Origin: Ashinkailepas kermadecensis
Lineage: Eukaryota; Arthropoda; Thecostraca; Neolepadidae
Direction: 5' to 3'
Length of the DNA: 64,000 nucleotides
Assembly: GCA_034440615.1 (NCBI GenBank)
Contig: JAOTOM010004579.1
Location: 122,001-186,000 of the forward strand
Part shown: positions 1 through 64,000 of the stretch, one piece after another
How positions within the stretch are numbered: the first letter of the stretch is position 1
Layout: every line of letters starts with the position of its first letter
Position numbers and translations under genes: made by a program
The notes under the pieces: model-generated
Seen by the model: only the letters and a program-made list of their open reading frames with translations
Database searches by the model: none
Told to the model about the DNA's origin: nothing

Positions 1-359
1 ATGAACAGCATGATGAGCAAACGCAGACCCAGCTGACAGCGTTGCTGTCAGCGTTGCTGTCAGCGAGTTTTCACGGAGCCAATTGGCCAGTCCAAGGCGA
101 AATGGTGGCCCCATAAACCTTGCCGCCGTATAATCGGCCACGACTTAATGGCAGTATCGTCGTGAGCAGGATTCGAACGCGAGATATGTTTTCCATGGGC
201 GGAATTTTTCCAGTCCCGACATCAGTAAAGGAGGCCCAGAACAACGCATCTGCTCAGATGTTCTGGATAATATACGAATTAATCGCATTGACCCAGAATA
301 GCATTCTGCATTTCATTGAAATCGAGACGTGGCTGTTGGGCGAGTTTGGCTGCCACTCT

Positions 360-1450
360 ACCGGGCGGTTACGCAAAGGGCCTCTGTGGACGTGAAGGGC
401 CACTGGACCGATGGAATGGGCCCTGGGCAGATGGAGAGGATCCACGAGTTTACGGAGGATGCCCAAGGGCAGTCTTTGAGAGCCCAGGCTGGGCCAACGT
501 GAAGGGTTTCTAGGCCGACGGATGACCACAGGGTCGTTGGAAGGGCACCGGGCTGACGGAGACGGCCCCGCACAGTAAGATGGCCCCTGATCCGACGGAG
601 AGAGCCTCTGGGCCGACGATGAAGGATCCTACTCGCCGGAGAGGACCCGGGCATTTTGAGAGGGTCCTTGCCAATATGAAGGACCCTCGGACTCTTACTG
701 GAGGAAGATCGAAGCCGAAGAAAGGCACCTGGCCTGATGGAGGGTGCCAAAGCTTTTGAAAGAGGTCCCCCGGCCTAACTGAAGAAGTTCTGGGCCGTCA
801 AAGAGAGCCCCTAGTTGGTTGGTTGGTTATTGGTTTTTACGACACGTCAACCGTTGAGTCATATAACGTCGCCAATCTCTCACGCCGATTGATCGCGGGC
901 GAAGAGCAGCGACAGGTGAGACTCGAACCCACAATCTTTCGATTGTGAGACGAGCATCTTACCTCTAGACCACTCGTCCCCGAAAGAGAGCCACTAGACC
1001 GATGACAAAACACCTTGGAAGGCCCTGCTGACACGAATCGACCCTGGGTGGTCAGAGAGGTCCAAGCCATACAAGAGGCCCAAGGTGTGACGGAACGGTC
1101 CCAAGCTATTGAAAGAGGGGTGGGTCTCCGTCCGGGCGAAGAAAGCCCTGAGCCGTGAAAGATGGCCCCTGAGCGGACGGAGAGGGTCACCGGCCCGGAC
1201 GTGCAGGGACCCTGTTCCGGCTTTGCCACCTCATGCTGATGGAGAGGGGCTCAGAGCTGACAGAGCTGAACCTCGGGCCGGTGAAGAAGCCTTGGAGCCA
1301 CGGAGACGATCCGGGCCAAAGAAGATGGCTCCCGGAACGAAGTAAAGGGTCCTTAGGCCCATGGAGGGGTTCCTGGCTGTTGTAAGATCCCGCGGGCTGA
1401 CAGAGGGCCTCTAAGCCCTCTTGATGACAGATACCACTTGATGGAGGGGC
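360..1450. repeat. Irregular GC-rich minisatellite-like region
   Basis: Short degenerate units built around gggccgacggagagg and aggcccctgggc recur at irregular 25-40 bp spacing. A minus-strand SINE (815-981) is inserted in it. Open frames here on both strands are by-products of the repeats and are not called as genes. Similar purine-rich, GGCC-containing arrays occur at 20330-21130 and 34640-37800. Confidence 0.5.
815..981 (-). mobile_element. tRNA-derived SINE, subfamily A
   Basis: On the minus strand a tRNA-like head (box A GTGGTCTAGAGG, box B GGTTCGAGTCT) is followed by a body that starts CGCTGCTCTTCGCCCGCG and ends near GTGTCGTAAAAACCAATAACC, then an (AACC)n tail. This copy ends in several AACC units. 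Confidence 0.85.
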
Positions 1451-1692
1451 ACTCGGCCGTAAAATTGATTTAAAAAAGGAAGCGATTCCCTTACAGGTTC
1501 AGTAAGCTACCCAGCTACACTATTTCAGGTCCTATAAGGTTCTCTTTTGCGTCAAATATGTGACGGCATTAATTATCATTACGTTAAAAGGCAACAATTC
1601 CAAATAAAAAGCGACCAGAAGGCAACAGCACAGGCTGCATATTTTCCCTCCTTGAGTACGTCTCAGATTTAGTGTTTTCAAATTCCGACAGC

Positions 1693-1861
1693 GGGGACGA
1701 GTGGTCTAGGGGTAAGATGCTCGTCTCACAATCGAAAGGTTGTGGGTTCGAGTTTCACCTGTCGCTACTCTTCGCCTGCGACCAATCGGCGTGAGAGATT
1801 GGCGACGCTACATGACTCAACGGTCGACGTGTCGTAAAACCAATAACCAACCAACCAACCA
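1693..1861 (+). mobile_element. tRNA-derived SINE, subfamily A
   Basis: Plus-strand copy: GGGGACGAGTGGTCTAGGGG head, box B GGTTCGAGTTT, body ending GTGTCGTAAAACCAATAACC and an (AACC)n tail. It is nearly identical to the copies at 16671, 17473 and 48336. Confidence 0.85.
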
Positions 1862-3555
1862 AATTCCGACAGTTCGGTGTGAAGTAACACCTAACACTAT
1901 TTTTCTTACGTCGCTTCCCATATCTTTTCTACACCCTACTACCGAATTATTCGTAATGTGTCCAAACGTCAATATATCTTACTTTTGATAATAAGTATTA
2001 TAATATCGAAAGATAATGTATAATGGAACATCCCACGAAGTTCTACATGCATATGAAATATCCTCACGTATTTTCCATTCACGTCTCAAACCAGCGTAAA
2101 AGCTGTTCGGGAGCCCAACACTGCTGTGAGCCACATGCAGGATAATTATGTTCCCCTGGCTGCGCCAGTCTAGGTTTGATCTCCCTCCGCGACAACCTTC
2201 CCGAAAATGTGGTGACCGTTAGTTACCCTTTATTTGACCAGGTTTACGAGCAGCAAAACGCTGACAGCTTGTCATATAATGATCTTAGTTTGAACAGTCG
2301 TTACACAGACACGGTCACGTGTCTCTCAATAGTGTGCATGCCTCAATAGTGAGTGGGTGTCGAAATGGTAAAGATGACTCCAACATATAATGTTTTGTAG
2401 CAGATATACAAAGGCCAATTTGCTAACTTTTTAGCTCTAGATGACGGCATTTAGACTGGGGACAGGTTTCTTTTGTTCGAAATCAATCTTTCTTGCTCGG
2501 AACCGAACACCCTCACAACAACTCAAGTGGAATTTGAGGACCAGATGATCGGCACTGTATGACCAACGGAGTCGATGCGCCCCCCAGATAACCAACTGAT
2601 AACCAGATGTATTAAAATGTTCTTGACATTTACTTTTCCCCATTATGCTCCATTTAAGGTGAGGACGGTACTTCCTGAAATCGAACTATTTTCACTTGCG
2701 CACCCTTGTAGTATTATCAGTGACCTCCAGGTGAACGAAATACTCGGTAATAATCAAATACCCTCAATGATACTCGGTGAACTTTCGATTGCCGTTTCCA
2801 TGAACGGAATTTCCTCATTGATCCCACAGATGAAGGGTGAGAACTGCAAATGTCCCCCCCCCCCCATGTGATGCATTTTGCATCAGTATCACGTCAACAA
2901 GATTAATCCTCAAACGGTTTGGATTGATCGAAGAACCTGCGCTGCAAACTGTGTCGACACCACGAAATCAACGAAGACGAACACCAGCTATGGTACGGTG
3001 TTGCCTCTAATGTAGCTCAGAAATTTTCCGAGCGGACCTCCACCCCGTTGCCAACAAAATATCTAATGATAATGGCACTCTCGGAGAGAGAAGGGACACT
3101 AGATTCTAGTTCGGTATCAACATTCTTGATGACGCCCTTGACGAAATCCCTTATCCGCCACCGAACCAGTGGGTGCTCTTTCTAGATTTGTACAATGTGT
3201 AACTTCGCGTTTTATATATGAGGTATGTTTTTTTCCGGATAAAACGAAATTGAACGTTCGTGGATACTTCTTGTAACTATTCATAAAAAGTGGTCTGTGA
3301 ATTAGCGCCATTAGCGTCCGATTTAATAGCGACAAGGGATGTGGTTAGGTAAAGTTTTACTTGGATTCAATTTGATTTAAGCAACACTTAATCTCAATCA
3401 CAGATGAAGCGGTGTCACTAAAATATTATGTGCAGGTGTTTATGGATTATTGTGATTGTCATTTATATTGTGCGATCATTTTCTTTACCCTTGTTTCTAC
3501 TAAGTATACCTGCTGTTCATATATTTTGTCGTGTCTTTTTCTGTTGTCTTAACAG
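1862..3555. other. Non-coding stretch, no gene seen
   Basis: AT-rich sequence upstream of the first recognised exon. No frame gives a recognisable domain. It contains a LINE 3'-tail fragment at 2549-2603 and a run of C at 2856. The missing first half of dsRBD1 should be here or further upstream, but I could not find it. Confidence 0.4.
2549..2603 (+). mobile_element. LINE 3'-tail fragment
   Basis: GGCACTGTATGACCAACGG then AGTCGATGCGCC and AACCAACTGATAACC closely match the 3' end of the LINE at 48690-49188 (GGCGCTACATGACCAATG, AAGTCGATGCGCC). No coding sequence of this element remains upstream. Confidence 0.5.
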
Positions 3556-3798
3556 TGTCGTAACTCCCTGATTACAGAACCAACATCTGGCTTTGTGTCA
3601 GTTTTAAATATACCTGAATATGGATTGAGGACAACGGGCCTTGGCGGAACAAAGAAGGAGGCAGAGGAATCTGCCGCAAAAGATTTCATTGGAAAATTAA
3701 AAAGAAACGGTTCTTGGGAAGGAGGCCTGTCTCCAAGGCACCTCGTTGCGGACGCGGCAGCTCGTGTCGCGCCTGACTCTCCAGACTGGTTGACGCAG
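3556..3798 (+). CDS. Exon: dsRBD1 beta sheet and second helix
   Basis: The exon follows a strong polypyrimidine acceptor (ttgtcttaacag) and ends at a gt donor at 3799, both phase 0. It encodes 81 residues. The core reads FVSVLNIPEYG, then TTGLGGTKKEAEESAAKDF, matching the beta2-beta3 strands and the KKxAxxxAAxDF second helix of a dsRBD. The nearest match I recall is the first dsRBD of DHX9/maleless (GxGNSTNKKDAxxxAxRDFVNYL). The KK pair at the helix start is the usual phosphate-contacting site. A second possible acceptor ends at 3577. The first dsRBD helix is missing and must be in an upstream exon I could not find. Confidence 0.75.
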
Positions 3799-6700
3799 GT
3801 GATTAAAACGCATACAATATGAGATTGTCATTGAAGTACTAATTTTAAGCTTATAAACTTACGGGTGATAGCTCGATCATTGTTTTATTTAGCATTGTTT
3901 TGTATTGGCCCCTTAACTCATTTATAATGCTCGCTCATATGCTATCTAGTGCCGTCTGGCGTTTTTTTTCCATAGTAGTTTTACTTGCATATGATGATTG
4001 CACGCCATTTTGGTCCATTTCACGACATTTTTACCGGAATGTGTGGCTCGTACCTCGTACCAGACGCTCGTACCTATATATCAATCCCCATATAATTGGA
4101 AACAAAAAGTTATTCCCCTGTTTGCCGATGCGCCGGAAATACTACTCGAGACCACGCCTTAGAACCTATAGTTTAATTGACCATACGCTTTTTATTTGGC
4201 TACCTTTTGGCGAAAGCCTTGTGCTTCCGGGCTACCAGACTGCAAAGTTATTATCCAATGGAGTCATTATCCTGACGGGGTCGCGCCAGCCGATAAACTT
4301 CTCTGCTCACGTAAAACCCATCCCGGTATTTGGCCTCGGTCTTTATTTATTTCAAATCCGAGCCTGTAATCGATTAATTGGTGGCGGTCACCGTTGCTTT
4401 CGCAGTAAGCAAAAGTAAGCTGCAAAGCCCGAGTCGGCAAGCAAGCAGAATGAGAATGGACTTCTGCGTGATGTACAACAATTTGAGTTTTGGAGTGTTG
4501 GCTGCTTGGAATCCCATTCCAGTCTGGACAGAAAGTTAAGTTGTAAATTTTCCTATGCAGATGCAAAAAAAGTCCATTTGCGCTCCAAAATATTGCAAAC
4601 ATTGTGCATTGCATTGCAAACATTTTGCAACATGACAAATTGCAATGCGTATGCGTTGTAACGTTGTGTACGTTGCGTTGTGATGTTGTTTACGTTGATT
4701 GAGCCGAAGTGTATCTTGGCGATCGACTGGTGATTGCCTATACACCAGGAATTGTAAAGTATTTCTCTTTTTTCAGTGGATCAAGGTGCCGAGGTTACCA
4801 TGGCAGGACTCAAAGTCCTACCTCAATATACTGTTGGCGAAAAATCATGTCAAGAATCCTTCCTACGAAACCGACAGTTCCGATGGGTAAGAAACAGCGT
4901 TGTGTCTCAGCTGGAAATACTGTATATTATTCCATTGACGGTGGAAACTGGCGATAATAGCAAGTAAGGTCACAATTTGTTCCTCAGCGGATGCTACTGC
5001 GTAGCGCGGAGATGGTCAAACAGGAAGTTGGGCACATCAGGTTGGTGGCAGATCCAACTGGGCAGGCAGAAATCACTTGACAGGCACGTCCTTAGTTCTG
5101 CTGTGAAATACTTTACGTTAAATCTAGACTGGGTTTTCAATCAATTTGTTCCCAGGAGATTATTTTTGATTACCTTATCTTTGATCTGTTACGCTGTTAC
5201 TCTTACTAATACATGAGTCCAGAAAATAGTTGCCTGGCTAGCAACCGGAGTGTTGGCTTTGGACGTGGGGATTGTGTGTTTTGCTTCATAGTCATGTGCC
5301 AGATAAAAATGCTTCCTGAAATTTTCACCCGTTTTTTATGTTAGTGAAAGAGGAAGGATAGAGTGGATAAAATTCCTCAATTTTTAAGACCGGTTATCGC
5401 CATCTTGATTATTGCATGGGAAATATCAGCTGTCCGCTTCAATATATTCAGATCGCGACCACTGTGCCACCGATTTCCCCTCCAGATTCAATTTCACCCC
5501 TGCTTTCAGTTTTCAGTCCCAATGCGAACCGGTCACCCCTCCCCCGGCCACGCTGGTGACGTGCTCCACTTGATACGTGAGGATTTGTCAATGCTCATGC
5601 ACTTCTGAGCGTCATGTGCTTTATCTTGATTTTGCACCTTAATCTGTCATGTTGTAAATGCTATATGTATATTGAGTTCTGGCACTTATCGCCAGTTCCA
5701 TCACTTATCGCCGAACAAAGTCGTGTTGCGAGTTGCCTCCTTATTGGGACCTTAACGACCACCCTCCCCACTGCTACAACTGCTCAGTTAAGCTTTGCCT
5801 TACACATCGAGCCACGGACGTTTTATGGAATAGATTGAGATGAGGGAGTGTGTATTGGTATTGTGGATCCCAAGTATGTATTGAGAGTGGCAACTCCAAA
5901 GGGTCCCATGTGAAATGTAGAAAACGTGGGGGAATAAAGTCGAAGCTGGATGGAGTAGTGGCTGTCGCTCCTGATAAATCCTGATGCATGGCAGTTGTTA
6001 TGCTTCTTCACCTTTTTTTGTGTTAATTTGTTCAACTTTCTTACCACTTCAATAGTTAATTTTGCATTAAGATATGCATTGCGTTCCATCGACATACTTT
6101 ATGTGACTGCATGTCATTCGTTTTTGTTTTATTCATCACCTGTATGTCCTCGCTTCGCTGTGCGACTACAGAAACTTGCAGTGTGCATTCTTTGTTCCAG
6201 TGGCTTCAGAAGTCGTCTGACGTTTACCCTTCCAAGTGGTTCAGTTATTGTTGAGAAAGCAACTGCGCCTGCCAAGGCTGTATGTACACTGGGGCGAGCT
6301 TTATGTGCATGTTCTATCTTTGCAATGCAACGCTTTTCCTCTTGGGATATGTCTGAGAAGATGACTTCCAAGCTGGGGTATTGCATACAGCGATATAGGA
6401 AAATATATATACAAAGGATCATATTTTTCGTCTGGGTGGCTCTCATCTCATCTCATTCGTCAGAGTGGCTTTAAAACGCTAGCGGGCGACTGTCTGTCCT
6501 GCGCTTCAGATATATTGTTGCTTGGGGACCGACTCTCCACTTGATCCGGGAATTCAATTGCAAGGGTCAAATCTAGTTCAGCGTGCCGCCAATGCTCCGA
6601 CAATGCTGCCCTGTTGCTGCGTTCCCGACCTTGTCGGACCTGTTATCCGCTCCCCTTTCAGCCGGGGCCCAATGCGAACGCGAATAGTTACTCTACCACT

Positions 6701-9700
6701 GCCTTGTAGGACACGGCGAGCGATGGAGACTGGCACTCTAGCCTATTGAGCTATTCGGGTGGCAGTCGTGGTGTAGTTATTTAAATTGCGTTTTAGATTG
6801 CAAACTTCAAAGCTCGACTTCAAAACAAGATTCAAGCCAGCGTTCTACTAGGTGGTATACCATTCGAACATTGGAGTATGTTATAGAATCTGTGGTGTGA
6901 CCTAACCACTCTCGAGCAACCAGAGCATCGGCTGATGGCTGAAGTTATAATATCAAAAGAGCCGTGCATGTTCTAGGGAACCATTACGCACGCATCGTAA
7001 CTTGGTATTTTTTACGAAGACGATGGTGTGTGTGTGTGTCTGGGGGGGGGGGGACTATCTAAAAAAGGACCTTTTAACTTTGCCTGGCAAAACATTTGAG
7101 ATGTTTAATTTATAGGGCATCTTTATAGGTAATCCATTCATATGAATCAGTAATCATTGTCACGGTTCCAGACACCGTGTTTTCCGAAAAAAACGTCTTC
7201 ATGTCGGGCATACGGATGTATTTGTTTTGCATATTTCCAACCATGTTCTTTTTTAACGGTTACATCTTATCATAAGACAGTAAGTTCCTAATGTTTCACG
7301 GAAGGAATGTGGTGCCATAGAACGCCAAAGCAACCAGAATTGCTTCGTATGCGATGTTGTCAGTGAACAAGAACTACATGTCCGTTATTGGAGCATGCGC
7401 AATTATCTGCTAACATAGCATCAATTGAGGAGTCCCACATTGCACCCGACATTAGGTCCGTAGTGTTGGGGTATGGAAAGCTCATCCCATTGCATGCCGC
7501 TCGTGCTCGCTTTTTGTTCGTGCTGCCACTGAATCGCTTGCTCTTGTGATGAAGGGGTCCTCAGCGGCGGGCATATCAAATGGAGTCCCGCGTAGTCCAC
7601 GGACACCCAACCCCTGACAGCGCTTGCGAACTTTGTAGTAGAACTGCCCGTCCCTCTGTCCACTACTGTGTTTGGAGTGGTAACTGATGATGCCTCTATT
7701 TTTGTGAAGAAGCTCATGAATGAGTACGAATTATGCTTGTGGCAAGGAGGCAACGCGGCGGTATTAGTAGGCGGGGAAGAAATTAGGCGGTATTAGCATA
7801 ATTCGACTCTATTCGATTGTATCAACGAAGCTTTCCTACAATATTCCCTCGAAATAATTGCGGGAGTGTTTTTTGTTGGAAAGGAATGTAACTGTGTTGC
7901 CTGTGAGATGTGTTCTGATATAAAAGCTGTGCGAAAGTTCACTACTTTCGCAATTAGTCGCATTATTGTGTAGATTGTTTTTCTTTCGTCCCCAGTACCT
8001 CTTCCCTTCTCCGTTTTCTCCCTCTCGCTCTTCTTGCTCCGCCTGGCTTCCACCCGCGAGGTCACATGGATGTCACAATGGAGGTCACACATTCAAGAAC
8101 GCGATACCGTAATACTTCATTGGTTTGTCTCTGCTGCTACTGCCGCCTCAGCCTTCATATTGTGTCCAAATCATGGATAAGCGTGAGCCAGTAGACGTGA
8201 TCACTAATTTCCGGTAAGCGTTCTCAATATTTTATTCCATATCCAAAACACAAGGACTGTTTCTAACTCATTACAATTACCATTGTGTTCAGAATCTTCC
8301 AATCGAGCAATACGTGAGCAAGTATTAAATGAGGTTATCGCTAATAATGCATCCATTGGTTTCTCTTTCCTGCGGTGGAAGCATTACGAAAATGGGTTCT
8401 TGATGTTAATATTTCCTCTCTAATTGCATCTTGCCCTACATCTTTGGGTCCTTTTGGTACCTAATTTCGAGCAAGGAATGTTGTTTCTAGCGATTTCTTA
8501 ATGGTATCATTTTCTCTATTACCTGAAATACTCATTGCACATGATACCTCTGCCTTTTATACCAATTTAATTCCTTTGCAAACCTCCTATTCAACAGTGG
8601 CATGCGTGCGCGGACATGCTTGTGTCACTCGTCTCGTCGTGCCAGCCGCATCGTACTTACGTTTGCTGCTAGCCGCTGTCTGTCGGGCTGCACGGCAAAT
8701 GACTGCTCGCGTCACCAGCTAGACGTTCACTGAATGCTCGCGCTTTGGGTTACACGGCCGCTGACTGCTCGCGTCACGGGCTGGACGGCCGCTGACTGCT
8801 CGCGTCACGGGCTGCACGGCCGCTGACCGCTGTTGCAGAAGGCCGAGACAGGGTGCGCCACGGCGGCCATCGCCCAGCTGCAAGCCATGCACCTGGTCTG
8901 TATCGAAGTACCTGATGCACGGGTGGCTGTGCAGGCGGACACGCCGCCCCCCTCGGTATCAAGATGCCTTTCTGCGCCGCTCCCTGTTTCCACACCGGAG
9001 CCGGCCCAGGTGGGTTTGACGCTATTCTATAATATTGCTGTGTGCAACTGACCTTTGTTGCATGACTTTTACCATCCAGTAGTTCTCGTTTTTCAGATCA
9101 TTAAGGCATTCGCACAATACATTTTAAAAGTTGTCTGACCACCCCGGTAGATCCTCAGTGGCACACTCCTTGCACTCCCACGGGCCCCTGACGCGGCCCT
9201 TATACAATCCTCCACGGGGTCGCCGTGGCGGAGATGGCGAGGCCAGCATCACTTTGTATGTTCGTTGTTGGGCCTCACGGACGAACCTTAAGTACGTCCA
9301 CGAGTTCTTACGAACGTTTACGGGTCCCTATGATCGTATATGGCCATTACGAACGGATACGGGCCCTTACGAACGTACATGTGTCCTTCTAAGCTTGTGC
9401 GGACCATTACGAACTTCTACGAGCCCTTGCGAACGTCTACGGGCGCTTACAGATGCCTACGGATCCTTACGAAGATCTGTGGCCATATATGAACATCTTA
9501 CGAACTTCTGTGGGCTCTTAGGAACGTCTGCGGGCGCTTACAGATGCCTTCGAGCCTTCACGCACGTCTGCGGGCCATTGTAAACGTTTAGGGGTCTTCA
9601 CGAACGTATACGGGCTCTTGTGAACGTCTGCGGGACCCTACAAACTCATACAGGCCATTACAAACTCCTACGGGCCATTACACATGTTTACGGCCCTTTA

Positions 9701-12700
9701 CGAATGTTTACGGGCTCCTGCGAACGTATACGGGCTCTTATGATCGTCTGCGGGCCCTTACACAAGTGTACGAGCTCTTATGAATGTGTGCGGGCGCTTA
9801 CGAGAGTCTACGGGTCCTTGCAAGCGTTTACTCACCACTTACCAGTACTGAACCGACGTCTTTTCTAATGAGGTTTTAACATCCTGCATCCAGATGCATG
9901 TTTAGCCGATCTGCATTTCTGGTTTATGATAGTGCCATGCTTACGCACAGTTTAACACGCGCACTGGAGGGGAGGGCGAAATCCGCCCACCCCTCCGGTT
10001 TTTCGTAAATAACTGCAGATTTTACCGGTCGATATACGCAATTTTCTGTGTACCTGCTTAGAAATGACCGGCACGTCGTTTAAAGCAAGAAAAATGGAAA
10101 TCGACCGAAGATTTTTCAAGTTAGGGGCCGGCTAAAGTAAAAAAAAAATTATAGCGCCAGACCACAAAAATCGGCGCTGATGCGCTTCCCGTATATTCGC
10201 AAAAGGGAAGTGTTCTTGGCAACACTAACGACTTGTTTGATGTATATTGATATGCTATATAGTTTCAAGATCATGTTAGGTCACCGAGGTCAAGTCAGGT
10301 CAAGTTCATGACAGGTTAATGGAGCCAAACTTGATCAACTGGAATGTTGTCATAAATGCACTACTGTTTGTCATTTGTACTGTTTGTCATTGCGTTTCCA
10401 TACTTTATTCATGTACTTCACTCCTTTCTTCACGAAGCCGATTGCTCCGAGCTGCCCGACGGAGCAGTTGGGCGGGCGGCCCGGTTTCGGTAACTGGAAC
10501 AGGTAACTGACCTGATAAAGTGGTGCTATATAGGTAACCTGAGGTCAACTGTTGGGTCCAGCATCTGCATTGCATCATTAGTAATGTCCAAAACATCATT
10601 GATGCCCATTTTGGAGCATTTAAATACAATCACAGCGATCCATAACGATGACAAGCCAAGCCACGCAATACCAGAAAATTTTGCATATTTGACATCATTT
10701 GACCTTGAAGATATTGACCTAATGTCATGACATTTGGACACGATAGAGTTCACTACCGTACCCATCCACCCTGTGAATTTCGTTCCTCTAGCTTCACTAG
10801 GAGCCGAGATCGTAGGGGGGGGCGGAATCCGCCCCCCCCCCCCTCCAGTGCGCGTAATTCTCAGAGGCCCTCCAGGGCGCGTGTTAAGGGTGTTAAGGGT
10901 AGTCTTCAGTCGAAACGGGCCTTCAATGGGGATTTAACAAATGCAAATAAATAACTTATTTTTTGCGAATAGAATGGGCCCTTTTCGAAATATAGTGGCC
11001 GAAAATCAGGGGAATTCGAAACAAAATTGGAGAAGCCCGGGTCACCTTCGCAAAATCCGCTCCCTCCTTGGACAGTTATTCGGTGCGTCCCTGACTGGAA
11101 TAGTCCTCCGTTCACCGGGCCCAAAAAGTAAAAAAAAACTCCCGCGCGCGCACAATGTGCTTCGGCGGAAATGCTGAGAGGAATCTACAAGAGGAAAGGA
11201 ATATTGCGTGCCAAAAAAAATTACCGTTTGCATAGCGTGTTGGTGCCTGTGCATGTGGCTATATGTGGGTGTACGTAAAGGAAAAACGGTCAAGCACGGA
11301 CCCCAATGTTGTTGAAAAATAGCCTTTGCTGTATAGTTACGGGACTCGAAACATGGAATGTGTTGTTCAAAGGAAGGTAGGTCATTGAAATCCTTCTCAG
11401 CGTTGTATTACTGTTGTAGTTTGGTGGTGCAGAGTCGCCACGACTTGGGCGACTGATTGCCAGAGCCTTGGCACTGGACGGCCGAAGGGTGTAATCTGGT
11501 GTAATTATTAACGGTCCTGGTGTGCGGTAATTATCGGCGTGCGATGTGCTTGGAGCTAAGGCGTTGTTCTATACGCAGCGAACACTTGTCGCGCAGTGTT
11601 CTGTGAACAGTGATTGTGAATGTGCTGTTCCCGTTTGGCATTTCTAATTGTCAAAGATCATCGTGTCGGGAACCTTTCCTATGCACCTCTACCTGACATG
11701 TTGCTATTTCAGTGGCGGAAGAATTCCATGCGGTCAGCCGAGGTTCCCGCAGTCGACTGCGCTAGCGGCTTGTCCAGCTTCATGACTGCATTGGAACTGA
11801 CAGGTAAGCCCCGCAGAGTCAGCCACGTTAACCCTCCCCGTCTTTCCGCTCATATCCTCACACCCCGTCTCGGGGGTTGATACAACCCCCCCTCTAATTT
11901 CCAAACTAAGCGTCGCACGAAAACGAAAGAGGTGTCATCAGAAAGCGCTCGACGAGTGAGGCCAGAAACCACCCCCAAATTTGCATCCCCACAAAAAGTG
12001 ACGTCACTAGGGGCCTAGGTTTTCGCGATTTACATAATGTTTTTGGCTCTGGGGAGTTCATTTTGGGGGAGATTTGAAGAATACAAATATTTAGAATCGG
12101 AAAAGGAAGTCGAAATCGACCATGGCCCTAAAAGTTTTGCCCATCCAAAAATCAAGTTTCTTTTTTAATTTCAAAATTTTGAGCTTACACTTTTCTTTCC
12201 TTCTTCCTGACCGAAAAAACGTTGTTCGAAGTTAACTTGCTCTCATAAAAATAATGCTTACTTTAGCCGGAATCTTCGATTTTAGCCGTAATGGGCAAAT
12301 ATGCAAAGCTAATAAGTAATCAAAAACGGAAAAATATATAACATTCCTCTGGTGCGTTTTGTTTCGTCCCTAAAGATAAACAAACGCTGAAAGTTTCATT
12401 AAAATATCTGTATCTGTTAAAGCGTGACGACTGGTTGAACTTTTCTGGAGGTGACCTCACTTGACCTTGACTAACTCGTTGACCCTAGATGACTTGACCT
12501 CAAAATTTTTACACAACATGCCAAATTGATGTGGGAAAAGTATGCCAAATTTCGGCGCGCGGTCGTGCGCCGTTCTTTTACTATCCGCGGAAAACCTTAA
12601 GGGGGCGCATATCACCCCCCCCGAGACGGCGCGGGTTAAGGTGAACACTAAGCGATGCACCGTACGAAGGTGGTGGGGGCCGAGACACAGTTGTATTCCT

Positions 12701-14161
12701 CACACCACTCAGCTGCTGGTCAGTTTTCTCCCACAGCCGGTGTGCGAATCAAGATGCGAATCCACTGAATCAAACAATGCGTCCACAAGTGGGAAAATCC
12801 AATAATTGGAACGCCCAATAATCAAGCAGCCCAAGGATATGTCCCATACTTCAGGACTCAGGATCAGAGTTCTCAAAACTCCTACCACTTAGTCATGTCA
12901 TCATTACTGTAAGGAGACTGAAATCTGTGAGGCGTCATTTTTCAATCACCAGATAATGGAATCTGCATGAAGTATTCTAAGTAAACCTAATCACACTTAA
13001 ATGACAACACTTTAATTGGGTCGGTAAGATGACGTCAGTAAGATGGTCGCAATGGTCAGACGCAATGGTCAGATGGCAGGGACTTCATTGATCACTCGAG
13101 TACGGTTCTCCATGGTATTCGCGCGAATGAAGTAGAGTCGTCGCAGCACTTCGTCGCTGGTCGGCAGCTGGGTCACGCATAGCGCCTCCATAGGCTGCCC
13201 TAGGAGGCACCACTCCTTCGTCTTAAGTGTAGCACTCGCCATCTATTTGTGAAGAAGGTAGTACAATGTCACGACACATTTTTTTGTGCACATAGCTTTT
13301 TGTCATCCCATTGAGGACGAAGCTTACCTTGTTCTGCGTAAACGCAAACACGCACTGTTCATGGTGAGTGAGCGAATACCCCTGAAACCGAATCCGCCAA
13401 GTCAACACTGCAACCGTGTCGAAACTGGTCTCAGTAGGTTTGGACCGCCACAAACTCGTGAAAACTGGACGAGGCCTGATGGTACTCCCATCGGAAAGAC
13501 ACCATTATCATGCTGTAATGAGGGCAAACGTATCGTTTGATGTAAAAAGTAGCTGTTTCGATTTACTAACTATTTGAAGTCTCGAATGTTCCAAACATAT
13601 AATAATTTGTGGTGCAAAAACAGCTTTGTGAAACGTCGCCCCTGAGATTCGAACGAGGTGCCTTCCCGTTACATAGGAGAAACTTTGACGTACTTGCGTC
13701 CTCTAAATATTATTGAACTCGAATGACAGTGTATATTTGGAGTTTCCTCATCAGACGTCACCAAACAATAGATGATCCCTGATAATATTATTTCTGGGAT
13801 GACCTTTTTTTAAAACAATTAATGAGCTTTCGTAACTCCTAGCGACTCCGTCGTCAGATGGTATATTCAAAGAGAAGACAATCAATGTTTTCCACAACAT
13901 TTCAAACAATTTGAAATTGAAACTGTGAACAGGTTGAAAAAATTGTGGAAAACCTTAATTGTCTTCTCTTTGAATATATCATCTGACGACGGAAGCGCTA
14001 GAAGCTCCGAAAGCTCATTAATTATTTTTTTAAAAACGGTCATCCACGAAATATTATTATCATTCTTATAAACCATTTCATATGTCTCTGAAAGATTTAA
14101 TAGATGATCCCGTGGAAGAAAAGTCCCGTTCGAAAGTTTCCCCACATAAAATAGAGCACCG

Positions 14162-14244
<83 letters not shown>

Positions 14245-17200
14245 GTTGTCTCTGCTTAGCCAGAATACTGCCGTGTGAAGCCTACCAGTAGCGCAACGGG
14301 GGGGGGGCCATGGCCCCCCCCCGAAATTTTTTGGGGCCCGCTCCGAGCGAGGGGCCCGCGAAGCGGGCCCCTGGCTCGGAGTGGGCCACCCTACTCAGAG
14401 CCCTGGCTAGGGGCCCGCGAAGCGGATCTGTGGCTCGAATCAGGGGCCCTTTGAACCAACTGAAAATCTGGGGGTCCGTTTTAACTAGGGCCCGCCACGA
14501 ACCGGGGCCCCTGATAAAGGAAAAGTGCTTTTATTTCTGCGAAGTTTTACAAACATAGGGGCCCGCTCAAAAGTAAGTGCATGTTTTCCGCAGACTTTTT
14601 TAAAACATGAGGGGGGCCCGCTTGCGAGGGGGCCCGCTCTCCAACCCTGGCCCCCCCGAACTGAAATCCTGGTTGCGCCACTGAAGCCTACCTTTTGTTA
14701 ATATTCGGCTGTATTATAGGGGACGCGTACGGTAGGAATGGATGGATGTCATTTTACTGAAGATTTTTGATATTTCTAGAAAGATATCGCATTGTGTTAT
14801 GCTGAACTTGTTCTATTATAGTTTGAGAAAATATCACAGTTAACAAAGCCCTTGTTGGCGAAATGCACTGGATTGTCATGATCATAATGTTATATTATAT
14901 TGTTACTCTATCTTGCCATGGATATCTATGGCATGGGTATTGTATGACGTTTTGTGGTTAGTGCGACCTGCCAACACTTGTTCACTGACTGGCATTGCAG
15001 GTCGTGTCACATCCGGTCTCGAGACGATTTTGCGGTCTGCTTCAGCAAGTGCCAGGCCGTCTGTTCCAGCTACTGCCGGATCGTCTGCGAATGTCGTTGT
15101 TTACAATTATGGATCGCAGCACATCCATCTACCTAGCCATCTGTCTGGAAACATGCACAGTGACGCCTCATACGCGACTGCATCTAACTACGAGCGGCCC
15201 CCGAGCGCAGTTTCCCGCGAGCGGACCCCCGCTGCCCTCGGAACGCGGTCCCTCTCAACATCGAAATATACTTGTGAGTTTTATGCAAACTCGTCTGGTA
15301 TCTGCAAAAGCTAAGTTTGTCTTTTGAATGTATGTCTTGCATTATGTAGTGTTAGTAGGCTACAGACAAGTGATTTTGTGTGTGTGTGTGTGTGTTTCGT
15401 TTCCCACTATTCCTCCATTTTCCTGATTACGCCTCTCCCCACAAAGTAAGACGAGTGCATCTCGTTATGCTTTCATCGTCATGTGTGATATTATGTAACG
15501 AAGTTCTTTTTCCCCAGCGCTTATCAGCCATTTCGCGCATGCTCGGGGCAAACTTCGTTGGGCTACGTGAATAGTAATATGGACCTCGCGTTGACGATAT
15601 TAAAACCCCCGGGTATATGTTCAATTGCTCTGTACCACAATTCCAAGAGTTCCGATCCAAACGTCTCTTGACAGGCACCTCAAATCCCGCACTTATGCTT
15701 GCGTAATTAAGTAGCAGAAATATGGCGACGATTATTCAGTTTCAATAGTGCAGCAGTGATAGTACAATAGCCTCTTTCAGCGACAGGCAGATTCTATCAA
15801 GCTCGACAGACGACAATTCACCAGGCCATCCCACATCTTGATATACAACCACTCGTTGGCCAACATACATATATATTGCCACATCTTCATACATCAGTTC
15901 TCTGGCCACCATGCATACCGGCATTCACTTCATACATCGTCTCAACATTCACAGGGCCACCGTACATCTTGATAGTCACCATGCATCTTACCAGTCACAT
16001 CTTCATACATCATCTATACCTCTTGTTAAACGTCCAAACATTCAATGAGGCATTAGTGTTCACATCAACATACCATTCGACTTCCACACCGACCGGTCTT
16101 CAATCACGCTATGCGTTCAAGTATGCAAACAGCTACATCTCAACAGACAACCAACGACTCTCAGTCAGAGTCGTACGTACCTCCAGTATCGAAGAACTGG
16201 ACAGAGCCAGCCATCGGCCGCCCTATCCCGCTGAGCTCCGTTTCACGACTCCTTGCCGGAGCCCTCGGCTCCGCGCCAGCTAAACTCGGCCGCCAACGCA
16301 CATGGCACCATGCCAAGCAATCACGTGACCTAACCCGCGACACGTCATATGTGAGAGCGTCGGTCGTACGGCCCTGACCCATTCGAGAACAATGCTCGTA
16401 CCCGGTGAACTTCACTGCAACGGCGGGCGCGTCGTCCCTCTGAGACATCAGAGACATTCAATCAGACCAGAGCTGTCTGGTCGTAACCAGAGCCTCGGCC
16501 GGATCGTGGGAACTATGCTGTCCTCGGCACAATTCGGCGGCACCGCGCTGCGGCCTGGCGTCTGATACCGGAGCTGCTGAGCTCAGCGGCACACAGGCAG
16601 CTGGCTGGTCGGGGCGACACAGCGCATGACAATAGCGACAGATGACTACCGCTCAGCTCACGGACAGATAGGGGACGAGTGGTCTAGGGGTAAGATGCTC
16701 GTCTCACAATCGAAAGATTGTGGGTTCGAGTCTCACCTGTCGCTACTCTTCGCCCGCGACCAATCGGTGTGAGAGATTGGCGACGCTATATGACTCAACA
16801 GTCGACGTGTCGTAAAACCAATAACCAACCTCACGGACAGCTGACATCCGACATTCACAGACACATTGACATTCATCCAGCAGTCACCCATTGTTATATG
16901 TCACCATTACATTGGCCGACCGCGAGGTGCTGTGCATGAAGGTGGAGAACTTGTGCTCGACATCAAAGTGGGCCGCGTCACGTCGATTCTCACGGCTCCG
17001 GAGGAGAAGCGCAAACACGAGGCGGTGAGGCTGCCGGCGGCCCCACTGTGTGACGTCACACACCGCAGCTCGCGTACCGCGCGTCGTTGGATTGTGTGTG
17101 ATGCACAGGGGCGCACCCAGGGTTTCCTTAGGGAGAGCCGGACCCGCAACAACATCTCATATTGCGGAGATCGCTTTCGGCGCTCGAAGCGAGTGGAGCA

Positions 17201-20200
17201 TTTCTGGTTTGGTGTGGTACAAATCCCCAAATTCCTTGTTTGATCCAGTGCATTTTTGAAGGGTGGGGCTCGGGATTCCGTTGGCTGTGCCTCTGATGAT
17301 GCGTGATATACCCCTGACTTATACACCAAGATGCATCCTAACGTCACGTGTTGCATATAATGTGTGGTGTCATGTGCATCATATCAAAATGTCTGGGTGC
17401 AATGTAACCCACTGGGGTTGACGCACCCTAAAACCCCAATAATCAATCATATCAAAATGTCACTCGTTACATGGGGACGAGTGGTCTAGGGGTAAGATGC
17501 TCGTCTCACAATCGAAAGGTTGTGGGTTCGAGTCTCACCTGTCGCTACTCTTCGCCCGCGACCAATCGGCGTGAGAGATTGGCGACGCTACATGACTCAA
17601 CGGTCGACGTGTCGTAAAAACCAATAACAACATTCATAATCTATACCCACATCCAAGACTTAGACGTACACTTGTCCTTACGTGTTTGACACCACGTCTG
17701 ACATCACAGACACATTCGACATCATACACACTTCACATCACAGATACACTGACACACCTAACATCACAGACTCACCTAATATCGGCCACGGGGCATGACA
17801 TCTGTTATACCTATCATCCCACTGTCGTGCTACTCTCATTCCCTCACAGCTATGCACACTGCACGTGTCCTGACATACGACTGTTATGTGCATACACACC
17901 TTGCCCGTTGGGTTCCAGAATATACTAGTTGGTAATATTCATCATCCATGACGGTCACATCACCCACTGGCATTTGATCATCTGATGGCGGCAGTCCTGC
18001 ATCGAGGTCACACATGCAGCAGACAGTGGCAGTACCTGGGTGTCAGATATCTGTGCACCTCGGCCGGAAATGGGGAGGGGGGACAATAGCCGTTGGCCTC
18101 GCCGGCGGTCGGTCGGTGCCGACGTAAGCAGCTCGACCCCGGGGAACGGTATCTGCCGAACCTGTCGCGACATACAGTGGGGAGGGGGCAAAGTTTTTTT
18201 TTAAATTTAATTAAAGTGTCTCCACAACTAGCTTCGCTACAATTAGTCCCCAAGCAAAGGCAAAGACGATTTCCCGCGGATCCAAGGTTTGCAGCGAATA
18301 GCATTGCCAAAGACAACTAAGGATTTATTTCATTTCAAGTCAGGGAAGTGACCGAGTGGCGGAGCTCCACCAATAGGTTTAGGCGACATCTGGCATGCAA
18401 ATTTCAATGCTCTGTGACGAATTATCCAAATAGGATTTGCTTATTTGTCAAATCCCTGCACTTCTGCGAAAGCTTGACGCAATAAAGGTCATGTCTTTGC
18501 AGGCTGCCAAGAGAGCGCAGATGCAGTCCGTTCACAAGCTCCCTGTCGCGGCATGGTGCTCCATTCTGTGTCTGCAGGATAGAACCCCAGAGCCCACCTC
18601 TTGCGCCCGCTCTTTCAGCGCCCCAATGGTGCCTTGAACTGGTTCAAATTGTTGACATCATCACTGCGTGGTCCCTGTTGTATCACTGCTAAAGATGATA
18701 AACACTACCCATGCATCTGACAAGATGCAGCCCACTGACAGAATAAATACTACCCGTGCCTCTTACAAGGTGCAACCCACTGACAGGATGAATGCTACCC
18801 GTGCCTCTTGCAAGGCGCAGCCCACTGACAGGATGAATACTATCCGTGCCTCTTGCAAGGTGCAGCCCACTGACAGGATGAATACTATCCGTGCCTCTTG
18901 CAAGGTGCAGCCCACTGACAGGATGAATACTACCCGTGCCTCTTGCAAGGTGCAGCCCACTGATAGGCGAAACTTGCCTCTGATCTTGCTAGTTGTTACA
19001 ATCTGTAGCCCCAGAAAAAGAAACGTTCCTCTTGGCATACAATTGGGAGCAAGTTTCCCGGTCTCCCCACTCTGTGGTGAGCCACTGCTTGCGAAGTGTA
19101 GATAATCCTGATGAAGCATGTACAAGGGACCTCCTAAGCATTTTTAAGCATTTTTATATTTATGTTACATATGTATTCATCATGCTCGGCGCAACATGAC
19201 CCTGGTAGTGGACACGCCCCTAAACTCCAATTCATCATCACCATCATCATTATCATCATCATCATCATCATTCATCGTGGGTGCAAAATGATCGTACTGG
19301 CGTCGACACACCGTAAGACGCCAATAAGTAACTAACGGAAATATGAATCATGGTCTTCTGTTGTGAGCTTCAGGGACCACCTAAAATCCGCATATGAGAT
19401 CTCCATTAAGTTCATTGACAAATTTCTTTCTATGATAGAGTTCATCGTGTCCAAAATTAAGTACAAATGAAGTATAGAGTTGACCTTCATTGGCAGGAAA
19501 GAAGTAGGGAAAATCGAAAACTGCACTAAGTTAGCGCAGCGACAGGAGCGGTTGCACTAAGTTAGTGCAGCTTTCGTTTCATGATGGCGTTTGTTTATTG
19601 CTGGCTGAAGTTTATATTTATATGTTTACATCCGGGCAGATTTCGTGGGCGGAAACGATAATACGTTCACAAATCGTGGTGTTTTTCATGCTGTTGATAA
19701 TTGTATGATTGTATTTTCGACCTGATTGAGCTGCGACACTCCTGACGATAGTTTAAAACTGAAAGTTAGAGTCGTTAATAAAGTGTTATTTCGCTCTATT
19801 TATACTTCTTTCCTGCCAATTAAAGCCAACTTTATGCTTGGTTTCTACTTACTTTTGACCACTATGGAACCTCCAGTCTTTATTAGGCGAAGGCACTCTG
19901 GCCGCTTTGGGTAGAGGGAATCTCGTGGAATTTGCATTAAAAGGCCCCACTCCCACCGTTGTGAGGTGCAAATCGGCCTCCGGAAATCTGCATCAGAGCC
20001 TCCTTTTGTGGGCTGCACTAGCCCCCTGAAGAAGGACGTTTGGTTCTTTTACGACGCCTTCGACTGCTCGACCATATAGTGCCGCCAATCACTCACTCCG
20101 GCTGGTCGCCCCTTCAAACTCGGTAATCCCGCCGGTTGCCAGATTCGAACCCGCGGTTTTGCGAGGATGAGCCGAACGCCCTACCGACTGAGCTACCGAG

Positions 20201-23200
20201 GCCCCGCATGGGCCTCCTGAAATCTGTATATGGAGCCAGAGCGTCGCCACCGGATGGGGAGGGGCGAGAGGGCGACTTGTCCCCTGCCGTCGGTTAACGA
20301 GATGATACCCGTACGTCGGTGTAATTTAATAGAGGAGACTCCCAGGATGCAAGGAACCCCAAAATCGGCAGGAAGGCCCAGGAAACGAGGCGATGTTCCT
20401 AAGACGATGCAGGAGGCCCGTAATATGAAGGAGGAAGCCCCGGAGACCCAAGACGAGGCTCTCAGGACGTAAGGGGAGGCCCCGAAGAAGAGATGGAGGC
20501 CCCAGAAAATCAGACGAAACGAGACCTTTAGGAAGTGTAGAAAGCCCTTAATTTGGTACGATGAGGCCCCAGAATGCAAGCGGTGCCCACAGAAAGTCGG
20601 GAGTTCTTTTTGACCGCATCAGAGGCCCCCAAGATGCAAGAGTGAGCCCCCAAGCGGATAAGAAGACCCCAGAAAATGAGAGGCGCCTAAAGCACAACCC
20701 TGAAAAGGAGGCCAAAATTATAGGCGCCCTTGGCTACTTTTCAAAAGGATCCTCCCAATTGAGACAGGTGGTTTCAAGATGAGAAGATGCAAGCGAATGC
20801 TTCACATGGACGCCACCGCTGGGGGACAGGGGCGAAGATATGGTGTCCCCTGAAATATGGGGAAGACCCTTTTCACAAATGGATAGCTCCGCTAAGGAGT
20901 CCACCCCGCAGGACGGCGAAGGGGCCTGCGAGAAATGAGAGGAGACCCATAACACGAAAGACGTGACCCCTATGGAGGGGAGAAGAGGTTCCCGGAACGC
21001 AGGAGGAGGCCCCCAAGACTGGTATTGAGGACCACAGGATGGAACGAGAGGTTTCAAGACGTCAGAGAAGGTCCGAAATTTGGCAACGCAGAGACCCCTC
21101 GGACGAGTGAAAATTACAGGAGAATGTAGAGAATCCAAGTTACAGGAGAATGTCCCCAAGACGGAAAGGAGAACCATCGGATCCAAGCACGCCGTCTGGT
21201 TCCATGATCCAGAACTTACTTAGAAGATATCAAGAAGATTATTTGGTCGTGGAAAATGTGAACAGAAATTCTATGTCTGTCGTGAATTGTCTATCTGTTG
21301 CCCGTTGCGTAATCAATGCCCCATGTTGGTTAGTGATTTCCTAGTTTTGGTGGCAATAGTCGAGTTCTATGCATTTTTGGTACCGGGCGGCCGTTTCTTG
21401 CATGCAGCCTTTAAGACAGTATTATTAACCATTCATAAAGGCACTACCCTTGAAGAATATATTGATAATAAGAAGTACAAAAAGGTATACAATGAAAAGA
21501 AAAGGAAGAATGCGAATAATTGACACATCCAATAATTGCATTCTGCTTCCTTGAAGTTCTAAATGTATCGTGCCAAACTTTGCAAGATCGTTAGTCAACG
21601 ATTAGTAAGCCATTTAGTATACCATTCTCAAAACTCCTGATCCCTTGATCTGGGTCCTTTAAAGAGCTCGTATAAAAAGCACAGGGAAGCCCGCGAGTTT
21701 GAGGATAACGCCAAGGGATAAGGAGGTCCCCATGGAGAACAATCGTCACCTCCCGTGTAACAAAATTTGTGTCGCAACCTCTCGGGGTCCCTAGAAGCAG
21801 GGGTGGCACCAGAGTGGAACAGGGGCGGGGGAGGGAGTGGTATCCTCCCTCGAACGTCGTGTTTAACATCAGTCTCTGAGTAAGTTTAGCATTATGTTTC
21901 TGAGCGTTGTATGGAAAGAATGGGCCCAGGGCATCATCATGTCCCCCCCTCCCCCCATCCAAATTTCGTGTCGCTGCCGATGCTTAGATAAGGTTGGATG
22001 CCCGCCCACGAAGAGACCCAAAGAACTTAGGAGAGTCCTCAATATAAATCACACCGATGTATTGAAGGCTTTGAAGGAGGCCCTGAGTATAGCAATTAAT
22101 CCTGACTATTGCGAGGGGAAGCCCCTTATGTAGGCGTAAGGGGAACATATGGCTTAAGCCAACAGAAAGTCTTGCCTATATATTGCAGGAAGTATCGACT
22201 GCAGCTCACATTGACAGGAGATCACTTACACAGTTTCCATGAGGTCACTGAAGTGCGCAACAACAGGAGGCCTCTTATCAGTGTCGGCCCCGTACAAATT
22301 TCTCAAACGGGGGGCTCGAATGTGGCCTGGTACCTGATCGAGATTGAGGAGTGTGATCGAGACGGTGAGCTCTCTATGTAATGCTCCTTTCATCTCCAGC
22401 TTAGAGAACCAGGTGACCGTTCTGCATTATGTGACATGCAAGGGTTCGGATGCGATTAATTCTTAGCATATTTCCCCAGTAGGTAGGTTGTTGTTTTTTG
22501 TGTTGTTCGTTATTCGAGCTAAAGAGCGCTTCGACCAGTATTTGCTCATTAGCGCCTATCCCAGTTGGTGCGCATTACCGTCAACTTCCGGCAGCGTGTT
22601 CTATCGGCCAGTGTTCGGCGTACGATGCAATGATGAACATTTTCCAGGGCTCGCTGTGGACGGTCGAGTCATCACGGACAGAGTTATTCTGCACGTGGGT
22701 AGGCAGCTCGGAAACCTGCGCAAGACGGTGGCGCTCGACCTGGGCCTGACCGAAGCCGATGTACAAAACTGTGCCCATGGCGAGAATGATCCGTACGAGG
22801 TGAGTCCGAGGGTATCACGAAATGACCATGTTACTGGAACACGCTGGGCGAGTTCTTTCGGGAGACAACTGGCAAGAAGGGAAACGATATGTTCACGGTA
22901 TGTAGGTGAGCTTAGGCTGTGCAAGGACACAGGTTCCCGTTGGCCAGTTCGTTATCAAGATTTGCACATTTTTCGTTCGCAGTCCTTCACGAACTATGAT
23001 GGTTAGCCAAATCTGACTTCAAGCTCCTCGAATATTAACTCTCGGCTGTGTATGATTATTTTCCACCTTCCATGGTGTAAGAAGAGAGTAATTGCCCTTC
23101 AGCCTTCAGCGGCCCTAATGGTATGCATTAGCAGACTGAAACACAAAGGAGCGTGCTACTTATGGGGGAAATCTCGTGATTCTCACCTTTTTGTAGTATT

Positions 23201-26200
23201 CAGTCATTGGTGTACGTAGGTCAAGTCAAAGATCCTTTGATGGCTACATTTTCACCTCAGTTTCCATTGTCACAAATGTCTAGAATGTTGACTTTTACTT
23301 GCAATCTATACCAAAACTTCAAGTGATGCACACTTAAAAGTTGTACACAGTGTTCCTTGGTGCCTTACGACCCTAACAACGTAGCATATTCCACATAGGC
23401 ATGCATAGGTTTCGCTTCAGGTGAGGGATATTGCTGATTGAAAAGATTACATTTTGTCCTAGGCCTTTTTTTTACTGTGATCTAGGTGGAACAAACTACA
23501 TTAGTAGTCAGAGCCTTTCAAATCAACAAAGCCGAAAGCCATTCTCGGCCAACTTGGTCCTTTGACCCAAGGTCGCCTTTGAAATGTTAGAAAGTTGTGC
23601 GAGCATGTAGTTCAGCTTTCAATCACCCAAAAACACCGAAAACTCACATTTGAGTGCTGCTGGACAACGGTAAGTTGCGAAAATGAACAATTTCGATACC
23701 ACATGACCGGATGCATTTTTGGTGACAGTACCTGCATTAGCAGTGAAAGAGATTGTCATAGCTGTGCATGGCATAGCATAGCTGTGCATAGCAGTGAAAC
23801 AGACTATCAAGTACTTAGGATTCAAAATAGAAAATACAAGAAATATGCATTTTAGAACAGAAGAGAAGAATAACAGAAAATGCACAAATATAGCAAATCT
23901 AGTATTTGCGCAGTTATATGTAATTTAGTAATGTCTTAGGTTGACGACCCTCTGGGAAAGTATCACACTGCCATCAGTGTTATATGGTGCAAATACAATG
24001 AACTTAATAAAAGTGAAATCGAGAATCGAAAATCGACTGGACGCCATACAAAACAATATTGGGTGCTCTAAAATATCCACCGACATGCACGCTGACAGGC
24101 GATATAGTGTGTGGCATCACTGCTTATCACAATAATAATGAATTGAGGTTGCAATGTATAAATAACATATAAGAACCTAAGAATCGATTGCTAGGGAAAT
24201 TCTGGTTGCATTGGAATTAAATAAACCAAATATGTTGGCAGAAGCAGCCAACAACTACCAAGTTGCAATGAAAATGTTGGACAATGACACGAGAGCAATG
24301 AAGAAGAAAGAATATATCAAGGATAGGACAAGCAAATGCGATACATAATTATGGTAGCAAAAGGTAAACACCAAAAACAAGTCACTTCATTCCAAGCATG
24401 GAAAGAAGTGATACAAGAGGAAAGATATGGCACCATAACCATCACTATCCATCATGTATAGAGCAAGACGTGATGTTCTACTAATAAGCAATATACAAAT
24501 ATGTACAGTAGGAAGTATAGCATGCGAGCCATATGGGGCAGAGACTCTTATGCTATTACGATATGTCGAAACTTGAGGGAACTCAGACAAGAGAAAGAAC
24601 TATCACAGCAGCCATATCAAGCAAATAAGCTGAATATGCTTGTACGTTTATGTTTGAAGTTGAAAGATATAGGAAAAACACAAATGCTTTTTAAAATGCG
24701 GAAATCTAGATCATATGCGAGTTCAGTGCGCCCCAGCAACCTAAGGCCAAAGCCAAAGTTTACGTTTAAGTAAAATCAAGGTGGGCCGGTGTAAAAGCAA
24801 ATCCTCCAAGTCATCAGCACGTGTGATATATCACGAGGTAATGTGTGCACGATAAAATTATAAAAATGTCCCCATTGGTACAGTTACCAATGCATTGCTA
24901 TCCCTCCCCTCCCCTCCCCCGCCTCTTGTGTGACGGCGCGCTAACATATGAATACATGAATACAAGAATAGTGTTGATTGGAATGGAACATGGCATGCAC
25001 TGGTACCAATGTTGACATCCCTCGTGAACTTCACGGGAGAAGTCCCAAAACGGCTGGTGGTTCTGTGTCCACGGCTTTGTCCATCATAATTTTAGGCACT
25101 TTCCAGTCGATGTATTGCTCATTCTCGAGCGGCTGTAATCGAATTAAATATCGGGAGTGCGGGTATTATAGTCTCATCTTACATCGTCATCATCTCGTCC
25201 CAGGCAGGCGCGTGCCTCAAGCCTGCAGGACGCTGTGGACTTCCGATCTCATTGGAGGCGTTCTGGTGGCTAAGCTTTGTGTACGTGCATCTCCGTTTTT
25301 TCGGGAAATGATGCTCATAGTTGCTCCTCCACTGCTGCTGGTAGTGCTGGTAGGTCACGTGACCTTAGGTTACGATGGCACGATTTCAATTATTCCGTAA
25401 ACAAAAATCTCGAAATAGCCAAAAGATGCAGTGGAATATTGAGTTCACCGATATATACTTTTCGGATTGTTCTTCATTGTATCAAGGACCTCAAAATACA
25501 CCCTTGTTTGGTGACATCTCAGAAGTGCCTGAGGCTATAACTCCTTGACCGTTGTCCTGATCTTTCTAACAATGGCACAGCTGGGTTCGGCGTATAAGAT
25601 AACCCCACACAAATATTTTCATCAAAATATACAATATTGGGTGTTATGCCCTTGTCGATTTGTCGTGGAATGGACCATAGGCGTTAACTATCACCGTACG
25701 GTGATTAAGTTGGTTGGTTATTGGTTTTTACGACATGTCGACCGTTGAGTCATGTAGCGTCGCCAATCTCTCTCGCCGATTGGTCGCGGGCGAAGAGTAG
25801 CGACAGGTGAGACTCGAACCCACAACCTTTCGATTGTGAGACGAGCATCTTACCCCTAGACCACTCGTCTCCACGGGGATTAAGTTGAGCCACATGCTTT
25901 ATTAGATTACTCTTAAGTGCTTCATACTAACGCACAAATGTTGTATACCTTCCATTGTTGATGAGCGCACTTTGTTATAAATTTCCATTGTATTAGGGTT
26001 ACATAGGTCAAATTAGGGTTCGGCAGGTTCAATGAAGCTGCACCCTTTTCCAAACGTGCAATAATGTACTAATATTTTGCAATCGGACACCATTTAGCAT
26101 ATATGAAGGAGAGTGGTCTACAGTTATCGTCTGTTTCCCATCTGAAAGGCTGTGGGTTCGTGTCCAACATGTCGCTACTCTTCGCCCACGACCAATCGAC

Positions 26201-27142
26201 GTGAGATATTGGTGATGCTGTACGACCAAGGTAGTCGACGCGTCGTAAAGCCAATAGCCACCACCACCGTCTAATAGATTATCAATCTGCCAGTTCAGAC
26301 CCTGTATTAGATTGGCTTCAGACACGCTAAGAATATTTAATGAAATAATTACGTGACCCGAAGGGATGATGTTGGCTCCCTGAAAAAGGTGTTAAAGCAC
26401 AATTGCATTGTCGGTTGTTAACAATGACCTCTGTATTCATGCTTATGGCATTTCACTTTTTTTCTCGTGAAGCATCCCAACCCCCACTAAAAAAAAAAAG
26501 AATACAAGAAACGCAGCTCGTGGCAACCATTACATCATGGTGCGTTGCATTGCATTACATCTTCCTTTGGTTTTACCCCTCCCCCACCGAAAGTCAATAA
26601 ATCGCCAGGAGAAACCATCTGGTTCAGAACCCCTGCTGTAAGGACGCAAAGTTTTGGCGATCATATCTCACAATCGTGAGTCATATGGAACATAAATAAT
26701 AAGTGTTTCTCGATATCAATATTGAACTTGCGAAAAACATTGTAGCATTCCACATTCGACAAGCATTCGACGGAAATAAGTGTAGTGTTGTAGCCCACGA
26801 TTGGCGTGCATTCATATGATAAGGCCTAACGTGATGTGATTGTAGTTGATGAATCGTACAATGGCCTTGGTGTCTGCAAAATAGTCTGACCTAACTTTTT
26901 TAGCCCCATAGTCTCCTAACTTTTGTTCCTCGACATTTTGGCCGAACACCGTAGTAACTTAGTGTTTCCACCGATCACACATTTTTGTTTTGCAGATTAA
27001 CCGAAGACTTCTCCGGAAGTGGCTTGAACAGGAGTCATCAAGAGCGACTGTCGGACGACTGTGCCAAGTGTTGTGGGATGCGGAGGCGTACGATGCCCTG
27101 GATGCTTTGCACTCAGAAATGGCACATTCGCCGACGCTGTAA
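3556..27142 (+). CDS. dsRNA-binding and Death-domain protein, multi-exon gene (5' end not seen)
   Basis: This is the span of a spliced gene rebuilt by eye. Proposed exons are 3556-3798, 4777-4886, 6201-6279, 8839-9009, 11713-11803, 15001-15273, 15518-15556 (uncertain), 16927-17024 (start uncertain), 18503-18555, 22189-22364, 22648-22799 and 26996-27142. Junction phases, in order, are 0, 2, 0, 0, 1, 1, 1, 0, 2, 1, 0 and match on both sides. The product has dsRBD1, dsRBD2, a Ser/Pro linker, dsRBD3, a RHIM-like segment and a C-terminal Death domain, about 543 visible residues. The dsRBDs resemble maleless/DHX9 domains, but no DEAH helicase follows. Inferred role: cytoplasmic dsRNA sensor or adaptor that recruits Death-fold partners. 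The start codon and the first helix of dsRBD1 were not found; they may lie upstream of the window. The single-gene reading rests on phase agreement and domain completion across introns, not on transcripts. Confidence 0.72.
4777..4886 (+). CDS. Exon: dsRBD2 first helix and strand 1
   Basis: The exon starts after ttttttcag in phase 0 and ends at donor gtaaga in phase 2. The frame reads WIKVPRLPWQDSKSYLN, then ILLAKNHVKNPSYETDSSDG. SKSYLNILLAKN is a dsRBD first helix and PSYE is the typical start of strand 1; compare the NAKxxLN...Y of the second dsRBD in maleless. Two other open frames overlap it, but only this frame joins both neighbours in phase and completes a domain. Confidence 0.75.
6201..6279 (+). 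CDS. Exon: dsRBD2 strands 2-3
   Basis: A short exon follows the acceptor tctttgttccag (phase 2) and ends before donor gtatgt at 6280 (phase 0). It encodes GFRSRLTFTLPSGSVIVEKA then TAPAKA. These are two hydrophobic beta strands (RLTFTL, SVIVEKA) leading to the basic start of the last dsRBD helix, which continues in the exon at 8839. A longer frame around it (5995-6474) is open by chance and is mostly intron. Confidence 0.7.
6280..8650. other. Intron, no gene seen
   Basis: Intron between the dsRBD2 strand exon and its last-helix exon. It has a short GT run and a G run near 7030-7052. No domain is recognised in either strand. Confidence 0.4.
8650..8830. repeat. ~31-bp minisatellite abutting a splice acceptor
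   Basis: Units of the form GGGCTGGACGGCCGCTGACT plus GCTCGCGTCAC recur, clean copies at about 8755-8830 and diverged ones before. The array ends 8-10 bases before exon 8839-9009. Confidence 0.65.
8839..9009 (+). CDS. Exon: dsRBD2 last helix and linker
   Basis: The exon begins right after ctgttgcag (phase 0) and ends before gtgggt (phase 0), giving 57 residues. KAETGCATAAIAQLQAMHLV continues the preceding AKA to give a full dsRBD alpha2 helix, comparable to NKKxAxxSCALSLVRQL in maleless/DHX9. The rest (PDARVAVQADTPPPSVS onward) is a Pro/Ser linker. A ~31-bp minisatellite runs up to a few bases from the acceptor, so the branch point region lies inside tandem repeats. Confidence 0.75.
9281..9835. 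repeat. 20-bp period minisatellite
   Basis: Degenerate tandem copies with the consensus ACGAACGTCTACGGGCCCTT, about 27 units. The open frames at 9131-9583 and 9620-9868 with repeated Tyr-Gly-Pro-Leu patterns come from this array and are not called as genes. Confidence 0.75.
9952..10887. mobile_element. piggyBac-like non-autonomous element, copy 1
   Basis: It begins TTAA-CACGCGCACTGGAGG and ends CCTCCAGGGCGCGTG-TTAA, so inverted ends are flanked by TTAA as in the piggyBac superfamily. Length is about 0.93 kb. No transposase frame is present. The body holds several AGGTCA-like half sites (TCACCGAGGTCAAGTCAGG). A second copy lies at 29084-29984 in the same orientation. Confidence 0.7.
11713..11803 (+). 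CDS. Exon: interdomain linker
   Basis: The exon is bounded by gctatttcag (phase 0) and a consensus donor ggtaagcc at 11804 (phase 1). It encodes WRKNSMRSAEVPAVDCASGL then SSFMTALELTG. No domain is recognised. It is included because both splice sites are strong and both phases match the neighbouring exons. Confidence 0.6.
11804..14162. other. Intron, mostly unrecognised
   Basis: No coding domain is seen. Around 12430-12640 there is a segment with gaccttgac/gaggtcaag half sites and a C run near GAGACGGCGCGGGTTAA, reminiscent of the TTAA elements, but no clear partner end was found. The foldback MITE at 13781-14061 lies here. Confidence 0.4.
13781..14061. mobile_element. Foldback MITE, copy 1
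   Basis: The left arm (TTCTGGGATGACC, ATGAGCTTTCG, CGTCGTCAGATGG, GAGAAGACAAT) is repeated inverted on the right (ATTGTCTTCTC, CATCTGACGACGG, CGAAAGCTCAT, GGTCATCC). The two arms of about 120-130 bp would form a long hairpin. No coding capacity. Confidence 0.75.
14163..14234. repeat. (AT)n microsatellite
   Basis: About 35 uninterrupted TA dinucleotides in the intron before exon 15001-15273. Confidence 0.95.
14286..14683. mobile_element. hAT-like MITE with 8-bp target duplication
   Basis: It begins CAGTAGCGCAACGGGG and ends CCTGGTTGCGCCACTG, imperfect inverted ends. The flanks carry an 8-bp direct repeat AAGCCTAC (14278-14285 and 14684-14691), the duplication length of hAT elements. The interior is GC-rich with repeated ggggcccgc/gcgggcccc palindromes. 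Length is 398 bp, no transposase. Confidence 0.8.
15001..15273 (+). CDS. Exon: Ser/Ala/Thr-rich linker with beta-prone motif
   Basis: The longest visible exon (273 nt) starts after tggcattgcag in phase 1 and ends before gtgagt in phase 1. It begins RVTSGLETILRSASASARPS and is rich in Ser, Ala, Thr and Pro, as expected for a disordered linker. In the middle is a beta-prone run, NVVVYNYGSQHIHLPSHL, followed by GNM. This run has a loose likeness to RHIM amyloid motifs and is discussed as a finding. The rest (ERPPSAVSRERTPAALG) looks like a phosphorylatable linker. Confidence 0.65.
15372..15394. repeat. (TG)n microsatellite
   Basis: A short run of TG dinucleotides in the intron between 15273 and 15518. 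Confidence 0.8.
15518..15556 (+). CDS. Possible small exon: dsRBD3 first helix
   Basis: An acceptor with a good polypyrimidine tract (ttctttttccccag) precedes this segment. Entered in phase 1 from the previous exon it reads SLISHFAHARGKL, a good dsRBD first helix. To keep phase 1 to the next exon the donor must be gttggg at 15557, which is weak. A better-looking donor, gtgaat at 15567, would leave phase 2 and not match any acceptor seen near 16927. The previous exon could also splice directly to 16927 in phase 1, skipping this one. Confidence 0.35.
15876..16030. repeat. Degenerate CATCTTCATACATC-type repeat
   Basis: Short units such as CCACATCTTCATACATC and CACCATGCATCTTACC recur imperfectly. 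The plus-strand frame through it has no domain and is taken as repeat-derived. Confidence 0.4.
16671..16830 (+). mobile_element. tRNA-derived SINE, subfamily A
   Basis: A full copy in the intron upstream of the dsRBD3 exon, about 100 bp before it. Box A GTGGTCTAGGGG and box B GGTTCGAGTCT are intact. It ends AATAACCAACC. Confidence 0.85.
16927..17024 (+). CDS. Exon: dsRBD3 strands and start of last helix
   Basis: The exon reads AVHEGGELVLDIKVGRVTSI then LTAPEEKRKHEA, ending before donor gtgagg in phase 0. The strands ELVLDIKV and VTSILTA and the basic EEKRKHEA helix start fit a dsRBD. It is completed by AAKRAQMQSVHKL in the next exon. The start is uncertain: acceptors at 16860, 16926 and 16941 all give phase 1, and none has a strong pyrimidine tract. 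Confidence 0.55.
17397..17445 (+). mobile_element. LINE 3'-tail fragment
   Basis: GTGCAATGTAACCCACTGG then CGCACCCTAAAACCCCAATA and an AATC tail. The same tail is found on the minus strand at 50758-50819, where LINE coding sequence is still attached. Confidence 0.6.
17473..17630 (+). mobile_element. tRNA-derived SINE, subfamily A
   Basis: A full copy in the intron after the dsRBD3 strand exon, same orientation as the gene. It follows directly on a LINE 3' tail (17397-17445). Confidence 0.85.
17690..17790. repeat. Degenerate CACATCACAGA repeat
   Basis: Units like GACATCACAGACACATTC and TCACATCACAGATACAC recur imperfectly in the intron. No gene here. Confidence 0.45.
18503..18555 (+). CDS. 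Exon: dsRBD3 last helix
   Basis: The exon starts after catgtctttgcag in phase 0. AAKRAQMQSVHKLPVAA completes the third dsRBD helix begun with KRKHEA. The 3' end is uncertain: gt at 18556 and gt at 18568 both give the phase 2 needed by the exon at 22189, and neither is a strong donor. The frame meets a stop at 18632, so the exon must end before it. Confidence 0.6.
18695..18965. repeat. 45-bp minisatellite, open on both strands
   Basis: About six copies of a 45-bp unit (CACTGACAGGATGAATACTA, then CCGTGCCTCTTGCAAGGTGCAGCC with small changes). Being a multiple of three it keeps a plus frame (TDRMNTIRASCKVQP repeated) and a minus frame open. It lies in an intron and no splice signals or domain support coding use. 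Confidence 0.8.
19229..19275. repeat. (CAT)n microsatellite
   Basis: About 15 CAT triplets with few interruptions. It is followed at 19293-19337 by a LINE-like tail (GGCGTCGACACACCGTAAG, AATAAGTAACTAAC). Confidence 0.85.
20042..20205 (-). mobile_element. tRNA-derived SINE, subfamily B (different head, same body)
   Basis: On the minus strand it begins GCCTCGGTAGCTCAGTCGG with box B GGTTCGAATC, a different tRNA-like head from subfamily A. The rest (GTGAGTGATTGGCGGCAC, TATGGTCGAGCAGTCGAAGG, CGTCGTAAAAGAACC) can be aligned with the subfamily A body. The T stem does not pair well, so it is not a functional tRNA gene. Confidence 0.75.
20330..21130. repeat. Irregular minisatellite, GAGGCCCC(A)AGA type
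   Basis: Units around gaggccccaagacg, agaaaatgaga and ggaggcccc recur every 25-35 bp with much variation. The same unit type fills the core of the element at 33840-39503. Open frames here are repeat-derived. Confidence 0.6.
22189..22364 (+). CDS. Exon: RHIM-like segment before the Death domain
   Basis: The exon is bounded by tatatattgcag (phase 2) and donor ggtgagct (phase 1). It begins KYRLQLTLTGDHLHSFHE and includes PLISVGPVQISQTGG then SNVAWYLIEIE. The VQIS tetrad (22292-22303) sits between hydrophobic stretches and is followed by Asn. This resembles the (V/I)Q(I/V/L)G core of RHIM motifs, with Ser for Gly and a longer spacing to the Asn. The position just N-terminal to a Death domain matches RIPK1 and insect Imd. 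The likeness is by eye only. Confidence 0.6.
22648..22799 (+). CDS. Exon: Death domain, helices 1-3
   Basis: The exon starts after acattttccag in phase 1 and ends before consensus donor gtgagt in phase 0. It reads LAVDGRVITDRVILHVGRQL, then GNLRKTVALDLGLTEADVQ and NCAHGENDPYE. The pattern hxxhxxxLGxxxKxxAxxLGLxxxDhxxxxxxxxxD is the hallmark of Death domains (UNC5, ankyrin, FADD, Imd). In most family members a Trp stands where this protein has Leu-Arg (GNxW becomes GNLR). Confidence 0.75.
23941..24780 (+). pseudogene. Possible LINE reverse transcriptase remnant
   Basis: LWESITLPSVLYGANTM, then RLDAIQNNIG resembles the segment after the RT palm in several LINEs (W..I.LP.LLYG......L..IQ). Frames downstream (PNMLAEAANNYQVAMKML, MKKKEYIKDRTSK) could be more of it. 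Stops and frame changes are frequent. The match is short and seen by eye only. Confidence 0.35.
25710..25872 (-). mobile_element. tRNA-derived SINE, subfamily A, with target duplication
   Basis: A minus-strand copy in the last intron. A 10-bp direct repeat, GATTAAGTTG, is seen at 25703-25712 and again at 25878-25887, overlapping the tail on the left. This fits a target-site duplication from LINE-driven insertion. Confidence 0.85.
26108..26268 (+). mobile_element. tRNA-derived SINE, old diverged copy
   Basis: The same order of head, body and tail can be followed (GAGTGGTCTA, GGGTTCGTGTC, TCGCTACTCTTCGCCCACG, GTCGACGCGTCGTAAAGCC), but with many substitutions. Box B is damaged (GGTTCGTGTC), so this is an inactive older copy. 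Confidence 0.75.
26996..27142 (+). CDS. Terminal exon: Death domain, helices 4-6, stop
   Basis: The exon follows atttttgttttgcag in phase 0 and ends at TAA (27140-27142). It encodes 48 residues: INRRLLRKWLEQESSRATVG then RLCQVLWDAEAYDALDAL and a short tail. LLRKWLEQ...ATVGRLCQVL is the typical second half of a Death domain (LLxxWxxxxGxxATxxxLxxxL). It is separated from the first half by a 4.2-kb intron carrying SINEs. Together the two exons form a complete domain at the extreme C terminus. I did not find a clear AATAAA just downstream. Confidence 0.75.
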   Translation: MNRRLLRKWLEQESSRATVGRLCQVLWDAEAYDALDALHSEMAHSPTL

Positions 27143-29083
27143 CTCGTCGGCTGCAAATGCCCTGGCCCGCTATTGATACAAGTGCTTAGTCCACCATCAA
27201 CAATAAGCTGGTTGCGCTTCCTTGCCAGACTAGATGTTGGGCGCCATATGACCTATGCAGCCGGTGCTGAGCTAAGCTACAATCACTAGCTAACCAGACG
27301 ACGAGATGCTCGTGTGCACTTGCTTCCGTATATCAGTGCTCTAATGGTGTTCACCTTCTCGGGACCAATACGTCGGTGCAGACGTCCGTGTAAGACGAAT
27401 TTGCACCCCCACACGCAATTTGTCTTGCGCGCGATATATAATGCCTGCGCAAGCAATAATCATGCTTACCCAGCTGGTGGAAACGGAGGGTCCATATCAC
27501 AAGTATCCCAGCTCACAAGTTCCCCGCCTCATAAATTATAAAGCTGCAAGATGATCTTTAAAATTTACGGGGGCAGGGTGGGCTTACAAGTACCCCAGCT
27601 CACAAGTACCACATTTGATGTGCTAAAAATGGTTCTGAATTATACCGCTAGAAGACACCGTAAACGCCAAACTGTACCAAAGCTTACCTGCGTACCGACA
27701 GATGGTAGTAGCATACGGTTCTGGTATTGCTCTGAATAGGCAAGTTATCTGGCAACTTTTGGCGCTTATGAAGCCAAAACTGGCATATTTTAGCACTTAT
27801 GAAACGGGGCACTTGTGAGCTGGGGAACTTATGAATGCCTCCCGAAACGGGAAGTTACGCCCAGGCCCGTGTCACACGCCGCCAGTGGTGACCGCTCACG
27901 CATGGAATGAACACAGCCGCTGCCGCCGCAGGATTATAATGGTACAACTCCCCACCATCACTAATCCTATTCGGGCAAAAGGATATTTTGGCAACGGAGT
28001 ATGATATTATTACTTCCCCTCTTTGATTACCGATTCGGAGAGGCGTTGTGCCTGATCACGGCTCCGGTGTGCCCCGTGTTTTGTGAATCATGTGAAGCTG
28101 ACATTGTCATTCTACCACTGGGATTAACGGTGTTGCGATTGGCATGGTGATGTAAGCGAGTACTGCCTCCTGGCTGTAATAGGCTAGTTGGTGTATTGTG
28201 ACCGTTAGGACCTTTTGGATGTGCTTGTAAATATATGTAGATGATTTTGAATGCACCAAGGCATGGCAAACGTTGGATATTGGGTTTTATTCAGCTGCCA
28301 ATATATTCTAGTTGGAGTTGTTTATAACCATATGTGATCAATTGCGCTTTTGTCTCCTCAGAAAGCATGATAGGATCAACAACAACTGCTATTCGTACAA
28401 AAGTATCGGGGCTTAAGATCACTGTAGTGGTGCTGAACACGCTCGCCCTGGTGTCTAGTCACAAGAAGTGATGGAAGACAATCAATTATCGTCCATCGAT
28501 ATTCATTGGAGCTTGAAAAAAGATACCACGGATCTAAAAAAGATACTGAGTTCCATACATTTCACGATCGTCTTCACGGCTCACAATAAGAAAATTATTC
28601 TGCTTGAAGTTTCCAGAATGTCCATTTGAGATTCTCCCCAAAGTATCTTTGTAAAATGTGCCATTTTGTCAGTTTTCACCTGCCATCCTTTTACAGATCC
28701 CATGGATGATTGGCTATTGAATGTAGCACGTTTTGGACTGAATGAATGCACAAAATATAGTTATGAAGTATGCTTGAAGGAAATTAACCCGAACCTCACG
28801 AGGTGAGTTAGGAGAGTGGATTATTCCCCTCGACTTTGTCACGCTAGCCCCGAAACCACGTAGGCTAGGATCTGGAAATTGTCTTGTCAAATATTGTTCC
28901 ATCACGTATATTTTCATACCGAAAACTATTTTGGTCATGTCAGGTAACCGAGATGCAAGGCCATTTCTGAAACCGTGTTCGGAAAAAAATCGGTTATTTT
29001 CTGATATTCGTGTGTCCTATGGATGCATATCTAAAATCGTGAACCATATATAGCATTGTTGAAGTGCGGGATGTGATTGCCAC
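27143..29083. other. Intergenic stretch, no gene seen
   Basis: The 3' UTR of the Death-domain gene should start here, but no convincing poly(A) signal was found close by. An imperfect repeat of tcacaagtaccccagctcacaagt type lies at about 27495-27615. No domain in any frame. Confidence 0.4.
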
Positions 29084-29984
29084 TTAACACGCGCACTGGA
29101 GGGGGGGGGGCAAAATCGGCCCACCCCTCCGGTTTTTCGTACTTAGCTGCAGATTTTACCGGTCGATATACACGATTCCTGCGTACCGGCTTAGAAATGA
29201 CAGGTACGTCGTATAAAGCAAGACAAATGGAAATCGGTCGAAACAAATTTGAAGTTTAAGTATAAAAAAAAATCCTGGCGCCAGACCACTAAAATCGGCA
29301 CTGATGCTCTTCCCGTATATTCGCAAAAGGGAAGTGTTCTTGGCAACACTAGCGACTTGTTTGATGTATATTGATATGCTATATAGTTTTAAAGTCATGT
29401 TAGATCACCGAGGTCAAGTCAGGCCAAGTTCAGGACAGGTTAATGGAACCAAACTTGATCAACTGGAATGTTGTCAAATGCACTACTGTTTGTCATTTGT
29501 ACTGTTTGTTATTGCGTTTCCATACTTTATTCATGTACTTCACTCCTTTCTTCGCGAAGCCGATTGCGCCGAGCTGCCCGACGGAGCAGTCGGGCGGGCG
29601 GCCCGGTTCCGGAAACTGGAACAGGTAACTGACCTGATAACATGCTGCTATATAGGTGACCTGAGGTCAAATGTCGGGTCTAGCATCCGTATTGCATCAT
29701 TAGTAATGTCCAAAACATCATTGGTGCCAATTTTGGAGCATTTAAACACAATCATAGCGATCCATAACATTGACAAGCTAAGCCACGCAAAACGGGAATT
29801 TTTGACAAATGTGACATTATTTGACCTTGAAGATATTGACCTAAGGTCATGAAATTTGCACACAATAGAGTTCGCTACCGTACCCATCCACCCGTCGAAT
29901 TTCGTTCCTCCAGCTTTAATAGGAGCCGAGATCTTAGGGGGGGGGCGGAATCCGCCCCCCCCCCCCCTCCAGTGCGCGTGTTAA
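29084..29984. mobile_element. piggyBac-like non-autonomous element, copy 2
   Basis: TTAA-CACGCGCACTGGAGGGG at the left and CCCCTCCAGTGCGCGTG-TTAA at the right give perfect TTAA flanks and inverted ends of about 17 bp. The body matches copy 1 (9952-10887) along its length, with small indels. About 0.9 kb, no transposase. Confidence 0.8.
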
Positions 29985-30658
29985 TCCATGAATTTCGAAT
30001 CGGTGACCTGCTTAAGGTTAAAGGAAGGCAATATTTAATAGGTTTAGGCGAGGGTTAATTGACTTATGTGGCCACTGCTCATTACCCTGACGGTTGGGCC
30101 ATTCCGTCCATCTTTTTACCTGGATTATTTTTAGGTCTGACATAACTTTGCATTAGTAGGCCCCCTTATTTCGTTATACTGATGTTAAGACGCATTTCAG
30201 GCAATTGGCTACGTGACGACAAAATACCAACACCAGTCTGAACTGCATTGTTATTTAATTATGGCCTGGCATGAGCACTGATGATTTGAACAGTAGTTCG
30301 TCTTCTATTTTACATCTATTCTTGCTTTGGGCTACACATGCCAAAGTTAATGATGAAGTGGTCGTTCTGTGCTCTCTGGTGGGCTGGTCAGCCAGCGTTG
30401 CATCTGTTGTAAGCCGAAGACGTCGCCAGACTTTCTCCATTGGCAAAGCATTGGAAGAGGCTGTGACGTCGTACAGCCGTGATAGCTTCCCAGCAGCGTG
30501 TAGCTGATCCTGAAAGCCCTGCAGTGAACGTCAAACGAATTCGAAGGAGTCTGTTCTATGTGAAATCGGTACGCGCCCTATAACCATCAATACATGGCGC
30601 TCACTCTGTGTCCTAACGAACGTGATAGTCCGCACCGTCAGAACTACGCAGCCCAGTG
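29985..30658. other. Intergenic, downstream of the cuticle gene
   Basis: No gene seen. The 3' UTR of the minus-strand cuticle gene must lie here; no clear poly(A) signal was picked out. Confidence 0.35.
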
Positions 30659-31354
30659 TCAGTAGCTGTAGTTGTATATGTAGGGCGTCCCGGAGCGCTG
30701 GTACGGCGGGATGGCCATGATGCTGGGCACGGCACGATCAGCGGCCACCACTGCACCCGAATACGAGTTGACCAGGCTCGGGAACGCGCTGCCGGTCGCC
30801 AGGAATGCCTGGGGATCAGCGTAGTTGGCAACGGACGCATACGGGCCGAGGCCCGGCGGCGTGACGGTGCCGGCGTAGACTGGGCCGGGCGCGTACTGGG
30901 CTGTCGCCACGGGCGCCGGCACACCGGTGTAGGCAGCTGGAGGTGCGTAACGCGCGTCCGGCCCGGTGTAGCGTAGCACCGGCACACTGGGCCCCTCCTG
31001 CCGGACGACTTGCTGGTGGGAGACGGCCGTGGGCACCGTGCTGCGCACCGCAGCCGCGCCGGCCGCCGCCGCCGCCGGCCCCAACAACGGCCGTCTCTGC
31101 ACGCTCGCCCGGAAGCCGTGCGCGTCGTCGGCGGTGTAGGTGACGACGCGCTCGGTGCCGTCGGCGTCGACGAGCCGGTACTGGCCGCGCACGACGTCGC
31201 CGTCCCGGCTCTCCACGTGTGACTTGTGGTCGCCCGAGTATGGGTCGGACACGCCGTAGCTGAAGCTGTAGCGGGGGTGCGGGTCGACGTAGTCGACCAC
31301 GTGGCCGGCCAGGACGCAGCCGGCGGCCGCCGACAGCACCAGCACCGCGCACAC
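30659..31354 (-). CDS. Cuticular protein, RR-2 type, exon 2 to stop
   Basis: The frame encodes a structural protein of the exoskeleton. After the end of a signal peptide (VCAVLVLSAAAGCVLAG) comes HVVDYVDPHPRYSFSYGVSD, then GDHKSHVESRDGDVVRGQY, LVDADGTERVVTYTADDAHG and F, the RR-2 form of the Rebers-Riddiford chitin-binding domain with its conserved aromatic residues. The C-terminal half is rich in Ala, Pro, Tyr and Val, with a YIYNYSY end before TGA (30659-30661). The open frame has no ATG at its start. A minus-strand acceptor cttccag ends at 31355, so this is exon 2, with a short first exon upstream, the usual layout of RR genes. GC content is far above the flanks. Frames on the other strand are shadows. 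Confidence 0.85.
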   Translation of the reverse strand: MCAVLVLSAAAGCVLAGHVVDYVDPHPRYSFSYGVSDPYSGDHKSHVESRDGDVVRGQYRLVDADGTERVVTYTADDAHGFRASVQRRPLLGPAAAAAGAAAVRSTVPTAVSHQQVVRQEGPSVPVLRYTGPDARYAPPAAYTGVPAPVATAQYAPGPVYAGTVTPPGLGPYASVANYADPQAFLATGSAFPSLVNSYSGAVVAADRAVPSIMAIPPYQRSGTPYIYNYSY

Positions 31355-31379
31355 CTGGAAGCCACGGCGCCGCACGTCA

Positions 31380-33838
31380 CATCACGTCACGACCGGTCCG
31401 CTGACGGCCATAGGCCGACTCATACATATATGCAGCAAGCGGTGTCACAAGGGCTATGGACGTGGCTACATTTATGCCTAACATTTCTTAGACTCGGCAA
31501 GGAAGATTTCTAACCCATAATCCGGGGAGTATTTTTCGGATTCAGCATCGGGAGCGATGCGATTTGTTCGCACTTCGGGAGTTTATGGAAGCCGATGTGC
31601 TCTACAGCCCAAATAATTGATATATTTTTGTTTGTTAATATGTAAGATTAACGCGCTGCCCGGTTCGCTTCGCTCCCATGTAGCTTGCTCCTGTGGACGG
31701 CTGCCGTACGCTCGGCATGACCATTTCGCGTCTGCGGCGCGGGCGCTTATGCATTAGAAAAGTATAGCACGAGATACGTTTAGCCACAAAACAACCCTCG
31801 AAATCTTTTAATTTAATTCTGATTGAGCTTACAGGAGTTTCGACTTGCCTCGAGCAAGTACGTATGCAACATTTCGTCAAAACTGAACTGGTAGTTATCG
31901 CGTTTACAAGCATATACATTTTACAACCCTCTTTACCTGTATACCCGCATACCCTGCGGGTCTTGAACATCCTCTCCACAGCCGTGTCGGTCACTGTTCC
32001 CAAAGATGAGATCGGTTCGGTCACTACACATTCTTCGGACGCCACCACCGCTCTCTAGAACCTGATCTGCTTCACGCGCAAATTGCTACCTCTCGTGCTT
32101 GTTTTCTTTGCCGATACATTGCACGTGTGATTGCACGACTCTACACAATGGCCTTGCACTGGAAATCATGATTTGTTTAATTGCATAGCCCGGTCCCGTT
32201 ACCCAGCCTATTGTACAATCGCGTTCCCCATCCCGTTTCCTGGTCCTGCTCCCTGGTTCCGTTCCCCGGTCGGTCACAGCGTGGTCACGTTCACCAATTT
32301 CGCTCACCCTGTTACGCTGTCAATATCTGCTGCCTGCTTCGGCTCCCTGTCTCTATAGCACAGCGTTTTTATTCGTTTATTTCGATTTTTTTAACATGAC
32401 AATACGGCATGCAAGGCATTGCGTGCGCGTGCCGAATTATCAACCACTCAACCGTTCAACCGCAAACACTACGCTATGCTATGCAAACACTGCTATGATG
32501 AGTGGTGAGGTCCCGAATGCAGTTTCAACAGAAGTAGTGTCAAAAGTGGAAGAGTAGAGATCAGGATTTGTCTATCATCAATTGTTTTACCCACATAAAT
32601 TGATGTGCGTCACCTACGCCATATTTGCGGCGAGACGCTAAGAGATTGTAACCATGAAAAGACAAACATTTTCAAAACCGTTTTTAAACCATGTCCAATA
32701 TATGCAAATATTTGACCAATCAATTCCAAAATGAAGAAAGAAATTTTAAAGGAAGTTTATTCAGTTTGTTCTTAGTTGAACACACATGAAGCTTAATATT
32801 GAAGTCACTTTATGCAGGCGTGTAGCTTTGTATGCTTTTGTGAGGGCACTTGCCCCCCCCCTCTCCCCTCCAATATTGGCTGTGCCACCAATAATTTCAA
32901 ATTCAACATGGGACCCTATGTGGTATGCTCCCCTCAATCCATTTGGGCCCACCCATTGCCTTCATGTATCGTCCCGTAACACCCCCACCAATAATGTTCT
33001 GAAGCCTACGCCCACGATTGTATGAGTGCGAAAGATGTACGGGGTAATAACTGACACTGATGTAACATCAGTTGATCTTATGAAAGCCTTGACCATCATC
33101 ACATACTTTTATCTGTAGGGAATCTGTACTGCATTCTATACCTGTATTCAAACAACTCTATTCATGTTCCACATACAGCAAGGGAAGATACACCACTTAA
33201 TGCCGTGCTACTTAATTAAAACATCATAAACATGAAGCGCCGAAATTAATGTTCTGTCCACCAATTTTGATTTTCCGTACGAATGAATTTTGAGCGTGAT
33301 TCTTGAAAATAATTGTTCGCTAAATGATTGGCTGCTTTGGCGGTGACCTTTCGCGGGTTGACTCGCCATTGTGAGCACTGCGCACTTAACTGCATGGCAA
33401 CGCCTGGAAATGGAGGCCTTGAGTTTGTATTTTCTACAATCTAGATTATAAGTTTAAAGAGCTTTTAATGGGGAATATGGCGCACATTTTTCAATGAGCT
33501 ATCACTATCGAATCACCTCCTATCACCTCTGCCCCCCCTCCCCGGTTCCTGCGCCCATGGAAATAGCCGCGGTATCATTGTTGCATATTCGCATCAGGCG
33601 AGGTTCATCTCCATACGATGCAGAGTATAGCTCCGGGGCGCTAATAGATTAATCACTATAGCATATGAATATCTGGCTATGGGGGACATGGGACGCGCTT
33701 CCATTATAAACATTATATGTTAACAGCTAGTGCACCGCCACTGTCACTAATGGTACAATTACCCCACCATTATTCTGGTATTTTAGCATTAAATTGGACA
33801 TTGCATGGAAAGAACTAATGCCTGCAGTACCCTACAAT
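31380..33838. other. Intergenic, upstream of the cuticle gene
   Basis: The first exon and promoter of the cuticle gene should be here; I could not identify them. Around 32814-33015 there is a stretch with a C run and ends (CAGGCGTGTAGC, CCTACGCCCACG) resembling small hAT-like MITEs, but without proof. No other gene seen. Confidence 0.35.
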
Positions 33839-34639
33839 CAGTGGCGTCGCCACGAAATTCTCCCAGGGGGGGCAATGTTGATAGGGGGCCTCCACTGTGT
33901 TAGGGCCTCCTATTGCTTTTTAGGCTCTTAGTATGGTTCCCGAATGGGGAACATGATTTCATATTGATGTCTTGTTTGTTCTTGACATGGTGCATCATTT
34001 ACGCAACACGCAATAGCAAGAATCATGTATTTTTTTCGCTGAGAATTGAGCCATACCAGGGTATAAATAAGCAAATGTGGATAAATACGTCAGTGCCAAA
34101 ACAACCCAATATCTTTATGCTTTATCGACGAGAAGAATCTTCCCGCTGGCCTCTAGATTGCAGCGAGCTGGTGGGACTGGTGCTGAGCATATCTTAAAGA
34201 TATCTCCCATTGATCAACCCACTTATATGTCCACCAAGTTTAACTGAATATAGCTAGGTTCATCACTACTGTTAGTCATTCCCACCAGCTTGATCTGATA
34301 AACAGGCTTAAACAATCATTTCTCAGTCCTAGGACAACAATTTCGCGAAGGTGACAACGAGAAGTGGATTGAATTGGTTTTCTGATCGTCATCTTATGGA
34401 TTTTTTTTTTTTTTTTACATTTGGTGCTGGCTGCAAGGCACTTGGCACAGAAGCTAAAATAATAAATCCTCCGCAATAAATTCACGGCAAGAACAAGCAT
34501 TGAACAGCAGTGCATCAATGGCAATGCAACGATGTAACAATGACAATGCATAAATAATGCAAAACTTTCAAATTCCACGCCGTCACGCCCATGGTTTTCG
34601 CTGTGCTGTACCGTTTTGTAAATTAGAGAAGGCCACTGA

Positions 34640-35880
34640 GACCAGCCAGATGAGGCCCATATTTTGGAAGAGGAGTACCCTAGGACAGAAGATTTGGGAC
34701 TATGACGCAAAAGCACCTTGCTAAGAGGATATTGAGGCTCCAAACACAGGTGAGGAGGCCCCCAAGACGTGTGAGGACGTCCCTAATTTGAAAAAGGAGT
34801 CACCTAGAAGAGGATAGGAGGCCCCAGCAATCAAGAGAGTGCCAACAATTGGCACGGAGGTCCCCAGGATTGCAAAGGATGATCTCCCTTCTCCAATACG
34901 GGAAGGGAGGCCCCAGAAAATGAGAGGAGGCCCTAAGACAGAAGAGAAAGCCAGTGAATATGAGATGAGGTTTCGTAGACGCAAAAGAGGCCCCAAAACG
35001 GGTAAGGTTCCACGAAGATAAAAAAGGATGATCCAGAAACGTGGCAGGAGGCACCTAATTCGGAAGAGGACGATACAAGATTGGAAATGAGACCCTATGA
35101 TGAATTAGGATGCCCCTAAAATAGGGGAGAAAAGCCATTAGATAAGAGAGATGGCTCCCAGGCGAGAAAGAAGGCTCCAAGACGGGTAACATGGTCCCCA
35201 GGAAATGACAAGGCAGCTGAGATAGGAAAGGTTGCTTGTAATTTGGAAGAGGAGGCACCTGGGAGAGAAGAGGAGTCCACCAGGAGATAAGAGGCCACCC
35301 TTAAAATGGGAAAATATCGAATCAAAACGCAGAGCAGGAGGCCCCAGACGTGAGAGGAGGTCCCTAATTTGACAAAGAAGGCTTCTAGAAGAGGAAAGGA
35401 AGCCCCTGCCGGACTCGAGAGAAGTCCCTCAAGACGGAGTAGGAGGTCTACAGGGCCGAATGAGGCCACGACGACCGGAAGGAGTTCCCAGGAAATGAGA
35501 GGAGGCCATTAAGATGGGAGTGGTAGCAGTTATGGAAGGAGGTGAGGTTTCCAAAATTGAAGATCCCCTCAAGACGTGTAAGGCTTTGCCAGGTCAAAGG
35601 AGGAGGCCCACGGGGCGTGGCAGGAGGCCCCTAATTTGGCAGAGAATTCCCCTGGAACATGAGAGAAAGCCCCTTGCCATGTTAAAGGGGTCCCGGGATG
35701 TAGGAGGAGGCTCTCCAAAACTCGAGAGGAGGACCATTGAATATGGAGGAGGGTAGAACACACGAGGAGAATCCAAAACCGGTAAAGAGGCTCCAGGAAA
35801 TGAGACTAGACCCCTAAGACGCGAGAGGGGGCCTATAATTTGTAAGAAGAAGCCCCTAATAAATGGTAGGAGTCGTGCCG
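34640..35880. repeat. Minisatellite block, GAGGAGGCCCC type
   Basis: Degenerate units around gaggaggccccaagacg, aggtccctaatttg and ccaggaaatgaga recur about every 30 bp. The block is strongly purine-rich on the plus strand. Open frames on both strands here are repeat-derived. Confidence 0.65.
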
Positions 35881-37800
35881 GGGTACTTGAACATCACGAT
35901 ATGGGCCCCAAAAGATCCGGCCAGGGTCCCTGAAATCACGCTAAGCCTGGGGTACCAAAAAGTCACGTCCGGGCCATGAAAATCACGCTTGTGGCACGAC
36001 AGGTCGTACCGTTCCCCAACAGTCTCATTGGGACACAAATGAAGCCGGGGAAACGAAAAACAATCCGGACGTGGATAATCACTCTGGGGCCCCAACAATG
36101 ACGCCAAAAGCCTCCAAAACGCATTGGACCCCAAAAAGTGTCGAGGTCGCTAAAACTCGCGCTATGGCTCCCAGCAAATGACGTCGGGACACAAAGGATT
36201 GCATTGGACTCAAAAAAGTCCAAAAAGGCCACAGAAAGGTCGCGCCGGAGCCCCAAAAGTTGCAGCTACTCCCCAAACTCAATTATCAACCGGAATGTCA
36301 ATCTGCGGCCTGAAAAATCGGGTCAAGGTCCCCAAAAACCCGTTGGGCACCGGAAAAACTTGTCAGGGCACCGAAAAAAATCGCACCGGGAGACCGAAGA
36401 GTTACCGGGACCCAAAAATATTACATAAGGACCACATAAAAAATATAACTCTATCTAAAAAAAATTCACGCCGAGACTCGATCGAATCGACCCCAGTACC
36501 GGAAAATTAAGAACAGATCCGGAAAAAATTACCCGGAGGGCTTTTTATACTCCGAAAGGTGCAATCGACTGAGAAAGAAACTCTTTCGGTGGCCGCAGTG
36601 GCATATCAAAGGGGCAACTTCCCCCTCCCTCCTAAGAGGGATAAGCTCCCAAGAATCGTGCCGGTGCCCCCAAAAGTCACGCTGGGGCCGCCAAAATTCG
36701 CGTCGGTCCACCAGAATTCACGCAGTGGGCTCCAAATAAATTTAGCGGGCCACAGAAAACTCGCTCCGAGGGCCGAAAATATGCGACAGGAACCGCCAAG
36801 ATCGCGTTGGGGCCACAGCTAAGTACAACGTGCCCCGCAAACTCGAACCGGTCCCCCTAAATATTGCGCTCGTGACCCACAATTCCCATCGGTAGTCCGC
36901 AAAAATTTGGTCTGGGCATCCAAAATTCACGTCGTGCTCCCCAGAATTGGCGTCTAGGGCCCCACATAAGCACAGTGTGAGCCCAAAAATCACATCGGTA
37001 TCCGAAAAAAATCAAGCCGGATCCATTCAAAATAAGGAGGGATTCCGAAAAATAAATGTCCGGGTCCAGAAAATGGCTCTGGAGCACCGAACATATAATC
37101 AGATGCCGTCACAAGTCCCGTACGGCCCCGAAAAAGCATACCGGAGCTCGAAAAATCGAGGTGAGATACAAAAACATGGCGCCAGGGGCTCGAAAAATCA
37201 GGCCGGGATTCGGACTTTAAAAAAATTCAGAAGAGATCCACAAAAATCGCGTTGATCCCAGAAAACTGGCGTTGGGTCCCCGGAACCACGCGCCTGGGCG
37301 CGATAAGTCGCGCTTGGACCAAGAAAAATCGCACCGAAGCCCCAAAATCGTACTGGGCCCCACAAATGTGCGTCAGAAGCCCCAAATAAACGCAGCAGGA
37401 CCCTAAGAGCATAACGGGGGCCGAAAATGCAACTGGACCTCCAAAGCGCACAGTCTCGCAAAAATCGAGAGCCTTAAAACATGCGCTGCAGCTCGAAATA
37501 AACATACCAGGAGCTCTAAAAAAAAATACACCGGAAGCTCTGAAGGCACGCAGGGGCCATGCGACCGCACACGGGCCTGAAAAAGAGGCTGGGGCCGTAA
37601 AAAGCAACATGGTCCCAAAACGGAAAAACCGGCACTAAATAAACTCATCGGATCTTTGAAAACGCCCAGACACGTTAAAAAAAATAATCGGCGCACAAAA
37701 AGCAACAAACCCTAAAACGAGCAGGGGCTTCGAAAACGTGTTGGACCCCTAACAAAAGTGGATTGGAGCCCTAAGACACATCCGTAGACGAAGAAAGACG
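35880..37800. repeat. Minisatellite block, GGGCCCCAAAAATCGCG type
   Basis: Units such as ggggccccaaaaatcgcg and ccgaaaaatcg recur about every 25-35 bp with many variants. The reverse complement of this block is at about 56990-58680. Confidence 0.65.
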
Positions 37801-39907
37801 GAAGGGGTCCAAAAAAGAACACAGACAGGGCCTCGGTTCGGTAGCCAATCTGGGAGCATATTTAATCCAATATATAAGGTGCATCAAAGCTCAGCCGGTA
37901 TCCGCATTTCTTAACCACCATAAAATGTGGGAAGTAGAGAACTAATGGTCGAATTTGATTAATCGAATTTTCGCAGCGAATGCCCATACAAAGCATTCCG
38001 TCACGTCAAATATGGCGTAAGTCTATCATGTTTCAGCAATTAGCAGAACGTAGGAGGTCTAGCAGAAACCGTAGGATCGCACGAAGTGTGACGAATGCGC
38101 AAGATGGATGTGCACGTGCACGAACATTGGTGTCGTGGCGACCGGGCGCTATGAACTCGAATGTCTGAAATTGGGAAAGTTTACATTTTAAAGTGATTTG
38201 TATAGGTCTAATTTCAGCAATGTGAGGTGACTTATGAAGGGATACCAAAAGAAAACCTTGGAACATGGTGGGGGAGTTAGGGTTTAAATCCGACGAATCC
38301 GAAACGATAGTGGTAGATTAGGCACCTCCACAGGACAATTCAGTTGGTCACTAATTATTTTATTTGAAAAGGCCCCCTTTGACGAAATAGTGGTCGAAAT
38401 CCGAGGACTTTTCAATGGGGTATGTCGACCCCCCCCCAAATACGTTTGCCCCTCCCCCATGACGCAAATATAGGTACGCCACTGGTCCCCCAATAATTTT
38501 CAGAAGCATACGCCCATGGGGCAAAGCCGACATTGAGGGGGCAAATTTCCCCTCACAAGCACACAGAACAACACCGATACCCCATATGAAATGGGAGGAA
38601 TGATGTTTTTAAATGCATTTTCTTCCTAGAAACTTGTCTTCTGTGTTTACAGCCTGTATGATTAGAGCTTCCCAGCTTGAATACCTTCTCACCGACGTCA
38701 TTTACAAAACTGTACAGCACAGGGAAAACCATAGGCGTGGCGACGTGGAATTTGAAGGTTTTGCGTTATTTATGCATTGCAATTGTTACATTGTTGCATT
38801 GTCATTTATGCATTGTTGTTTAATGCTTGTTCTTGCCGTGAATTTATTCACTGAGGATTTATTATTTTAGCTTGTGTGCCAGGTGCCTTGCAGCCAGCAC
38901 CAAATGTTATAAAAATAAATGAATTCCTAAGATGGCGATCAGAGAACCAATTCAATCCATTTATCGTTGTCACCTTCGCGAAATTGTCGTCCTAGGACTG
39001 ATAAATAATCGTTTAGGCTTGCTTATGACATCAAGCTGGTGGGAATGACTAACAATAGTGATGAATCTAGCTATATTCAGTTGGACTTGGTGGACATAGA
39101 AGTGGGTTGATCAATGGGAGATATCTTTATGATATGCTTAGCACCTGCCCCGCCAGCTCGCTGCAATCTAGAGGCCAGCGGGAAGATTCTTCTGGTCGAG
39201 AAAGCATTAAAACATTGGTTTGTTTTGGCACTTAGGTATTTATCCACATATTACATATTTATGCCCTGGTATGGCCCAGTTCTCAGCGAAAAAAAAGAAG
39301 ATTCTTGCTATTGCGTTTTGAGTAAATGATGCACCATGCCAAGAACAAACAAGACATCAATATGAAATCATGTTTCCCATTCTGGAACCACAGTAAGAGC
39401 CTAAAAAATCAATAGGCTCCCCTTTCGGGGAGCAGGAGGCCCCCTTTCAACATTCCCCCGCACCTCCCCCCTCCCCCTGGAAGAATTTCGTGGCGACGCC
39501 ACTGGCTATGCGGTTCCACAAGAAGTATCTCGATAATTGGCGTGCATGCACATACATTCACACAAAGGTTGGGACTCATCTTAAGTAGCCTAAATGCCAG
39601 TTGAAGCTTTAGAAAATGTGGCAGTTCAACTTGGATGAGGGGCCTCACGCTTGACCAAAAACGTTCCGCTGCCGGTGTGCGTGCGTTCGGTTTCTAATTT
39701 GTGTCTGACACCACGCACTGCACCGATTGCTCACCCTGGGAGCCATGCCTCAGATGAGCAGCTGGTGCCTGGAGGGGGTGTCGCCGCTGTATTCAGGTGC
39801 CAGCGGCATCTCCACCCGGCTTTATACCCGGCGGCACGCTGCTCAAGGGCGCTGGAGGAGTCGGCTGCAGCGCTGGCCGGCTGTGCTCGGTGTGATCCGC
39901 CGGAGGC

Positions 39908-40227
39908 GGGTCCGGCGACGTCACTGCCACTGTCAGGTCACTGGGCACACGCCGCTTCTTTACAGTTGCTGACCAGGTCACTGCCACGGTCAGGCCACCG
40001 GGCGCACACACCACTTCTTCCCTAGTGCTCACCTGGCCACTGTCACGGCCAGGTCACCGGACACACACACCGCTTCTTCTGAGACGCTGGCCTGGTCGCT
40101 GTCGCGGTCAGGTCACTGGACACACACCGCTTCTTCTCAGGTGCTGACCGGATCATTGTCACGGTCAGGTCACCGGACACACCGTCTTTCCCAGGCGCTG
40201 GCTGGGTCACTGCTACGGTCAGACGCC
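39908..40227. repeat. ~62-bp tandem repeat
   Basis: About five copies of a unit containing GGTCACTGTCACGGTCAGG then TCACCGGACACACACCGCTT and CTTCTCAGGTGCTGACC. Spacing between copies is close to 60 bp with small indels. Confidence 0.75.
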
Positions 40228-40554
40228 GAGGCTACTACAAACATTACCAATGCTGGTAAATAGTTACCGGATTATACAATCGCCTTCGAAAACTTCCACT
40301 ACAGTCGACTGTACCTGATATCTAAGTTTTGGTGATGGAGAGAACGATGAATGGTGAAGCGATCGATGAAGAGATCTAAGGACTGATAATTTCAGGGAAG
40401 TGCATAGCTGTTTGTGGGTGCCGTGACGTCTAGCGTGTGCGCCCATCAGCCTACTGGATGCGTTTTGAAAGCTAACGAGCAGCTTGAGGTTGTTTAGAGA
40501 CAGTGATGACAATATAGACCGAAAATGAACTATTAACGAAATTTCGCTCCGGCA

Positions 40555-42453
40555 GTGTGCAAACCACTTGCAAAATATATTCCAGGGACTGAATCGAGGG
40601 TTGAGACGATACCGGTGCAACCGGTGGTCAGATTTCCGGGGGTGGAGTTCGACACGCGCTTGACATACCGGCATCATCTTAAAACGTTGCGAGATAGGTG
40701 TGTGAAAACCCTGAATGTCTTAAAATGTGTGGCGCGTGCAACCTATGGAGCAGACCGGGCAACGCTACTTGTGCTATACCGATCGCTTATTCGATTAAAA
40801 CTTGACTACGCAGGTTTTATTTATGACGGAGCATGTTTTACCAGCAAACGTACCCTGGACGCAGTTCACCACTCTGCGCTTCGGATCATTACAGGGGCCT
40901 TTCGTACATCTCCAACGGCGAGTCTCCTCGCAGAAACTCACGAGTTTCCACTCTCTCTGCGCCGTGAGCAGCTTGGAATGCGATATGCCTGCAAACTACG
41001 GCAACATCCGGATCACCCGGCTTATGCCCACGTATTTTCCCACCACATATTGGCGCTGTTCTCAGATGAACGACCTATGAATGCCGTCCCATATGATGTA
41101 CGAATGCGGCGCATGTTCCATGAGAGCTGTCTCCGGCTACGGGGTATTCGGCGCACTGAACGCATTCCAACGCCGCCGTGGGAACTCACAACACCTGAAG
41201 TGGACGTACCCCTCGCCGGAACAAAGAAAGTGGATGTCATACCACATGAATTCCGAGCACTTGCAATGGAGCACATCGAGAGTTACACTGGATTCGTTGC
41301 AACGTACACCGATGGATCTAGAACGGAGTCTGGAACCGGCAGCGCTTTTACTACTGGTACTGTTGTAGGATGTTTTTCACTTCCTTCGCATGCGTCTGTG
41401 TATTCCTCTGAGCTTATCGCTATCCTGAAAGCTCTATGTTTCACTGAAGTGCCAAATGATCCACTACACATTATTTTAACGGATTTCTTAAGTAGCCTTT
41501 TAGCGATGAGGACGCTCGATCCATCTTATCTCATTTTGCAGGATGTTTTATCTCGCCTTACCGCTGTGCATCAAGCAGGTAAAAGAGTAGTACTACCCCA
41601 AGCCACGTGGGCATCTCTGGGAACGACCTGGTGGATGCTGCCGCAAAACGTGCGTCGCTAGCTCCATGCTTACGAACCTTACCGCTCCCTGTCGTGATTA
41701 CTTCCGAACCATTTCTGCGTTTGTGCTCGCAAAGTGGCATGCTTCTTGGAACACACTAACTGACAATAAGTTGAGGGCGATCAAGCATCATCTCGCAACG
41801 TGTCGTCAAGGCTCAAAAAGACCTGGACTCAACCACCAGAGATTGAGCCATAGAAGCTGTCCGCCGTTCCAAGTCCCCACCCGCCCTTTCCAGCTGTCTC
41901 GTAGGTGTCCTTTCCAGGACATCTACGGGAAGCTCCGCCCCCTCAGCCACTAGTCGGTTGTCAGCCGGATTAGCCGGCCGACGCCACTAGTCGGTTCTCG
42001 TCGGATTAACCGTCGCAGCTCCCCTCCCACTCCCTCTCGGCCTAGCGGTGCTCTCAGGCACCGTCGGGAAACCGAGTTGTACCGGCGGCCAGCCTCGACT
42101 GTTTGTATCCCATCCCTCCATATAGGTTAGAATCGGTCATAGGTAACTTTCTTTTTCAATGGATCGGGCTAGCGTTCGCTGAGCGTGACTGCCCCCGCCT
42201 CTGACCGATTTTCCCATCCCTCCAAAACTCGGTGTCTTTCTTCCCATTTCGCACGCCAGCTCTCTTCACACCTTTCCTTGCAGCATCCCTTCAGGGTGCC
42301 TGTCTTGCCTGCACCCCTTCAGGGCGCCCTTACACCCACCCCTCCCCATTCACGCTAGGGGCATCACCCCGCCCGCAGTATGCCCGGGGACCTTCCGCTC
42401 TCTCTGGGGGCGAAGGTCGCCGTCCCCGCCCGGGAGCAATCAATCAATCAATC
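40555..42453 (+). pseudogene. I-like LINE, 5'-truncated (RT end, RNase H, 3' UTR)
   Basis: The frame starting at 40555 lacks the RT palm and begins near VRFPGVEFDTRLTYRHHLK, the region after the YADD box. It continues through ADRATLLVLYRSLIRLKLDY and an RNase H domain (VATYTDGSRTESGTGSAF, VYSSELIAILKAL, ILTDFLSSL). A frame change near 41600 moves the last RNase H motif (GNDLVDAAAKR) to another frame. The 3' UTR ends in (AATC)n at about 42438-42453. Confidence 0.8.
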
Positions 42454-42755
42454 ATATATTGAGGTCTCCATAGTCCAGGCAATGTAGAAACAAGGCATGT
42501 ACGTCATGGCTTTTCAGCCCTCTCGTCAAATCACAGTTGAAAATATAAGATAAAATGCCTACTGACCGTCTCCTGATTTAAAATCTAACAATAATAAAGC
42601 ACATTTGAGATGAGCGTATGCAGCACTATATCACGGGTGGCCAGCATCCTTCCTCAACTTCTCATTCCATGCCGCGATTGCCCTGTATGGGAAGTTGTGT
42701 CTGGCGAATTCAGTCCTAATCCTAGGTAGCTCGAGCATATCTGCGTCTGTACCTC

Positions 42756-44109
42756 GTGTCCGCCTACTGGAGACTTCGTCACGCCTACTGGAGCACGCCT
42801 GCCCCCTCACAGTACCCCCCTGAGGGTGAGTCCTTTGTGCTCATCACAAGGACCGAGGGATCGTGGGCCCGCTCCTCTCCCTTTGCGATTGCTAGGGAGT
42901 TGGACCAGTGGACCGGCGGAGTGCTGTCCACGAAAGTGCTCCGCTCCGGATCCCTCCTGGTCCGAGTTAAATACATCTCCCAAGCCCGGGCGCTTCTCAA
43001 CGTGCGGAAGTTTCTGGGAGCGGACAGTGTAGTCGAAGTGGCGGACAGACTTAACATGTCATTCTGCACTGCATACGCCCCTGAGCTCGCGGAGCTGTCG
43101 GAAGGAGAGCTCCTCGCGGAGCTGACTTCGCAGGGGTGTGCGAGGTAACACGCCTCGGCCGACGACCCGGACCTGGCCCTGTCCTGAAACTCGGTTTCAG
43201 GACACTGACCCCGCCCCCTTCATCGTGGTGGACTACCTCCGGGTGGCGCTGCGCCCATGGACCCCACCCCCGGCTCGCTGCACCTTTTGTCAGCGGTTCG
43301 GCCACCAGAGCCGGGCTTGCAGGGCAAAGGCCCCCGTCTGCGGGCAGTGTGCATACGGGCACCCTACAGAGTCCTGCTGCTCCACGGAGCAGCGTTGCGC
43401 ATCTTGCCAGGGGCCCCACCCAGCATCCTCCCGCAGGTGTCCGGCCTGGGTAGAGGAAAAGGAGAGGCAGGCGCGCCGCCTCGCCGCTCAACGAGGTACG
43501 GCGCCCTTGCCAGCACCACAAGCAGTTTGGACCCGACCCCGATCGGCCCCCTTGTGGCCAACACCCGCAGAGGCGGCTCAACGCCCCTCCTTCCCCCCGC
43601 CAGGACCGACGGAGCATGACCCGTCCCCCTCCTCCCCACCTCACCCCCCGCTGACCACGCGTTCTGCCCCCAGAGCGGACCCGACCGTCTCCCGGTCCCC
43701 ACACCGCCAGCAGATCACCCCGCTGCCGGCCACGCGCCCCCCTGCCGTGGAGGTCCCCGCCGACACCGCCCCCCCCCCCCTCCATCACAAGAAAGCACCA
43801 CCGCGGGCTGCGCGCCCCGCTCCCGTCGCGGGTGACCCGACCGCCCGGCCCCCTAACCGGCTCCAGACCGCTCGGCCCAACAGGGATAGAGCGTCATCAA
43901 CACAGCCCCATCAGTGCCGCCGCCTCCCTTCTCTGTCCCCGGAGTCCAGCCATCGCTCCCGGTCCCCGAGCCCTGACCCACCCGAGGATCCAGAGCAGGC
44001 CTCCACTTCACCTGGATCATCCGTTTCGTACGAAACGGACGATTCCGCCTTGCCTTCCCCGCCACACACAAGCCTGCGAGGGCGTGATCACCACACAACA
44101 CAACACTAA
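42756..44109 (+). pseudogene. LINE ORF1, gag-like with three zinc knuckles (frameshifted)
   Basis: The first part (to ~43140) and the second part (43138-44109) are in different frames. The second holds three cysteine knuckles: CTFCQRFGHQSRAC (CX2CX4HX4C), CGQCAYGHPTESC (CX2CX3HX4C) and CASCQGPHPASSRRC (CX2CX3HX6C). This triple knuckle is typical of ORF1 of I and jockey group LINEs and binds the element RNA. A long Pro/Arg-rich tail follows. Confidence 0.8.
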
Positions 44110-44843
44110 TGCAGACACCCACCACTGAATTCTTGCTCCAATGGAATACGAGGTCCCTCATATCCCATGGGGCAGAATTCAAGGAATATATCATCAGAAA
44201 TAAACCATTGATTGCCGCCGTTCAGGAGACTAGATGGCGCGACAATGATCCGTATAATTTTAACATCTTCGGTTATACTCTTTATTCCCAAAACAGAAAC
44301 AGTGCATCCCGCGGCGGCTGGGTAGCCTTATTCGTCTCGAACACCCTTCTCCATCGCCCTATCTCCATTCCCAATGACCTAAATTTTATTGCAGTATTCG
44401 TTCAAATTGCACAACTAGAACTTACTGTAATATCCCTCTATCTTCCTCCTACTCATACACTATCTCTAACTTCTGTAACCACTCTCTTTGGCCTTCTCCC
44501 ACACCCCTGTCTGGTGCTGGGCGATCTCAACGCCCACCACCAGGCATGGGGCTGTCACACCACATCCCAGCACGGACACCATATTGAAACACTCCTCAAC
44601 ACCCACAACATGGTCTTTTTAAACGACCAAACACCCACACACAACACAGACATCGCCCCGTTCCGCCCGTCTGCCATTGACCTCTCCCTAGCCTCGGCTT
44701 CTATCTCACCCCTTTTCTCCTGGCACGTTCAACCCGACCCCCTCTTTAGTGATCACTTTCCCATCCACATCACCCTCGAACGCTCAGCCCAGTCTAGAGA
44801 CCGTTTATTTATGCCTAACCGGAACGTTCGCAAAGCGAAATAG
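44109..44843 (+). pseudogene. LINE ORF2, AP endonuclease domain
   Basis: The open frame begins at an ATG that overlaps the ORF1 stop. It has the endonuclease motifs LLQWNTRSL, VQETRW, LVLGDLNAHHQAWG, SAIDLSLAS and FSDHFPI, the last with the catalytic Asp-His. The domain nicks target DNA to prime reverse transcription. A TAG at 44841-44843 ends the frame before RT begins. Confidence 0.85.
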
Positions 44844-46210
44844 CCATCTTTCTCCCAGGAAATTGATAATCTTATCCCACCCCAGTCTCACCCCCCAATT
44901 TCAGCATTGCTCAATACCATACTACTCGCGGCAGAAAAGTACGTACCCAAAACTCGTCGCCCACCCGACCGTAAATCCGTGCCGTGGTGGAACGAGTGCA
45001 AACGAGCCGTCGCCTCACGGCGGCGGGCTGAGCGGAAATTTCTGAAAAACCTCACCTTACAAAACATGGTAGAAGCCCGCGAGGCAAAACTACGTTGTCG
45101 GCAAACTATCCTTTTGACCAAGAAACACAGCTGGCAACTCTACTCGAACACTTTCAACCGTTTCACCCCCATCTCCCAAATCTGGCCCCAACTTCGCTCC
45201 TTTTCGAATGGCAGAGCCCACACCGCGCATTCCCACAACTGACGATTAACCAACAGCACATAGCTGAGCCCACAGCCGTCGCGGAACACTTCGCCACCTA
45301 TTACTCTGACATATCTTCCAACACTCAATACTCACAGCACACCACCGTATTCCTTCGCGACACCCTTGCTACTTGCCACTTCGAATCAGACAACACCGAA
45401 CCCTACAACGCACCCTTTACCCCTATGAACTAAAATTATCCATCTCCAAGGTATCCAGTAGGGCACCTGGACCTGATCACTTGACATATCTCTTCTTTCA
45501 AAATCTCTCTGACTCGGGTAAAGATAACCTCCTCTCGGCGCGAAATCAACTATGGACTGACGGCACTTTTCCACCCTCTTGGTCTACTAATATCATTATC
45601 CCTATACCTAAGCCTTCCAAACCTCGACATCTCCCCTCTAGCTATCGTCCTATCTCTCTTACTAGTTGTGCTTGCACAATTTTTGAGCGCATGGTCAATG
45701 GACGAATCAGAGTCTATCTCGAAAACAAAAAAATTATATCCCCCTTCCAGAGTGGCTTCCGACCAAGGCGAAGTACCACTGACAACCTGATCGAAATTGT
45801 GGACTCAATCCAGCGTGGTTTCGGGAAAAAAAATCCGAAACCATCGCCATTTTTTAGACCTAACATCCGCGGTTCACAAAGTACATAGTTCTGCCCTTCG
45901 AATTCAATTACACCGTATTGGTATCAAGGGCAGAATGGCCACCTTTATCACCAACTTTCTATAAAATCGCTCCTTCGTCGTCCGCTGCGGCAACATTCAT
46001 TCCCGGCCCTACACTCTTGACCAAGGCGTCCCGCAAGGCAGCGTCTTATCTCCAACCCTCTTTCTTATTATGATCAACGACGTATTAGAACAACTTCCCC
46101 AAATTTCTCCCCTTCTAAAATATTCTCTCTATGCCGATGATTTGGCTATTTAGTGTACACACCCATCGGCAGATTCAGCTAATCGCTTTGTACAACTGGC
46201 CATGAATCAC
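44844..46210 (+). pseudogene. LINE ORF2, reverse transcriptase domain (broken)
   Basis: RT sequence continues in several frames: KSVPWWNECKRAVASRR, APGPDHLTYLFFQNL, SYRPISLTSCACTIFERM, FQSGFRPRRSTTDNL, VPQGSVLSPTLF and the catalytic YADD box (46130-46141), followed by an in-frame TAG. Frame changes lie near 45240, 45430 and 45850. Confidence 0.8.
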
Positions 46211-46218
46211 ATTGATTC

Positions 46219-47649
46219 ATGGTGCTCCGGGGGCTACAGATCTGGCCATGGTGCTCTGGGGGCTACAGATCTCCTCCACCAAATCGGTCACTATGCTCTT
46301 TTCCCGGCTTCCCATACACATCCCGCCTAGCAAACCGCTCCGCTTTCGCGATCAAATTATCCCCCTCCAAACCTCTTTTGAAATATCTCAGAATTATCCT
46401 CGACAAAGGACTTTATTTTAGCCCCCACATCACCTATATTAAACAGCGCTGCGCTGTTCGGCTCAATCTCCTGCGCTGCATCTGCGGTCGCGACTGGGGT
46501 GCAGACAGGACGACTCTTACCAAAATGTACATTGCACTGATTCGTTCAATCCTGGAATACAATGCGTTTATCTTCAATCATATATCTCCAACACTCACAA
46601 AGTCACTGGAATGCACACAAAATCACGCACTCCGCCTCATCACCGGAGCACACCGCACCACACCTACCACTAGTCTCCGGGGTGAGACCAACCTCCTTAG
46701 CCTACAACAACGCAGAACACTACAACTCGTCAGATACCACTTCAGGACAACAACACAGCTAAATCACCCCTCCAATGTGGCATGGACTAAACCCTCGGTT
46801 CGACGTTCCAAAAACAAAAATAAATACAGCATTGCCATTCACTTGAAGCAGGTTCTCACATCCACCCTGAAATTTCCGGAGGTTACCCCTGACCGAGTTC
46901 CCCTCCCCCCCCCTTCTCCCATTTGGCACATGAAACACCCCAAACTGGAGTATCTCTTTCGGCAAAATATAATCCTGCTCACCCCTATCGAAGTCCAAAT
47001 TAAGTTTTTTGAATATCAAGAAGCCCACCCACAACACACCTTCTTCTACACGGACGGCTCACGTACCAGCAATGGTACGGGAGCCGCCTGGTGCGGTGGG
47101 CCCGACACTGGTCAAACCAAATTAACACTTCATAACTCGGTATACACAGCAGAACTAGTCGCCATACTCACTTGCCTACAACACATCACTGCGCAACACA
47201 TCACTACCCCTACTACAATATGCACTGACTCACGATCCTCCGTGGACGCCCTCGCCGCAATACACAACACCACACACGCCACGCTCCACGCCATCCGACA
47301 CCTCTACAATGCCAACCACGCACACCTTCAACTCACCCTGCTCTGGATCCCTGGACATAGGGGTATCCCGGGAAATGAAAGGGTTGACGGTCTCGCCCGC
47401 GCGGCGATCGACCTCCCCGATAACAATGGAGTTCCGGTGCCCCCCGGGGATCTTTTATCCCTCACAAATAATCTGTTTAAAAAGTATATTCAGGCCTGCT
47501 GGTCACACAACACCACACACCTACACACCATCAAGCCCACACTCTCCACCTGGCCCTCCTCCAACCATCACACTCGTCTGAACGAGGTGGTACTCGCCAG
47601 ACTTCGCCTGGGACACACCAAATTGACACACAATTATATTTTTCATTGA
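46219..47649 (+). pseudogene. LINE ORF2, RT C-terminus and RNase H
   Basis: A 476-residue open frame. After RT thumb sequence (ADRTTLTKMYIALIRSILEY) it carries RNase H with all four acidic positions visible: FFYTDGSRTSNGTG, YTAELVAILTCL, ICTDSRSSVDAL and GNERVDGLA. RNase H at the C terminus of ORF2 places it in the I group. A CCHC-like tail follows in another frame (~47650-47730). Confidence 0.85.
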
Positions 47650-48335
47650 CCTCACCACCTTCCACTTTGTAGCACAAGTCACGTACGCCTTACTGTCACC
47701 CATATCTTACTTGACTGTCCAGCATATGCTCCTCACCGTCGCTATATCATGCAGTATTTCGCCAAGATCCATTCACAACTTTCGCTTCGAGCTCTCCTCG
47801 GGAATGACCACCCGGCACTCCTCGAGTTACTCTTCCGCTTCCTACAGGACACCAAACTCCGAACTGATATAAAGCCTCCGTTGCATTTTCCTGTTCCAAG
47901 CCAGCCTGATAAAAGTTATAAGACACACGCGCCACACTCCGTACTGGCTGTATGACTCCGCTCCACATCTCTTCCTCTCCCTCGTCGCAAAACACATACA
48001 TATAGGTTATCTCACACTAGGTAGACAGGATCCGATCCAATTTGGCTAATACGGACGGATTTCCTTTTAAATTGCGCTTGGTTTTTTTTAACCTACGGGT
48101 TTTCCAAGCAGCTTGGTTTTCCCATTTTTATGGGTTTCCAAGCTTTAACTTAAAACATACACCTACACATACAAGGTCGGGCCTGAATCCCACGACTCGC
48201 TCTGGGTGACAGGCCTCCGCTTCGCCATCCAGGTTGCAGGTGGGCAGTGGAGCCTCTCCGTAGGCTGTGAAGCTGTCCACCCTCCAAATGTCCTTCCATT
48301 GTCATGAGTGTCTGTATGTATGTTTGAACATGTAG

Positions 48336-48495
48336 TGGACGAGTGGTCTAGGGGTAAGATGCTCGTCTCACAATCGAAAGGTTGTGGGTTCGAGTCTCAC
48401 CTGTCGCTACTCTTCGCCCGCGACCAAACGGCGTGAGAGATTGGCGACGCTACATGACTCAACGGTCGAGGTGTCGTAAAACCAATAACCAACCT
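48336..48495 (+). mobile_element. tRNA-derived SINE, subfamily A
   Basis: A full plus-strand copy just downstream of the 3' end of the large I-like LINE. Box A and box B are intact and the tail is AATAACCAACC. Confidence 0.85.
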
Positions 48496-48689
48496 GTATG
48501 CCATGCGTGTATCGTCCCTCTTCGCCATGTTTCTTGTCTGACGGCGTCTCTCCTTTCCCGACTAGTTGATATAACCGGATGTCACATAAGCCGGATTAAC
48601 GTAATTCCTTCTTTAACGTAGCAATCTCTAGCAGATGGCACTTTGCCTCCGCTAAAGATTTAGGGGGAAAAAAGAAAAAAAGCATCATC

Positions 48690-49188
48690 TCGAAAAATGG
48701 AGTTCGTGCTCGCGTATGAATAGGCGACACCAAGTAGTGTTGTGCCGCTTAAGAATAGAGCATACATATGCCACTCATTCGTGCTTGCTAACTGGTAATG
48801 AATTACCGCGTTGTCCGAAATGTCACGTACGCCTATCTGCGCGTCATGTCCTGCTCTCCTGTCCCAGTTATGTAGACGCCATTTTGGACACGTTCAGTCA
48901 CTGTCACTCAGTGAAGTTTTAGGCGACGACTCGAGTATTGTCCAATCGGGGAAACTTTTTTATTACCTCGACGAATTATCATTTTCTGTAATATATGCAC
49001 CATACTGAAAAGGTATGGCATGACGTATTTTACGTTCCGTTTGCTACTATGATCACGGAATAGCAGTATTCTGCGAAGTTTAACTAGCATATTCAATATA
49101 TATAAGCGTAAACAGCTTACTGTTATGGGCGCTACATGACCAATGAAGTCGATGCGCCCTTAAGCCCAAGTAACTAACTAACTAACTG
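48690..49188 (+). pseudogene. LINE 3' fragment (ORF2 end and tail)
   Basis: VVLCRLRIEHTYATHSCLL, then LPRCPKCHVRLSARHVLLSC is the cysteine-containing ORF2 end of I/jockey LINEs. The last 65 bp read GGCGCTACATGACCAATG, AAGTCGATGCGCCC and a repeated AACT tail. This tail resembles the 3' body of the SINEs in this window. Confidence 0.7.
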
Positions 49189-49782
49189 AATCTAGGATTG
49201 ATATTCGAGGATGTTATATGAATGATTGGTCGTCCGTCAGGTTTGTTTCAGGTATAAAAGACTGTGTCTCGTCCTGAGGGAGTTGTGTGACGAAGTTAAC
49301 TTAGGACTGTCCCTTTAGTGACAAACCATGCAATAAAGTTACAGCTGCACGTATGTGTGAATGCATCCTGACTTGTCGGGAGCCTCGCACTGGCCCCGCC
49401 TCCGTGCGGAACCACGCCCGACGGCTGGGTTCGGTCCGTGGTTGACGTGGTAAGTTGACGGTGTACGAACGTTGCGCCACGCTGCGACCCGAGGTCGCAT
49501 TGTGTGTGTTTGGCTCGGTCAGCTCCGCACCACCGGCTGGCCGACACCTGTCGTGGGCACTTCCACCCATGTGGCATGGTACTGCACTTCCACCATGCAC
49601 CCGATGCATATATAGAGCATGGTTGGCCGAGTGTCGTCGACCAAGCCGCTCCCTGCGAGGTGTGGGTGTCGCAATAGGCGGTGCCTGTCGGGACTGACGT
49701 GTTGTGTGCGACTTGGCACGATGCCCCCCCGCGCGCCAGAGCAGGGCGCGCGGCTGCACACGGCAGACTGAGGCGGATAGAC

Positions 49783-50043
49783 GGTTGGAGCAGGCAGCTG
49801 ACCGTGCCGGAGCCAATTCGTGGCACGAACTTCGGAGAGACGCGCTACGGTGCCTGTCCGGACGACTGTTGGAGCAGGCAGCTGACCGTGCCGGTACCGA
49901 TTCGTGGCACGAACTTCGGAGAGACGCGCTACAGTGCCTGTCCGGACGACTGTTGGAGCAGGCGGCTGACCGTGCCGGTACCGATTCGTGGCACGAACTT
50001 CGGAGAGACGCGCTACAGTGCCTGTCCGGACGACTGTTGGAGC
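49783..50043. repeat. 84-bp tandem repeat, three copies
   Basis: Three nearly identical 84-bp copies begin at 49783, 49867 and 49951 (GTTGGAGCAGGCAGCTGACC at the start). Being a multiple of three it leaves two plus frames open (e.g. CWSRQLTVPVPIRGTNFGET repeated). No domain, splice context or codon signature supports coding. Confidence 0.8.
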
Positions 50044-50349
50044 TGAGGTCGTGTGGAAGGCCGTCGCCGCTTTGCTTGCCCAGTAGACCCTATCAATGGA
50101 GGGTGGATATCTCCTGCGGTTGTAAATATCCGGAGAAATCTCCTACAGTTGTGGCCGATTGTTGTCCTCAGCACTATGTGTTCGGAGGTCTCCACGACGC
50201 CTGCTGATCCATCGGACGGAGGTGATCCGCCTGGTTCGGCTCACCTGTCCCGAGTTTCCGGCACTGCCTGGCGAACTTATCTGGGCCACGTGACTGCCCA
50301 ATATCACATACCTCCCTGTGGCAATCCTTGATCAGGTGAGCCGTGCGCA

Positions 50350-50580
50350 TGCATATTTGCAAGGGCGGATCCAGGAATTGTGATCGTGTGGAGGGGGAGG
50401 GCGGTACACTCGAGCATACTAAAGGGACGCCTTTTCCTCTGAAAATTGAGCGTTTTTGGCTGACAAATCTATCGAGCGGGGGGGGGGGGGCACTCGAGGC
50501 TTCCTGCACGTATGTCTTTCCCTATGTGGGGGGGGGGCATGCCCAGTACACCGGTGTCCGCCCTTGCATGGTTGGAGCAC
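50350..50580. repeat. Dispersed repeat with G run, copy 1
   Basis: Begins near GGCGGATCCAGGAATTG and includes GGGACGCCTTTTCCTCTG, then a G run followed by CACTCGAGGC. It resembles 51980-52200, which has the same order of motifs. Probably a MITE; ends not defined. Confidence 0.45.
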
Positions 50581-50757
50581 GCAAGCATTGAATTGCATTT
50601 TCGTCCTTGGTGTTGACGTTTATCAAAACTGGTGTTTTGTTTCCGTTTAACTCAACCCCAATAAGCAATCTGACTGTTGATATAGTTTGACTTGAACGAA
50701 CAGGCAAAATGTGGGTTGACATATGTTATTTTCTTGGACGGGTCATTGCTCCCCGAA

Positions 50758-51116
50758 TGGATGATGATGATTATTGGGGTTTTAGGGTGCGGCAACCACA
50801 GTAGGTTATATTGCACCCATAACAAGCTTGCTTAATCACCGTCACATAGAAGAGCGCTTAATAGAACATATCTAGGGAAGCAAATTATAAGCTAGGAAGG
50901 TGTGTATATTACTTCAAATCCTATCTCTGCAAGGAAGCACAAAACTGCTCTGTTTTGTGTAAATCGGGAATCATTTCCCAATAAGTCGTCCAACTTCAGA
51001 GTATTAGCATCATATCCGAAGTGACGCCTACGTTCTTCCGTATATGCTGCGCACGCCACCAGCACATGGTGCATCCCCGAATGGTTGATGCACCCCATGT
51101 CTTCTCGGTTTAACAT
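50758..51116 (-). pseudogene. LINE 3' fragment (ORF2 end and tail)
   Basis: On the minus strand MGCINHSGMHHVLVACAAYT, then ERRRHFGY is the end of an I/jockey-type ORF2. It is followed by the tail GTGCAATATAACCTACTG, CGCACCCTAAAACCCCAATA and an ATC repeat. The tail matches 17397-17445. Confidence 0.65.
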
Positions 51117-53369
51117 GGAACCTTATTACTTTGATCCTCTGAAGTTGTGAAGCGCCATATCTAAGGTATGTAGTTCTTCCCGCAATCGACTTCATAATCG
51201 GTCACCCATGAACCGAATTATCTGTGATTACTGAGTACTGACGGTTGTTGGTTCATCGTCACCTTGATCCGGCGGAGTATGATGAGCATATTAATCAGCA
51301 CGTTCAGCACGTTAATTTATTATGCTATGATGACAGATGTTTTTGCACCTGAATTGAATTTGAAAGTTCCTTTACAATGTAGTACATAATCTTTTTCAAT
51401 TGTGTTAATGTTTCCGAAAGCAAGAGATAATTCATCTGAACCCTTTATTGGAGCAGAGGTGCAGAGTATTGCAGAGCATGAGCATTGTCACCGTAGATGG
51501 TAACATGGGAATGTGACTACAGAAACAACTTATGCTTGCGAAGTGAAGGAAGCAGGTTTCGAAGCGCGATAATGAAAAAGTTTCAGGTGTGGTGCATGAC
51601 TCGATCGGGTCGCTCATGCAAGCAATAGTCAGCCTGCCATCCAATTTCGAAGTCGCACGTTCAACTCTAATGAAGTTACGCACACATACCTGTGTTTGAT
51701 CAACACCGTGACATGTTAAGTTTGAAGTGGATTGAGGCTTTTCAGGGGTGTATTGAGGTCAAATACCCAAACACCCGAAACCCCTTTGATCGAGTCAAAC
51801 ACATCGAACCCATTGCTACCACACGGGAAAAGGGAAAAAATCATTGTTCAAAAATACAACGCAAACAAGCGTTCACTTTAATGACCATAGCTCGGCAACC
51901 ACTTCTCGCACAGAGATGAATCCAACACGCTATTGCAGAACATTGATCAGATAGTTTTTCAGTTCAATTGTTTTTCGGGGGCAGGTCCAGGAATTTGCAT
52001 GGGGACACACATTTCTTCAGAGAGGTGCCTTCGGCGGAAAAGCCCGTTGAGTGGAGAAGGTGTGGTATGCACTCACACATACCGAAGGACGCCTTTTCGT
52101 CTTCTCGCCTTTTCCTCTGGAAGAGGTGACTGGCTAAAAAGTTCGTTGGACGGGGAGAATGGGGGGGGGCACTCGAGCTTTTTCGAAGGGGCGCATTTCC
52201 CGGCCGGAGGGGCGCCACCTTTCCATGGAGGCGAAATCATGCCCTCAGTGTCCCCTGCATTCCCCCTGATAGGAAATAAGCGTAATCTTTTGAAAAAGTG
52301 CACTTAAGATGTGAGATGTGTTGTCCAGACGAGCCAAAATTACACCATGAAGATCATTCCGCTGGAAACAGCTGTAATCCGCTAATTTTGGCTTCGAAGC
52401 CTCCGAAAATCAAGGTATCCACTCTGGATAACTTTATGTGTGGCAACATAGGTGGAGTTTCTTATCTCTTCGGTGGTTCGAGCCCTCCAATTGTTCTTCC
52501 CACACCCTCTCCTAATCCCAACCATCTCAAGTCGTTTTTCTTCATACTTTTATGCATAATTGGTTGAGTGTTCAGTAGCAAATGAAAGCTTATGGTGTAT
52601 TATTCATGGATCGACCATGATTAAAGCTAGGTAGTAAAGTGCTTTCGATACAATAACACAGTGCAAGCATTTTGCAACTTAAAGCACTGCTGCATGCTTG
52701 ATGGTATTCGGGTTCTGTGTCAAACGATAACATGTGCTTAGAAATTATGTCATAGTGCAGTGTCGTACCGTGACCAAGACATCTTTGTCGCCAAAACTTT
52801 CAAAAGGTTACATGATGCCTTAGGCCAGTTGTATTGGGTCATTGTGAATAGCACACGTAGATCAATATTAGCCAAATTTTTCAATCTACTCTTCATTTGA
52901 ATCTGCTCTACGTACCCGATGACACAGTTCCACTGACTTCGTCTTTTAGTGACACTAACGCGTCGAAATCAATTAGTTGATGTCAGAGCAAGTCCAAGCG
53001 GCAAAAGGTATATTATCCATACCTGATTTTCAACTTAGATACAGTATTGTACTTCCATGTTATTTATCTTATAGCAGCGTCATGTATATGAGAAATACGT
53101 CTGGAACCATGGTGCGCACCGAAATTCCAAGGTAAAAAGGCATTTTAAAGTTATAGAGCCGTCTCATTGCACGCTACTTCTGTCAGACCTGGATCAGCCA
53201 CTGTTGACACAGGTAGCTGTAAGTTTGAGCCACTGCCAAACATCACGCGCACGTGGCCGGTTGGCGGCTGATGGACGTGTTGCATGTAGCCGGGCGTGTC
53301 CTTGGTGACTCGGTCGCCGTCAAATGGCCTGCGCGGCACTGCCGGTCCCACCTGTACGACAAACACGTG
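51117..53369. other. No gene seen
   Basis: AT-rich sequence with no recognised coding domain. It includes the second copy of the G-run dispersed repeat (51980-52200, GGTCCAGGAATTTGCATGGG to GCACTCGAGC). Confidence 0.4.
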
Positions 53370-53959
53370 CAGTGGCGCAGCCAGGATTTGTCTAAGGGGG
53401 ACCCGACCCCAAAACATGTCAGGAAAGAGAGAACGCTTTCGGTGCGCGAAGCGCGCCTAAAATTGTAGATTTTGCGCGGTGAATATCTCTTTAAAAAAAA
53501 TATTGTTTGACCTGGTGTATTTTTGGTTCCTAAAAGGGAGAGACGCCGGGCCCCGGGCCCCTTGGCTGCGCCTCTGGACACGTGCGCCGCAGTTGCGACC
53601 CGTGCGGCACGGCAGCTCCCAAAACGCTTCCGCTGGGCGATAACGCGACCCTGGCGGGATCCGTATCGCTGTAGCATCGCCGTCGGTGGGCGTGCACAAG
53701 GCAAAACGGTACAGTCCACAAAACGGTACCGGTGGCATTGATAAGACGGCCACAAAGGGTGCTTGGGAAAAGGAAAGGGTGGGAGTGATGGTGCTGAAAG
53801 TAGTTGTCAAGTGATTTATAATCCAACTGCCGTTATAACGGGGCACATGACTTGAGCGCGACCCGGTATGTATGAACCAGGCAGGGATCCAAGGGAAGAA
53901 GGCGCCCCACCCCATGGTCTGCAATGGAGGGATGCCCCCTTGGCATCCCCGATGCCGCC

Positions 53960-54770
53960 CCTGACGCTGCTCCCTCCACATGTTGCCGCTCTGGAGTTCC
54001 CTCCCCCTTGAGTATTTCCTTGAGCTGTGCCTGAATAAGACCACAGGCATGTTCATAAAGCACATAACTAAATAAATGTAGCCCTTAGGATTTTCAGATT
54101 TAACTTCACCCCGGGGAAAACATCGGGAAAAGAATGTCATGTCCCGATCGTCCTAGCTCCCGACCCTACTCAACGACAGCGTTGGACAAACCCAAGGTGC
54201 TGCCTGTTCGAAATACCGTCCCCGTCTCCCGCTCTAACAACTGCTTGAAGAAACCAAAGATTTGTTTGTGCCTTTCGACACACATTCTACTACTCCTCCG
54301 AGTTGCCACTCCGCCCCTCTGGAGTTTGTCTCCCGTAGTAAATTTCTAGATCCGTGCTGCCACATGACGCCCCTCCGGAGTTACCTCCCCTTGGCAACTT
54401 CATGGACCTGTGGCTGAATAGACCACAGGCATATTCACAAAAGCGCGTGGCTGAGCAAATAATATTCTTGAGGTTTTCGGATTTTCACTTCCATGACAAC
54501 GTGTTGCCTCCAGGACAATATTTTTTAGAAGGACACGATGAAATCATTTCACTGCTGGAGAATGGCTCCATTGTGAGTTGCACGCCTCTTCACTCTCACT
54601 CCGCTCAACAACCTTTTGAACAAACCCAAGATGCTGCCCTTTCAACCGAAATTCTGCCGCCCCTTCGAGAAACCGCCTCCGCCCCTTTGGAGTTCGCCCC
54701 GTTCGCCCCCTCACACTGTAGCGAATACCTGGTTCCAAGCCTGGCATGAACGCAGCTTTACTGCTTGCCG
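53960..54770. repeat. ~400-bp direct duplication
   Basis: GGAGTTCCCTCCCCCTTGAG...AGACCACAGGCATGTTCA (about 53993-54054) recurs as GGAGTTACCTCCCCTTGGCA...AGACCACAGGCATATTCA (about 54377-54438). GACAAACCCAAGGTGCTGCC (54183) recurs as GAACAAACCCAAGATGCTGCC (54617). Two diverged copies, no gene identified. Confidence 0.55.
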
Positions 54771-55288
54771 GTCAGTGCTTTCTGGCCTATATAGAACAGT
54801 TACGAGTCGACAAAACTTAGTAGCCAGCGCTGTGGGAAAACGTTCAAGCTAAACGTAGTCGATGAGTTTGTATGGCGACAGCTGTAAGCAGTACCGTTTC
54901 TTCGTGTTGTTAAAGGGCTGCACCATGGACAGACACGGTTTTCCTGGGTTTTGTTTGGTGATGTCATATGTGGCTTATTATTTAAGCCATCAAAATGCAA
55001 AGCGTTTACCGCGATTTTGCAGGAGCACATTCCTCCTGACCATGTGTTTTAGCGGCGTGACCGAACTCGAACATTAGTACCAAAGTACATAATCTCAGTG
55101 TCATTATTCACACCAAAGTAGTGTCTGGCCCCACATCTCACAAGCATGTCAAGGCAAATAAACGGTCATCCCGGGTCCAGATCCATCTCGTCGCATTATT
55201 TACAAATCCGATATCTACTTTACGATATCTGTTGACCTTCAAGGTCAAAACAAAGGTCAAACCACGAGGAACGCCAGAACGCCCAAAG

Positions 55289-58200
55289 TCAGTGGCGTCG
55301 CCACGAAATACTTTCAGGGGGGGGCAATGTTGAAAGGGGGGACTCCTGCTCCCAGAAAGGGGGCCTCCACTGTGTTAGGGCCTCCTATTGTTTTCTTAGG
55401 ATCTTAGTATGGTTCCAGAATGGGAAACATGATTTTATATTGATGTCTTGTTTGCTCTTGGCATGGTGCATCATTTACGCAAAACGAAATAGCAATAATC
55501 TTTTTTTTTTCGCTGAGAACTGAGCCATACCAGGGTATCAATAAGTAATATGTGGATAAATACCTAAATGCCAAAACAAGCCAATGTCTTAATGCTTTCT
55601 CGACCAGAAGAATCTTCCCGCTTGCCTCCAGATTGCAGCGAGCTGGCGGGGCTGGTGCTGATCATAACTTAAAGATATCTCCCATTGATCAACCCACTTC
55701 TATGTCCACCAAGTCTAACTGAATTTGGTTAGATTCATCACTACTGTTCACCAGTCATTCCCATCAGCTTGATGTCATAAGCAAGCTTAAACGACCATTT
55801 CTCAGTCCAAGGACGACAACTTCGCGAAGGTGACAACGAGAAGTTGATTGAGTTGGATTTCTGATCGCCATCTTAGGGATTCATTTCTTTTTATAACATT
55901 TGGTTCTGGCTGCAAGGCACCTGGCACACAAGCTAAAATAATAAATCCTCAGCGAATAAATGCACGGCAAGAACAAGCATTGAACAACAATGCATCAATG
56001 ACAATGCAACAATGTAACAATTGCAATGCATAAATAACGCAAAACTTTCAAATTCCACGCCGCCACGCCTATGGTTTTCCCTGTGCTGTACAGTTTTGTA
56101 AATGACGTCGGTAAGAAGGTATTCAAGCTGGGAAGCTCTAATCATACAGGCTGTAAACAAAGAAGACAAATTTGCAGGAAGAAAATGCATTTAAAAACAT
56201 AATTCCTCCCATTTTATATGGGGTATCTGTGTTGTTCTGTGTGCTTGTAAGGGGAAATTTGCCCCCTCAATGTCGGCTTTGCCCCATTGGCGTATGCTTC
56301 TGAAAATTATTGGGGGACCAGTGGCGTACCTATATTTGCGTTAAGGGGGAGGGGCAAACGTATTTGGAGGGGGTCGACATACCCCATTGAAAAGTCCTCG
56401 GATTTCGACCACTATTTTGTCAAAGGGGACCTTTTTAAATAAAAAAAATTAGTGACCAATTTAATTGTCCTATGGAGGGGCCTATATTTACCACTATTGT
56501 TTCTGATTCGTCGGATTTCAACCCTAACTCCCCCACCCTGTCCTAAGGTTTTCTTTTGGTATCCCTTGATAAGCCACCTCACACTGCTGAAATTACACCT
56601 ACGCACATCACTTTAAAATGTAAAATTTATCAATTTCAGACATTCCTGTTCATAGCGCCAGGTCGCCACGACGCCAACGTTCGTGCACGTGCACACCCAT
56701 CTTGCGCATTCGGCGCATTCGCCACACTTCGTGCTTCGATGCTACGGTTTCTGCTAGGCCTCCTACGTTTTTCTAATTCCTGCCACATGATAGACTTGCA
56801 CCATGTTTGACGTGAGGGGATGCTTCGTATGGGCGTTCGCTGCGAAAATTCGATAATTCAGTTCAATCATTAGTTCCCTTCTTCCCACATTTTATGGTGG
56901 TTAAAAATGGGGATACCTGCTGAGCTTCGATGCACCTCATATCTTTGATTAAATATGCTCCCAGATTGGCTACCGAGCCGAGGCCCTGCCTCAGTGTTCT
57001 TTTTTGGACCCGTTTCGTCTTTCTTCATCTACGAATGTGTCTTAGGGCTCCAATCCATCTTTGTTAGGGGCCCAACACATCTTCGAAACCCCTGCTCGTT
57101 TTAGGGTTTGTTGTTTTTTGTGCACCGAGGTTTTTTAAGGTGTCGGGACGTTTTCAAAGATCCCGATGTGTTATTTAATGCCCGGTCTTTTTGTTCGTTT
57201 TGGGACCATGTTGCTTTTTGCGTCCCCAGCCTCTTCTCAGGCCCTTGTGCAGTCGCATGGCACCCGTATGCCTTGAGAACTTCCGGCGAATTTCCCTTAG
57301 AGCTCCCGGCATGTTTATTTAGGGCTGCAACGCATGTTTTATGGCCCGGTCGCTTTTTGTGGGACTCTGGAGGGTCAGTTGCATTTTCGGCCCCGATGTG
57401 CTCTTAGGGTTCCGCTGTGTTTATTTGGGGCTTCTTACGCACATTTGTGGGGCCCCAGTACGATTTTGGTGCTTCGGTGCGATTTTTCTGGGTCCCAGCG
57501 CGACTTATCGCGCCCAGGCACATGATTCCGGGGACCCAACGCCAGTTTTCTAGGCTCAACGCGATTTTGTGAATCTCTTCTGAATTTTTTTAAGAGTCCG
57601 AATCCCGGTCTGATTTTTCGAGCCCCTGGCGCCATGTTTTTGTATCTCACCGCGATTTTTTTTCGAGCTCCGATATGATTTTCGGGGCCGTACGCGATTT
57701 GTGAAAGCATCTGATGATATGTTCGGTGCTCCAGAGCAATTTTCCTTACCCGGAAATTTATTTTTGGGAATCCCTCCATATCTTGGAGGGTTTTTTTTGG
57801 GATACCGATGCGATTTTTGGGGTCACATTGTGCTTATGTGGGGCCCTAGTCGCCAACTTTTGGGAGCCCGGGCGTGAATTTTTTATGCCCAGACCAAATT
57901 TGTGGGACTACCGATGGGAATCGTGGGTCCCGACCGCGATGTTTGGGGGGACCGGTTCGAGTTTGCGGGGCGAGTTGTGCCTAGCTGTGGCCCCAACGCG
58001 ATCTTGGCAGCTCCCGTTGGGGATTTTCAGGCCTCGGAGCGAGTTTTCTGGGGCCCGCCGTATTTATCTGGAGCCCCCTGCGCGAATTCTGGTGGACCGA
58101 CGCGAATCTTGGTGGCCCAGCGCGACTTTTTGGGGCCAAGGCACGATTTTTTTTCGGTGCCATGACACGTTTTTTTTGTCGGTGCCCAACGGGCTTTTTG

Positions 58201-59066
58201 GGGACTTTCACCCAATTTTTGAGGCCGCAGAGTGACATTCCGGTTGATAATTAATTTGTTGGGGAAGCTGCAACTTTTAGGGTCCCGACGTGATCTTTTG
58301 AGCCCCCAGTGTGATTTTGAAGGGCTGCGACACGACTTTTTTTAGTCCAATGTAATCTTTTGTATCCCGACGTCATTTGCTTGGATCCCTAGCGCTAGGT
58401 TTAGCGACCTCGACACTTTTTGGGGGTCCAATACGTTTTGGAGGCTTTTGGCGCCATTGTTGGGGTCCCAGAGTGATTATCCATGTCCGGATTGTTTTTC
58501 GTTTCCCCGGCTTCATTTGTGTCCCAATGACTGTTGGGGAACGGTACGACCTGTCGTGCCCCTAGCTTGATTTTCATGGTCAGGGCGTGAATTTTTGGTA
58601 CCCCAGGCTTAGCGTAATTTTCAGGGCACCCGGCCGGATCTATTTGGCTCATACCGTGATTTTCAAGTACCCCGGCACGACTCCTACCATTTCTTAGAGG
58701 CTTCTTCTTGCAAATTATAGGCCTCCTCTCGCGTCTTAGGGGTCCCGTCTCATTTCCTGGAGCCTCTTTACCGGTTTTGGATGTCTCCTCTTGTGTCCTA
58801 CCCTCCTCCATATTCAATGGCCCTCCTCTCCCGTCTTGGAGGGCCTCCTACATCATGGGGCCCCTTTAGCATGGCATGGGGCTTCCTCTCATGCTCCAGT
58901 GGCATTATCTGCCAAATTAGGGGCCTCCTGCCACGCTTCGTGGGACTCCTTTGTCCTGGCAAAGCCTTACCCGTTTTGAGGGGATCTTCAATTTTGGAAA
59001 CCTCACCTTCTTCTATACATGCTACCAACTCCCATCTTAAGGGCCTCGCCTCATTTCCTGGGAAAA
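55289..59066. mobile_element. Inverted copy of the 35.5-39.5 kb element segment
   Basis: Begins AGTGGCGTCGCCACGAAAT and follows the reverse complement of 39503 down to about 35480. Shared landmarks, in order, are GCCCTGCCTCAGTGTTC (56984), CCGGATTGTTTTTCGTTTCC (58487) and GAGGGGATCTTCAATTTTGG (58978). The minisatellite blocks are included, reversed. The second long inverted end is missing here. Confidence 0.7.
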
Positions 59067-59529
59067 TGTCACAATTTTCCCAATGGCTATGTCAGAAGGC
59101 CCAACAAATGGAAGAAATCGATCAAAACCATTTCAGAATGTGCTTCTCATTCACATCAGTAACCAGAGACGCAGCCAAGCTTAGCAGCGAAAAATGCACT
59201 AGATGAAACAAGATATTTTGATATTCTCACCACTCAAAACCAAAAATTTGCGGTGCGCCGAAAGCGTTCTGTTTCGTGACATTTTTTCCCGGGTCGGACC
59301 CTCTAAAGACAACCCTGGTTACGCCACTGTCGGTAACATTGTGCGTGAATGGGCATTGCTCATTTTCATTGATCCAAAGCACCATTTGATGTCCATACAT
59401 GCACATGTAGAACAGCCAATGACGTAGCCAGGAGCCTAACTAGGGCCGGGTATCATTTATATGGTCTTTGTAGATGGCCTTTCTTCGCAGTCATTGCCAG
59501 AAATATCCATCATATTATCATACTTGTAT

Positions 59530-60874
59530 AGGGGAGACCGGGGCTATATGATACACGGGATGGGTGATACAACCATCTCTAGTTATCTTGGATACCGCAC
59601 ATGCTGATGTTGGCACCCTCTTATCGCGGCAAGAACAAGCTGAAGTCTTTTCGACCCGCGGCTGCGGAATGGTGACGATGTGGCACATTTTGGGGGAAAA
59701 TGCAAAATTTCAATGTCTGTGCTTCCCACTTAATTTCTAATTGTACGCCCACTTAGTAACTTTTTAGGTGTCTGTTATCATTGCCATGTTCTCTCAGCTT
59801 TGCAACGGTGAAATGTTTTATCGTTCACCGCTACACTTTACTCGCAATGTTGCATAACATGTTGAAGCCTGCACCAGAAAGCCTGCGGGGTATATTGATA
59901 CAACCTGCATCAACTTAATCAGCCTGTACAATATCAGCCTATTTGAACGTTTTGATGCCTGATAATGGAATAATAATGATATATCTGGGATGACCCTTTT
60001 TCGTTTCATTCAAACAATTCATGAGCTTTCGGAGCTCCTAGCGGCTGAGTCGTCAGATCGTCAGATGGCATATTCAATGAGAAGACAATTAAGGTTTTTT
60101 AATACAAAATTGCAAACACAGGACACGAGCAGTGAGGAAAGCAGCACTTCAACGCAGTAAAAAAAACGGCAGAGACTGTAAAATATCACAACTGAAACTG
60201 TCACCTAGTCCATCTGACGACGGAGCCGCTAGGAGCTCCGAAAACTCATGAATTGTTTTTAAAAAAGGGTCATCCCAGATATATAATTATAATTCTTATA
60301 AACCCCTTTAATGCTTCTGAAAGATTCAATGGTAATGGAATAAAATAAACACAGAATGCCTATTTGTATTAAGTGTTTGCTAAGACTGTTTCAAGATAAT
60401 CCTATTCAATATTTATATGGGAATTTATCATCTGACGGAAAAGACTGAACGAAGGAAAATGTGCAGCTACGGAATGAACGTTTGCGCATTCCATAAATGC
60501 ATAAACCATGAGCCATGGTCAGCCAGGACTCAAAACAGTACTTTTACTGTAAAGGTGAAAAATGTACTACCTTTCAGATGGCATAAAGTGGTGTCACCTA
60601 TAGATAACATATTTTATTTAACTTACATTTTATCAACTTGCCCCATCGTCAGTAACAACTCACCCCTACAGCGGGGTAAGTTGATGAACCGGTAGTTGCG
60701 CGATGTTCGGCTCTGGTGGAAAGCCCAGAAGATGCCACGAAAAAAATTATTATTGGGGTTGATACAAGAATGTTTATGCTTGACATATGTGTGGCAATCT
60801 CCTCGATATCCTTCCAAAGTGATGAGTTATTTTGAGTTTCGCCAAAATTGTATCAACTAGACCCGGTCTCCCCT
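59530..60874. mobile_element. TIR element with AGGGGAGACCGGG ends
   Basis: The left end AGGGGAGACCGGGGCTATAT, then GATACA is matched inverted by the right end TGTATCAACTAGACCCGG, then TCTCCCCT. About 1.35 kb, no transposase frame. The second copy of the foldback MITE sits inside. Confidence 0.65.
59961..60300. mobile_element. Foldback MITE, copy 2
   Basis: Arms match those of copy 1 at 13781-14061 (ATCTGGGATGACC, ATGAGCTTTCGGAGCTCC, GTCAGATGG; inverted on the right). The loop is longer and differs. It is inserted in the element at 59530-60874. Confidence 0.7.
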
Positions 60875-61493
60875 AATATCCATACTTAACGTGATAATTT
60901 TCACCAGAGTCGTTGCCAGGGAATGATATTAAGGAGGTGCCGGAGAGGCTTGGGTGGGAAGGGTATGTGCTACAATCATTGGGCATTGGAAAAATATCCT
61001 AGGTTCGCTACTGCGTACTATTTATTATAATAATTTTTTTCCTCAATTCGCTTCTCTCTCGCCTTGATCCGCCATTGACAAAGACAAGTTATTCGTTGTT
61101 GTGGCTTGAATAGAGTAGGTACGTCCAGAATATTTATCACCAACGATGTATGAATCTGCCATTTTTGGAGTATCTGGCTCCATCATTGCTTGTGATGCAT
61201 TATTACCGTTTTTCCGAATCCACTCCACCCTCCCAACTTACCGATGGCAATGTAAATGCCACTGAGAAAACAGGTCGCATGTACTGCCCATTTTTCCTCT
61301 CCTGGAAACGACTCTGGCATGATTATGCTCAATATGAGCATTTCCGTAGAGAAGCAAGGTAGCGTTAGCAGTTGAATTCAACATTGTAGTCACATGAAGA
61401 CAAAGACATAAAAGATCAGTGCAACTATGAGCCACAAGGGCCCTTCTTGGTTGCACTCTGTACACTGAACCAGTTGTCCACCAAATGTGTTGA

Positions 61494-62453
61494 TCAACTC
61501 TCCCTGGAATACAGAAAAACAAGCCCCCTATTCTTATAATGATTGTCTATGCTGTTCTTAAAGATGTTCAGTGTGTTGCTACTGACAATGGTTTCTGGCA
61601 GCTGGTTCCAGTGTTCTACTGCCCTGTTGGTGAAGAAGGACTGTCTTAACCTTGTCCTGCTGTGATTAACTTTAATTTTGAATTGATGACCTCTAATTGC
61701 ATCATTTCTGTTAAATTCAAACAGTTCCCTGAGATAACCCTGTTCCTGACCATGAACAAATTTAAAGACCTCGATGAGATCTCCTCTCAGCCTTCTATAT
61801 CTAAGTGAAAACATATCCAATTTCTTCAATCTTTCCTCATATGCCAGGTTGCCCATACCATTCACCATTTTTGTTGGCCTCTTTTGTACTCACTCTAAAA
61901 GCCAACAATCTTTTTCATAACTAGGGGACCAAGCTTGGACACAATATTCCAGATGTGGCCTGACATATGCACAATAAAGCTTCCTGATGACTTCCTGACT
62001 TTTGTATGATACATTCCTATTTATTGCCCCAAGCATTCTTAGTGCCTTCTTCCTGGCTTCTTTGGTCTGTTCTGATGCCCCCAATTTTGTGTTAAAAATA
62101 ACACCTAAGTCCTTCTCCTGCTGAGTCACAGATAGTACTTGGCCACCCATCAAGTATGGAGCCTTGATATGCTGCCTACCTACATGCATGATTTTGCACT
62201 TATCAAAATTAAATTAAATTTGCCATTTTTCGGACCACTCCACAAGCTCGTCTAAGTCTTTCTGCAGCAAGACCTGCTCATTGTGCCCTGTTATTGCCCT
62301 AAATACCTTCAAATCATCTGCAAATTTCAAAACCTTACTGCTTAGGCCACTTTCAATGTTATTTACAAACATAATGAACAATAGTGGTCCCAGTACTGAC
62401 CACTGGGGGACTCCACTAAGAACATTTTGCCATGACACAGCAACACAATGCAA
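61494..62453 (-). pseudogene. CR1-like LINE reverse transcriptase, truncated
   Basis: On the minus strand the RT reads VLSGVPQWSVLGPLLFIMFV, LKFADDLKVFRAITG (catalytic FADD at 62313-62324), QEKDLGVIFNTKLG, LYCAYVRPHLEYCVQAWSP and, in the last part, KKLDMFSLRYRRLRGDLIEV. These are the order and motifs of CR1/L2-type LINEs. The usual Gly in VPQGS is Trp here. Breaks lie between 62214 and 62189 and near 61880. The 5' part is missing. Confidence 0.85.
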
Positions 62454-62459
62454 ATACTG

Positions 62460-63735
62460 GATTTACGTGCTGTTCCTAAGTTTTCACAAAAATCTGCCGG
62501 AGATGCCTTCCAATGTGAACTTCCGAAACCGCTTCAAGTGTAGTTCCGAAGCAAAAATTTGTGGGACGAAGTAGAAAAAGAAAAGTTTGAAGTTTTGCGC
62601 TCCCATAGCTGAGGGTTAGGGAACAGCATGCGAAAATCCGCAACGGGCTGAGTCCGCCTCTCTCCCTACCAGAATAGGATTAAGCTGAAATATTAAGGGA
62701 GAGAGTGATTTTGTTCAACGTGTCGGACCATAAAGATCATTTACGCCGCCTTGAAATATTATGTTCGATGTTAGCAAGTCAAAGTAAGCACATCCAATTC
62801 ATCGCAGAGAATCGAGAAGCCGCAGATGCGCTAAGTACGTAAAAGTAGACTTTCCTGCCATATTACAAAATCACCTACCACGGCAAAGCTATTCCAATCT
62901 TCGCCCAATGAAGGATTTCACTCATGAGCGCTTGTGATACCGTGCTGGTTATGAATAAAATTAATTCCAGGAGTAAGTTAACAGTTAGCAGGAGACCAAA
63001 GTCGAATCAAGGTAAAGCGAAAACAATTCCCTTTAATTTCATCCACTAATCAAACATCATGGATCCATTCCGCAACCTGAAGTTTGTTGAGTAAGGTGGG
63101 GTCATGCAATTTATCGTGCGGTAACTATGAGACAATTATTAGGATCAGTAATCATGGGGCTTATGCCACTCAGGTAGGCACAATCTACCAGGGAATTCCT
63201 CAAATTTGTGTACGCCCCATTGGAAAATCCGGTGTGCGCTCCTGAACGGATGCATATCTCGATGACTGTAGACAAAAAATGTCTAATAGGGGTTGAGAAA
63301 ATGACGTCATTGAATATCACGTACGCTTTCTCCAATTTGTTTACCGTTGATTAGAGAACGGGGGCAAGACGGTGGGAAGCGAAGGTGGGTGTATTAACGG
63401 TACAAATTAAGCTGTTCGGGTTTTTCGATCACTTGTATGTTCAGCACTTATCTGTCACTTTGGATAGCCTGATAAGTTAAGGTACGGGAACCCAAGCAGG
63501 GTTATGGGCCATTACTAATTAGGCAGTCACCTTGGGGTAAATTTGTAGTTTGGGACAATTTTTGATTTTGGGGAATTCCTTCTTATAATGCAATGCTTAT
63601 AATTGTGCTTAGCATGATGTGACCACTCATTATCTCTGCAAATGCATACTTTTCAGTTGGGAGGTAAAATAAACAAAAAGGGGCTTGGAGTTGGGCAATA
63701 GGTATATCATAAAAAGTAATGCTCAGAATAAAAAA
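62460..63735. other. No gene seen
   Basis: AT-rich sequence without a recognised domain or repeat family in either strand. Confidence 0.4.
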
Positions 63736-63744
63736 GTAATGATC

Positions 63745-63985
63745 TAACCTAACCTAACCTGGCCTAACCTTCCATGCATGGATAATCTTCTTTTTTGATG
63801 TGGAAAATTTCCAAACAATTTTTCTTCCTATTTTTTCAAATCAAGGAAACCTAACCTAACCTAACATAACCAGAATTGTTTTTGAAAAAAATAGTGGAGT
63901 TTTTTTTAGTGAGGGATTAAAAAATGAAATATTTCTAACTCAACAAAAAACCAACCTAACCTAACATAAACAAACCTAACCCCTT
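63745..63985. repeat. Interspersed CCTAA (arthropod telomere-type) repeats
   Basis: Three short clusters of CCTAACCTAACCTAACC (around 63748, 63850 and 63955), with variants such as CATAACC, are separated by AT-rich sequence. TTAGG is the usual arthropod telomere unit. The clusters are short and degenerate, so this is an internal repeat, not a telomere. Confidence 0.7.
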
Positions 63986-64000
63986 TAGACGTGAAATGGA

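Follow-up and report, generated by a model that had tools for sequence, protein, structure and literature searches.

Nucleic-acid recognition is tied to signalling by a kinase in PKR and by RHIMs in ZBP1, which binds Z-form nucleic acid; Imd, which resembles RIP, combines a cryptic RHIM with a C-terminal Death domain. That animals have earlier joined double-stranded RNA-binding domains (dsRBDs) to death-pathway modules is shown, in the parts of the two reports drawn on here, by oyster caspases and by the CXorf38 HEPN family (PMC7836458, PMC3710099). The oyster caspase-3C-like proteins carry two DSRM motifs and are proposed by the authors, in the same part of that report, to be a viral pathogen detector (PMC7836458), and the CXorf38 HEPN family of animals, as described in the section used, has dsRBD fusions in some lineages and Death domain fusions in others (PMC3710099). 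A further family, restricted to Malacostraca and represented by single-copy arthropod transcripts, is described in the excerpted source as having a C-terminal Death domain and no known N-terminal domain (PMC5437397).

The locus described here lies on contig C4082 (122001-186000; hereafter the window, 64,000 nucleotides) of the Ashinkailepas kermadecensis genome assembly (908 Mb in 4,689 contigs), and carries on its plus strand a series of dsRBD exons followed, 13 kb downstream, by two Death domain exons. It resembles DHX9/MLE (RNA helicase A, dosage compensation regulator) in a first dsRBD (dsRBD1) that aligns from residue 7 and includes the LYAWxGxRKxxPxY helix, with a likely second dsRBD (dsRBD2) after it, and differs in having no DEAH helicase match in contig positions 92001-344559 and a Death domain downstream instead. 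With RIPK1 and Imd it shares a C-terminal Death domain, whose closest match among solved structures is RIPK1, but no kinase domain was found in the stretches scanned. The oyster caspase-3C-like proteins are alike in combining two dsRBDs with a cell-death module; they differ in coming from a mollusc and in carrying a caspase domain rather than a Death domain, and the parts of the report drawn on make no mention of DHX9 descent (PMC7836458). The CXorf38 family is built on a HEPN core, and HEPN was not found here, while the section of that source used does not state that a dsRBD and a Death domain occur in one protein (PMC3710099). In the Malacostracan family, too, the Death domain is C-terminal (PMC5437397).

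The core of an earlier note on this DNA, a dsRBD-containing protein ending in a Death domain, holds with corrections, and its dsRBD side proves stronger than the window alone could show. The reading preferred here, judged to have an even chance, is a single plus-strand gene from window position -3244 to 27142, which would encode tandem DHX9/MLE-type dsRBDs, a linker and, at the C-terminus, a RIPK1-like Death domain, and would lack a helicase.

Features of the locus

Table 1. Exons, candidate exons and a mobile element in and immediately upstream of the window (window coordinates; splice-site strengths in bits)
Feature	Position	Strand	Content	Phase in/out	Acceptor	Donor
Coding exon I	-3244 to -3154 (C4082:118756-118846)	+	MACRTSKDMLYAWLGQRKVQPKYVTKLQGQ			11.0
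Coding exon II	3578-3798	+	dsRBD1 beta strands and second helix (GLGGTKKEAEESAAKDFIGKL), linker	1/0		
Coding exon III	4777-4886	+	linker, dsRBD2 first helix and first strand	0/2	11.0	7.2
Coding exon IV	6201-6279	+	dsRBD2 middle strands	2/0	8.3	3.6 (weak)
Coding exon V	8839-9009	+	dsRBD2 second helix (KAETGCATAAIAQLQAMHL), proline-rich tail	0/0		9.7
Candidate bridge exon	11713-11803	+	able to link exon V to first Death exon	0/1	6.5	11.0
Candidate optional bridge exon	15001-15273	+		1/1	4.5	7.0
Alternative candidate bridge exon	22189-22364	+	lies just 5' of the Death exons	/1	8.6	8.2
Death domain, first exon	22648-22799	+		1/0	7.2	11.2
Death domain, second and last coding exon	26996-27142	+	TAA stop 27140-27142		11.2	
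Non-LTR retrotransposon	44088-47646	+	endonuclease frame 44088-44840 (Exo_endo_phos_2), RNase H frame 46216-47646			

The surrounding sequence contains several repetitive and mobile elements. GC skew is strongly negative at 44-48 kb, over the non-LTR retrotransposon; of 19 matches to its frame, the only two with named relatives are to beetle and soft tick proteins. Six tRNA-like copies spanning tRNA model positions 6-65 (914-974, 1700-1760, 16678-16738, 17480-17540, 25805-25865 and 48342-48402) probably represent a SINE family, and a 94-nt repeat overlapping the tRNA-like element occurs at 16701, 17503 and 26133, its copies being 81-97% identical to its reference. Minisatellites lie at 9307-9819 (20 bp unit), 8684-8831 (31 bp), 18697-18967 (45 bp), 49780-50043 (84 bp) and 39920-40222 (59 bp), the 31-bp array stopping 7 bases 5' of exon V. 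At about 12647-12778 the plus strand shows weak similarity, under the cut-off, to the dimerisation region of hAT transposases.

A first dsRBD of RNA helicase A type

Exon II alone supplies the beta-beta-beta-alpha part of dsRBD1, and exon I, which lies outside the window, completes the domain; coding starts at the ATG at C4082:118756, 3.2 kb 5' of the window and immediately preceded by an in-frame TAA. The half domain visible within the window scores 17.8 bits against Pfam dsrm (PF00035), under the cut-off of 23, whereas exons I and II together reach 33.9 bits, bearing out the presence of a dsRBD as claimed from the window even though its first half sits upstream; a splice-aware HMM joining exon II to exon I gives 26.9 bits. 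The exon start at 3556 that had been proposed proves to be an alternative acceptor, exon I joining instead at the acceptor at 3577.

A PDB search with the N-terminal 224 residues returned DHX9 dsRBD1 (3vyy, E 6.7e-8), DHX9 again (5.3e-7) and then MLE (0.0021). An AlphaFold model of 3556-3798 (single sequence, low confidence at a mean pLDDT of 63) folds as strand-strand-strand-helix, and its best 27 Foldseek matches are all dsRBD-containing proteins, with 0 of the 27 at E <= 0.001. Judged by the PDB matches, dsRBD1 is the N-terminal dsRBD of RNA helicase A (DHX9/MLE) type, a relationship invisible to the earlier note because the first half of the domain falls outside the window. The segment 3170-3222 was also considered as the first dsRBD1 exon, convincing by eye and giving a full-span 14.0 with the real half; it has been replaced by the upstream exon I, and as a false exon it cautions against joining exons by eye at this locus.

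A likely second dsRBD over exons III-V

Exons III-V continue in phase from exon II and likely encode a second dsRBD: a full-span splice-aware scan of 3000-9100 recovered it as 4807-4886, 6201-6279 and 8839-8886 at 16.4 bits, with one gap in the alignment. No control segment reached 14 bits in the same full-span test, neither among a first 38 (best 5.6) nor in a later set of 124 (best 7.8) taken from both strands of contig positions 152001-344559, in which the segments half-overlap each other and in part repeat the sequence of the 38. Looser tests were less discriminating, the real dsRBD2 chain being equalled or beaten by 10 of 39 control segments with a 15-dsRBD profile and by 6 of 55 with a 25-dsRBD profile, although 0 of those 55 gave a full-span match. 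Alone, dsRBD2 scores 13.4 bits in Pfam, below the cut-off, and gives no match with a slightly longer cut; its similarity to MLE dsRBD2 is collinear and weak (2.6 bits). A dsRBD2 divided over several exons had been proposed and is likely, but it is interrupted by two introns, not three.

A third dsRBD had also been claimed and none was found beyond these two, the best full-span score in 9010-22640 being 10.2 bits on a 20-bp minisatellite; among 20 controls of the same length, one exceeded this value, at 16.3 bits.

Relation to the MLE/DHX9 helicase gene

A DEAH helicase was sought by tblastn in 252.6 kb of the contig (92001-344559), the queries being four helicase frames of DEAH type that HA2_N had located in this genome and that detect each other and other loci; no match was obtained at E <= 1e-3. 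On another contig, C3639 (L039, L016), a DHX9-like dsRBD with 55.6% identity to human DHX9 over 54 aa and an HA2_N match lie about 18 kb apart on the same strand, and this is probably the MLE/DHX9 orthologue of the genome. With no DEAH helicase in the part of C4082 searched and a probable MLE/DHX9 gene elsewhere, the dsRBD exons appear to be a divergent paralogue of the MLE/DHX9 N-terminal part that lacks the helicase.

In an improbable reading, the upstream exons are a functionless, decaying partial MLE/DHX9 duplicate, and an unrelated gene contributes the Death exons. In its favour, dsRBD1 is just 30% identical to the DHX9-like dsRBD on C3639 over 53 aa (E 2.4e-4 in a search against 11 dsRBD loci), dsRBD2 and the exon IV donor (3.6 bits) are weak, and the examined contig shows no helicase match after them; however, the five dsRBD exons keep their splice sites, phases and ATG and contain no stop, more than would be expected at such divergence.

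A RIPK1-like Death domain split over two exons

The 98 residues encoded by the two Death exons match Pfam PF00531 (Death) at 41.6 bits against a cut-off of 22.6, and a splice-aware profile scan regained both exons on the plus strand at 49.7 bits, the best minus-strand score being 13.6. The Death domain split over two exons is real, its halves complementing each other across one intron through a phase-0 join, as had been noted from the window. The closest PDB structures are RIPK1 (E 2.1e-5), followed by PIDD and CRADD. No ATG occurs in the open frame of the first Death exon back to 22467, so an upstream exon leaving in phase 1 is needed. No AATAAA or ATTAAA was found in 27142-30000, 3' of the stop. 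Elsewhere in the genome, four single-exon Death domain matches were seen (L001-L004), of which the L003 and L004 pieces are alike and reminiscent of UNC5.

One gene or two neighbours

The DNA shows both domain types with their exons, on one strand and in this order, and it allows open, phase-consistent joins; the join across 9010-22647 is inferred. A single gene is suggested because the two halves lie adjacent on the same strand, the 5' half having a start and no end that could be found, whereas in the 3' half a stop is present and a start is missing. Exons I-V are in phase with one another, as is the Death pair; spliced directly, exon V and the first Death exon do not match in phase, and a candidate bridge exon can reconcile them. 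The twelve exons proposed earlier could not be placed.

With candidate exons 11713-11803 and 15001-15273, open ATG-to-stop models of 353 aa and 444 aa are obtained. The 353-aa model, which includes one candidate bridge exon, scores 38.6 bits for dsrm in two stretches and 38.2 bits for Death, placing both above their Pfam cut-offs in one open model; the refuting condition of sub-threshold HMM scores named in the earlier note thus does not hold. Between the halves, no other Pfam family rose above its cut-off in the plus-strand frames scanned, all but one each in 12003-13502 and 22502-26501; the scan returned four weak sub-cut-off matches.

Against a single gene stand the 13.6 kb that separate exon V from the first Death exon and the candidate status of the bridge exons. 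Chance easily yields open chains of this kind. Pfam gave no match on 15001-15273, no added match on 22189-22364 together with the Death exons, and none on the last 49 residues of 22189-22364 alone; by codon bias 11713-11803 is not coding-like and 15001-15273 points neither way, the training set of one run having contained the false exon 3170-3222. Scan noise is considerable: minus-strand chains reach 17.2 bits for the dsRBD, and 158 kb of downstream sequence yields up to 19.8 bits for the dsRBD and 29.1 bits for Death, so that local tests are noisy over long sequence and little weight attaches to a low score there. A homologue search in a protein collection that includes some animal proteins gave nothing at E <= 10, which is weak evidence of absence because the queries were without exon I and one carried the false exon.

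A somewhat less probable arrangement is that of two neighbouring genes on one strand, in which a short, helicase-less DHX9/MLE-like dsRBD protein would end at 9-22 kb and be followed by a small Imd-like Death adaptor with its own first exon. An ATG at 14928, in a frame open to 15273 whose exit phase fits the first Death exon, offers a possible first exon of that kind, and a RIPK1-like Death domain is as expected of an Imd-like adaptor; that the bridge exons are no more than candidates also favours this arrangement. Set against this, the backing for the last dsRBD exon and the first Death exon that two genes would call for consists of open frame only, and a dsRBD gene directly before a Death-domain gene would be an uncommon neighbourhood, by rough reasoning rather than computation.

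Proposed mechanism and significance

If the single-gene reading is right, the encoded protein would have about 350-440 residues, the length of its linker varying with the candidate bridge exons. Its tandem dsRBDs may bind RNA that is structured or double-stranded, or else a dsRBD partner; with two dsRBDs per chain, several copies could collect on a single RNA, and their C-terminal Death domains, clustered in this way, would nucleate assembly and recruit a Death-domain partner, with NF-kappaB or caspase signalling as the predicted output. The logic would be like that of PKR and ZBP1, by analogy only, where a signalling module is made to assemble by modules that bind nucleic acid, and a sensor role of that kind may be envisaged.

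Canonical RNA contact by dsRBDs involves a KKxAK motif and a GPxH loop, and relative to these motifs dsRBD1 has KKEAE and dsRBD2 KAKAE at the KKxAK position, with GPxH in neither; because each domain has lost some of the canonical contact residues, dsRNA binding is uncertain and may be weak. Use of a dsRBD for protein contact, as served by the third dsRBD of TRBP, is a real alternative to RNA binding, since not all of the lysines that contact RNA are retained. Pfam found no RHIM in the candidate linker exons, in searches of which one query also carried the false exon 3170-3222. The RHIM core is given in the part of the source used as IQIG/VQVG or VHIG (PMC9531809), and the candidate RHIM segment NVVVYNYGSQHIHL is without such a core.

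Taken further, and more tentatively than the single gene itself, a duplicate of the MLE/DHX9 front end lacking the helicase may have become joined to a Death domain of RIPK1/Imd-like kind, such that RNA-driven clustering would nucleate assembly with no helicase, kinase or caspase between. A dsRBD-Death architecture was not found in the open-access literature searched, a scope outside which most subscription journals lie. Should the locus be one gene, an RNA-binding module would be wired straight to a Death domain, which would suggest that invertebrates made an RNA-triggered death-fold pathway from the front end of the MLE/DHX9 helicase, and would name a candidate gene for RNA input into Imd/FADD-type signalling.
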